40,295 nt of DNA from the NCBI GenBank assembly GCA_003156975.1, contig PMIE01000114.1, forward strand, positions 1 through 40,295, given 5' to 3'. Below, one piece after another: positions 1-40,295 of this stretch. The stretch is from Chloroflexota bacterium (GTDB lineage Bacteria > Chloroflexota > Limnocylindria > Limnocylindrales > CSP1-4). The notes under the pieces are model-generated. The model made no database searches. It was not told the DNA's origin and saw only the letters and a program-made list of their open reading frames with translations. The position numbers and the translations under genes were made by a program. Each line of letters starts with the position of its first letter. Position 1 is the stretch's first letter.

Positions 1-1
1 C

Positions 2-1129
2 GGATACCGCGGCACCATCCACTTCGCAAGCTCGGACACTGCGGCGGTCCTGCCGGCCAACTATCTGTTCACGGCCACCGATGCGGGCGTCCATACGTTC
101 GCCTCGGGGGTCACTCTCAAGACCGTCGGGACGAGCTCGGTCAGCGCGACCGACACGGTCAGCGCATCGATCACCGGATCTCAGAGCGGCATCCTCGTCA
201 CCCCCGCCGCCGCCAAGACCGTGGTCCTCTCGGGAATGCCCAACCCGCTCCTGGCCGGCACCATCGCCACCTTCACCGTTACGGTGCGTGACACCTTCGG
301 CAACGTCGCTGGCGGCTACCGGGGCCGGGTCCACTTTACGAGCACGGACCTCGCCGCGGTCTTGCCATCGAACTACACCTTCACAGCGTCCGACGCCGGC
401 GTCCACACGTTCAAGCTGATCCTGACCACCCCGGGGTCGAGGACCGTCACCGTAACCGATACGGTGACGACGACCATCACGGCGACCTCGACCACCGTCG
501 TGACCCAGGCGCCGGCGGCCAGGCTCGTCGTTACGGGCTTCCCGACCACCGACGTCGCCGGTGTAGCCCACGCCGTCACCGTCAGCGCGCGTGACGCATA
601 CGGCAACGTGGCCACCGGATACCGCGGCACGATCCACCTTTCGAGTTCCGATCCCTCGGCGGCTCTGGCTGCCAACTACACCTTTACAGCGTCCGACGCC
701 GGAGTACACACGTTCACCGTCGGCGCCACCCTCAAGACCTCCGGGCTGCAGTCGATTTCCACGACCGACACCACGACTGGCTCGATCAAGGGATCCGAGT
801 CCGGGATCTCTGTCGGGGCCGCCGGGGCGGCCACGCTGGCTGTCGAAGGCACAGGCGATCCGATCCTCGCCGACTCGGTCACGGTCTTCACCGTGACGGT
901 GTTGGACGCCTTCGGCAACGTCGCCAGCGGCTACACCGGGACCGTCACTTTCACAAGCTCGGACCCGGACGCCGTCGTTCCTTCGGATCAGACATTCACC
1001 GCGGGCGACGCCGGGGTCCACACTTTCGTCACGATCCTGGCGGCACCTGGCAACGCAAGCGTGGTTGCGACGGACAAGGGCACGGCGGCGATCACCGGAA
1101 CATGGAGCTTCACCGTTACCGCGCCGTAG
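2..1129 (+). CDS. Ig-like repeat surface protein, C-terminal part (5' end outside window)
   Basis: The frame is open from base 2, so the gene starts upstream of the window. It ends at a TAG at 1127-1129. The visible 375 residues hold four copies of a roughly 101-104 residue beta-rich repeat. Copies begin with GYRGT/GYTGT-type motifs at bases 2, 314, 617 and 929. Each copy has an FTxxDAGVHTF-type motif, and the copies are linked by D-A-(Y/F)-G-N-V-A segments. Composition is rich in Thr, Ala, Val and Ser, with no Cys and no catalytic motif. Such arrays are typical of stacked Ig-like domains in secreted adhesins or stalk proteins. There is no C-terminal membrane anchor or sorting signal; the chain ends in a Thr/Val-rich strand. 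The gene converges with the ABC operon. The domain class is clear from the repeats; the adhesive role is inferred. Confidence 0.8.
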   Translation, partial: GYRGTIHFASSDTAAVLPANYLFTATDAGVHTFASGVTLKTVGTSSVSATDTVSASITGSQSGILVTPAAAKTVVLSGMPNPLLAGTIATFTVTVRDTFGNVAGGYRGRVHFTSTDLAAVLPSNYTFTASDAGVHTFKLILTTPGSRTVTVTDTVTTTITATSTTVVTQAPAARLVVTGFPTTDVAGVAHAVTVSARDAYGNVATGYRGTIHLSSSDPSAALAANYTFTASDAGVHTFTVGATLKTSGLQSISTTDTTTGSIKGSESGISVGAAGAATLAVEGTGDPILADSVTVFTVTVLDAFGNVASGYTGTVTFTSSDPDAVVPSDQTFTAGDAGVHTFVTILAAPGNASVVATDKGTAAITGTWSFTVTAP

Positions 1130-1141
1130 ACCGTGGGTGAA

Positions 1142-1178
1142 TTGCCGGGAGGCCTCGCTAGTCGCTCCCGCCCGGCAA
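1142..1178. terminator. Bidirectional hairpin between convergent genes
   Basis: Perfect 8-nt arms TTGCCGGG (1142-1149) and CCCGGCAA (1171-1178) flank a 21-nt loop, inside which GAG and CTC can extend the pairing. The site begins 13 nt after the stop of the Ig-like gene and overlaps the last codons of the convergent permease gene. There is no T-tract on either side, so termination is inferred from position and dyad only. Confidence 0.4.
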
Positions 1179-1925
1179 CTCGAAACGCATCAGCTTCCAC
1201 GTGGCGAGGACGAGCGCCGAAACCACGAGCACACCGGCCAGGAGAAGGGCCGTCTCAGCGGAGAGGCGCACTTCCTGGAGCGGCAATTTGTAGACGGCCG
1301 TCGACGCGCCCAGGGCGTACTGGCGGATCGACAGGTTCGCGATTCCCGGCAGCATGAACGAGAGAGCTCCCTCCCAGACAAGCATGTAGCCGATACCCAG
1401 GACCAACGCTCGGCGCGTGAACAGGCTGACGGCGAGAAAGAGAGAGACATAGCAGGCGGAGCCGACCACCACCGCGAGGAGCTGGGCCATGGTCGCGGAG
1501 ACTCCGTCGCTTCCGGCCGGAGCCATATCGATGATGCCGGCCAGCACTGTTGACGAGCCGGTCAACAGGATCGCCATCGCCAAAGCGGTGATGGCCTTCG
1601 CCGCGATCACGATCCAGCGAGGCACCGGCTTGGCCAGCAGGTAGACGACCGTGCCGTCGTCGATCTCAGCTCCGAATGCGCCGGACCCGAACAGGATGGC
1701 GACGAGCGGCATGAGGATCGTCATCGTGATCGTGTCGAAGATCCGGCGGGTGAAGCGTTCGACTTCGGTCTCACCTGCGGCACGGAAGGCGACGGCCAGC
1801 AATACGGGAAGCGCCGAGAGAAGGATCAGCAGCAGGGTGCGACGACGCCCAAGCAGCTGTCGCAGGGTGACCCTGGAAATCTCCATGAAGGCAGCGATCA
1901 AACCCACCGGCGCCACCTCACTCAT
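1158..1925 (-). CDS. ABC-2 type transporter permease
   Basis: This 255-residue protein has an N-terminal cytoplasmic segment and about six hydrophobic spans. The first is near residues 31-47, followed by pairs around 86-102, 110-130, 146-166, 172-190 and 222-240. The charged motif DDGTVVYLLAKPVPR between spans is typical of ABC-2 permeases. The start codon overlaps the stop of the preceding ATPase gene by four bases (ATGA), so the two are translationally coupled and likely form one exporter. The substrate cannot be deduced. It is the last gene of a four-gene operon made of two ATPase/permease pairs, and it faces the Ig-like gene convergently. Confidence 0.8.
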   Translation of the reverse strand: MSEVAPVGLIAAFMEISRVTLRQLLGRRRTLLLILLSALPVLLAVAFRAAGETEVERFTRRIFDTITMTILMPLVAILFGSGAFGAEIDDGTVVYLLAKPVPRWIVIAAKAITALAMAILLTGSSTVLAGIIDMAPAGSDGVSATMAQLLAVVVGSACYVSLFLAVSLFTRRALVLGIGYMLVWEGALSFMLPGIANLSIRQYALGASTAVYKLPLQEVRLSAETALLLAGVLVVSALVLATWKLMRFELPGGSD

Positions 1926-2887
1926 CGCCGCACCAGATAGTCGAAGACGCTCTCCAGCGACTCATCGGCAGGTGTGACCTCCAGCAGCCGAACGCCCGCG
2001 GCGCGACTCGCTCCGGCGATCAACCGCCGGAATGCGCCGAGCTGGGCGGTCTGAACGCACAAGCCGGCCGGCGTGAGCTCGACCGCGAAGACCGCCGGAT
2101 CGGCCATCAACGTTGTGGCGAGGCGGCGATCATCGCTCGAACGAATGGAGATGTTGTGCGGCCTGTCCGTCATCAGGGCGCGTATCGCGCGGAAGTCCCC
2201 GGAAGCGGCCAGCCGGCCGGCAACAACGACCAGGATTTCCGTTCCCACCCGCTCGACTTCCTCGAGGATGTGCGACGAGAAGAGGATCGTCCGACCCTCA
2301 TCCGCCAGGACACCCAGGAGGTCCATCATGGCAATTCGCTGGCGGGGGTCCATGCCGTTGAACGGCTCATCGAGGAGAAGCACCTGCGGGTCGTGGACCA
2401 GCGATCCGGCCACTTTGACGCGTTGGCGCATCCCCTTGGAGTACGTCCCGATCTGGCGGTCCATCGAGTCTTCCAGCCCGACTCGCGCGATTGCCGCCCG
2501 CGCCGCGCCGTCTGGGTCGCGCAGACCCTGCAGTCTGGCGTTGAACTTCACGTAGTCCCGGCCGGTCAGGAATGGGTATACGGCCTCTCGCTCCGGCACC
2601 AGCCCGATCTGGCGGTACACCGACGGATCTCGGTGGGGGCTGCGGCCCAGGATGTGGACCGATCCGGCAGAGGGTGCGAGGAAGCCGGCGAGCATGTGAA
2701 GGAGCGTCGTCTTGCCGGCGCCGTTGGGGCCGAGCAGGCCGGTGACGCCGGCGCCGAGACTGAAGCTCACGTCATTGACGGCGACCACGTTGCCGTACCA
2801 GCGTGCGGCGTGGACGAGTTCGATGGCGGGCGCAACCTCAGACCGAACCTGCAGTCCGTTGACTTCGGGGTCGACTTGGGCGGTCAT
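1922..2887 (-). CDS. ABC transporter ATP-binding protein (second pair)
   Basis: This 321-residue ABC ATPase energises the adjacent permease. Walker A GPNGAGKTT lies at about residues 53-61, the signature is YSKGMRQRVKVAG, and Walker B VLLLDEPFNGMDP is followed by the switch histidine in SSHILEEVE. A C-terminal extension of about 90 residues is typical of ABC-2/drug or lantibiotic-type exporters. The ATG at 2887 is chosen because it overlaps the upstream permease stop by four bases and gives a family-length protein; the frame stays open much further upstream but there reads antisense-like sequence over the permease gene. The substrate is unknown. Confidence 0.88.
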   Translation of the reverse strand: MTAQVDPEVNGLQVRSEVAPAIELVHAARWYGNVVAVNDVSFSLGAGVTGLLGPNGAGKTTLLHMLAGFLAPSAGSVHILGRSPHRDPSVYRQIGLVPEREAVYPFLTGRDYVKFNARLQGLRDPDGAARAAIARVGLEDSMDRQIGTYSKGMRQRVKVAGSLVHDPQVLLLDEPFNGMDPRQRIAMMDLLGVLADEGRTILFSSHILEEVERVGTEILVVVAGRLAASGDFRAIRALMTDRPHNISIRSSDDRRLATTLMADPAVFAVELTPAGLCVQTAQLGAFRRLIAGASRAAGVRLLEVTPADESLESVFDYLVRR

Positions 2888-3849
2888 GCGGGCACTCGGC
2901 GGTAGCGGTAGACGAGGACTGCAGTCGCCACGACGATGCTCCCGATCGAGGCCACCAGATAGGTGCCACTTGTCAAGGAGCCGGCGAAGTCCTGCGGGTC
3001 GAGCGGCTGACCGAAGAACCAGTAGGTGGCTCCGATAAGCGAGGTGACCGGCGTGAAGACAAAGAGCTTGTCTGTCCAGGAGCCGCCGCCCGTCTGGCCG
3101 ATCGAGTACAGAGCCGCCGGGATCGCCTCCATGAGCAGGATGTAGGCGACGATTCCGATGGCCGAGTAGGCCCGGCGCGGCGAGAACGATGAAATCGCCA
3201 AAGAGAGGCTGGCCAGGCCGGCAGCGACCAGCGCCGTGGCCGGGATGGACGGGAGTGCCTTGGGCAGCTCGTCGCCGACCGCCTTGAACGCATCCGACTG
3301 CATCAGGACGTCGCCGACGAAGAGGGCCAGGGCCGGGGCCGCCAGCAGAATGAAGAGCGAGAGCGCGAGAGAACCCAAGCGAGCCACGGCGTACGTCATG
3401 CGGCCCATTGCCCTGGTGAAGTAGAGCGGCAGCACGTGGTACCGCTGATCGCGGCATACAAGTTCCGGGGCCTGGGCTACGCAGAAGAGGAAGGCCAGAA
3501 AGTAGAAGTCCGCGAAGTAGTTGTGATAGTTGAGGAGCTGGAGCTGGTCACCGGCCGCGATCCGCTGGGCGAAGACGGACGAGAATGCCAGTTGGACCAC
3601 CGCCGGCAGCGCATACAGGCCGGCGAGGATGAACGGAGCAGCTTTTGCCGTCATGGGCCGCCCGAGACCCCAGACGCCGCGGAAGCTCTCCACGAATAGC
3701 GACCACATGGCGTAGCCACGGCCATTCCGCTTGCCGTTGTAGTGGCGGTAGCCGAGGTCGTAGATGCTGCCCGCCGGGGCAGTGGCAGCGGCGATGGCGG
3801 TGGCCGGCGCAGTAGCCGGGACCCCGGCGGCGCGCTTCGGATCGGTCAT
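2884..3849 (-). CDS. ABC transporter permease (first pair)
   Basis: The protein has 321 residues. An Ala/Pro-rich start is followed by the motif YDLGYRHYNGKRNGR, seen in ABC permeases encoded beside such ATPases. About six membrane spans follow, from residue 70 to the end, and the chain closes with a basic tail. The gene overlaps both neighbours by four bases (ATGA), which places it firmly in the operon. It presumably pairs with the ATPase at 3846-4766. The function as exporter permease is supported by topology and context; the cargo is not known. Confidence 0.8.
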   Translation of the reverse strand: MTDPKRAAGVPATAPATAIAAATAPAGSIYDLGYRHYNGKRNGRGYAMWSLFVESFRGVWGLGRPMTAKAAPFILAGLYALPAVVQLAFSSVFAQRIAAGDQLQLLNYHNYFADFYFLAFLFCVAQAPELVCRDQRYHVLPLYFTRAMGRMTYAVARLGSLALSLFILLAAPALALFVGDVLMQSDAFKAVGDELPKALPSIPATALVAAGLASLSLAISSFSPRRAYSAIGIVAYILLMEAIPAALYSIGQTGGGSWTDKLFVFTPVTSLIGATYWFFGQPLDPQDFAGSLTSGTYLVASIGSIVVATAVLVYRYRRVPA

Positions 3850-4766
3850 TGGGCACTCCCCGGAGCGGCGGCGTCGTCGCGAAAGAGGTCTTCCAGCCGG
3901 CCGCGTTCCTGGCGGATCCGGACCAGCGGCACGGCCAGATCGGCCACGGCGTCGCGGACCACGTCGTACAGCGCATCGCTTTCGATCGCGACAAGGACGC
4001 GGGCTCCGTCCTGGCGCGCGCGAGCTCCCTTCGCGACGAGGGCGGCGGCAAGCCGGTCTGCGCCCTCTTCCACCTCAACGGCCAGGACCGGCACTCGCCG
4101 GGTGAAATGAGAGATGGGAGCGGCCTGAAGCAGACGGCCGGAGTCGATCGCGAGCAGGTACGTGCAAACCTGCTCGATTTCGCCGAGCAGATGCGACGCG
4201 ACCACGACCGCTATCCCAAACTCGGTGCCGGTCCGCTTGATCAGGTCCAGCATCTCGTCGCGGCCGGCCGGATCCAGGCCATTGGTGGGCTCGTCGAGCA
4301 GCAGCAGCTTGGGGTCGTGGACGAGTGCCTGCGCGAGCTTGACGCGCTGCTTCATGCCAGTGGAATAGCCGCCGATCTGGCGGTAACGCTCTTCGTACAG
4401 ACCCACGTGACGCAGAACCTCGGCGGTTCGTTCGCGAGCCGCGGATCTCGGCAGACCCGAGATACGGGCCATATGGGTGACGAACTCCGTTGCGCCAACG
4501 TCCGGAGGCAGACAGTCGTGCTCGGGCATATAGCCCACGATCTGGCGGATCGCCCGGGTCTCACGAACCGAGTCCATCCCGAGCACGCTGGCGGTGCCAC
4601 TGGTGGGCGCCACAAGCCCCAGGAGGATCTTGAGCAGCGTGCTCTTGCCTGCGCCGTTTGCCCCGACCAGTCCGATGATGCCCGGCTCAACCGCCAGGTC
4701 GAGCTTTTCCAGGGCCTTGACCGGCCCGTAGTGTTTGGTCAGGCCCGAGGCCTCGATCAGCGCCAT
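3846..4766 (-). CDS. ABC transporter ATP-binding protein (first pair)
   Basis: This 306-residue ATPase has all the hallmarks of its family: Walker A GANGAGKST at about residues 35-43, Q-loop region YMPEHDCLPP, signature YSTGMKQRVKLAQ, Walker B LLLLDEPTNGLDP and a switch His in ASHLLGEIE. It is the first gene of the four-gene exporter operon. The 132-nt gap upstream is shared with the divergent HDOD gene. A TATGAT hexamer lies on the minus strand about 50 nt before the start, but no convincing -35 accompanies it. A separate sigma-28-like site in the same gap points the other way. Confidence 0.9.
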   Translation of the reverse strand: MALIEASGLTKHYGPVKALEKLDLAVEPGIIGLVGANGAGKSTLLKILLGLVAPTSGTASVLGMDSVRETRAIRQIVGYMPEHDCLPPDVGATEFVTHMARISGLPRSAARERTAEVLRHVGLYEERYRQIGGYSTGMKQRVKLAQALVHDPKLLLLDEPTNGLDPAGRDEMLDLIKRTGTEFGIAVVVASHLLGEIEQVCTYLLAIDSGRLLQAAPISHFTRRVPVLAVEVEEGADRLAAALVAKGARARQDGARVLVAIESDALYDVVRDAVADLAVPLVRIRQERGRLEDLFRDDAAAPGSAQ

Positions 4767-4864
4767 GTCCAGATACTGTCCCCACCACGTCGATGAAGCG
4801 TCATCATAAGTGCTGGTTCTCGCTCATCATCGAGACCGATCGCAAAGATTGCGAGCCAACACGT

Positions 4865-4891
4865 TCAAGCCCATGGCCTTGTCACCGACAC
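4865..4891 (+). promoter_or_regulatory. Sigma-28-like promoter of the HDOD gene
   Basis: TCAA (4865-4868), a 15-nt spacer, then ACCGACAC (4884-4891). This matches the motility sigma consensus (TAAA-N15-GCCGATAA) and the other seven sites in this window. The -10 ends seven bases before the GTG start at 4899, so the transcript should begin at or next to the start codon. Confidence 0.65.
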
Positions 4892-4898
4892 CCTCTCT

Positions 4899-5780
4899 GT
4901 GGAAGTCCTAACTAGCACAACTCTTGACCGAGCGCGGCAGATCGTCCAGCACGCGCACGCAATCAGCCCGTCCGCCAGCCTCCTCAGGCTAGAGCAGCAG
5001 CTGCGGCAGGGCGACTCGAACGCGCGCCAGCTGGCCAAGCTGATCGACGGCTCCCCCGCCCTCGCGGCCCGCGTTCTGCGGATGGCCAACTCGGCCTTCT
5101 ATGCCCCGGCGGAGCCCGTCACCACCCTGTCACGGGCAGTGGCTCTGCTTGGCGACACGGTTCTGCGACAACTGGTCCTGACCTCGCTCATCGTTTCGCG
5201 GCGGGCAGGCAATCGCAGCCCCCGCGAGGCCCTGGCTGCAGCTCGCTTGACCGGAGACGCCGTTCGCGCCGCCGTCGTTGGCAGGATGCTGGCTCAGATG
5301 TCTCGGTCCGCCGACCCCGACACCACCTTCGCAGCCGGCCTGCTCCACGACCTCGGCCATGTCTATCTGCTCGACGATGTTGGCGAACGCTACGCCAGCT
5401 ACTTGCTCGACCCGCACGCCCACGACGCCCGCAACGCCGCCGGCCAGCTGGACATGGAGATCGAACTCTCCGGCACCACGCATCAGGATGTCGGCGCCGT
5501 GTTCGCATACGAGTGGAACCTGCCCCCGGTCATCGCCAGGGTTCTGTGGGACCACCACGTACCGAGCCCGGGTTCGCTGGGTTCCTTGATCGCCGGCTCC
5601 GACGTCCTCCTTCGCGAGCTCAGCTACCCAACCGTCGTCGACGCCGCCGATCAGCAGCTCGAAGGCGACGCGGTGCTTGCCGCCCTGAACATCACCCGTG
5701 AGCGCTGGGACGAACGCGCCGCAACCGTGCGCGAGTCCTTCTCGGAGCTGCTCTCGATCTTCGACGTCCAGGCTGGCTGA
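4899..5780 (+). CDS. HDOD domain signalling protein
   Basis: The protein has 293 residues. An HDOD domain covers about residues 20-215, with the signature GSPALAARVLRMANSAFY region and the HD-like GLLHDLGHVYLLD segment. HDOD proteins are usually non-catalytic scaffolds in motility, chemotaxis and c-di-GMP signalling. The GTG at 4899 is preferred because a sigma-28-like -10 ends only seven bases upstream and no Shine-Dalgarno is present, which together point to a leaderless mRNA starting at this codon. The gene stands alone, divergent from the ABC operon and convergent with the flagellar operon. The promoter links it to the late motility regulon. Confidence 0.85.
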   Translation: MEVLTSTTLDRARQIVQHAHAISPSASLLRLEQQLRQGDSNARQLAKLIDGSPALAARVLRMANSAFYAPAEPVTTLSRAVALLGDTVLRQLVLTSLIVSRRAGNRSPREALAAARLTGDAVRAAVVGRMLAQMSRSADPDTTFAAGLLHDLGHVYLLDDVGERYASYLLDPHAHDARNAAGQLDMEIELSGTTHQDVGAVFAYEWNLPPVIARVLWDHHVPSPGSLGSLIAGSDVLLRELSYPTVVDAADQQLEGDAVLAALNITRERWDERAATVRESFSELLSIFDVQAG

Positions 5781-5858
5781 TCCCTCTTCGCACTCCGCGC
5801 TTCCGGCGCCTCCTGGCCTGGTTCGGCGTGCGCGTCGCGCGGGTTGGGTGACGCGAGA

Positions 5859-7028
5859 TCAGCGCAACCGGACCGATCGGCGGTCGTACCAGCGGATGAA
5901 CATCCAGCACAGGAACAGGATCGCCACCGCGACCAACGCCGCTCCCTGGACCGGCGGATAGCTGGCGATGTCCCTGGCCGTGTCGACGACCGTCGAGGTC
6001 GTGGGCGGCTTGGGGGTCGGGATGGATGCGGGCGGATTCCCGCCCGGAGCGGGGGTAGCCCCGGTCGAACCCTGGCCGAGGAAGAGCGAGGATCCGCTCG
6101 GAATCGCCGCCATGGCAACCGGGGACTGCTGGTCCTTCAGGTCGATCGTCTTCTGGAGCTTGCCGGTGGCATCAAAGGCCTCAATCGCGGCGGCCTCGGC
6201 AACGTGCAGGAACGAGCCTTCGTCGCTGACCGCGAGCGCCGTCGCGGTCTGCTTGGGTGTCGCGAGCTTGGTTGCCGTCTTGCCATCGACCTTCCACAGG
6301 CTCGAACCGCCTCCCACGACAGCCGTGGAAGACATGGCGGCGACGGCGTTTGGCGCGGCCGGCAGCTTGACCGTCCAGGTGACCAGAAGCGATGTGAGAT
6401 CGATGCGGACGAGCGCATCGGGATCCTGAGTAGCGACGAGGACGGCGCCCTTGCCCCTATCTATTGCCAGGGCCACGATGCCTCCGGCGACGGTTGTCTT
6501 CCGGAGCGTCGCGGTAGCCGGATCCACAACCTCGAGCCAGCTCTTGCCGGCCTCGGCCACCGCGACTCGCGCGTCCCGGCGATCGCCCGCCAGCAAATTG
6601 CCGGCCCCGGGCAGCTGGGCGCTCTCGGTCACGGCGCCGCCGTGGATCACGGCGAAAGCCAGCGTCCGGCGAGTTGGCATGGTCCCAACGAGGATCTCGC
6701 CGGCCGGGAAGGCCAGCGCGGAGACGGGGCCGGGCATCCCGATCTGGGCCTGGACGTCCAGCGAAGCGATATCGATCGGGATGACTCCGCTTCCGGCGTT
6801 ACTGACAAACAGGTCGCGGCCGTCGGGGCTGAAGGCGACAGACTGCGGCGCCGGCACCATCGGGATCGTGTTGACGACCGTGGAGGTCGACACGTGGATC
6901 TCGAGCACGCCTGCCGAGCTGGCCACGTAGAGATCGCCGACGCCGTTGGCAAGAACGGCACCAGAGAGCGTCATCGTAAGGAGCGTTGCGAGCGCTCCGC
7001 TAGCCAGGAGAAGCTTTCCGGTCTTCAC
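5859..7028 (-). CDS. Secreted beta-propeller-like protein with C-terminal membrane anchor
   Basis: The protein has 389 residues. A signal peptide covers about residues 1-27 (basic start, hydrophobic core, AVLA cleavage-like end). Repeated beta-propeller blades (YVTN/WD40-like, e.g. VAFSPDGRDLFVSN and ALAVSDEGSFLHVAE) run from about 28 to 315. A Pro/Thr-rich linker and one membrane span follow near residues 357-375, and the chain ends in a basic tail, WYDRRSVRLR. The GTG at 7028 is chosen because it opens the signal peptide and has GCAGGAA about 9 nt upstream; a longer reading to 7133 would bury the signal peptide. It is the last gene after flgE in the same orientation, 130 nt away across a strong inverted repeat. 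No enzymatic motif is visible. I do not recognise it as a known flagellar protein. Confidence 0.75.
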   Translation of the reverse strand: MKTGKLLLASGALATLLTMTLSGAVLANGVGDLYVASSAGVLEIHVSTSTVVNTIPMVPAPQSVAFSPDGRDLFVSNAGSGVIPIDIASLDVQAQIGMPGPVSALAFPAGEILVGTMPTRRTLAFAVIHGGAVTESAQLPGAGNLLAGDRRDARVAVAEAGKSWLEVVDPATATLRKTTVAGGIVALAIDRGKGAVLVATQDPDALVRIDLTSLLVTWTVKLPAAPNAVAAMSSTAVVGGGSSLWKVDGKTATKLATPKQTATALAVSDEGSFLHVAEAAAIEAFDATGKLQKTIDLKDQQSPVAMAAIPSGSSLFLGQGSTGATPAPGGNPPASIPTPKPPTTSTVVDTARDIASYPPVQGAALVAVAILFLCWMFIRWYDRRSVRLR

Positions 7029-7090
7029 GAGAATTCCTGCGTCATTGGTGTGATGCCTGATTGAGGTGTCGGTCGAAACGGCTGGAAGCA

Positions 7091-7124
7091 GGTGGCCGGA
7101 CCATTGTGGGCCGATCCGGCCACC
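7091..7124 (-). terminator. Inverted repeat downstream of flgE
   Basis: Perfect 10-nt arms GGTGGCCGGA (7091-7100) and TCCGGCCACC (7115-7124) enclose a 14-nt loop, 35 nt after the flgE stop on the minus strand. There is no T-tract. It may end or stabilise the flagellar transcript and so lower expression of the propeller gene. Confidence 0.45.
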
Positions 7125-7158
7125 CACTGTCATCCGCTCCGCCGACGCGGACTAACTA

Positions 7159-8427
7159 CTAGCGCTTCAGGTTGACAAGTTCCTGGAGCATTTCATCCGA
7201 CGTGGTGATGACGCGGCTGTTGGCCTGGAAGCCTCTCTCCGCGGTGATCATGCCGGTGAACTGGGTTGCCAGGTCCACGTTCGACATCTCGAGCGCGCCC
7301 GTGGTCACGGTGCCGCGTCCGCCGGTCCCGGCGGTGCCGATGTTGGAGGCACCGGACGCGGAGGTCGCGGAGAAGTTGTTCTGGCCGGCTCGGAGGAGAC
7401 CGGCAGAGTTGAGGAAGTTGGCGAGAGCGATCTGGCCCAGGACCTGGGTCTGGCCGTTCGAGTAGACGCCGGAGAGCTGACCGGCGTTGCCGACGGCAAA
7501 GGTGGTCAGCGTGCCCGAGGTGAAGCCGTCGGTCTGTCCGGCCGGCTGGCTCGTGCCGCTGAACTGGGTCATCTGGCTGAGGTCGATCTTCGGGGTGGTC
7601 GAGGTTGCTCCGTCCGGGAAGGTAAAGCTGAGCGTGCCGGTTGAGGCGGAGAAGACGCCGCCGCTCGTGTAGGTCAGGGTTCCATCGTTGACGCCCGGGA
7701 CTGCCGAGCTGATGGCGATTCCGGTGTCGGCTGCGTCCTTGGTCGCCGCCCAACTCCAGGTATTGGCGGCCGTCTTGGTGAACGTGATCTTGACCGAGTG
7801 GGCGATGCCCAGGCTGTCGAAGACGGTCATGGTCGTCGGGACGGTCGTTGCCGCGACGGCGGGCGGTCCGACGACCGCTGTGGTGGCGCCGGCGTCGAGG
7901 TTGCCGCTCAGGGTCACGTTGGAGGTCGCCAGAGCCGTGGTGCGCTGGCCGATCGGAATCACGAGGTTGGTGATCGGCTGGGTGATATCGATCTGCCCGG
8001 CCGAGTTGGCCTGCCAGCCCTGGACCTTGAGGCCGCTGCCGGGATTGGCAAGCGAACCGTCGAGAGCGATGTCGAATGCTCCGTCTCGGGTGTACACGGT
8101 CTGGCTGCCATCGGACTCGACGAAGAAGCCGTCACCCTGGATTGCCATGTCGGTCGTCTTGCCGGTCGACTGCAGGTTACCCTGCGTCTGGAGGACGTCG
8201 ATGCCGGCGACCGTCATGCCGAGGCCGATCTGGGCGGGGTTGATGCTGCCGAGGCCACCCGACGGTGCCGTTGCGCCGTGGAGTGTCTGGGAAAGGATGT
8301 CCTGGAAGTTCACGCGGCCGGACTTGAAGCCGACGGTGTTGACGTTGGCGATGTTGTTGCCGATGACGTCCATCATCATCTGATGACCGCGAAGACCGGA
8401 GATCGCTGCGAACATTGAGCGAAGCAT
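7159..8427 (-). CDS. flgE: Flagellar hook protein FlgE
   Basis: This 422-residue protein forms the flagellar hook and is exported through the flagellar type III apparatus. The N-terminus (MLRSMFAAISGLRGHQ, then VIGNNIANVNTVGFKS) is the conserved rod/hook D0 signature. The C-terminus (MSNVDLATQFTGMITAERGF, then QANSRVITTSDEMLQELVNLKR) is the matching helix. The central region is Thr/Ser/Gly-rich and surface-exposed in homologues. AGGAGG lies seven bases before the ATG. It is preceded by a 183-nt structured gap, unusual in this otherwise compact operon. Confidence 0.96.
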   Translation of the reverse strand: MLRSMFAAISGLRGHQMMMDVIGNNIANVNTVGFKSGRVNFQDILSQTLHGATAPSGGLGSINPAQIGLGMTVAGIDVLQTQGNLQSTGKTTDMAIQGDGFFVESDGSQTVYTRDGAFDIALDGSLANPGSGLKVQGWQANSAGQIDITQPITNLVIPIGQRTTALATSNVTLSGNLDAGATTAVVGPPAVAATTVPTTMTVFDSLGIAHSVKITFTKTAANTWSWAATKDAADTGIAISSAVPGVNDGTLTYTSGGVFSASTGTLSFTFPDGATSTTPKIDLSQMTQFSGTSQPAGQTDGFTSGTLTTFAVGNAGQLSGVYSNGQTQVLGQIALANFLNSAGLLRAGQNNFSATSASGASNIGTAGTGGRGTVTTGALEMSNVDLATQFTGMITAERGFQANSRVITTSDEMLQELVNLKR

Positions 8428-8618
8428 CTGGAGCCTCCTGAGAGATTGCTGGCGTCAACGCCCCATCGGCGCGACGCGTTTTGGCGTCTGCGGCCAGGCC
8501 AGCTTCCTCAGAGAGGTCCGGCATCGACCTGGCACACACGGCGAGTCATCGCTTACCGGCGATGACTTTGGCGGTTTGCCTTGCGGGCAAACGCGCCGGT
8601 TCTTGGCTAGCTAGCCAA
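8428..8618 (-). promoter_or_regulatory. Structured leader between the TIGR02530-type gene and flgE
   Basis: At least five dyads fall in this stretch. They are a 16-bp perfect palindrome at 8603-8618 across the upstream stop codon, a hairpin at 8570-8597 (7-bp GTTTGCC/GGCAAAC core plus 4 bp beyond a one-base bulge), a 9-bp stem at 8544-8552/8559-8567, and 5-bp stems at 8473-8488 and 8451-8462. The flgE Shine-Dalgarno follows. No known riboswitch class matches by eye. An mRNA stabiliser, processing site or attenuator that raises or gates hook-protein synthesis is the likely role. Confidence 0.5.
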
Positions 8619-9030
8619 TCAATACGGAATCAATCTGGGTGAAGACCCGCTCCTTGTCCTCGTTCGGCTCCACGGCCGTGACGACTGTGTGGCTGGGTGC
8701 ATGGACCACGTAGGCGTACTGGTCGAGCATCACCAGGGACTGGCCTCGACTGCCACGCTGGCTCAAGGTGTCCATGGCCTTGCTCAGACGATCCATCTGG
8801 TCTCCTTGCATGGGGATCTGACGCTGCTCGACGCGCTTCATGGCATGCTCTGAGAAGGAGAGAGAATGCTCATCGGCGGCCGCTGACAGCGCATCTCGGA
8901 ATGACAGGCCGCCGTCCGACGGCGGTGCCCCCGAGGTGGGCTGGCCAGGCGGGCTCGAGCTGGGCGTCAGGCTCGGGTCCCTTACGAGACCTCCGCTCTG
9001 CGATGCCAGGTCGGGTCCGATTCGATCGAT
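8611..9030 (-). CDS. Flagellar hook-operon protein of the TIGR02530 type, non-canonical start
   Basis: The C-terminal part (QSLVMLDQYAYVVHAPSHTV, then VTAVEPNEDKERVFTQIDSV) matches my recall of the small flagellar operon protein family TIGR02530 found beside flgD in monoderms. The first ATG in this frame (8841) would give only 76 residues. It would also cut off the conserved-looking segment SFRDALSAAADEHSLSFSEH that runs straight into it. The frame is open back to a TAG at 9049-9051 but has no ATG, GTG or TTG upstream of 8841. A perfect AGGAGGT (9040-9046) precedes ACG at 9033 (6-nt gap) and ATC at 9030 (9-nt gap). I annotate the ATC start, giving 139 residues; ACG would add one. Precise function is unknown; hook assembly is inferred from position between flgD and flgE. 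Confidence 0.7.
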   Translation of the reverse strand: MDRIGPDLASQSGGLVRDPSLTPSSSPPGQPTSGAPPSDGGLSFRDALSAAADEHSLSFSEHAMKRVEQRQIPMQGDQMDRLSKAMDTLSQRGSRGQSLVMLDQYAYVVHAPSHTVVTAVEPNEDKERVFTQIDSVLIG

Positions 9031-9039
9031 CGTGGCGAT

Positions 9040-9046
9040 ACCTCCT
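9040..9046 (-). promoter_or_regulatory. Perfect Shine-Dalgarno before a non-canonical start codon
   Basis: Read on the minus strand this is AGGAGGT, complementary to the 16S 3' end. No ATG, GTG or TTG occurs in any frame within normal spacing downstream; only ACG (9033) and ATC (9030 or 9039) are available in the frame of the hook-operon gene. It therefore decides the start region of the gene at 8611-9030. Confidence 0.7.
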
Positions 9047-9074
9047 GTCTACTGGGCGGCGCAGGCCGATCCGG

Positions 9075-9611
9075 TCATGAACCTGTGGTGGTTGTGGTGG
9101 TTGTCGTTGCGGCTGCCGCGGCCGTCACGACAGTGACGGCGTCCGGCTTGATGTACTGGGAGCCAACCTGGAGAACCAGGCCGGCGTCGGTTGACTGCGT
9201 AACGGAGGTAACGACGCCATTCACTGCGGTGCCGTTGACGTCGATGCCCGACACGTTCTTGCCGATGAGAGCGGAGCTCTGGGCCAGCTGCGATCCCTGA
9301 AGCGCCGTCTGAACGCCCTGGAGCGTCGAGACCTGGGTCATCTGCGACAGCTCGTTGAGCATCTGGCTGTCATCGACGGGCTTCGTCGGGTCCTGGTTCT
9401 GGAGCTGGGCCAGGAAGAGCTTCATGAAGTCGTCGCTGCTCAGGCCGTAGCCGCTGCTGGTACCGCTCTTGGTGATCGTGTCCACGTTGTCGGTGCTGCT
9501 CGCGGCGGCCGAGGCGGTTGTGCCGGCTGCGCTCGTCGCGTTCGTGGAGCTGGCCGCACTCGTCGCCCCGAACGTGGAGAAGGGCGTGAAGCTGGTCGAG
9601 TTGATGGTCAT
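9075..9611 (-). CDS. flgD: Flagellar hook cap / assembly scaffold FlgD
   Basis: The 178-residue protein caps the growing hook and is needed for FlgE polymerisation. The conserved FlgD core DDFMKLFLAQLQNQDPTKPV sits at about residues 60-79, followed by DSQMLNELSQMTQVSTLQGV. The N-terminal 50 residues are low-complexity Ser/Ala/Thr. The C-terminus is short, with Ala5-Thr8-Gly-Ser, and lacks the Fn3/tudor-like part of larger FlgDs. The ATG at 9611 has AGGAG eight bases upstream, overlapping the end of fliK; longer in-frame readings extend antisense-like into fliK. Confidence 0.93.
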   Translation of the reverse strand: MTINSTSFTPFSTFGATSAASSTNATSAAGTTASAAASSTDNVDTITKSGTSSGYGLSSDDFMKLFLAQLQNQDPTKPVDDSQMLNELSQMTQVSTLQGVQTALQGSQLAQSSALIGKNVSGIDVNGTAVNGVVTSVTQSTDAGLVLQVGSQYIKPDAVTVVTAAAAATTTTTTTTGS

Positions 9612-9624
9612 TGCGGGACTCCTG

Positions 9625-12600
9625 CTAGGCCCTGATGTCGAGGGACGAACCGCCGGGGAGCGGTGCTTTCGACGATGGTTGATTGGCTCTGATTGGCTCC
9701 GGGCGGGCGACGGGCGACGGCCTGGGCGTTGCGCGCGAGCCCTCGCCGCTTCCCGGCTGGCCGCCTGTGCCGGTGCCGGCAGCTGCCGCTTCCCCATTGC
9801 CGGAAGCCTGGCCGTGGCTTCCGTTGGCGCCCGGCCCACTGCCGGCGCCGTACCCGCTTCCGGCAGTCCAGCCGGCAGCTTCGAATGCATTGCCGCCGGC
9901 GCGGCCACCGGTCGAGGAATTGCCTCCTTCACTTCTGACGGTGACACTCACCCCGGCCAAGCCGTCGCCTGCGGCGCGCATGCGGGCAACCGCAGCGGTG
10001 ATGGCATCGGCCGAAATGCGGTCACGGACGACAAGCTGCGCCTGGACGATCTCGCCGGCGCGGCCGGTCACGACCATCCGGACATCACCCAGGTTCGGGT
10101 CGCTGATGCGGGCCTCGAGTGCCGGTCCGGCGGCCGTCTGGAAGGTGTGGATCGTCTGGACGACCTGGCTCATCAGTTTGTCGGCCGCATCGGTCAGATC
10201 GACGGACGGTCGGACGTCCAGGACCGACTCGCCCTGGGCGAGCCTGGAGGCTGCTCCGGTCAACGCGCCGGCGCCCGAGAGGGCGGCAGCCGCATTCAGT
10301 GCCGAAGAGGCGGAAGCGGCCTCGCTCGAAGCGCCCGCACCCGGAGTTGCGGAAACCGCGGCGGCATCCGACTGAGCGTTGGACCGGGAGCCATCCGACT
10401 CGCCAGCCGACGTGCCCGCCGAAGCAGACCCGCCGATGGAGGTGGCCGGCGCGGAACGGCCGGCGGTTGTCGTTTCGCCCGTGCCGTCTGAGTCATAGGC
10501 CATCGGAGCAAACGCGGAACCACCACGGCGGACAACATGCTGGACGATTCGGGCCGCTTCCGGCGGAGCGGAACTTGCGGCCGCCGTGGCGGCCACTTCC
10601 GGCGCCGCGGCCGAGGCTTCCACCGCCGGCAGAACGGCCGGGGCGGGCGCGGCAGGGACAGCCGAGGCGGTCGGCGAGGTCGAGACGCCAACCGTCGGCC
10701 CGTTGATGGAGTCGGTCCCGGCGGGAACGGCGGGCGCCGAGGTGGCATTCGATGGCGCGGCAGAGGGCGCCGGCCGCGAATTCGCCAGAAGCTGCGAGGA
10801 ACTGGAGTTCGGCGACTGTTCCGCGGTTGTCTGCTGCGAGGCGGAGAGACTCGGCTGCGCCGCAGCAGAAGCGGCCGAAGCAGCTGGAGCGGCTGGCGCG
10901 GCGACGGTCGAGCCACCCGACGCCGGGGACTTCACCGTCACCGGGATCGCGGGAGAAGCCCAGCTGCTCGGGATCTGGGAACCGAGCCCCGATGACGCGG
11001 CCGGCGACCCGGCGGCGAGGCCTGACGCGGCGGGCGAACCCGGGAAGCTCGTCACGGTCGAGATGGCCGCTTCAACCGGCGAGAGTCGCTGCGCGGGCGA
11101 AGACGGAGTGAACTGCAGCGGCTCCGCCGCTGAGCTTCCGGCGGGTAGGCTTTCGATAGCCGCAGCCTGACCTGTCCGATCGGCCGGCAACGCACTTGCC
11201 ATCGAAGTCGAAAGAGCCGGCGCCGCGGCCCCTGCGGTCGGGGTAGCCGACGGCACCACCGGCCGACCGTCCGCGCTCGCGGTCGAGGCAGCGACCTGCG
11301 TCGTGGCCGACCGTGCGCCCGCGGCTTCAGTGGCGCCGTACGCCGACACCGCTGGCGTGGTCGTCGCGGGCTGTGCCTGGAATGACGCGGCCCATGCCTG
11401 GCCGGAGGAACGTGCCGCAGTGGCGGGCCCGCTCGGATCGGACGCGCCGGACGAGAGCGCGACCGATGCGGCGCCGCCCGCCAGAGGATTGGCATCGGAC
11501 GGAGCGGCCGCGGCCATCGTTGCCGTGGTCGTGGATGTGGCCGCGGCAGGCGGCGCTGCGGTTCCCGCTGCCGGGTCGCTCGTCGCCGGCGCACCCCGGA
11601 GAGCAGCTACCGCCGCGGCCTGAGCGGCGGGCACGGCCGGTAAGGCCGCAGGCACCTCGGCCGAGTCCGGCGCAAGCGCGGCGACGCCGGCGGCCGAGAC
11701 CGTGGCACCGGCCGGGGCAGTGGCAATAGGACTCTGCGTCGCGGCGGCCACGGCAGCGGTCAGACTCTGTGAGGTGGAGGTCTTCGTGGAGCCACTGGCG
11801 GGAGCCTCACCGACGGACGCCGAGTCGGCCTCCACGGCAGCGGGTTGCGATCCTGCGGCCCGAACGGGTCTAGCCGACGACCTGGTGTCGGCGGTTCGCC
11901 CGATCACGCGACCGGTGAATTGGTTCGCGGGAAGTACCTGGCCGGCGCTATCGCCGGGCAGTGGGGCCGACGCCGGAGAGATCGCCGCGCGCGTCGGCTG
12001 AACGGCCGGAGCGGCCGACTGGGTCGGCTGTGGCGAGGGACCGACGGTCGATGTGGCCGCCGGAGCGCTGGAGGCGGAGGCCGCCGGAGCTTGACCCGCG
12101 GCCGGAGCCGGAGCAGCCGGCTGGACAACTGCCGATGCAGGAGAGGACGCCGTCCCGACCGAACTGGCGCTTGCGGTACCCGCGCTCCCAGCGGGAGAAG
12201 TCGCCGGCGCAGAAGTATTCGCAACCGCAGCCGCGGACGCGCCGCCCACAGCGCCAACCGAGTCGACTGCAGACGTGACGTCGCCCGCGCCTGCCGCCGA
12301 ACCCTGCGGGAAGCTGCCGGACTCTGCCCCGGCATCCGGCTGGGACGCGGCCGCGCTCAGAGCCGCTGCGGTGAAGCCGTCTTCCCGACCATGGCTCGCC
12401 GCGCCGTGGGGGGCCGACGTTGCGGATCCGCTTCGGCGAGCCGGCCTGGCCGAGTCTGTCTTGAGCCTGGAAGCCCTCGAATTCAGCTTCGACTCTCCCT
12501 CGACCGAGTTCTGCCAGATCGGAGATCGCGCCGAAGTTGCGCCACTGGGATCTACCGGCCGAGTCGCCGCGCTGAAGCGACTCGGGCTGCCGGCTGCCGG

Positions 12601-12777
12601 CGCCTCGATTTGGCGCGCGGCGACATCCTGGGCGGCGTGGGCGTCCAGCCGCGTGGCCTGGGCCTCGGCGAAGGCATCGCCGAAGGTCGGCTCGTCGGGG
12701 CCGGCCGGGATGTTGACCTGGCCGGGGATCGGAACGACGCCGGGGCCGAGCGTAACGTTGGCAGACAGACCGGCCAT
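9625..12777 (-). CDS. fliK: Very long flagellar hook-length control protein FliK
   Basis: The protein has 1050 residues, more than twice the usual 400-500. The first 880 or so residues are almost entirely Ala, Ser, Pro, Thr and Gly and look disordered. A FliK C-terminal (Flg_hook-type) domain is visible at about residues 875-980: DLTDAADKLMSQVVQTIHTF, then ALEARISDPNLGDVRMVV and VARMRAAGDGLAGVSVTVRS. A Gly-rich tail follows. FliK acts as the hook ruler and switches the export apparatus from hook to filament substrates. The gene starts two bases after the flgB stop, and its stop codon lies next to the flgD Shine-Dalgarno. Identity rests on the C-terminal domain and the flgB/flgD neighbourhood. 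Confidence 0.85.
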   Translation of the reverse strand: MAGLSANVTLGPGVVPIPGQVNIPAGPDEPTFGDAFAEAQATRLDAHAAQDVAARQIEAPAAGSPSRFSAATRPVDPSGATSARSPIWQNSVEGESKLNSRASRLKTDSARPARRSGSATSAPHGAASHGREDGFTAAALSAAASQPDAGAESGSFPQGSAAGAGDVTSAVDSVGAVGGASAAAVANTSAPATSPAGSAGTASASSVGTASSPASAVVQPAAPAPAAGQAPAASASSAPAATSTVGPSPQPTQSAAPAVQPTRAAISPASAPLPGDSAGQVLPANQFTGRVIGRTADTRSSARPVRAAGSQPAAVEADSASVGEAPASGSTKTSTSQSLTAAVAAATQSPIATAPAGATVSAAGVAALAPDSAEVPAALPAVPAAQAAAVAALRGAPATSDPAAGTAAPPAAATSTTTATMAAAAPSDANPLAGGAASVALSSGASDPSGPATAARSSGQAWAASFQAQPATTTPAVSAYGATEAAGARSATTQVAASTASADGRPVVPSATPTAGAAAPALSTSMASALPADRTGQAAAIESLPAGSSAAEPLQFTPSSPAQRLSPVEAAISTVTSFPGSPAASGLAAGSPAASSGLGSQIPSSWASPAIPVTVKSPASGGSTVAAPAAPAASAASAAAQPSLSASQQTTAEQSPNSSSSQLLANSRPAPSAAPSNATSAPAVPAGTDSINGPTVGVSTSPTASAVPAAPAPAVLPAVEASAAAPEVAATAAASSAPPEAARIVQHVVRRGGSAFAPMAYDSDGTGETTTAGRSAPATSIGGSASAGTSAGESDGSRSNAQSDAAAVSATPGAGASSEAASASSALNAAAALSGAGALTGAASRLAQGESVLDVRPSVDLTDAADKLMSQVVQTIHTFQTAAGPALEARISDPNLGDVRMVVTGRAGEIVQAQLVVRDRISADAITAAVARMRAAGDGLAGVSVTVRSEGGNSSTGGRAGGNAFEAAGWTAGSGYGAGSGPGANGSHGQASGNGEAAAAGTGTGGQPGSGEGSRATPRPSPVARPEPIRANQPSSKAPLPGGSSLDIRA

Positions 12778-12779
12778 TG

Positions 12780-13232
12780 CTAGTGCCCTCCAAGGACGTC
12801 GTACAGCTGGGAAAACTTGCCTGAGATGAGGCGCGAATTCGCCTCGAACTTGATTTGAGCCTCAGTCAGGGCCGTCATTTCGGTCTCGAGATCGACCTTG
12901 TTGCCGTCGTTTCGGATGTTCTCGCTGGTGGCCGAGACGCTTGCCGACGTGCCGTCGTTGAGTGTTCCGGTCAGCGAGAAGTGGCGCGGGTCTGTGGTTT
13001 CCATGGCCACGGCAGCAGAAGGTCCGGCGGAGGGAGGAAGGCCGATGTCGGAGGACGAGGAGTTCATCGACGCGTACTCGTTCTGCAGGGCCGTCTCAAA
13101 GTCGACCGCCTCTGGCGTGTAGTTGGGCGTGTCGATGTTTGCCAGGTTGGACGAGATGACCGCCTGCTGGCTCGTCAGGCCGTCGAGGGCCTGACCGAGG
13201 ATCGTCATCGTGGGATCGATCAGGCCGCTCAT
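12780..13232 (-). CDS. flgB: Flagellar proximal rod protein FlgB
   Basis: The protein has 150 residues. The N-terminal rod signature SSNLANIDTPNYTPEAVDF is at about residues 27-45, and the C-terminal helix EMTALTEAQIKFEANSRLIS is typical of FlgB. It forms the proximal rod together with FlgC and FliE and is exported by the type III apparatus. It overlaps the murein hydrolase stop by four bases. It is separated from flgC by about 7 kb, whereas flgB-flgC-fliE are usually adjacent. Confidence 0.93.
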   Translation of the reverse strand: MSGLIDPTMTILGQALDGLTSQQAVISSNLANIDTPNYTPEAVDFETALQNEYASMNSSSSDIGLPPSAGPSAAVAMETTDPRHFSLTGTLNDGTSASVSATSENIRNDGNKVDLETEMTALTEAQIKFEANSRLISGKFSQLYDVLGGH

Positions 13233-14410
13233 AGAGAAGGCTCCTGATAACTGGACCAGGTCTTGAGGATCTTCGATACGTAGTACTTCTTGCTATCGGG
13301 GACCGCACCGAGACGGCTGACGGCGCCCGCTCCCGCGTTGTACGCGGCCAGGGCCAGATCCACGCGGCCGAAGCGCTTGAGCTGCTTGGCCAGGTACTTG
13401 GCTCCGCCGGTGAGGTTCTGCAGCGCATCGAACGGATTTGCGACGCCCATCGCCACGGCCGTCTTCGGCATGAGCTGCGTGAGCCCCTCCGCTCCGCAGC
13501 TGGAGACGGAATTCACGTGGAAGCTCGACTCGGCCTTCACGAGTCCGGTCAGCAAGAGCGGGTCGATGCCGGCGGCGATCGCGGCCGAGCGAATCTGGGA
13601 GGCATACGGAATGCGCGACGAAACCGCATCGAAACGCGCCAGAGCGGCGCTGCCGGACTCTTGGGTCATGACCGAAGGGTCGCTTGCCGAAGGGCCCAAG
13701 AGGGTTGCGGGATTTGGCAGATGACCGACCTTCAGCCACGGCGAGGGGTCGATCGCCGTGCCGCCGCTCGTGAACAAGCTGAAGTGGAGGTGCGGGCCGG
13801 TCGTGTTGCCGGTCATGCCGACTTCGCCGATCTTTTCGCCGGCAGTCACGCGTTCGCCGACCTTGACCGGGAGCGACGGGTTCAAATGCCCGTACATGGT
13901 CACATGGCCATCGTCGTGGCGGATCTTCACGACAACCGCGCCGCTCGACTGCCTGCCCGCGAAGATCACGGTGCCGTCGGCCGCGGCATGGACCGCGGTA
14001 CCGAGGCGCGCCGCCAGGTCGATGCCGTTGTGGTAGTGGGCATAGGTGACGCCGTTGACCTTCGCCGAGGGCTCGAGGGTCTCGCTCGTCGGCCCGAACG
14101 CCTGGGTCAGACGCCCGCCCGACAGCGGCGAGCTGAAGGCCATATTCGAAGTCGAAACCGCCGGATGAGCGGCGATGCCCGCCGACGTGACGTACACATT
14201 GGAGCCGGTCAGGCCCATCAGGACGTCCGAGAATGGCGAGTTGCCGTCGATCGCCTGCGTCGTTGTGTCGGAGGTCGCCGAAGTCGCCGCCGACCCTACG
14301 AGTCCGCCAACTCCCCAAAGCGAACCGGCACCGGTCGACCAATCCTGGCTGCTGCCACGGACGAGCGTGTCCAGTTGGGAGATGCGTGCGACGCAGTCGG
14401 CGTAACTCAT
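13229..14410 (-). CDS. Bifunctional flagellar murein hydrolase: M23 peptidase plus SLT lytic transglycosylase
   Basis: The protein has 393 residues. An N-terminal linker of about 90 residues has no signal peptide or membrane span. An M23 (LytM-type) domain follows at about 95-225, with zinc ligands His127 and Asp131 (HNGID) and His207/His209 (GPHLHF), plus YGHL. A GH23/SLT domain lies at about 265-385, with catalytic Glu294 in KAESSF, then GLTQLMPKTA and AYNAGAGAV. All key residues of both enzymes are present, so it should cut peptide cross-links and glycan strands. Position between fliJ and flgB, four-base overlaps on both sides and the missing signal peptide suggest export through the flagellar apparatus and a FlgJ-like role in rod passage. 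Confidence 0.88.
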   Translation of the reverse strand: MSYADCVARISQLDTLVRGSSQDWSTGAGSLWGVGGLVGSAATSATSDTTTQAIDGNSPFSDVLMGLTGSNVYVTSAGIAAHPAVSTSNMAFSSPLSGGRLTQAFGPTSETLEPSAKVNGVTYAHYHNGIDLAARLGTAVHAAADGTVIFAGRQSSGAVVVKIRHDDGHVTMYGHLNPSLPVKVGERVTAGEKIGEVGMTGNTTGPHLHFSLFTSGGTAIDPSPWLKVGHLPNPATLLGPSASDPSVMTQESGSAALARFDAVSSRIPYASQIRSAAIAAGIDPLLLTGLVKAESSFHVNSVSSCGAEGLTQLMPKTAVAMGVANPFDALQNLTGGAKYLAKQLKRFGRVDLALAAYNAGAGAVSRLGAVPDSKKYYVSKILKTWSSYQEPSL

Positions 14411-14862
14411 GAGCGGTTTCTCGCCACGCGGATGGCGTGCTGAGTGGAGGCGATCTCGGCCATGGCCAGGGTGTCCTGGTGCTCGCTTTCGCGACGCTCT
14501 GCGATCAGGAAGCGGTCCCTCAGGCGCTCAACGACTTCCCGCTGGCGAGTTGCATCTGCGAGCAGGCGGCGGGCCTCGAATAGCGCGTCGGTAGCTCGAC
14601 CGAGACGCTCCTGAGCGGAGACGATCGCTCGTTGAGCGGTCGCGACGGCAAACACGGCAGTCTGCAGCTGCCCGCCGTCCGAGGTGCCGCCGTGAAGGTC
14701 GGACAACCAGCGCAATTCCTGGCCGGCGCGGCCCTGAGCCGCCTCGACCGCGGCCACGGCGCGCTGGTGCGCATCGACGGCGTGGCTGAGCTCGATGCGA
14801 GCGGTCTCCTCGGCCATCTCTCGGAGGCGGAGAACGATGCCCAGCCGGAAGCGATTGCTCAT
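14407..14862 (-). CDS. fliJ: Flagellar export chaperone / stalk protein FliJ
   Basis: This 151-residue, almost fully alpha-helical coiled-coil protein begins FRLGIVLRLREMAEETARIE, the usual FliJ start. FliJ links the FliI hexamer to the export gate and recycles chaperones. It overlaps fliI and the murein hydrolase gene by four bases each. Identity comes mainly from N-terminal similarity, size, coiled-coil pattern and position after fliI. Confidence 0.85.
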   Translation of the reverse strand: MSNRFRLGIVLRLREMAEETARIELSHAVDAHQRAVAAVEAAQGRAGQELRWLSDLHGGTSDGGQLQTAVFAVATAQRAIVSAQERLGRATDALFEARRLLADATRQREVVERLRDRFLIAERRESEHQDTLAMAEIASTQHAIRVARNRS

Positions 14863-16412
14863 CGGGGAGCCTCACCGCGGAAGATCGATGGCGCGGGGCC
14901 GGCCGGGCGTGCCGGCGGCAGAGACTGAGAGCCGCCCGCAGGCTGACCCAGCTGGCCGTCGCCTGGACTGTCGGTGGGGCGGGCGGAACCGAGGCCGGCG
15001 CCGGGGCCGAGGAGGTGGTGAGCATCGAGCACGCCGCAGCTCTCCATGGCCGCGCGAGCTGCGACGATGTCTGACGTCTCCTCCAGGTCCTGGCACAGGA
15101 AGCCTTCGAGCGCCGGCCGGAGCGCGATCGCTTCGTCGATTGCCGGGTTTGAGCCGTGCGAGTAGGCGCCGACCTCGATCAGATCCTTGGCGCCTTCGTA
15201 CTCGGCCAGAGCGGCGCGGACGGCGCCCGCGATTCTCATGTGGCCCTTGTCCACCACGGCGGGCATGGCTCTGGAGACCGACGCCAGAACGTCGATGGCC
15301 GGATAGTGGTTTCTCTCGGCCAGCGAGCGCGAGAGGACGATGTGGCCGTCCAAAATCGATCGGACCGTATCCGCGACCGGCTCGGTCATGTCGTCGCCCT
15401 CGACGAGTACGGTGAAGAAGCCGGTGATGGTTCCGTATTCGGTGTTGCCGGCCCGCTCGAGCAGCCGCGGCAGCATCGAGAAGACCGAAGGCGGGTAGCC
15501 GCGCAACGCCGGAGGCTCCCCCGCTCCGAGGCCGATCTCGCGCTGAGCCATTGCCAGCCGCGTGACCGAGTCCATCATGAAGAGCACGTCCTTGCCGTCG
15601 TCGCGGAATGACTCGGCGATCGCCGTGGCGATTTCTGCCGCCTTGAGGCGAAGCAGCGCCGGCTGGTCGGAAGTGGCCACCACGACGACGGAGCGAGCAA
15701 GGCCCTCGGGCCCGAGCTGCTCGTCGATGAACTCCTGGACCTCGCGACCGCGCTCGCCGATCAGGGCGATCACGTTGACGTTGGACGAGGCGTGGCGGGC
15801 GATCATCGCCAGGAGCGTGGACTTGCCAACTCCCGAGCCGGCGAAGATGCCGAGGCGCTGACCCTTGCCGGCAGATAGCATGCCGTCGAGGGCACGCACG
15901 CCGGTTGAGATCGGGGTGGAGATGCGGGCACGACCCAGCGGGTGAGGAGCGGCACCGGTGACGACTTTGTACTGGGCTCGAAGCGGACCCAGACCGTCGA
16001 GCGGCCGACCGAAGCCGTCCAGCACGCGACCCAGCAGAGCGGGGCCGATCGGGACGCGGAACTGCTGCTCGCGCAGGCGCACGGCGGAACCGGGTCGAAC
16101 GCCCGAGAGGTCGCCGAATGGGACCAGCGTGATCAGCCCATCCCTGAAGCCGACGACCTCGGCGCTGACCATTCCTTCCGGCTCGAGGTCGATCCAGCAG
16201 ATCGATCCGAGTTGAAGGATCAAGCCGGCCGCCTCGACGGTCGTCCCGATGACGCGCACGACTTCACCGGTGGCCTGGAAGAGCGGCGCGGCCTCGGAGG
16301 CCTCGACCAGATGGCGCAGCAACGGAGAGATGCTCTCGTCGCTGAGGCGCAGATGGATCCCGTGGCGCTTCGTCAGCACCGCGCTCCGGCTGCCGTTCTC
16401 AGCGTTGGTCAT
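14859..16412 (-). CDS. fliI: Flagellar export ATPase FliI
   Basis: This 517-residue ATPase energises flagellar type III export. Walker A AGSGVGKST is at about 191-199, followed by the F1-like segments ALIGERGREVQEFI and LFMMDSVTRLAMAQREIGL. The export-ATPase motif GEPPALRGYPPSVFSMLPRL is intact. The C-terminus carries about 60 extra Gly/Pro/Ser-rich residues beyond the usual 440-460, with no domain visible. It overlaps fliH and fliJ by four bases each. Confidence 0.95.
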   Translation of the reverse strand: MTNAENGSRSAVLTKRHGIHLRLSDESISPLLRHLVEASEAAPLFQATGEVVRVIGTTVEAAGLILQLGSICWIDLEPEGMVSAEVVGFRDGLITLVPFGDLSGVRPGSAVRLREQQFRVPIGPALLGRVLDGFGRPLDGLGPLRAQYKVVTGAAPHPLGRARISTPISTGVRALDGMLSAGKGQRLGIFAGSGVGKSTLLAMIARHASSNVNVIALIGERGREVQEFIDEQLGPEGLARSVVVVATSDQPALLRLKAAEIATAIAESFRDDGKDVLFMMDSVTRLAMAQREIGLGAGEPPALRGYPPSVFSMLPRLLERAGNTEYGTITGFFTVLVEGDDMTEPVADTVRSILDGHIVLSRSLAERNHYPAIDVLASVSRAMPAVVDKGHMRIAGAVRAALAEYEGAKDLIEVGAYSHGSNPAIDEAIALRPALEGFLCQDLEETSDIVAARAAMESCGVLDAHHLLGPGAGLGSARPTDSPGDGQLGQPAGGSQSLPPARPAGPAPSIFRGEAPR

Positions 16413-17167
16413 GCCACTTCCTCTTCGACGGTACCGCGCGCCAGGTTCGGGATGGCACGGTCAAGAGCGATGCCGATCTCTTCGAGCTGGGCTTCCAGGC
16501 CCGCCTCGACGAAGCCGTGCTCGTAGCGGAGCGTGCAGCCGCCGACCGGCAGGGTTGGGTCGCCTTCGAAGAACCACTTCTTGCCGAGATAGGCGCGGCC
16601 GTGAAGCGCTTCCCAGGCGGTCGCGACCGGCTCGACGGCGGCCGGATTCAGAAGCACGTGGGCCTCCGGCGAGCCGTTGATGGTGCTGACGGCGGCCTCT
16701 AGAGCAGTGCACAAGAGGCTCGGCTCGATCCGGACTTCATGCTGGATGATCCGCTTCGCGACGGAGAGAGCCAGCTCGGCGATGGAGTGCGCAATCTCCG
16801 AAGTGCGGTCTGGGGCGATCTCCTGGAGTTTCTGGGCAAGTGCCGAGGCGCCTTCTATGGCCGCCCGAAGCTCCGCCTCGGCATGGTTGCGGCCGGTCTC
16901 GTAGCCACGCTCCTCGGCGGCACGCTCGATGCGTCCGACTTCCTCGGCGAGAACCGTCTGATCGACATTCCCTGCGGCCAGGGGTGCGCCGGCATGCGTC
17001 AGCGCCTGGCCGGCATGACTTGAGGCATGGGTGCTTGCCCGACCGTGGCCACGGAAGACCGTCCCGGAGGCGGCGGAAGACGGCGTCGGGGCAGTGGCGA
17101 CCTCAGTCCGGTCGGCCTTGGAGGAGGTCCCGTCGTCGTGGATCAGGTGCCAGTTAGACGAAGGCAT
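16409..17167 (-). CDS. fliH: Flagellar export regulator FliH
   Basis: The 252-residue protein has a disordered His/Ser/Ala-rich start of about 75 residues. A helical region follows (VGRIERAAEERGYETGRNHA, with spaced Gly/Ala pattern), then a V-ATPase E-subunit-like C-terminal domain (ELALSVAKRIIQHEV, then VGGCTLRYEHGFVEAGLEAQ). FliH is the stator that holds and inhibits FliI. The start overlaps the fliG stop by 14 bases and the stop overlaps fliI by four. Confidence 0.9.
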   Translation of the reverse strand: MPSSNWHLIHDDGTSSKADRTEVATAPTPSSAASGTVFRGHGRASTHASSHAGQALTHAGAPLAAGNVDQTVLAEEVGRIERAAEERGYETGRNHAEAELRAAIEGASALAQKLQEIAPDRTSEIAHSIAELALSVAKRIIQHEVRIEPSLLCTALEAAVSTINGSPEAHVLLNPAAVEPVATAWEALHGRAYLGKKWFFEGDPTLPVGGCTLRYEHGFVEAGLEAQLEEIGIALDRAIPNLARGTVEEEVA

Positions 17168-18170
17168 CTTCCGTGCCTCCCCGGTTGATCGTGATCTGGT
17201 CTTCGTCTTCGAGCTTCTTGATGATGTCGATGATTCGCTGCTGCGATTCCTCGACCGCCTTCATTCGGACCTGACCGGCGAGGCTCATCTCTTCTCGCAG
17301 CATCTCGGCCGCGCGCTGGGACATGTTCTGGAAGAACTTGAGGCGCAAACCCTCGGTCGCAGGCCGCAGCGCAAGCGCCATGTCCTTGGCGTCGAGTTCA
17401 CGGATGACGCGCTGCATGGCCCGGTCGTCGAGCAGGATGACGTCGTCGAAGACGAACATATATCGGCGGACTTCGTCGGCCAGCTGCGAGTCCTGCTCCC
17501 CGAGCGCGGTCAGGATCTGACGCTCGTTCGTGCGGCCGACCTGGTTGAGGACATGGGCCAGAGGGCGTGTGCCCCCCACGGAGGTGACCTCGGTCACGAC
17601 CGAGGACAGCTTGCGTCGAAGTCCCTCCTCAACGATTTCGACGGCTTCCGGCGTGATCTGCTCGGTCAGCGCAATGCGCTTTGCCACTTCGACCTGGATC
17701 GGGGCATCGAACTGGGTCAGGATCTTCGCTGCCGCTCGCGGATCCAGGTGGGCGAGGACGATGGCGATCGTCTGGGGATGCTCTTCGGAGAGCAGACCGG
17801 CGGCCTGGGGAGCCTCGATGTCCCGCATGAAGTCGAACGGGATGATCTGCTGAGCCTGGTGAACGCGATCCAGGAGCTCGCGGGCCTTGTTCTGCCCAAA
17901 AGCCTGGGCAAATAGCTCGACGGCGTAGTTCTCGCCGCCGGGAAGCACGCCGGCGTGAGCGAAGAGACCGGCATAGGCCTCTTCGAGGATCGCGTCTCGC
18001 GTGCCGGAGTCAACCGCCGGCATCCGCATCAACTCGAGGGCCACGCGATCGAGCGCCTCCGGCGGCAAGCGCGCCAGCAACTTGGCGGATGCCTCGGTGC
18101 CCAGAGTGATCAGGAGGGCCGCTGCCTTGCGCGGACCGCTGAGCGATAGGGCCGATGCTTCGGAACTCAT
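17154..18170 (-). CDS. fliG: Flagellar motor switch protein FliG
   Basis: The 338-residue protein has the normal FliG length. The N-terminal FliF-binding domain begins GPRKAAALLITLGTEASAKL. The middle domain carries the EHPQTIAIVLAHL signature at about 139-151. The C-terminal torque helix MFVFDDVILLDDRAMQRVIR retains the charged residues that interact with MotA. FliG forms the rotor face of the C-ring. It overlaps fliF by four bases. Confidence 0.96.
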   Translation of the reverse strand: MSSEASALSLSGPRKAAALLITLGTEASAKLLARLPPEALDRVALELMRMPAVDSGTRDAILEEAYAGLFAHAGVLPGGENYAVELFAQAFGQNKARELLDRVHQAQQIIPFDFMRDIEAPQAAGLLSEEHPQTIAIVLAHLDPRAAAKILTQFDAPIQVEVAKRIALTEQITPEAVEIVEEGLRRKLSSVVTEVTSVGGTRPLAHVLNQVGRTNERQILTALGEQDSQLADEVRRYMFVFDDVILLDDRAMQRVIRELDAKDMALALRPATEGLRLKFFQNMSQRAAEMLREEMSLAGQVRMKAVEESQQRIIDIIKKLEDEDQITINRGGTEDAFV

Positions 18171-19906
18171 CGATGACCGCCCTCTTCACGCAGCCAGCCG
18201 TGCATCAGACCGACAAGGGCGTCCGGCCGCTCGTCGGCGACCATTCGAAGCCGCTCCTGGATGCGAGCCTGGGGCGTGGCGCTGGGCACGTCGGCAGCCG
18301 GTGCCTCCCCAGACGTGCTGGCCGGAATTCCGGCCCGGTTGGGCATCGGAGAGAAGGCCGGCGTGGGCCCGGACGGGCCGAGGTCGTAGACGCCCTCCTC
18401 GGTCTTGCGCTTCAGGGCGCCGAGGTTCATCCAGAAGAGCAGCAGCATCACCAGGGCGAAGACAGCGCCGAGGATCGTGCCGCTCATGCCGCTGGCGGTC
18501 TTCATCAAGTCGGGTTTGGCCGCGGCGGCTGCTGCCGCGGCGGCCGCCGTAGCCGATGTGGGCTGGGCCGCGAACGTGACGGCCTGGACGGCGACCACGT
18601 CGCCGCGGGTCGCATCGGCGCCGATGGCCGCGGCAATGCTCGTCTTGAGCTGGTCGGCGGTGAGCGTTCCCATCTTGCTCTGGTCGACGAAGACGGCAAC
18701 GGACAGCTTCTTCACGACGCCGGGCTGGGTCACAATGTGCTGGATAGTCGTTGAGTTGCTGTAGTTGACGGTCGTGTCCACATGCGTGTAGCCGGCTGCA
18801 GTGTCGCTGCCGGCCGAGGCAGTGGGCGCTGCTGTGGCCGCGGCCGAGGCGCTGGCGGCGGGAGTGGCCGTGGGCGCGGCCGAGGCGCTGGCGGCCGGAG
18901 TGGCCGTGGCCGCGGCCGTGGGCGCCGCAGTCGTCGAGGCCTGAACGCAGACTCCCGGGTACGAAGGCACGCCGCTGACGTTGGAGTTCGTGCCGGGGAT
19001 GCCGCATGCGCCCGCGGACGAGGTCGAGCCGTAGGATTCGATGATCTGGTGGATGCTCACCGGCGGGTTGCTGCCGGCCGGAGCGTATGTGGTGACTTGC
19101 TGCTCGACCTGGTTGGTGTCCACGTCGGCCGAGACGGCGACGGATGCGTGGCCCTCACCCAGCGCCGACGCGATGAGACTCTCGATCTTGGACATGGTCT
19201 GCTGCTCGACGAGGCCCTTGGCCTGGGCGGCGGTGCTGTCGATTGAGGAAGTCGAGCCGGCCAGGGTATGGCCCTGATCGTCGGTCACGACCACGTTGTC
19301 GGTCTTGAGCCCCTGCACCGACTTGGAGACAGTGTTGACGATGGCCTGGACCAGACTGCTCGATGGCGTCTTGCCGCCGCTCATGCCAAGCACCACGGCG
19401 GCGCTGGCGGGAGTGTCCTGGGAGGAGAGGGCGGCGGTCTGGGCCAGGACTATGGACACCCTGGCGGTTGCAACGCCGCTCATGCTCTGGATGGTCTTGG
19501 TCAGCTCACCCTCGAGGGCTCGCTGGTAGGTGACGTTCTGATCGAACTCCGACTGGCCGAAGCCCTGGTTGTCGAAGAGGGTCCAGCCCTTGGTGTCGCT
19601 GCCGGTGCCGCTCGTGACGCCCGCATTGCCGGCCGCGATCTTGGCGTCGCCCAGCGAGTCGACCGGGACCTGGATGGTGGTTCCGGCGTCGGCCACCTGG
19701 TACGCGATGTTGGCCCCGCGCAGGGCGGACTCGATCGAGGCTGCATCGGCCGCCGAGAGGCCCGTGAAGGCCGGCGTGTAGTCGGGCTTGCTGGCGAACA
19801 TGACGAGGATCGCGATCATCGCCACAGCGCCTAGCGCGGCGCCGATGATCCCGATGCGCTGGGTGATGGAGATCTGCTTGAGAACTCCCTGGACCTGCTC
19901 GTTCAT
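18167..19906 (-). CDS. fliF: Flagellar MS-ring protein FliF
   Basis: The protein has 579 residues. Membrane spans lie at about 20-42 and 475-493. Ring-building motifs follow the first span (DYTPAFTGLSAADAASIESA), with FGQSEFDQNVTYQRALEGEL and VATARVSIVLAQ further on. The C-terminal FliG-binding helix RLRMVADERPDALVGLMHGW is intact. Between the ring-building domains and the second span there is an unusual low-complexity Ala/Thr/Pro/Ser insert (about residues 323-365), preceded by two Cys in a short loop. FliF is the membrane base of the basal body. Confidence 0.95.
   Translation of the reverse strand: MNEQVQGVLKQISITQRIGIIGAALGAVAMIAILVMFASKPDYTPAFTGLSAADAASIESALRGANIAYQVADAGTTIQVPVDSLGDAKIAAGNAGVTSGTGSDTKGWTLFDNQGFGQSEFDQNVTYQRALEGELTKTIQSMSGVATARVSIVLAQTAALSSQDTPASAAVVLGMSGGKTPSSSLVQAIVNTVSKSVQGLKTDNVVVTDDQGHTLAGSTSSIDSTAAQAKGLVEQQTMSKIESLIASALGEGHASVAVSADVDTNQVEQQVTTYAPAGSNPPVSIHQIIESYGSTSSAGACGIPGTNSNVSGVPSYPGVCVQASTTAAPTAAATATPAASASAAPTATPAASASAAATAAPTASAGSDTAAGYTHVDTTVNYSNSTTIQHIVTQPGVVKKLSVAVFVDQSKMGTLTADQLKTSIAAAIGADATRGDVVAVQAVTFAAQPTSATAAAAAAAAAAKPDLMKTASGMSGTILGAVFALVMLLLFWMNLGALKRKTEEGVYDLGPSGPTPAFSPMPNRAGIPASTSGEAPAADVPSATPQARIQERLRMVADERPDALVGLMHGWLREEGGHR
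18841..18909 (-). repeat. 36-nt tandem duplication inside fliF
   Basis: A 33-nt block at 18841-18873 recurs at 18877-18909 with one mismatch (36-nt period). It encodes two copies of a 12-residue Ala/Ser/Pro/Thr unit in the low-complexity insert of FliF. The period keeps the frame, so the insert can lengthen or shorten by slippage. Confidence 0.85.
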
Positions 19907-19919
19907 CGATCAGCCACCA

Positions 19920-20309
19920 CTACAGCTGGGTCCGCATGATTTCCTGGTAGGCCTCGAGCATCTTGTCCCGTACGTCCACCGCTGCCTTGAGGCTCACCGA
20001 GGCCTCTTCCATCTGCAGCATCACGGTGTGCAGGTCGGCCGATCCGCCCGAAGCGAAGCTGGCCATTGACGAGTCGGCCGAATTGAGCTGGCCGTTCAAA
20101 CTGCCAAAGGCGTCGCTCAGCGAGTTGAGGAAGGAGTCTCCTGGAGCCTGCGTTCCGGAAGAGCTGCCGTCGACCGCGCCGGCGCCGTTGGTAATGCCCG
20201 CGCCGGAGATTGGCGAAGTCGCGTTCGCGCCGGAGATACTGGAGATGCCCGAGATGCCCGAGATGCCCGAGACCCCGGAGATTGCGGAGATGGCGCCGAT
20301 GGGATTCAT
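19920..20309 (-). CDS. fliE: Flagellar MS-ring/rod junction protein FliE
   Basis: The 129-residue protein has a low-complexity Gly/Ile/Ser start of about 55 residues. The conserved FliE C-terminal half follows: DLHTVMLQMEEASVSLKAAV, then VRDKMLEAYQEIMRTQL. FliE joins the MS-ring to the proximal rod and is an early export substrate. It begins six bases after the flgC stop and ends 13 bases before fliF. The repetitive N-terminus is encoded by short tandem repeats. Confidence 0.92.
   Translation of the reverse strand: MNPIGAISAISGVSGISGISGISSISGANATSPISGAGITNGAGAVDGSSSGTQAPGDSFLNSLSDAFGSLNGQLNSADSSMASFASGGSADLHTVMLQMEEASVSLKAAVDVRDKMLEAYQEIMRTQL
20242..20268 (-). repeat. 9-nt tandem repeat in fliE
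   Basis: Three exact copies of gagatgccc on the plus strand encode repeated Gly-Ile-Ser triplets near the FliE N-terminus. The period is a multiple of three, so copy changes stay in frame. Confidence 0.9.
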
Positions 20310-20315
20310 CGTTGG

Positions 20316-20735
20316 TTACGCCTTGCCAAGGTCGATCGCGTCGAGGGCTTGCTGCTTGGCAGCCTGAGCCACTGTCGCGTTCACCTGGTAGGAGCGGGCG
20401 GCGCCCATCATGTCGCTCATCTCGGAAGCCACATCCACGTTGGGATAGTTGACGAAGCCACTCGCGTCGGCATCGGGGTTGGTGGGGTCGTACGTCCGGA
20501 CGTCGGGCCTGGCGGGCTGCACGATGGCAACCGCGGAGACGCCCTGGGCCGCTGCCATCGGACCCATCTGCGTGGCCTGGAAGACGACCGCTTCTTCTTG
20601 ATACGGCTGCCCCGCCTGGCCGTTCTGAGTCCGGGTGGTCTCGGAGTTGGCCAGGTTGCTGGCGGCGACGTCCATCCTCAGACGCTCAGCCGTGAGGCCT
20701 GAGGCGGCGATGCGGATCGTGTCAAACACGCTCAT
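20316..20735 (-). CDS. flgC: Flagellar proximal rod protein FlgC
   Basis: The 139-residue protein has the N-terminal signature RIAASGLTAERLRMDVAASN and continues LANSETTRT. The central VDVASEMSDMMGAARSYQVN and the C-terminal AKQQALDAIDLGKA are standard FlgC motifs. GAGGAA lies eight bases before the ATG. It is the first gene of the large flagellar operon; the 382-nt gap upstream is shared with the divergent kinase gene and contains several dyads but no sigma-28-like site. Confidence 0.95.
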   Translation of the reverse strand: MSVFDTIRIAASGLTAERLRMDVAASNLANSETTRTQNGQAGQPYQEEAVVFQATQMGPMAAAQGVSAVAIVQPARPDVRTYDPTNPDADASGFVNYPNVDVASEMSDMMGAARSYQVNATVAQAAKQQALDAIDLGKA

Positions 20736-20781
20736 TTGGGCGCTTCCTCGGCTGTCCGGCGGATACTTCCCGGGATCTATT

Positions 20782-20796
20782 GGCTTGTCACAAGCC
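20782..20796. promoter_or_regulatory. 15-bp palindrome upstream of flgC
   Basis: GGCTTGT-C-ACAAGCC is a perfect odd-length dyad 47-61 bases before the flgC ATG. The position over the expected promoter suggests an operator for the early flagellar operon. The binding protein is unknown. Confidence 0.5.
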
Positions 20797-20843
20797 TCTC
20801 GGAGACCGTTCGCATCTTCGGCTGGTGGAAGGTCGCTCGGTAT

Positions 20844-20918
20844 CAGGGTCTACCCTGGGACCCCGAGACTATTGGTACGGCCCTCGCGCGAGCGAGCGGG
20901 CCTCCCCAAGTAGACCCT
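20844..20918. promoter_or_regulatory. CAGGG/CCCTG dyad and inverted 9-mer pair
   Basis: CAGGG-TCTA-CCCTG (with T/A extending the arms to 6 nt) occupies 20844-20857. AGGGTCTAC at 20846-20854 recurs inverted as GTAGACCCT at 20910-20918. The 9-mer GGTCTACCC (20848-20856) also occurs upstream of fliS at 35436-35444. These could be sites for the adjacent NarL-type regulator; this is inference. Confidence 0.35.
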
Positions 20919-21117
20919 CCAGTCGGCCCCCTCTCTTGGGCACGTCCGCGGTGGCCCTCGGTCCGGGCGGGAGCCTCGGTCAAATGGACGCCTCTTCGGG
21001 CGGGGCGGCGCTGGAGGCCAGGACCCCGGTCGGCGGCTCGGGAGGCGGAGTCCCGAGCCGTTGCGTTCCGGCCCGAACGCACTCGCCGATGGCGGCGGTC
21101 ATACACTGGCACCACAT

Positions 21118-22518
21118 ATGGAAGAACGATCCGTGGCCAGGCACCTCGCGGGAGCGGAGCTGTGGGCGCGCGTCGAACCCCGGCCGGACCTGGCCATCTC
21201 GGCGGAACGCGAGGATGGGGCAACCGCCGCCGATCGCGAACCCGACATCGAGGCCAACGGCTCAACACCGGCGGCTCCGCAAGTGGCGTTGATCTCGGGC
21301 TGGGAAGATGGCGAGGCTTTCTGCGCCACGATCTGCTCCACGGACGTTGGTCTGCAGTTCTGCCGCCGCTGCCCCGAAGAAGTCGCGGCCCGCGTCTTCG
21401 AGACCGGCCACGCCGCCAGGGGCCGGTGCAGGGCCGGCGGTGCACTTCTCGGATTCCCTGCCCCGCGCGGTTCGCGCACGACCGTCGCCGTACTGCGCGT
21501 CGGGCCGCCTGGGCAGCGGGAGGCTGCCGCCGTCGCCGACAGAACGAGAGTTGCCTCCGGCGCACTCCGACGCGCGGCGCGGCAGGCTCCGGCGCTGAAC
21601 CCGCGAGCCGCGCTCGCGGCGGCCAGGGCGTTGCGCGATCCGGCGTTTCTGTTTGAGTGGCAGGTCCAGCAGCGTGCTCGCGGCTCCGACAGACGGCGCA
21701 CCGCAACGGCCGCACTGGCTCAGATGGTCGCGACCAGCGAGGAGTTCTACGAGCTCTATCGCGACTCGCTAAGGCAGCGCCGGGAGCTGGAACGCAACCA
21801 GCGCCGCCTGGACAGGCTGGCCCGCCAGACCCTGCAAGCCAGCGATCTGGAGCGGGCCCGCATAGCTCACCAGATCCACGACACCGCGGCGCAATCGATG
21901 GTCAGCGCCTTCAGGTTCCTCGACGCGGCTCGCGCCTATGCGAAGGGTCACCCCGGCGACTCCATCGACTCGTACCTGGAGAATGCGTCGGACCGGCTGG
22001 TCACGGCAATCAAGGAGGTCAGGGCCGTCCTCAATGACCTTGTGCCGCCCGGCCTCGAGGAGCTGGGCCTCGGCCAGGCAATCGAGAGCCGCATGAATTC
22101 GCTGGCCGCCGAATCGGGCATGGAGATGACGATGGAAGGCGAGCTGCCGCGACTCGACGATTGGGTCGAGCAAGCCCTGTACGGGATGACGACCGAGGCG
22201 CTGACGAATGCGGTCCATCATTCCCAGGCTCGCGCGGTCCGCACCGAGCTTCGCGTCGCCAAGAGCCGGGCAGTCCTGACCATTTCGGACAACGGCCAGG
22301 GATTCGACCCTGCGGCTGCCGAGCGTCGGCGCCAGGGCGGCGGGCTCGGTCTCCTGGGCATCGTCCGACAGGCGCGCTGGCTCGGCGGGGCCGCTTCCGT
22401 ACGGAGTTCGATCGGTTCTGGCACCGTCGTGAGAATATCTATACCAATTGCCCGACACACGGGAACTCGGGCCGGATACCCTGGAACCAGCAGCGATGCA
22501 GCTGCCGGCGGGACGTAG
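21118..22518 (+). CDS. NarL-family sensor histidine kinase with Cys-rich PocR-like input domain
   Basis: The protein has 466 residues and is cytosolic, with no membrane span. An input domain at about 60-115 contains Cys69, Cys73, Cys82, Cys85 and Cys104 in an FC-x3-C-x8-C-x2-C-x18-C pattern. This resembles PocR-type ligand- or metal-sensing domains. A coiled coil follows near 205-245. The HisKA_3 H-box ERARIAHQIHDTAAQSM has His254 as the likely phosphosite. The HATPase domain has EALTNAVHHSQA (N box), DNGQGFDP and GGGLGLLGI. The ATG at 21118 is chosen over a TTG at 21061, since no Shine-Dalgarno is seen for either. It is divergent from the flagellar operon and pairs with the downstream regulator. 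Confidence 0.85.
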   Translation: MEERSVARHLAGAELWARVEPRPDLAISAEREDGATAADREPDIEANGSTPAAPQVALISGWEDGEAFCATICSTDVGLQFCRRCPEEVAARVFETGHAARGRCRAGGALLGFPAPRGSRTTVAVLRVGPPGQREAAAVADRTRVASGALRRAARQAPALNPRAALAAARALRDPAFLFEWQVQQRARGSDRRRTATAALAQMVATSEEFYELYRDSLRQRRELERNQRRLDRLARQTLQASDLERARIAHQIHDTAAQSMVSAFRFLDAARAYAKGHPGDSIDSYLENASDRLVTAIKEVRAVLNDLVPPGLEELGLGQAIESRMNSLAAESGMEMTMEGELPRLDDWVEQALYGMTTEALTNAVHHSQARAVRTELRVAKSRAVLTISDNGQGFDPAAAERRRQGGGLGLLGIVRQARWLGGAASVRSSIGSGTVVRISIPIARHTGTRAGYPGTSSDAAAGGT

Positions 22519-22533
22519 CGGAGAAGCCAAGTC

Positions 22534-23205
22534 GTGAACGAGCACACGCGGGTCCTGCTCATCGACGACCACGAGATGGCGCGCCGCGGACTTCGGGCGA
22601 TGCTCTCCGCGGCCGACTGGATCGAGGTCGTCGGTGAGGGCGATTCTTGCGAGACCGGCCTGAAGCTGGCCGAGGAACTGCAGCCGGACATGGTCCTCCT
22701 CGACATCCGCATGCCGGGCCTGGACGGCCTGGCCTGCCTGGAGCGGCTCAAGGCTCGTCTCCCGCGCATCGCGGTCATCATCGTGACCCTGTATGACGAC
22801 CGCCGGTATGTGCTGGAGGCGATCCGTCGTGGCGCGGCGGGCTACCTTCTGAAGGACGCCAGCACCGCCGATGTCATCCAGACCCTGCACAACGTCGCCA
22901 ACGGCCAGCTGGCCGTGGAGCCGCAGCTCCTGCGCGAGGCCCTGGCGATCCGAGAGGAAGCGCCCCCGGCCGGAGAGTCTGCCCGCCAGCGCGCCGAGCA
23001 GTACGCGCTCACGCCTCGCGAGCACGATGTCCTGCTCCTTGTCGCGGAAGGCATGACCAACAAGGAGATCGGCGGGCGCCTCTCCATTACCGAGGACACG
23101 GTCAAGAAGCACGTCCAGAACATCATCTGGAAGCTGCGAGCGGCCGATCGAACGCAGGCTGCGATCATGGCCCTCAAGCTGGGCCTCCTGGAAACAACCC
23201 CCTAA
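22534..23205 (+). CDS. NarL/FixJ-type response regulator
   Basis: The 223-residue protein has a receiver domain (acidic pair Asp11/Asp12, phosphosite Asp57 in LLDIRMPG, Lys in YLLKDA) and a LuxR-type HTH. The HTH reads LTPREHDVLLLVAEGMTNKE, then RLSITEDTVKKHVQNIIWKL. The GTG at 22534 has GGAGA about 11 bases upstream and lies 15 bases after the kinase stop, so the two form one operon. It is the likely cognate partner of the kinase and a candidate regulator of the divergent flagellar genes. Confidence 0.92.
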   Translation: MNEHTRVLLIDDHEMARRGLRAMLSAADWIEVVGEGDSCETGLKLAEELQPDMVLLDIRMPGLDGLACLERLKARLPRIAVIIVTLYDDRRYVLEAIRRGAAGYLLKDASTADVIQTLHNVANGQLAVEPQLLREALAIREEAPPAGESARQRAEQYALTPREHDVLLLVAEGMTNKEIGGRLSITEDTVKKHVQNIIWKLRAADRTQAAIMALKLGLLETTP

Positions 23206-23214
23206 TCGCCGTCA

Positions 23215-23386
23215 GCCGGCGCATGCGGGCGTTGGCTCCTGCGCGCCTTGCTCACGCACGCTCAAGTGCGCTCGCTGCGGATGCTCGTCGCCGCCTTCGC
23301 CTGCGCCGTCGGACGGCGATTGTCTGCGGCTGCTTGCCGGCGCATGCGGGCGTTGGCTCCTGCGCGCCTTGCTCACGCACGCTCAA
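23215..23386 (+). repeat. 51-nt direct repeat pair in the gap between regulator and flaG
   Basis: An identical 51-nt sequence occurs at 23215-23265 and 23336-23386, in the same orientation, 121 bases apart. Each starts GCCGGCGCATGCGGGCG and ends CACGCACGCTCAA. The 70 bases between hold CGCCGTC-G-GACGGCG. No gene is supported in 23206-23536. The repeat is not part of an ORF and may be a dispersed intergenic element; I see no third copy in this window. Confidence 0.85.
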
Positions 23387-23470
23387 AAGTTCGCTCTCCG
23401 GACCCTTGCTTCGTCCGAATCGGCGGAATCGGCCATTTGTGGTGGCGCCTGGCAACGCTATTGGTGTTTA

Positions 23471-23481
23471 CCCTGTCAGGG
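23471..23481. promoter_or_regulatory. CCCTG-T-CAGGG palindrome upstream of flaG
   Basis: A perfect 11-bp dyad lies 16 bases before the flaG sigma-28-like -35. It uses the same CAGGG half-site as the dyad upstream of flgC, in inverse order. A role as operator is speculative. Confidence 0.3.
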
Positions 23482-23496
23482 ATAGCACCTAAACGG

Positions 23497-23523
23497 TCAA
23501 GTCCCGCGGCTGCCACCCGATTC
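23497..23523 (+). promoter_or_regulatory. Sigma-28-like promoter of flaG
   Basis: TCAA (23497-23500), 15-nt spacer, CCCGATTC (23516-23523). The start codon lies 13 bases further on, so the leader would be about six bases and no Shine-Dalgarno is present. Confidence 0.6.
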
Positions 23524-23536
23524 CTTACTTACTCAG

Positions 23537-23839
23537 ATGGCAACCAACGACCTTCTCCCAACGGCACTCGTCGCCACCGGATCCGCTCCGGCAGCGATCT
23601 CTCAGGCTGCGCCAACATCGCTTGGCCCGGCGAGGGATCACTTCTCCAAGCAGGCCGGCGCCGACGTGTCCTTCAAGGGACCGGATGGGATGACTGAGGC
23701 GTACGCCGTGTTCCAGATCGATCCTGTCAGCAAGCAGCTACAGGTGATGGTCGTGGACGCGGAGGGTCGCGTGCTTCGTGCGATTCCCCCACGCTCAGTC
23801 AACCAGATGATGGAATCGATGGGTCGCTACCGGCCGTAG
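23537..23839 (+). CDS. flaG: FlaG-like flagellar filament protein
   Basis: The 100-residue protein has a disordered first half. The second half, TEAYAVFQIDPVSKQLQVMV then VDAEGRVLRAIPPRSVNQMM, fits the FlaG pattern (beta hairpin, V-x-R-x-IPP, then helix). FlaG proteins influence filament length and are usually encoded beside fliD. Here the gene lies upstream of the chemotaxis genes. The ATG at 23537 follows a sigma-28-like promoter directly. Family assignment is by motif only. Confidence 0.7.
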   Translation: MATNDLLPTALVATGSAPAAISQAAPTSLGPARDHFSKQAGADVSFKGPDGMTEAYAVFQIDPVSKQLQVMVVDAEGRVLRAIPPRSVNQMMESMGRYRP

Positions 23840-24010
23840 GCCGCCGCGCTCCTTTCGTGCCATCGTTCCGCCCCCGTGTCCTAATCACGCCCTGCGGAGT
23901 TCCAGCCCGGCCACCGGCTGCGTTTACGCACGTGCATCGGCCGGCCAAACCGTCTCTCGCACCATCGGCCAACCGGGCCGCGCGTTGCCTTTGCGCTGCG
24001 ATGCGAGTGT

Positions 24011-24038
24011 TCAAGTCAAGGCCTGACGCGACCGATGC
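24011..24038 (+). promoter_or_regulatory. Sigma-28-like promoter of cheC-cheD-cheY
   Basis: TCAA (24011-24014), 16-nt spacer, ACCGATGC (24031-24038), about 97 bases before the cheC ATG. The rest of the 295-nt gap between flaG and cheC (23840-24134) shows no supported gene. Confidence 0.55.
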
Positions 24039-24134
24039 CCCGACAGGATCACAGCGGTCCTGCCCGGCGCGGCGACCGGCGTTGAAGACGCCTGCCGCCA
24101 CTGCGGGCACCACATTTCAAGGGGATCGGCCACC

Positions 24135-24779
24135 ATGACCCTAACCCTCTCCGAAGCCGGTCAGCACGCAGTCGCGGGCACTTTCGGGCGAGCCATGAAG
24201 CGCGCCGGCGAGGCCCTCGGCTCGATGAGCGGTCAGGTCATCGATGTCCAGACCCCCATGGTCCAAAGATGCAGTGCATCTGATGTGATGGCCATGGCCG
24301 GCGGACCCGAGTCCGTCGTGCTCGCCGTCTACGTCGGTATCACTGGGTCTCTGCAGGGGCATGCCCTGTTGCTCTTCTCCCCCGCCGACGCCCACCGCCT
24401 TGCTCAGATTCTGCTCGCAGGTCTGCTGGGCCCAGGTGAGTTGCCGATGGAAGAATCAACGAACGTCCTCGACTACGACGAACTCGAGCTTTCGGCACTC
24501 CAAGAAGCGGGCAACGTCACGATTTCCGCCTTCCTGAATGAGCTCGGGATGCATCTCCATGAGCCCGTGATGCCGACGCCACCTCAAGTCGTCATCGAGA
24601 TGGCCGGCGCCGTCCTCGATGCCGTGCTGCTCGACCTCGTGAGCGACGCCGATCAGGTGCTGGCCGCGAAGACCACCTTCAGCGAAGGCGGCCGCGACAT
24701 CGACGGATCTCTCTTTGTCCTGCCGCGCGCCGATAGCCTCCGGGTCCTCCTGGACGCTCTCGGAGCGATCGGGATATGA
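24135..24779 (+). CDS. cheC: CheC-type CheY-P phosphatase
   Basis: The 214-residue protein resembles CheC, which dephosphorylates CheY-P and binds CheD. The second CheC motif is intact: ELSALQEAGNVTISAFLNEL, E-x2-N followed later by Pro (EPVMPTPP). The first, N-terminal motif reads EAGQ, with Gln where Asn is expected, so only one active site may work. AAGGGGA precedes the ATG. It overlaps cheD by four bases, which supports joint action. Confidence 0.88.
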   Translation: MTLTLSEAGQHAVAGTFGRAMKRAGEALGSMSGQVIDVQTPMVQRCSASDVMAMAGGPESVVLAVYVGITGSLQGHALLLFSPADAHRLAQILLAGLLGPGELPMEESTNVLDYDELELSALQEAGNVTISAFLNELGMHLHEPVMPTPPQVVIEMAGAVLDAVLLDLVSDADQVLAAKTTFSEGGRDIDGSLFVLPRADSLRVLLDALGAIGI

Positions 24780-25261
24780 CACTTACCGAGAGCCCCAGTC
24801 TCCTGATCGCCGGCATCGGCGAGATGGTCCTGAGCTCAAGCCCAGACTCCCACCTTGTGGCCTACGGCCTTGGCTCGTGCATTGCCGTCGCGGCCTGGGA
24901 CCCCCGCGCCAAGGTTGGCGGGCTGGCCCATTTCATGCTGCCCAGCGGGCCGGCCAATGAAAGCAGCCCGGTCAAGTTCATCGACACCGGCCTCGACACC
25001 TTCCTCAAGGCATTCCAGGCTAAAGGAGCCATGATCAGCCGGAGCACCTTCAAGGCGGCCGGTGCCGCGGCGATGCTGATGGTTGGCGGTGGGCTCGCTA
25101 TCGGCAAGCGCAACGCGGAGTCGATGGAAGCGGCTCTCAAAGAACGAGGGATTTCCCTCACGGCCACAGCTCTTGGTGGAAATGCCGGCCGGACCGTTCA
25201 ACTTGAAGTGGGCGACGGCCGATTCCTAATCAAGAGCTTGTCTTCAATGGTCGAATTGTAG
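24776..25261 (+). CDS. cheD: Chemoreceptor glutamine deamidase CheD
   Basis: The 161-residue protein belongs to the CheD family, which deamidates receptor glutamines and activates CheC. The catalytic Cys35 (GLGSC) and His52 (LAHFML) have the expected 17-residue spacing, and the C-terminal GGNAGRTVQLEVGDGRF is conserved. The third catalytic residue, Thr six positions before Cys in the Thermotoga enzyme, is Ala29 here. The gene overlaps cheC by four bases. Confidence 0.92.
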   Translation: MTLTESPSLLIAGIGEMVLSSSPDSHLVAYGLGSCIAVAAWDPRAKVGGLAHFMLPSGPANESSPVKFIDTGLDTFLKAFQAKGAMISRSTFKAAGAAAMLMVGGGLAIGKRNAESMEAALKERGISLTATALGGNAGRTVQLEVGDGRFLIKSLSSMVEL

Positions 25262-25284
25262 TTCGTGCAATAGGAGCATCGACG

Positions 25285-25644
25285 ATGGCAAAGATCCTCG
25301 TCGTGGACGACGCGGCCTTCATGCGTCTGCGGGCGGCCAAGTTGCTCGTCGAGGCTGGCCATCAGGTCCTCGAAGCCGAGAACGGGCGAATAGCTGTTGA
25401 GACGTACCTCCGCGAGCGGCCCGACTGCGTTCTCATGGACATCACCATGCCCGAGATGGACGGCCTTGAAGCATTGGCCGAGATCCGCTCGAAGGACCCT
25501 CACGCTCGCATCGCGATGCTGACCGCCATGGGCCAGCAGGCGATCGTCATGGATGCGATCAAGCGCGGCGCCCGCGACTTCGTCGTGAAGCCGTTTGCGC
25601 CCGATCGGGTCCTGGCGGCCGTGAACAAACTCCTGGCGGCCTGA
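25285..25644 (+). CDS. cheY: Chemotaxis response regulator CheY
   Basis: This 119-residue single receiver domain has acidic pair Asp8/Asp9, phosphosite Asp52 in CVLMDITMPEMDG, Thr in MLTAMG and Lys in FVVKPF. CheY-P binds the FliM switch to change rotation. It lies 23 bases after cheD, with AGGAG 8 bases before the ATG. A terminator-like hairpin follows the stop. Confidence 0.93.
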   Translation: MAKILVVDDAAFMRLRAAKLLVEAGHQVLEAENGRIAVETYLRERPDCVLMDITMPEMDGLEALAEIRSKDPHARIAMLTAMGQQAIVMDAIKRGARDFVVKPFAPDRVLAAVNKLLAA

Positions 25645-25650
25645 CCGCGA

Positions 25651-25678
25651 CTCAAGCTGCCTTTGGCGGCTTGAGTTT
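25651..25678 (+). terminator. Intrinsic terminator-like hairpin after cheY
   Basis: CTCAAGCTGCC (25651-25661) pairs with GGCGGCTTGAG (25665-25675) through an 11-bp stem with one G-U pair and a TTT loop, followed by TTT. A second small hairpin, GGTTGC-GA-GCAACC, follows at 25682-25695. This ends the cheC-cheD-cheY unit before cheB. Confidence 0.6.
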
Positions 25679-25729
25679 GCAGGTTGCGAGCAACCGCAAC
25701 GGCGGGAGTCCAAGAACCGGAGCCTCAAG

Positions 25730-27001
25730 ATGGCCCCTATCCGAGTACTGATAGTCGACGACTCGGCGTTCATGCGCCACGCTCTCGGCCGGCTCCTCAA
25801 CGAGACGCCCGACATCGAAGTAGTTGGCGGAGCCTCCAACGGCGAGGAAGGGCTGGCGTTCGCCCGAGATCTCCGGCCCGACGTGATGACCCTCGACGTC
25901 GAGATGCCGGTGCTGGACGGACTTGGCATGCTCAAGCGTTTGATGCTCGAGACGCCGACCCGCGTCGTCATGCTGTCCAGCCGGACGACGGCGAACGCCA
26001 AGATCACGCTCGACGCCCTCGAATTCGGCGCGATCGACTTCGTGTCGAAGCCCTCCGGTTCGCTGTCGATCGACATCGGCCGCGTGGGCGACGAGTTGGT
26101 TTCCAAGGTGCGAGCCGCTGCCGGGATGTCCGAAGCCGCCTTCCTGCGCCACCGCCAGGTCGCGGCAATGAACGTGACCCTCGCCGACAGCGCCGCGGCC
26201 AAGGCGGCGGCCGCGAAGGAAGCGACGGCGGCGGCCGCCGCCGCCCGGGCAGACTCGGCAGCCACGAGATTCGGCGTAGTGGACGCGACCCGCCGCTTGG
26301 GCGCCCTGACCTACACCGCGCCGGCCAGTCGACCGCCGCGAACCGGCCCGCGCATTGCCGCGGCCAGGTTGGTCGTCGTGGCCTCGTCTACGGGCGGCCC
26401 CAGCGCCCTCCACACTTTCGCGAAGGGACTGCCGGCCCACCTCGGCGCGGCAATGGCCATGGTCCAGCACATGCCACCCGGCTTCACCGCCTCGCTGGCC
26501 GCACGCCTGGACTTCGCCGGCCAGTTGCGCTGCAGCGAGGCGACCTCCGAGGACGTCCTGGTAGAGGATGAGATCCTCGTCGCCCCGGGCGATCGCCACA
26601 TGATCTGCTCGCCGAGCGGCCACATCCAGCTCGTTCATCTGCCGCCCGTCAACGGCGTCAGGCCCGCGGCCGACGTAACGCTCCAGGCCGTTGCCCCGAT
26701 CTGGCGGGAACGGTTGCTCTGCGTGGTCCTGACCGGCATGGGCGTTGATGGGCGCGAGGGCTGCCGGGCGGTGAAGCAACACGGCGGCACGGTCATCTCC
26801 CAGGACGCGGCCACGGCAACGATCTACGGCATGCCGGCGGCGGTAGCCGAGGCGGGCCTGACCGACCTGGTTCTGCCACTCCACAAGATCGCGGCCGCGG
26901 TTGCCAGCTGGTGCCTGAGCGACAGTCTGGACGGGGCCGAGCCGGCCGCCTCCGCCGAACAGACCGCTCGGCCTGGCGATCGGAGAGACATCGCATCCTG
27001 A
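25730..27001 (+). CDS. cheB: Chemoreceptor methylesterase/deamidase CheB
   Basis: The 423-residue protein has an N-terminal receiver domain (Asp10/Asp11, phosphosite Asp56 in TLDVEMPVLDG, Lys in FVSKPSG). An Ala-rich linker lies at about 150-190. The C-terminal methylesterase domain carries the Ser in VASSTGGPS, His in VQHMPPGF and Asp in LTGMGVDG. CheB demethylates receptors for adaptation, opposing CheR. CGGAG lies 7-8 bases before the ATG. The linker is longer and more alanine-rich than usual. Confidence 0.95.
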   Translation: MAPIRVLIVDDSAFMRHALGRLLNETPDIEVVGGASNGEEGLAFARDLRPDVMTLDVEMPVLDGLGMLKRLMLETPTRVVMLSSRTTANAKITLDALEFGAIDFVSKPSGSLSIDIGRVGDELVSKVRAAAGMSEAAFLRHRQVAAMNVTLADSAAAKAAAAKEATAAAAAARADSAATRFGVVDATRRLGALTYTAPASRPPRTGPRIAAARLVVVASSTGGPSALHTFAKGLPAHLGAAMAMVQHMPPGFTASLAARLDFAGQLRCSEATSEDVLVEDEILVAPGDRHMICSPSGHIQLVHLPPVNGVRPAADVTLQAVAPIWRERLLCVVLTGMGVDGREGCRAVKQHGGTVISQDAATATIYGMPAAVAEAGLTDLVLPLHKIAAAVASWCLSDSLDGAEPAASAEQTARPGDRRDIAS

Positions 27002-27026
27002 TCTCAGGGATCAGGGAACCCCCTAC

Positions 27027-27053
27027 TCAGAAAGTGCGCCCGAGCACCGATAC
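27027..27053 (+). promoter_or_regulatory. Sigma-28-like promoter of cheW-cheX-cheA
   Basis: TCAG (27027-27030), 15-nt spacer, ACCGATAC (27046-27053), followed by CTAGG. The 12-base extended -10 ACCGATACCTAG resembles those of cheR and fliS. The leader is about 55 bases with AAGGAG before the GTG. Confidence 0.65.
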
Positions 27054-27113
27054 CTAGGACAAGAGCCCGCAGCCGGGCCACGTCCGGCGCGTGATTGTAA
27101 GGAGAAATGCACC

Positions 27114-27602
27114 GTGGCCGATAAGCAAATGTCCAGCGGCAACGGTCGGTCTGGCGAGTTGCAGATCGTCGTGTGCGAGCTGGCTGACGAGCACTACGGC
27201 TTGGACATCGCCAAGGTCTTCGAGATCATCCGTCATCAGCCGATCACACCGGTCCCGCGAGCCCCCCGGTTCGTCAAGGGCGTGATCAATCTTCGTGGTC
27301 GGATCATTCCGGTCGTCGACCTGCGTGGCCGCTTCGGAATGGCCGAAGTCGAACCTACCAAGGAAACGCGCATTGTCGTCGCCGAGAGCTCGGCGACCCG
27401 TGTGGGGCTCATCGTCGACAGCGTGTCGGAAGTCCTGCTCCTGCCTTTGGATTCGGTGGAAGCTACGCCCGGCGTCGCCTCCGGCGCCGACGCCGAGTAC
27501 CTGCGAGGCATCGCCAAACTGGGTGACCGGCTCGTTCTCCTCCTCGAACTGGACGGCTTGTTCGGCCTCGAGGAACAGACCGCCCTGGCCGGAGCCGCAT
27601 GA
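27114..27602 (+). CDS. cheW: Chemotaxis coupling protein CheW
   Basis: The 162-residue CheW domain contains LADEHYGLDIAKVFEIIRHQ, FVKGVINLRGRIIPVVDLRG and VGLIVDSVSEVL. It couples receptors to CheA. The GTG at 27114 has AAGGAG nine bases upstream. One base separates it from cheX, so cheW-cheX-cheA form one unit. Confidence 0.95.
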   Translation: MADKQMSSGNGRSGELQIVVCELADEHYGLDIAKVFEIIRHQPITPVPRAPRFVKGVINLRGRIIPVVDLRGRFGMAEVEPTKETRIVVAESSATRVGLIVDSVSEVLLLPLDSVEATPGVASGADAEYLRGIAKLGDRLVLLLELDGLFGLEEQTALAGAA

Positions 27603-27603
27603 C

Positions 27604-28068
27604 ATGAGAGTCCAGATCGTCAACCGCTACGTTCAGTCCGCCCTGAACGTGATCTCCAAGGAGACCGGCCTGCCGGTCCATCGTGGCGGTCTTCTGCTTG
27701 AAGGCAACCCCTACACCACCGAGGACGTAACGGCCGTCATCGGCGTGAGCGGCCAACTCTCCGGCTCGATCTACCTGTCCATGGCCGAGACCGTTGCCCT
27801 CAAGCTCATCGGCGCGATCATCGGCCAGGACACTGCCGAACTCGACGAGCTCGGCCAGAGCGGCATCGCCGAGATGGCCAATGTCATCGCGGGCACGGCC
27901 GGCATCGATCTAGCCGAAGAAGGAATCGAGACGGTAATCAACCCGCCGCTGGTCCTCGTGGGCCGTGGGGCGCGCCTGTCCACCGTCGAGATCCAGCGCC
28001 TCGTCGTGCCGCTTTCCACCGCTTACGGCGATGTGAAGCTGCACGTCGCTCTGCGAGAGGCCGTCTGA
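27604..28068 (+). CDS. cheX: CheX-type CheY-P phosphatase
   Basis: The 154-residue protein fits CheX. The active-site helix reads SGIAEMANVIAGTAGIDLAE (E-x2-N), with INPPLVLVG following. CheX dephosphorylates CheY-P as a dimer. The ATG at 27604 is chosen because it lies one base after the cheW stop and matches family length; the frame is open further upstream, but that part overlaps cheW. Together with CheC this gives two candidate phosphatases. Confidence 0.88.
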   Translation: MRVQIVNRYVQSALNVISKETGLPVHRGGLLLEGNPYTTEDVTAVIGVSGQLSGSIYLSMAETVALKLIGAIIGQDTAELDELGQSGIAEMANVIAGTAGIDLAEEGIETVINPPLVLVGRGARLSTVEIQRLVVPLSTAYGDVKLHVALREAV

Positions 28069-28069
28069 C

Positions 28070-30412
28070 ATGCGCCTGACCTTCGATCTGCAAGAGGGGG
28101 ACGACCGTCTCTTCACCGACGAGTCCATGGAACAGATCGAAAGGATCGAACAAGGCCTGCTCGACCTCGAGCACGACCTTGACCCCGCCGTAGTCAACGA
28201 AGTCTTCCGCGCGGCTCACACCCTCAAGGGATCGGCCGCCACGATCGGCCACCGCCGCATGACCGAACTGACCCATGCCATGGAAGACCTCTTCGGGGCC
28301 TTCCGAAGCGGAACCCTCCACGACGTGAAGCCCTTCGCGGATGTTCTGCTGGCAACGATCGACGTGCTCCGCGCTCTGGTCGCCGAAATCCAGGAGGGAG
28401 AGACTCTGACCGAGGCCGCGGAGCCCCTGACCAAGCAACTCCGCGAGTTGCTCGCCAGCGCCACTGCGACGGCCGCAGCTCGTTCCACCGCACCCAAACC
28501 GGCACCGCGGCCGGCGGCCGGCACGGTTGTGGCAGTCCCCGACCTCGCCGACGAGTCCGAAGCGGCCCAGGCCGCGGTCGACGAGTCCGAGGTAGTCGAC
28601 GAAGGCGTGAGCAACCTCGCCGTTGCGCCGCTCATTCATCGTCTGCTGGTCGAGTCTCCGGGCGGATTCGAGCCACGATCGATCTTCGTCTGCCGCATCG
28701 ATCCGATGAGCGAGTGGCAGTCGGTTCGACTGCTTCAGCTGGTGCTCGAGGCCGAAGAGACAGGGGACCTGGTCGCGTCCGTGCCGAGCCGCGAGGAGAT
28801 CGAATCGGGCCTCGGGACGATGATGCTGGCGATGCTGATCAAGGGTCGTCCGATCGAGCTGCTCGATCTTCGCAAGCGCCTCGCCGCAATCGACGATGTC
28901 GTCAGCGTAGAGGCAGTGGCCGCTCCCCTCGGCGCGCCCGAAAACGAAGCTGTGGAGACGGCGCTCAGCGTCGACATCTACGGCCCGAGCGATCAGGAGC
29001 CGGCGCCGCTCGGTGCCGCTCGCACCGACGACGAGAACGCGGCCGGGCCGCCAAGCGTTTCCGAGCGCCGCCAGGCAGACCTCGGAGCAGAAGCACGAGG
29101 CCTCCCTCAGGGCGAGCGGATGACCGTCGCGGGCGATCGACTCAAGGCCGCCCAGCAGACCATCCGCATCGACGTTACTCGCCTCGACGAGCTGATGAAC
29201 CTCGTCGGCGAGCTCGTCGTCCATAAGACTCGCCTGCAGCAAAGTGCCCAACTTCTCGCCCACCGACTCGGCGACGACCCGCTGGCGCGTCAGGCCGACG
29301 AAGACTCGCAGCAATTCGCCCGCATCGCCGGCCAGCTCCAGGATCAGGTCACCGGCCTGCGGATGCTACCCATCGAGACGGCCTTCAATCGCTTCCCGCG
29401 TGTCGTGCGCGACATCGCCATGCGCCTCAACAAGGAAGTCCAGCTGGTCATCGAGGGCAAGGAGACCGAGCTCGACCGGTCCGTCCTCGAAGAAGTTGGC
29501 GATCCGCTCGGCCACCTGGTCCGCAACGCGATGGACCACGGCGTCGAAACACCCGAAGAGCGGCGCGCCCTCGGCAAGTCGCTGCCGGCCACGGTCCGCC
29601 TCACGGCCCGCCACGCCGACGGCCGCATCCTGATCACGGTTGAGGACGACGGCAGGGGGATGGATCCCGCGGCGTTGCGAAAGTCCGTGGTCGAGAAGGG
29701 CCTGATGACCCGCGAGCAGGCCGACCTCACCAGTGACGCGGAGATGCTACGAGTCATCTTCACTCCTGGGTTCTCGACGGCCAAGGTCGTCACGGAGGTC
29801 TCCGGCCGCGGCGTCGGCATGGATGTCGTCCGCAGCAACATCGAACACCTGGGTGGTTGGGTTGACGTCACGAGCACGCCCGGCCTGGGCACACGCGTTT
29901 CGCTGTCACTGCCTCTGACCCTGGCCATCATCGGTGCGCTCCTCGTGAAGTCGGGAGCGCGGGTTTGCGCCCTGCCGTTGACGGGCGTCGTTGAGACGCT
30001 CCGGGTCGAGCCCAAGTCGTTCAGCCGTGTCCGGGGCCACAATGTCCTGACCCTGCGCGACCGCGTCATCCCCGTTGAGCAGCTGGACAACGCCCTCGGC
30101 GATCCGCCCCGCCCGCTCCTGACCAACGAGCGCGGTTTCATCAACCTGGTCGTGGTCCGGTCGCGCGGCACCGAGATGGCGCTCGCCGTCGATGCCTTCG
30201 TCGGCCAGCACGAGATCGTGCTGAAGTCCCTGAGCGACGTCACAGGCCAGCGAGCCGGGCTCGCCGGGGCCACGATAATGGCCGACGGCACCGTGGGCCT
30301 CGTCGTCGACATCGCCGCGCTGCTCGAGCACACGAGTTGGCGCCCCGAGGACGATGCCGCCGCCGAAGCCGCTGCCGAAGCTCAGGCCAGGCCCCGCCGC
30401 AAGGTCGCGTAG
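28070..30412 (+). CDS. cheA: Chemotaxis histidine kinase CheA
   Basis: The protein has 780 residues. An Hpt domain spans about 1-125, with His50 in AAHTLKGSAATIG. A P2-like, CheY-binding-type domain lies around 185-300, flanked by Ala/Pro and acidic linkers. The dimerisation helix is RLDELMNLVGELVVHKTRL. The ATPase core has HLVRNAMDHGVETPEER, VEDDGRGMD and STAKVVTEVSGRGVGMDVV. A CheW-like domain runs from about 615 to 755. CheA passes phosphate from receptors to CheY and CheB. It starts one base after cheX and is the last gene of its unit. Confidence 0.96.
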   Translation: MRLTFDLQEGDDRLFTDESMEQIERIEQGLLDLEHDLDPAVVNEVFRAAHTLKGSAATIGHRRMTELTHAMEDLFGAFRSGTLHDVKPFADVLLATIDVLRALVAEIQEGETLTEAAEPLTKQLRELLASATATAAARSTAPKPAPRPAAGTVVAVPDLADESEAAQAAVDESEVVDEGVSNLAVAPLIHRLLVESPGGFEPRSIFVCRIDPMSEWQSVRLLQLVLEAEETGDLVASVPSREEIESGLGTMMLAMLIKGRPIELLDLRKRLAAIDDVVSVEAVAAPLGAPENEAVETALSVDIYGPSDQEPAPLGAARTDDENAAGPPSVSERRQADLGAEARGLPQGERMTVAGDRLKAAQQTIRIDVTRLDELMNLVGELVVHKTRLQQSAQLLAHRLGDDPLARQADEDSQQFARIAGQLQDQVTGLRMLPIETAFNRFPRVVRDIAMRLNKEVQLVIEGKETELDRSVLEEVGDPLGHLVRNAMDHGVETPEERRALGKSLPATVRLTARHADGRILITVEDDGRGMDPAALRKSVVEKGLMTREQADLTSDAEMLRVIFTPGFSTAKVVTEVSGRGVGMDVVRSNIEHLGGWVDVTSTPGLGTRVSLSLPLTLAIIGALLVKSGARVCALPLTGVVETLRVEPKSFSRVRGHNVLTLRDRVIPVEQLDNALGDPPRPLLTNERGFINLVVVRSRGTEMALAVDAFVGQHEIVLKSLSDVTGQRAGLAGATIMADGTVGLVVDIAALLEHTSWRPEDDAAAEAAAEAQARPRRKVA

Positions 30413-30529
30413 CCGGGACGCAAGCCTGACGCGGACGCCCGTTCCCCGCGACCGCTTCGATCTGCACCTGCTCTCCCCTACCTCCGCCGGGTAGTTGCTC
30501 CCAGCCACTCCGTGTGGCAAGTTCGGGAC

Positions 30530-31750
30530 ATGACTTCAGCGGTCAATGTTCTCGTCTACGGCGCGCTCGACGGCGGCAGCTGCGACGTCTTCCGCGCCGG
30601 GATGTATACGGATTACCTGGCTGCGCTGGGGGTAACCCTGCGACCCTGGACGGAACTCCGCGTCGACTTTGCTCCCGGATGGGAGAGCAGGCCGCAGGAG
30701 GCAGTGGACGCCGGAGCCTTCGAGATCGACCGGACCGACCTCGATTGGGCAGACGTCCTGCTATTCCGCCGCTACTACTTCACGGCGCCGGCTTGCGAGG
30801 AATGCGATACCGCGTCGCGTTCTGAAGCGGAGATGGCCGAACATGGTCGAGCGACAGGACATCGCGTCCGCGGCCCTCTGGATCGGCTCCTGAGGCCGCT
30901 GTGGGCCCGTCTGCTAAGGGATCCGACCTTCCTCGGCGGCCGATCGATCGTGTACGAGACCGACGACGACGTCCTGGCAACCCCGGCGTGGTCCGGCCAC
31001 TCGGCCATTGCCGGGCTCGAAGCGGATCTCATCCGATCGATGCTCGGCCGGGCGGATCTCGTCACCGTGTCGACGCCGCCGCTGGAGCGGATGGCCGGCC
31101 GGTACAACAAGGCAGTGCGACTCATTCGGAACGCGATCGAGCCGGCCTGGTATCCCGATCCGGCGAGCCTTCCGAAGCGCGGAGGCGAGCCACGATTGGT
31201 CTTCTACGGCGTACCGAAGCGTATGCGCGACTACGCCGTTTGCCTCGAAGGAGTCAACGAGGCGGTGCGGTCCGTTCCGGGGACGCGCCGCGTCTGGTTG
31301 GGCGGAGACGATCCGGCGATTCGCGGCGTCGCCGACGAGGTCCTCGCCTACGTCCGAGGCGCACCGGCCTTCGCCCGCGCTCTGGTCGAAGCCCGGCCCG
31401 ACATCGGCCTCGCGCCCGTCGCCGACGAACCCTTCAACCGAGCCCGCTCGGAGTTGCACTGGCTGGAGTACGCCATGGCAGGTGCCCCAACGGCCGCCTC
31501 TCGACTCATGGGCGGCAGTCCGTACGATGTCGTTCGCGACGGCGTCGACGGGCTCCTGGCCCGCAACAAGGCGGAGTGGCGAGAGGCGCTGAGGTCGCTG
31601 GCCCGCTCCCCCGCCCGGCGCGCCGAGATAGCCGGACGCGCCCGAGAGCGCGTCCTGGCGGAATATCGGGCCGCCGACCGCGCCATCGAATGGGCCGACG
31701 CATATCGCTGGGCCGCGGAGCACGCCGGACGCGGAGCTGCGACCGGCTAG
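30530..31750 (+). CDS. Glycosyltransferase-like protein with C2H2 zinc-finger-like insert
   Basis: The 406-residue protein has a GT-B-like fold pattern: an N-terminal alpha/beta half, then RADLVTVSTPPLERMAGRYN, IRNAIEPAWYP and a C-terminal half (DIGLAPVADEPFNRARSELHW) with a late GVDGLLARN motif typical of group 1 transferases. An insert near residues 89-111 has Cys89-x2-Cys92-x12-His105-x5-His111, spaced like a C2H2 zinc finger. The ATG at 30530 is preferred; a GTG at 30512 is the alternative. The location between chemotaxis and filament genes makes flagellin or surface glycosylation possible, but this is inference. Confidence 0.7.
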   Translation: MTSAVNVLVYGALDGGSCDVFRAGMYTDYLAALGVTLRPWTELRVDFAPGWESRPQEAVDAGAFEIDRTDLDWADVLLFRRYYFTAPACEECDTASRSEAEMAEHGRATGHRVRGPLDRLLRPLWARLLRDPTFLGGRSIVYETDDDVLATPAWSGHSAIAGLEADLIRSMLGRADLVTVSTPPLERMAGRYNKAVRLIRNAIEPAWYPDPASLPKRGGEPRLVFYGVPKRMRDYAVCLEGVNEAVRSVPGTRRVWLGGDDPAIRGVADEVLAYVRGAPAFARALVEARPDIGLAPVADEPFNRARSELHWLEYAMAGAPTAASRLMGGSPYDVVRDGVDGLLARNKAEWREALRSLARSPARRAEIAGRARERVLAEYRAADRAIEWADAYRWAAEHAGRGAATG

Positions 31751-31759
31751 GTCAGCCGG
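31743..31759. terminator. Hairpin across two convergent stop codons
   Basis: CCGGCT (31743-31748) and AGCCGG (31754-31759) form a 6-bp stem with a 5-nt loop. The stop codon of the glycosyltransferase (31748-31750) and that of the HD-GYP gene (31754-31752) lie in or at the edge of the loop, with one base between the genes. It could act in both directions. Confidence 0.4.
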
Positions 31760-32783
31760 CGACCCGCATGATGCCGGCGATGTTGGCGGCGCCATCGAGG
31801 CCGGTGGACATGGCGTTGAGGCCGCCGAGCAGCTTGATGAACTCCCGCAGAATCTCGTCGCTGAACTGGCCTCGCATCGACACGCGCATCACATGAAGGG
31901 CGTCGAAAGCGCTCACCGGCATCCGGTACGGGCGTCGAGTGGTGAGCGCATCGAAGGCGTCGACGATGCCGACCAGCTGCGCGTCCATGGCGATGCCGCC
32001 TGCCGCGCGGCCGGCCGGATAACCGGAGCCGTCGCACCGCTCGTGGTGCTCACCGACGATGTGCGCATAGGAAGGGGCATAGCCGAGCGCTCGAACGATC
32101 ATCTCGTAGCCTGCCTTGACATGCGTCCGCATCACCTGCCACTCGGTCGCGTCCAGAGCCGACGGCTTGTCCAGGACTACGCGCGGCACTCGGTTCTTGC
32201 CGATGTCGTGGAGCAAACCGCCGCGGGCTACGTCCCGGATCGCATCCGCATTGCCGAACTGCATGAAGCGGGCCAGGACGATGCCGTAGACGGCTGTGTT
32301 GATGGCGTGAGTGTGCGTGGCGACGTGCTTCTGCATCGTGGCGACCATGGCCCAGACCATCTCCTCATCCTCGATCAAGTGAAGGGTGATTGCGTCGATG
32401 GCCTGGTGAGTCAGCAACAGCCCGTCGTGGTCGAGGGGATTCTCGCGAGTGAAGATGGGGCTCAGGACCTTAGCGGCAATCGAGTAGGCGGTCTTGCTTC
32501 GTTCGACCGGTGTAACGCGTTGATTCGCAAGGACCGCGGGCAAGGACGCCGCGAGGGCACCTCGCAGCAAGTCCGAATCAACCTCACGGACCAGGAACGA
32601 CATGCCACGCTGGGCCCGATTGATGACCTTGCGCAGGTCGCCGCCCTTCATGGCATAGAGGACCGGCCGTGGACCACGCCAGATATAGAGGTCGCACGGC
32701 AATGTCGAGATATCGGTCAGTACACGGGCCGGTACTGGCTCGTATCCGGGAGGGGCTGGAGTGATGAACGGGTGGGCCGGCAT
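31752..32783 (-). CDS. HD-GYP domain c-di-GMP phosphodiesterase
   Basis: The 343-residue protein has an N-terminal region of about 140 residues without a recognised domain. A complete HD-GYP domain follows: GGLLHDIGKNRVPR, then HHERCDGSGYP and DAFDALTTRRPYR. The metal ligands and the GYP motif are intact, so c-di-GMP hydrolysis is likely. GAGAG precedes the ATG. It is divergent from cheR and has its own sigma-28-like promoter, which places it in the late motility regulon. Confidence 0.92.
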   Translation of the reverse strand: MPAHPFITPAPPGYEPVPARVLTDISTLPCDLYIWRGPRPVLYAMKGGDLRKVINRAQRGMSFLVREVDSDLLRGALAASLPAVLANQRVTPVERSKTAYSIAAKVLSPIFTRENPLDHDGLLLTHQAIDAITLHLIEDEEMVWAMVATMQKHVATHTHAINTAVYGIVLARFMQFGNADAIRDVARGGLLHDIGKNRVPRVVLDKPSALDATEWQVMRTHVKAGYEMIVRALGYAPSYAHIVGEHHERCDGSGYPAGRAAGGIAMDAQLVGIVDAFDALTTRRPYRMPVSAFDALHVMRVSMRGQFSDEILREFIKLLGGLNAMSTGLDGAANIAGIMRVAG

Positions 32784-32791
32784 TAGTCGCT

Positions 32792-32821
32792 CTCAAGCCG
32801 CTGGCGGTGAACTCGCTTGAG
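32792..32821. promoter_or_regulatory. CTCAAGC-N16-GCTTGAG dyad upstream of the HD-GYP gene
   Basis: Perfect 7-nt arms (32792-32798 and 32815-32821) lie between the predicted -10 and the start codon, overlapping the expected transcription start. This is a candidate operator. The same 7-mers form the stem of the cheY terminator, so chance or a different role is possible. Confidence 0.4.
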
Positions 32822-32848
32822 GTGTCGGCCCGCCGTCGAGCCCCTTGA
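32822..32848 (-). promoter_or_regulatory. Sigma-28-like promoter of the HD-GYP gene
   Basis: On the minus strand TCAA (32848-32845), 15-nt spacer, GCCGACAC (32829-32822). The ATG follows 38 bases further. It is back to back with the cheR promoter. Confidence 0.6.
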
Positions 32849-32936
32849 GGAGTCGGGGGCACGAAATGCGGCGCCCGGAAGGGGGACCAGGCTGCACCAA
32901 TTTCTCGGAAGGGGCCAGATACTCGGCCCTCGGCGG

Positions 32937-32963
32937 TCAATACCACGGCGCGGGCGCCGATAC
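32937..32963 (+). promoter_or_regulatory. Sigma-28-like promoter of cheR
   Basis: TCAA (32937-32940), 15-nt spacer, GCCGATAC (32956-32963). Eight bases separate it from the cheR ATG, so transcription should start at or within two bases of the start codon (leaderless). Confidence 0.7.
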
Positions 32964-32971
32964 CTATCTCG

Positions 32972-33811
32972 ATGGAAACTCAACCTCGACCCGCTCGACC
33001 CATTGTCCTGACGACCTTCGCGCCAGCGCCGGAGCTGGACCAGCAGGCCTACGACCGGATGGCTCGCGACGTGCGCAGCCTGCTCGGCATAGACCTGACC
33101 CAGTACAAGCCTGCCCAGGTCTGGCGGCGCGTCAACGGGTTTGCCACGGCCAAGGGCCTGGCCGACGCCGACGCGTTGGTGGCCAGGGTCAGGATGGATG
33201 CCGACCTGCGCCAGGCCTTCCTGGACATGCTGACCATCAATGTGAGCGAGTTCTTCAGGAACCCAGAAGCCTGGGAAGTGCTGGTGGAGCAGCATCTGAA
33301 GCCGATGCTGCTGGGACAGCCAACCGTCCGGATATGGAGCGCGGGCTGCTCGCTCGGATATGAGCCGTTCACGATCGCCATGCTGGCCCGTGAGATCGCG
33401 CCGCAGAAGCCGATCTACATTCTGGCCACGGATCTCGACGACACCATCCTGTCCCGAGCCAAGAAGGGGATATACACCGAGCCTCAAATGGCCGGCGTCT
33501 CGCCCGCCCGTCGGACCCGATTCTTCCGCACAGTTGACAGCAACTGGGAAGTCAAGCCGGAGCTTGCGGCATTGATCACCTGGCGGCGCCACGATCTCCT
33601 GCGAGATCCCTACGAGCACCCCTTCGACATAATCTGCTGCCGCAACGTGGTGATCTACTTCACCGAACCGGCGAAGGCGGAGCTTTACCAGCGCTTCTCT
33701 GAAGCGCTCCGACCCGGTGGCCTGCTCTTCCTCGGCGCGACCGAGTCGATAACAAACGTCAGAGCCGTGGGCCTCCTACCCTCGGGCGGGACTTTCTACA
33801 GGCGTCCCTGA
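32972..33811 (+). CDS. cheR: Chemoreceptor methyltransferase CheR
   Basis: The 279-residue protein has an N-terminal helical domain (DRMARDVRSLLGIDLTQYKP). The methyltransferase domain follows, with TINVSEFFRNPEAWEVL, IWSAGCSLGYEPFTIAMLAR (SAM site), FDIICCRNVVIYF and GGLLFLGATES. CheR methylates receptor glutamates using S-adenosylmethionine. The usual GCSTGEE-type motif reads GCSLGYE here. There is no Shine-Dalgarno, in keeping with a leaderless transcript. The gene stands apart from the main che clusters. Confidence 0.94.
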   Translation: METQPRPARPIVLTTFAPAPELDQQAYDRMARDVRSLLGIDLTQYKPAQVWRRVNGFATAKGLADADALVARVRMDADLRQAFLDMLTINVSEFFRNPEAWEVLVEQHLKPMLLGQPTVRIWSAGCSLGYEPFTIAMLAREIAPQKPIYILATDLDDTILSRAKKGIYTEPQMAGVSPARRTRFFRTVDSNWEVKPELAALITWRRHDLLRDPYEHPFDIICCRNVVIYFTEPAKAELYQRFSEALRPGGLLFLGATESITNVRAVGLLPSGGTFYRRP

Positions 33812-33961
33812 GATCGGGCGACCGACGGCGTCATCGCTCGAAGCGACGGTGGATAACCCGAGCCCACAGTGGAAAAGATCAGTCCAGGACGGTGGGTCCT
33901 CCCCAATATGATGCAAACGCCGCATGTCTGGGTACCTGCCCGTGGGCTACCCTCCGCGTAG

Positions 33962-34408
33962 ATGACCAGCCCGACCCCCCTCCACTCCGTCTCCTCTGGG
34001 TCACCATGCGTATTGATCGTCGATGACGACGAGTACGTTCATGGTGCTCTCGAGGCGGCCCTGCGTGGCCTGCGGGTCCATCTCCTGACGGCCCACACCG
34101 CAGCGGAAGGTGAGGCCCTCGCATTGCAGCATCGCCCGGTGCTGGCGATCGTCGACGTGGGTCTGCCCGACCGCGATGGCTACCAGCTGACCGCGGACAT
34201 GCGCAGAGTGTCGTCGCTGTCGGGAATGCGGATCCTGATCCTGACCGGTCAGTCACCGGACGAGGACGCGGCCAACGATGCCGGCGCCAACGGTCTGGTT
34301 CAGAAGCCGTTCCGGCTGCACCACTTCCTCGACGTCGTCCGTGAGCAACTCTGCAATCGCGACCACGAAGAAGTGCGCATGCCTGCCGTCCTCGCCCGCG
34401 GGGCGTAA
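33962..34408 (+). CDS. Stand-alone response regulator receiver protein
   Basis: The 148-residue receiver domain has acidic residues Asp21-Asp23, phosphosite Asp65 in AIVDVGLPDRDG, Thr in ILTGQS and Lys in LVQKPF. No output domain is present. A second CheY-like protein or a phosphate sink are both possible. There is no Shine-Dalgarno; TACCCT lies seven bases before the ATG and could be a -10 of a leaderless promoter. It converges with the fliS unit. Confidence 0.85.
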   Translation: MTSPTPLHSVSSGSPCVLIVDDDEYVHGALEAALRGLRVHLLTAHTAAEGEALALQHRPVLAIVDVGLPDRDGYQLTADMRRVSSLSGMRILILTGQSPDEDAANDAGANGLVQKPFRLHHFLDVVREQLCNRDHEEVRMPAVLARGA

Positions 34409-34503
34409 CCGCCCGATCCCGGCTCTCGCAGCACCTGGCCTTGCGGCCGGCTGCCCCATGCCGCCCAGCCGTGTTCTACCACGCCCGACCGAATGCCGGG
34501 TCG

Positions 34504-34522
34504 CCGATCAGTTGCTGATCGG
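34504..34522 (-). terminator. Hairpin at the end of the fliS unit
   Basis: CCGATCAG (34504-34511) and CTGATCGG (34515-34522) form a perfect 8-bp stem with a 3-nt loop. It overlaps the last codons of the minus-strand gene and has no T-tract. Confidence 0.4.
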
Positions 34523-34753
34523 GCGGTCCTGGCCGTCCAGGACGCGAAGGATGCGGTCGTCGTTCAGGAGCCGTAGCTCGCGCCGAATCTGCTCCAGCTG
34601 GCACTGCAGCGAGATGAGCAACTCGCGGTCGTCGATCAGGATCCGCTCCAGGCGTCGCTGAATTGCCCTGACGGAGAGCGGGCTGAGGGCGGCGGCCAAT
34701 GTCTCGGCAGCGATCTGGCGCTCGATGTGGTTGGCCTGTGGCGCCGGCATCAT
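34508..34753 (-). CDS. Small helical protein encoded after fliS (possible FliT-like chaperone)
   Basis: The 81-residue protein is predicted to be helical, with heptad-like LERILIDDRELLISLQCQLE and IRRELRLLNDDRILRVLDGQ. It has no Cys motif beyond one residue and no signal peptide. The ATG at 34753 overlaps the fliS stop by four bases (ATGA). A small helical gene directly after fliS is often fliT, the FliD chaperone, but sequence similarity is not evident. It is real by coupling and coding pattern; function unknown. Confidence 0.65.
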   Translation of the reverse strand: MMPAPQANHIERQIAAETLAAALSPLSVRAIQRRLERILIDDRELLISLQCQLEQIRRELRLLNDDRILRVLDGQDRPISN

Positions 34754-35223
34754 CGCCGCGCCGCCGATACAGCATAGGCGCCGGCGCCGGCATATTCGGG
34801 GGTGGACATTGGACGGCGACTTTGCACCGGCTCGACCGGGTCGTCGACCAGAGCGTAAGCCGGGCGGGCCGCGAGATCCTGCCAGGCCTCGAGAAGCCCC
34901 CTGAGAACCTGAAGGGCTTCTTCGGTCGGCCTCGGATCCTTGGTTAGATTGCCCTTCTCCAGACGCTGCAGAACGAAGTCGTACAGGTCGCTCAGCTGAA
35001 CTGCGATCGGACCGGCGGACATATCCAGAGCACCACGAAGGGCGGTCACGATCTCCTGGCAGCGGATCGAAGCCTTGTGCGCCTGCTCGATATCGTGGCG
35101 TTCCGCGAAGGCCAGGTGCTGCGCCCCGAAGCGGATCGCGCCCTGGTAGAGCAGGACGATCTGGCCGGCGCGACTGGCGCTGACAACCTGTGAAGTCCTG
35201 TAGGTTGCGGTCGGATCCAGCAT
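34750..35223 (-). CDS. fliS: Flagellin export chaperone FliS
   Basis: The 157-residue protein contains the FliS core (VVSASRAGQIVLLYQGAIRF, then LSDLYDFVLQRLEKGNLTKD and VLRGLLEAWQDL). FliS binds the flagellin C-terminus and keeps it unfolded for export. A C-terminal tail of about 35 residues is extra. The ATG at 35223 is chosen because it begins the conserved domain and lies about 60 bases after a sigma-28-like promoter; GAGG lies upstream. The longer open frame overlaps that promoter. Confidence 0.9.
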   Translation of the reverse strand: MLDPTATYRTSQVVSASRAGQIVLLYQGAIRFGAQHLAFAERHDIEQAHKASIRCQEIVTALRGALDMSAGPIAVQLSDLYDFVLQRLEKGNLTKDPRPTEEALQVLRGLLEAWQDLAARPAYALVDDPVEPVQSRRPMSTPEYAGAGAYAVSAARR

Positions 35224-35281
35224 GGAGCGGAGCCTCGTGATCGGTCTTTGGGACGCTGGCCATGTGGCCGTTCCAACATAG

Positions 35282-35309
35282 GTATCGGTTCCGGAGGGAA
35301 TCGTCTTGA
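35282..35309 (-). promoter_or_regulatory. Sigma-28-like promoter of fliS
   Basis: On the minus strand TCAA (35309-35306), 16-nt spacer, ACCGATAC (35289-35282), followed by CTATG. This is the same -10 as at cheW and fliD. Confidence 0.65.
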
Positions 35310-35483
35310 CCGTTCGTGGCCTCGCCGCACCACTTGCAGGGCCTACCCGTAGGGGCTTCCTGCGCAGCTCCCGGCCCGCGGCAGGGGCACGATGAAGCAA
35401 GATCCTCCCCTGGGAACTCCACACAACCGACCCTCGGTCTACCCGCCTCAGGCGCCGCAAGCTGCGATCTCGGAACGATGACC

Positions 35484-36791
35484 CTACATGTCGAAAAGCA
35501 GCATGCCAAACGTGGCCATCTGCTCCATGAAGCGGCCGTAGGACTCAAGCTTCTCTTCAAGGGTCGTTCCGGGAACGCCTGCGAGGACCTCGGGCGTCGT
35601 GAAGATGGCCTCTGCCGTGCGGCCGCCATTGCAGTGGCCAATTACGAGCACTTTCCAGGGGCTTAGCTCGACTCCGCCGGGTGACGGATCGAAGGCGTGC
35701 CGACGGACGACGAGTGGCCGCTTGTCCCCCTTCGCGCGCTTGGCACCCTCCCAGTCAAAAACGGGCGACCGCTTGGGGCGGAGCGCCATGAGAACGAGGC
35801 CTTCCGGCGCGATGTGGACCGGCAGGTACGAGGCGCGCGTGGCAAAGAACATGTGCGTCCGCATTGCGCCGTGGAGGAGCTCCGCAATGGTCGCCTGCTC
35901 GGCCGCCGGTAGCGATGACACGACGGTCGCAACGTCAGGATCGGTCGTGTATGCCGCCGGCGCATAGGCGACCGGATCGTAGAACCGCTCCAGGCGCAGG
36001 CCCGCGCCATCGAGCAGGGCCAGGATCTCCGGCACCGTGTAGCTCCGATCCCGCGAGTGCAGCAGCAGGTCTACCAGGCCTGCGTCGCCATCCCAGCTCA
36101 GGTCCAGCCAGTCCTTCGCTCGGAATGGATGCGTCTCCGGCCATGCGCCGAGGAGCTTGCGAGCCAGGCTGACCCGGGCCTCGAGTGGCTCTCCCCCGGA
36201 GAGGCGCCCGAAGAGATCCTGGACCATGTAGATCGGGTGACGGCCGTAGGTCGCATACAAGAGGATGCCGAAGCCGCCCGTTGGGGAGAGCAGGTCGGCG
36301 AGCGAGTGAAGGCCTGCGTCCGGGTCGGCGAGGTGGTGGAGCACACCCGAGGCGATGATGTAGTCGAAGCGTCCCTCCAGCGCGCCGGCGTCCTCGATCG
36401 CCAGGCGTTGCAACTTGAGGTTGCTGCCCACTCCAAGCTCGTCTGCGCACGCACGAGCCGCAGCGAGCGAAGTCTCGCTCAGGTCGATGCCGACCACCTC
36501 CACCTCGGGGTGGTCGTGCGCGATCGTGGCGGCCGTATGGCCGGTGCCACAGCCGGCGTCGAGCACCCGCAGCCCGCGCAGGTCCGGTCGTCCGGGCCAG
36601 AGCACGTGCTGCGCGTAGTCCATCAGGCCAAACGCCGACACGAACCGGGACCCGAGTGCCGCGGGCGGTGGGTACGGGTATTGCTCGTATTGATCGCGAA
36701 CCCGTTGCCGAATCGTGGGCGCGGCAGACCCAGTAGAGCTCGAGCGAGCCGAGGGGTCCGGGGACGGCCGCGCCGCGTTGGATCCGCTCAC
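35484..36791 (-). CDS. Class I SAM-dependent methyltransferase
   Basis: The 435-residue protein has a disordered N-terminus of about 30 residues. A Rossmann methyltransferase domain follows at about 60-200, with motif I LRVLDAGCGTGHTAATIA, acidic VVGIDLSETSLAAA and GRFDYIIASGVLHHLADP. The C-terminal 200 residues are shared with proteins often described as methyltransferases with an extra regulatory part. The substrate is unknown. The GTG at 36791 is the start I use; a sigma-70-like promoter lies about 40 bases upstream. Placement between fliS and fliD raises flagellin or glycan methylation as an option. Confidence 0.8.
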   Translation of the reverse strand: MSGSNAARPSPDPSARSSSTGSAAPTIRQRVRDQYEQYPYPPPAALGSRFVSAFGLMDYAQHVLWPGRPDLRGLRVLDAGCGTGHTAATIAHDHPEVEVVGIDLSETSLAAARACADELGVGSNLKLQRLAIEDAGALEGRFDYIIASGVLHHLADPDAGLHSLADLLSPTGGFGILLYATYGRHPIYMVQDLFGRLSGGEPLEARVSLARKLLGAWPETHPFRAKDWLDLSWDGDAGLVDLLLHSRDRSYTVPEILALLDGAGLRLERFYDPVAYAPAAYTTDPDVATVVSSLPAAEQATIAELLHGAMRTHMFFATRASYLPVHIAPEGLVLMALRPKRSPVFDWEGAKRAKGDKRPLVVRRHAFDPSPGGVELSPWKVLVIGHCNGGRTAEAIFTTPEVLAGVPGTTLEEKLESYGRFMEQMATFGMLLFDM

Positions 36792-36813
36792 CGGTGATTA
36801 CCCCCACGTGACG

Positions 36814-36826
36814 TGGACTCCTATCC
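36814..36826. promoter_or_regulatory. CCACGT-G-ACGTGG palindrome near the methyltransferase start
   Basis: A perfect 13-bp dyad sits between the -10 and the GTG start, overlapping the expected transcription start. This is a candidate operator. Confidence 0.4.
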
Positions 36827-36831
36827 GGGCC

Positions 36832-36861
36832 ATTATCCGCGGCGTGGAGGGCGCGCCGCAA
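36832..36861 (-). promoter_or_regulatory. Sigma-70-like promoter of the methyltransferase gene
   Basis: TTGCGG (36861-36856), 18-nt spacer, GATAAT (36837-36832) on the minus strand, 40 bases before the GTG. It differs from the sigma-28-like sites of the neighbouring filament genes. Confidence 0.5.
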
Positions 36862-36922
36862 CGGGGCCGGAAGTGCTCGTGCGCCGACCGTAGGGCGCGG
36901 CCGACTCGACTGTCGTGCGCAA

Positions 36923-36949
36923 CGCCGGGGCGACTCAAAGACCCCGGCG
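36923..36949 (-). terminator. Hairpin downstream of fliD
   Basis: CGCCGGGG (36923-36930) and CCCCGGCG (36942-36949) form a perfect 8-bp GC stem with an 11-nt loop, 20 bases after the fliD stop. There is no strong T-tract. Confidence 0.5.
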
Positions 36950-36968
36950 CGGCCCGCCTCAGGAGCGG

Positions 36969-39203
36969 CTAGCTGCCGGAGCTGGAGCTGGAGCTGGCGT
37001 TGCTGGTGCCGGTGCCGCTCGATGTGGTGGTGTAGCCGAGCTGGGCGGCAATCTGCTGGGACTGCGACTGCAGCAAGGACAGCGTAGTCTCCATTTGCGT
37101 GAACTGGGCTTCGATCATCGTTGTGTAGTTGTCGATCATCGTCTGGCGCTCGGCCTCCTGACTGTGCAGGGAGGTGATCTCACCGCTGATGCCGGTCGTA
37201 TTCGCCTGGATGTACGTGGTGTTGCTGGACGGATCCTCGTACCCCTGGACCTGGGCCAGCAGTGCAGCCATCGGTCCGGTGGACTGGTCGAGGAGCTTGG
37301 CGACCGCGTTCGGGTCGGCCGTGAGGGCCGCCGAAAGCTTGGCCGTGTCGAGCTGCAGGCGATTGGTCGTACCCACGGGGGCTCCAGCAGCACCAGTGTT
37401 CAGGCCGATCGCTCCAAGCGAGTTTATGGTCCCGCTTCCAAGCGTCTGGAAGACGGTGTCGCGCAGCGTCAGGAACATCATCTTGGCCGTGGGGTCGCTG
37501 GCCAGCGGGCCGGCAGTCCCGGCGGTCCCGCCGGTCGTGCCAGGTGTGGTCGCGGTGGCGCTGTCGAGCGTATCTCCGACGCTGTTGAAGCTCGCCACAA
37601 AGGCCGTCAAGGCATTCTGAACTGCAGTCGTGTCCACGCCGACCGTGAGAGTCTCGACCTGGCCCGTGGGATCCTTGGCGCCCAAGTTCAGAGTCACGCC
37701 GTCGATGACGCCACTGACCGTGTTGCTGGTGTTCGTGATCACCCGGCCGTCTACGGTCACCTGGGAGGTCAGACCGATGGTCTGGGCGTTGGTGGTCCCG
37801 GGGGCCAGCTTGAGTGCCGCCCCGAGAGTTCCGCTCGTGTCCGTGATGTCGATGGCGATCGCGCCGGTGTCCTTCCTGGTCAGAAGGATCTGGTCGTTGG
37901 TCCGATCGATGGAAGCCGTCACGCCGGCGGCCGAGTTGTTGATCGTGGTGATGAGGGTCGAGAGCGAGTCCGTGACGGTGTTGTAACTGATCGCCGTACC
38001 GTTGATCGTCAGGACGCCTGTTGTCGTGGAGGTGAGCCCCGTCAGCCCGGCATTGTCCAGCGCTCCCAGCGTCCGTGCGACACCAAGATTGGTCACGCCC
38101 GTCAGCGTCGGATTGGTTGCATTTGTTACCGTGTTGTTGGAAATCCCGAGGATGCCGAGGGCATTGCTCGCGTCGCTCGCGGCGCCGAATGAGATCGAAT
38201 GAGTAAGGGTGCCCCCGGTCATCGCCAGCTGGAAGCGGTTGCCGACGACCGAGGCCGTCATGACGGCCGATGCGTCGGGGCCCTGGTTGGCGCCGCCGGC
38301 GACGAGCTGGTCCGTAATGGCCTTGCCGAAGCCGGCCATGACCTGGTCCATCGTCGTCTTGGTCGGATCGCCAACTGTGTAGTGGACGAGTATGCCGTCG
38401 ACGATTGCGCTGATCTGACCGGCCGTGATGGAGCCGGGCAGGTTGAGCGAAGCCAGCGTGGGGTCCAGGTAGGCAGTGGCATTGACCGTGGCGTTCTGGA
38501 CGCCGATGAAGCCCTGTGCCTTGAGACCGAGGGCTGTGGCCGCGTTGCTCGTGTCGGCTACGTCGCCAAAAGTCACGTCGTGAGTAGTGGTATTCCCGCT
38601 GATGCTCAGCTGCAGCTTGCCACCGACGATCGATGCGCTGACCGTGCTGGCTCCGTCGGTTGTCTGGAGCTGCGTCTGCAACGCGCTCGACAGACTGTCC
38701 ATGATGTTCTGGAGGGTCGCCGTCGCCGGGTTTCCGATTGCGACCTGAACCGTCGTTCCATCGACAGTGACGGCCATGTTGCCGGCGGTGATCGGGGCGG
38801 CGAGATTGGCCTTGTTCAAGGCGAGCGAGGTGTTCACGGCGCCGGTGACGGCCGCGCCGATGGCGGATGTCGACGCTGCGCGCGTCGCAGTGGCCAGGCG
38901 ATCCACGGAGATCTGGTACGAAGCGACCGCGGCGCTGGTTGTGGCCGTTGCCGTCAACACCGAAGGGCTGGAGGAGGTGGCGGCGCGACTGGAACCGGCG
39001 CTGGTGACGGTGAACGCCTTGATCTTGGCGATGAGGTCGTCCAGGGCGGTCCCGACTCGCGCATAGGAGTCCTTCTGCGCCGAGAGGTCGGCCTCCTTGG
39101 TCTGCATCACCGTCAGTGGCTGCTTCTCGACCGCAACCAGAGCATCGATGATGCTCTGAGTGTTGAGACCGGAAACAACTCCGCCGAACTGGATGGACGG
39201 CAT
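36969..39203 (-). CDS. fliD: Flagellar filament cap protein FliD, enlarged
   Basis: The protein has 744 residues against a usual 450-550. The N-terminal D0 helix VVSGLNTQSIIDALVAVEKQ and the C-terminal coiled coil ITSLHSQEAERQTMIDNYTT (then LSLLQSQSQQIAAQL) are standard FliD. Between them are two homologous repeats of about 105 residues (129-233 and 252-356) and a third related block (386-466) resembling the flagellin-IN motif. The tail is Ser-rich. FliD caps the filament and folds flagellin. GGGAG precedes the ATG at 39203, and a sigma-28-like promoter lies about 58 bases upstream. Confidence 0.93.
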   Translation of the reverse strand: MPSIQFGGVVSGLNTQSIIDALVAVEKQPLTVMQTKEADLSAQKDSYARVGTALDDLIAKIKAFTVTSAGSSRAATSSSPSVLTATATTSAAVASYQISVDRLATATRAASTSAIGAAVTGAVNTSLALNKANLAAPITAGNMAVTVDGTTVQVAIGNPATATLQNIMDSLSSALQTQLQTTDGASTVSASIVGGKLQLSISGNTTTHDVTFGDVADTSNAATALGLKAQGFIGVQNATVNATAYLDPTLASLNLPGSITAGQISAIVDGILVHYTVGDPTKTTMDQVMAGFGKAITDQLVAGGANQGPDASAVMTASVVGNRFQLAMTGGTLTHSISFGAASDASNALGILGISNNTVTNATNPTLTGVTNLGVARTLGALDNAGLTGLTSTTTGVLTINGTAISYNTVTDSLSTLITTINNSAAGVTASIDRTNDQILLTRKDTGAIAIDITDTSGTLGAALKLAPGTTNAQTIGLTSQVTVDGRVITNTSNTVSGVIDGVTLNLGAKDPTGQVETLTVGVDTTAVQNALTAFVASFNSVGDTLDSATATTPGTTGGTAGTAGPLASDPTAKMMFLTLRDTVFQTLGSGTINSLGAIGLNTGAAGAPVGTTNRLQLDTAKLSAALTADPNAVAKLLDQSTGPMAALLAQVQGYEDPSSNTTYIQANTTGISGEITSLHSQEAERQTMIDNYTTMIEAQFTQMETTLSLLQSQSQQIAAQLGYTTTSSGTGTSNASSSSSSGS

Positions 39204-39260
39204 CAGGATCTCCCAGGAGTCTTCGCGGCTCCGCCCCCTACGCAGGAGCGGCCAATCGGG

Positions 39261-39288
39261 GTATCGGTGGCCGCTGGGGAAATCTTGA
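39261..39288 (-). promoter_or_regulatory. Sigma-28-like promoter of fliD
   Basis: On the minus strand TCAA (39288-39285), 16-nt spacer, ACCGATAC (39268-39261). Spacing and -10 are identical to the fliS site. Confidence 0.65.
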
Positions 39289-39351
39289 GGCCAAAAGCCA
39301 CGTTTGGCACTCGGGGCCTGCCCCAATGTTCCACGGCGCGACCAGCCCCGC

Positions 39352-39693
39352 TCACCGAGCTTCTTCCTTCTGACGGCTCCTGGCGCGGTAGTCATTCATC
39401 ATCTGGCGAGTGCTGGCCAGCCTGCCGCGCAGCGAGTCCATCTCCGCTCTGAGCTGATCGGCCGCTTCACGGTCCGTGTCCAGGATGCGGCGGAGCCGGG
39501 CGTTCATGTCCGGCGGCCTGGCATTTGGGTCTGAGCCGACGAGAAAGTGCATTGCCGCCTCGCGCGCCTTGAGTGCTGCGGCGGCGGCCTCCAGGTCCGG
39601 ATCCGGACGTCGTTTGAGAGCGGCCATCAAGGCGTCCGTGGCAGCTTCCAGAGCGAGGATCGTGTTGGCCTGGTGCGAGGAGTCCATGCTCAC
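39352..39693 (-). CDS. Small helical protein between flagellin and fliD (chaperone candidate)
   Basis: The 113-residue protein is strongly helical (ALEAATDALMAALKRR, then LRRILDTDREAADQLRAEMD and MMNDYRARSRQKEEAR), with a heptad pattern and a basic tail. This is the size and shape of FlgN/FliT-type export chaperones, but no signature is clear. The start is GTG at 39693 or ATG at 39687. It lies 21 bases after the flagellin terminator and upstream of the fliD promoter, with no clear promoter of its own. Confidence 0.6.
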   Translation of the reverse strand: MSMDSSHQANTILALEAATDALMAALKRRPDPDLEAAAAALKAREAAMHFLVGSDPNARPPDMNARLRRILDTDREAADQLRAEMDSLRGRLASTRQMMNDYRARSRQKEEAR

Positions 39694-39714
39694 CTGGACA
39701 GTGTAAGGGAGCAG

Positions 39715-39782
39715 AAAGAGCCGGCGGAAGACCGCCGGCTCTTTCGAGACTCCTGATCGGTGGCCCAGCCGAAGGCCGAGCC
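39715..39782 (-). terminator. Tandem hairpins after the flagellin gene
   Basis: On the minus strand a first hairpin (39782-39762, 9-bp stem with two G-U pairs, TTC loop) follows the flagellin stop. A perfect 13-bp stem comes next (39744-39732 with 39727-39715, 4-nt loop), whose 3' arm ends CTCTTT. This is a strong terminator for a highly expressed gene. Confidence 0.75.
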
Positions 39783-39792
39783 ATTGCCCGAA

Positions 39793-40295
39793 CTAGCGGA
39801 GCAGGGTGAGGATGTTCTGCGGGGCAGAGTTGGCCTGAGCAAGGATGCTCGTGCCGGCCTGCTGCATGATCTGGTTCTTGGTGAAGTTGACCATCTCGGA
39901 CGCCATGTCGAGGTCCTTGATGCGGGACATCGATGCGTTCAAGTTCTCCGAGGCCACGCTGATCGCGGCGACGGTGTGGTTGAGGCGGTTCTCGATGGCG
40001 CCGTAGCCGGCGCGAATGGTGCTGATCGAGCCGATCTCGGTATCGACGGCGGTGATGAGGGCACCGGCAGTTCCGGTGGCGGGAGCGCTGGTGTAGTTGC
40101 CGATCGCCGTTGCGAGACCGGTGGACACGCGAGCGTCGGCGAAGCTGGCGCTCAGGGTGTCGTTTTCGTTGGCGCCGATCTGGAAGAGGGCATTGGCACT
40201 GCCGGCGGCAGTGACAACGGTCTTGGTGTTGAGGCCGGTGGCGATGTTGGCGGCAGTCGCGCCGGTACCAGCGGAGTTGGTTGCGGTGAGGGCGA
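39793..40295 (-). CDS. fliC: Flagellin, C-terminal part (5' end outside window)
   Basis: The frame is open to the right edge, so the N-terminus is missing; about 167 residues are visible. LFQIGANENDTLSASFADAR marks the end of the variable region. The conserved C-terminal D1/D0 helix follows: AGYGAIENRLNHTVAAISVA, then SRIKDLDMASEMVNFTKNQI and QQAGTSILAQANSAPQNILT, with a final LLR. This C-terminus is the FliS-binding and cap-contact region. A strong double hairpin follows the stop codon. Confidence 0.97.
   Translation of the reverse strand, partial: ALTATNSAGTGATAANIATGLNTKTVVTAAGSANALFQIGANENDTLSASFADARVSTGLATAIGNYTSAPATGTAGALITAVDTEIGSISTIRAGYGAIENRLNHTVAAISVASENLNASMSRIKDLDMASEMVNFTKNQIMQQAGTSILAQANSAPQNILTLLR

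Follow-up and report, generated by a model that had tools for sequence, protein, structure and literature searches.

Conserved, probable sigma-28-type promoters upstream of late motility genes in a Chloroflexota genome and its relatives

FliA promoters in described systems and probable ones in Chloroflexota

The class-3 promoters read by FliA (sigma-28) in Escherichia coli and Salmonella have the consensus TAAAGTTT-N11-GCCGATAA, and motA is often FliA-dependent in other bacteria. FliA-bound sites of E. coli with TCAA at the -35 are known at flgKL, fliL and modABC, and motAB is also among the FliA sites of that species (PMC4183435, Table 2). Within the Chloroflexi, the passages of PMC2615216 consulted here describe fliA and flgM together with a full flagellar set in Thermomicrobium roseum, the flagellar genes lying on a megaplasmid, and contain no promoter analysis. 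A literature search found no paper title on sigma-28 promoters in Chloroflexota, where the control of flagellar genes seems to have been little studied.

We analyzed a 40,295-base stretch (the window) of a Chloroflexota MAG (153 contigs, 84.7 percent completeness) that has its own FliA and FlgM, as does T. roseum. The system described below has the CCGAT core, the N15/16 spacing and the FliA-FlgM pair in common with the class-3 promoters of E. coli and Salmonella, and its probable targets are alike (flagellin, fliD, flgM, flgKL, che genes and at least one receptor-type gene). They would include a c-di-GMP phosphodiesterase in both, yhjH in E. coli and an HD-GYP gene in the MAG. The differences, treated below, are found at the -35, at positions 8 and 9 of the -10 and in the distance to two start codons.

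Sites in the window, the sigma factor and sites on other contigs

A first-pass annotation had listed eight sigma-28-like promoters in the window, and all of them were recovered at the same coordinates and strands (Table 1), with TCAA at the -35 in seven cases and TCAG in one. Their orientation is correct in all eight. The claim that all eight are also intergenic holds only if fliS and fliD start at 35223 and 39203, respectively; the longest open reading frames of both would cover the promoter sites, and homology favours the shorter genes. The statement that no site precedes the early flgC operon was borne out, with none scoring at least 9.5 in the right orientation within the window and best upstream scores of 6.3-8.2 in three relatives.

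Table 1. Sigma-28-type promoter sites and associated genes in the window (nt, distance from the -10 to the start codon)
Feature	Coordinates	Strand	Remarks
HDOD promoter	4865-4891	+	TCAAG-N14-ACCGACAC-C; start codon GTG 4899, 7 nt below
HDOD-domain gene	4899-5780	+	Pfam HDOD 137.9 bits; orthologues align from residue 1; predicted leaderless
flaG promoter	23497-23523	+	ATG 23537, 13 nt below
flaG	23537-23839	+	Pfam FlaG 19.7 bits, under 23.8 cut-off
cheC-like promoter	24011-24038	+	would head cheC-cheD-cheY-cheB
cheC/cheX-like gene	24135-24779	+	weak Pfam CheX (18.1 bits) and CheC (14.8 bits), both below cut-off
Ninth full-pattern match	25198-25225	+	inside 3' end of cheD, 59 nt before cheY; absent from first-pass list
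cheW promoter	27027-27053	+	TCAG; would head cheW-cheX-cheA
cheW	27114-27602	+	Pfam CheW 137.3 bits
cheA	28070-30412	+	Pfam Hpt, H-kinase_dim, HATPase_c and CheW domains
HD-GYP phosphodiesterase gene	31752-32783	-	Pfam HD_5; HDIGK and HHERCDGSGYP motifs in translation
HD-GYP promoter	32822-32848	-	exact sequence at these coordinates
cheR promoter	32937-32963	+	ATG 32972, 8 nt below
cheR	32972-33811	+	Pfam CheR 174.7 bits; predicted leaderless or with one-base leader
fliS	34750-35223	-	Pfam FliS 100 bits in this frame
fliS promoter	35282-35309	-	ATG 35223, 58 nt below
fliD	36969-39203	-	Pfam FliD_N and FliD_C
fliD promoter	39261-39288	-	ATG 39203, 57 nt below
Flagellin, 3' end	39793-40293	-	cut by contig end; Pfam Flagellin_C 92.3 bits

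The TCAA form of the pattern (TCAA-N15/16-VCCGAYNC) occurs eight times in the window, at seven of the listed sites and at the ninth match of Table 1, against an expected mean of 0.25 from dinucleotide shuffling (100 shuffles, every one with fewer than eight). Over the whole genome (2,775,010 bases) the full pattern, with TCA(A/G), has 86 matches compared with 22 for a reversed-pattern control; nine of the 86 fall in the window, where its share by length would be 1.25. According to a heuristic gene map, 65 matches are coding, 11 intergenic and 10 near the 5' end of an open reading frame, with the reservation that gene calls outside the window depend on GC content by codon position, and that the flagellin site was misfiled as coding through a spurious frame (C41:1-189). 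Since 65 of the 86 matches lie in predicted coding DNA, the pattern alone is too loose for a genome-wide test and becomes specific only when combined with position and conservation. Nor was specificity gained by relaxing the pattern and setting position 9 to C, which gave at least 120 matches against 48 for the reversed control. The ninth match in the window probably reflects coding conservation, an internal promoter being less likely; among the cheY upstream rows listed, three of nine have the TCAA form. A further strong match between genes stands before a gene for a GDSL lipase, and either is spurious or marks a target outside motility.

The FliA/SigD homologue to be sought was found on contig C41, as a FliA/WhiG sigma factor (C41:6750-7421; TIGR02479, 230.9 bits against a cut-off of 189.6) carrying regions 2, 3 and 4. 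Seven more genome matches to the FliA model are all below cut-off. The same contig encodes the anti-sigma factor FlgM (C41:5436-5738; TIGR03824, 63.5 bits against 40.75), and flgM is preceded by a relaxed copy of the pattern. An exact copy lies before a flagellin start (C41:163-189, minus strand, with a gap of 70 nt to the start), and this contig likely holds the 5' end of the flagellin gene that is cut at the end of the window; flagellin followed by fliD is also the gene order in relatives L054, L059, L060 and L065. Sites had been expected before flagellin, mot and receptor genes, and the outcome was mixed. Besides flagellin, a receptor-type (Cache-HAMP) gene on contig C96 has the exact pattern; of the other four receptor loci, one (C106) shows a site whose spacer is shorter, while good matches are absent from three, and no good site was found within 250 nt of motA (best score 7.3).

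Conservation and composition of the motif

In related Chloroflexi MAGs the site recurs at a near-fixed distance from ten start codons, in 4 to 12 relatives per gene, giving 93 unique sites (83 from relatives and 10 own). For each upstream region we kept the highest-scoring match no more than 7 nt from a distance fixed beforehand. The matrix held TCAAG and the 8-mer of the -10, so the counts of CCGA and TCAA and the constancy of distance are biased upward; it did not extend to positions 9 and 10. Where rows came from one genome (L054/L099, L055/L100 and others), identical sequences were counted once.

In all eight orthologues the HDOD site and the start codon are 7-8 nt apart, with a weaker -10 in two of them, and the cheR site lies 8 nt above the start in 12 of 13 unique sites and 7 nt in the remaining one; counting the window's own, the distance is thus 7-8 nt at 9/9 HDOD and 13/13 cheR sites. 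The distance is identical at flaG (13 nt in 6/6 relatives) and at flgM (exactly 28 nt in 11/11). The cheC-like site is found in eight of eight distinct relatives, always with N16 after TCAA, and the -10 and position of the HD-GYP site are kept in 11 of 11, two of them with TAAA. The fliS and fliD sites are kept in all distinct relatives (six and four, respectively), and the flagellin site in eight of nine, with no good site upstream of the flagellin gene of L056. At cheW the -10 is kept and the -35 is degenerate (TCAC, TCAG, TAAC or TTAC), and missing in two relatives. Scores of at least 12 were obtained for 53 of 56 upstream regions of seven promoter genes compared with 7 of 67 for nine neighbouring control genes; six of these seven control regions belong to cheY, where the coordinates place them within the CheD coding sequence, and one belongs to a LuxR gene.

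The 93 matrix-selected sites all contain CCGA, followed by a pyrimidine in 92. The -10 had been described as ending in C, which needs correction: the 8-mer ends in C in only 68 sites and its final base was rejected as a fixed position, the fixed C being one base downstream, at position 9 (92/93). The consensus is T-C-A-A(-G), N14 or N15 after the G, N-C-C-G-A-Y-N-N, C, then T/C. At the -35, with TCAA itself in the search matrix, we counted TCAA in 80 sites, TCAC in six, TCAG in two, the canonical TAAA in two and other sequences in three, whereas TAAA is found in 8 of 13 E. coli motility promoters. However, the proposal that TCAA is a shifted -35, and with it TCAA as the mark of a new specificity, had to be given up, as other Chloroflexota families have TCAA too and so do some E. 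coli sites bound by FliA; nor do we take TAAA as defining, because the flgKL, fliL and modABC sites, which FliA binds, have TCAA. Position 8 is mostly C here and A in E. coli, and position 9 is C in only 5 of the 13 E. coli promoters. This comparison used 28 of the 52 rows of Table 2 of PMC4183435, 25 with a score above 4 (26 in the paper), and took as motility promoters the 13 rows whose genes the paper names as flagellar or related to flagella.

Flagellin and flgM loci of other Chloroflexota families likewise show T(C/A)AA-N15/16-GCCGAT, with TCAA common. Position 9, read by eye, is never C in their 24 better-scoring sites, where it is T, A or G (22 distinct sequences, L267-L269 sharing one), these being 10 of 29 flagellin loci (at least 12.4) and 14 of 27 flgM loci (at least 12), with thresholds chosen after the outputs were seen. 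Weaker-scoring sites have C there in 12 of 32 cases (7/19 flagellin, 5/13 flgM), and two of these (L125 and L133), with TCAA and a near-consensus -10, are plausible promoters. A second genus of the source organism's family has C at position 9 in both sites seen.

Origin of the sites and a possible promoter dialect

The presence of FliA and FlgM, the flagellin and flgM sites, the conservation and the scarcity of sites at control genes support the late motility regulon that had been suggested from the window. We consider it very probable that RNA polymerase carrying FliA uses the eight sites as late (class-III) flagellar promoters and that FlgM is the anti-sigma factor of this FliA. Genes of the hook-basal body would be made first, from promoters of a different type; on completion of the hook FlgM would presumably be exported and FliA freed. 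FliA would then transcribe flagellin, fliD, fliS, flaG and the flgM-flgK-flgL cluster, the chemotaxis genes cheC/D/Y/B, cheW/X/A and cheR, at least one receptor-type gene, the HD-GYP phosphodiesterase gene and the HDOD gene. The lack of good sites at motA, at three receptor loci and at the L056 flagellin gene counts against this reading, as do the missing -35 of two cheW relatives, the looseness of the pattern, the match at the GDSL-lipase gene and the incompleteness of the MAG.

Another alternative sigma factor, of the ECF or sigma-B/F type, could run the motility genes from these sites, and both the seven sub-cut-off matches to the FliA model and a -35 of TCAA rather than TAAA can be cited for it. 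We regard this as improbable, since the genome has a FliA with its FlgM, the CCGAY core and N15/16 spacing equal those of E. coli ChIP-seq FliA sites, TCAA ones included, and the targets are the classic class-III set. It is highly improbable that the sites instead bind an activator overlapping ordinary sigma-A promoters: each has two blocks separated by an almost constant N15/16, is oriented as a promoter would be and stands 7-97 nt above a start codon, and HDOD and cheR leave no room for a separate -10 closer to the start codon. Conserved DNA does reach upstream of the flaG site (TCAGGGA..CCCCTAAACG), and an activator may act there. That a loose pattern was matched by chance in GC-rich DNA and picked by eye beside motility genes would agree with the 86 genome matches, most of them in predicted coding DNA, but the shuffles never reached the observed number. 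Conservation refutes this explanation, since each of ten genes keeps the site at a nearly constant position in 4 to 12 relatives, and its probability is negligible.

Under the FliA reading, the cheR and HDOD mRNAs are predicted to be leaderless or nearly so, because their start codons, unlike those of E. coli, lie 7-8 nt below the -10 and coincide with the expected transcription start; the flaG start codon is about 6 nt below it. The system most probably belongs to the known FliA class-III kind, possibly with a local dialect. From the sequences compared we tentatively suggest, at somewhat less than even confidence, a family-specific dialect, CCGAYNN-C-Y with TCAA and a near-obligatory C at position 9, combined with leaderless FliA-driven cheR and HDOD. 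The weaker-scoring sites with C at position 9 in other families, L125 and L133 among them, lower this confidence slightly. The near-obligatory C would suggest that FliA contacts the downstream end of the -10 differently in this family.

These results yield a set of conserved promoters together with the probable sigma and anti-sigma factors, and a list of predicted targets that includes a c-di-GMP phosphodiesterase and an HDOD protein. With C nearly always at position 9 in one family and rarely in others, they also offer a natural experiment on sigma-28 specificity. That late motility genes are leaderless is a testable claim and, if true, some late motility proteins of these bacteria would be translated without a ribosome-binding site.

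Promoter-like sites and their retention in relatives

All eight promoter-like sites of the form TCA(A/G)-N15/16-(A/G/C)CCGA(T/C)NC proposed in the first-pass annotation are present in the window, where it had placed them. Pfam identifies HDOD, CheW, HD-GYP, CheR, FliS and FliD among the products of the genes downstream, with weak matches for FlaG and a CheC/CheX-like protein. Within the window, sites with TCAA number 8, versus 0.25 in shuffled sequences. Across the genome (a 2.78 Mb draft of 153 contigs, 84.7 percent complete, in which the window is contig C130) the pattern has 86 matches, 9 of them in the window, whose share by length is 1.25. A heuristic gene map sorted these into coding (65), intergenic (11) and near an ORF start (10), with a C directly after the 8-base -10 in 20, 9 and 6 of them, respectively. 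One intergenic copy, above a GDSL-lipase-like gene, may be a FliA target outside motility or simply a spurious match.

We compared CheR-centred regions from 12 genomes of the same genus. The flaG site is found at 13 nt in 6/6; the cheC, HD-GYP, cheR, fliS and fliD sites are retained, and cheW keeps its -10 with a degenerate -35. The HDOD site is present in all eight orthologues. Upstream regions scoring at least 12 amount to 53/56 for seven promoter genes versus 7/67 for nine control genes, six of the latter lying before cheY, within CheD coding DNA, and one before a LuxR gene. Loci centred on fliA carry the flgM site at exactly 28 nt upstream of the start codon (11/11) and the flagellin site at 70-72 nt (8/9); the fliD site is present in 4/4.

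Position 9 and distance to the start codon

Among 93 unique sites (83 from relatives, 10 from this genome) the -10 contains CCGA in all, followed by Y in 92. The C said to end the -10, at position 8, holds in 68; the near-constant C is the next base, position 9 (92/93), followed by T/C at position 10 (93). The -35 is TCAA in 80, TCAC in 6, TCAG in 2, TAAA in 2 and other in 3, whereas the 13 E. coli FliA motility promoters in the rows of Table 2 of PMC4183435 have TAAA in 8, TCAA in 2 and position 9 C in 5. TCAA is also common at flagellin and flgM loci of other Chloroflexota families, so that the idea of a distinguishing -35 shift has to be abandoned. Position 9 C is absent there from the better-scoring sites (0/10 flagellin, 0/14 flgM), and appears in 7/19 and 5/13 of the weaker matches, a good part of which may lack promoter function. 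A second genus of the window genome's own family has C at both of the sites seen there (loci L147 and L259 of G362). Because of this distribution, the lineage mark is C at position 9 and not TCAA, with few families compared and the score threshold chosen afterwards.

The -10 lies 7, 8 and 13 nt from the start codons of HDOD, cheR and flaG; if sigma-28 transcripts start 7-8 nt below the 8-base -10, HDOD and cheR would have a leader of one base or none, and flaG one of about 6 nt. These distances stay constant while the intervening bases vary, which would follow from coupling of the start codon to the transcription start. Leaderless genes are reported in 4 of 12 Chloroflexi genomes, at a mean of 4.7 percent of genes (PMC3160421).

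FliA and the surrounding flagellar genes

The FliA homologue called for by the first-pass annotation is encoded on C41, another contig of this genome (TIGR02479, 230.9 bits; cut-off 189.6), as is FlgM. FliA contains regions 2, 3 and 4 after a long N-terminal stretch, which aligns partially in 11 of 15 related loci. The named relatives of this FliA, 15 loci in all, are Chloroflexi MAGs, 13 of them with isolate names fen_10xx. In relatives L054, L059, L060 and L065 fliD follows flagellin, so the junction of C130 with C41 probably falls within the flagellin gene.

Flagellin, receptor and mot genes, at which the first-pass annotation proposed to test for enrichment, were examined with a matrix built from the eight sites and applied to stretches bearing further motility genes. 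The matrix located the exact pattern at flagellin and on C96, a site at flgM, and one with a shorter spacer on C106; receptors on C69, C116 and C61 gave no good match. Within 250 nt upstream, the best scores were 3.9-11.4 for motA, flhA, fliL, fliA and a further three genes of C41.

Features on the window (C130) and on other contigs of its genome (L011 and L047 are loci on C16 and C41)
Feature	Contig	Coordinates	Remarks
Flagellin site	C41	163-189	Exact pattern, 70 nt above start codon
flgM site	C41	5767-5793	28 nt above flgM; ends in T
Receptor gene site	C106		Upstream; shorter spacer
Cache-HAMP ORF site	C96		Exact pattern near 5' end; ORF truncated at contig end
FliA	C41	L047:6699-7910	N-terminal stretch acidic and of low complexity; sigma domains start near residue 161 of longest ORF
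CsrA-like and FliW genes	C41	L047:1602-2345	Adjoining, between flgL and flagellin
Strong intergenic motif copy	C16	L011:1501-2531 (C16:28636)	Upstream of GDSL-lipase-like gene
ORF of 1050 aa	C130	9625-12777 (-)	No Pfam match; between flgE and rod genes
Peptidase M23/SLT transglycosylase fusion	C130	13229-14410 (-)	Within rod/hook gene run
Histidine kinase and LuxR-type response regulator, with the gap to the flgC operon	C130	20736-21060, 21061-23205	Divergent from early flgC operon
TCAGGGA..CCCCTAAACG	C130	23460-23496	Conserved, with changes, in 6 relatives; immediately upstream of flaG promoter

The kinase/regulator pair adjoins the flgC operon in relatives too. The gap to that operon carries, in the window and three relatives, a conserved inverted repeat GGGTC..GACCC followed by GATACCG, plus a TACCAA block, a possible regulatory site for the early flagellar genes; the conserved DNA above flaG is perhaps an activator site. 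The 1050-aa ORF sits where the hook-length protein FliK is usually encoded. The CsrA-like/FliW pair suggests post-transcriptional control of flagellin. The peptidase fusion resembles one in Thermomicrobium roseum, for which FliA and FlgM are also reported (PMC2615216).

Targets of the proposed regulon

Titles and opening lines of abstracts, among the literature matches listed, revealed no study of Chloroflexota sigma-28 promoters. The targets (filament, cap, chaperone and junction proteins, chemotaxis, one receptor and the anti-sigma factor) are the classic late flagellar class, and we infer that FliA itself reads the sites. The HD-GYP protein retains the HDIGK and HHERCDGSGYP motifs and may reduce c-di-GMP after hook completion, as yhjH presumably does in E. 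coli. Table 2 of PMC4183435 gives yhjH as FliA-dependent.
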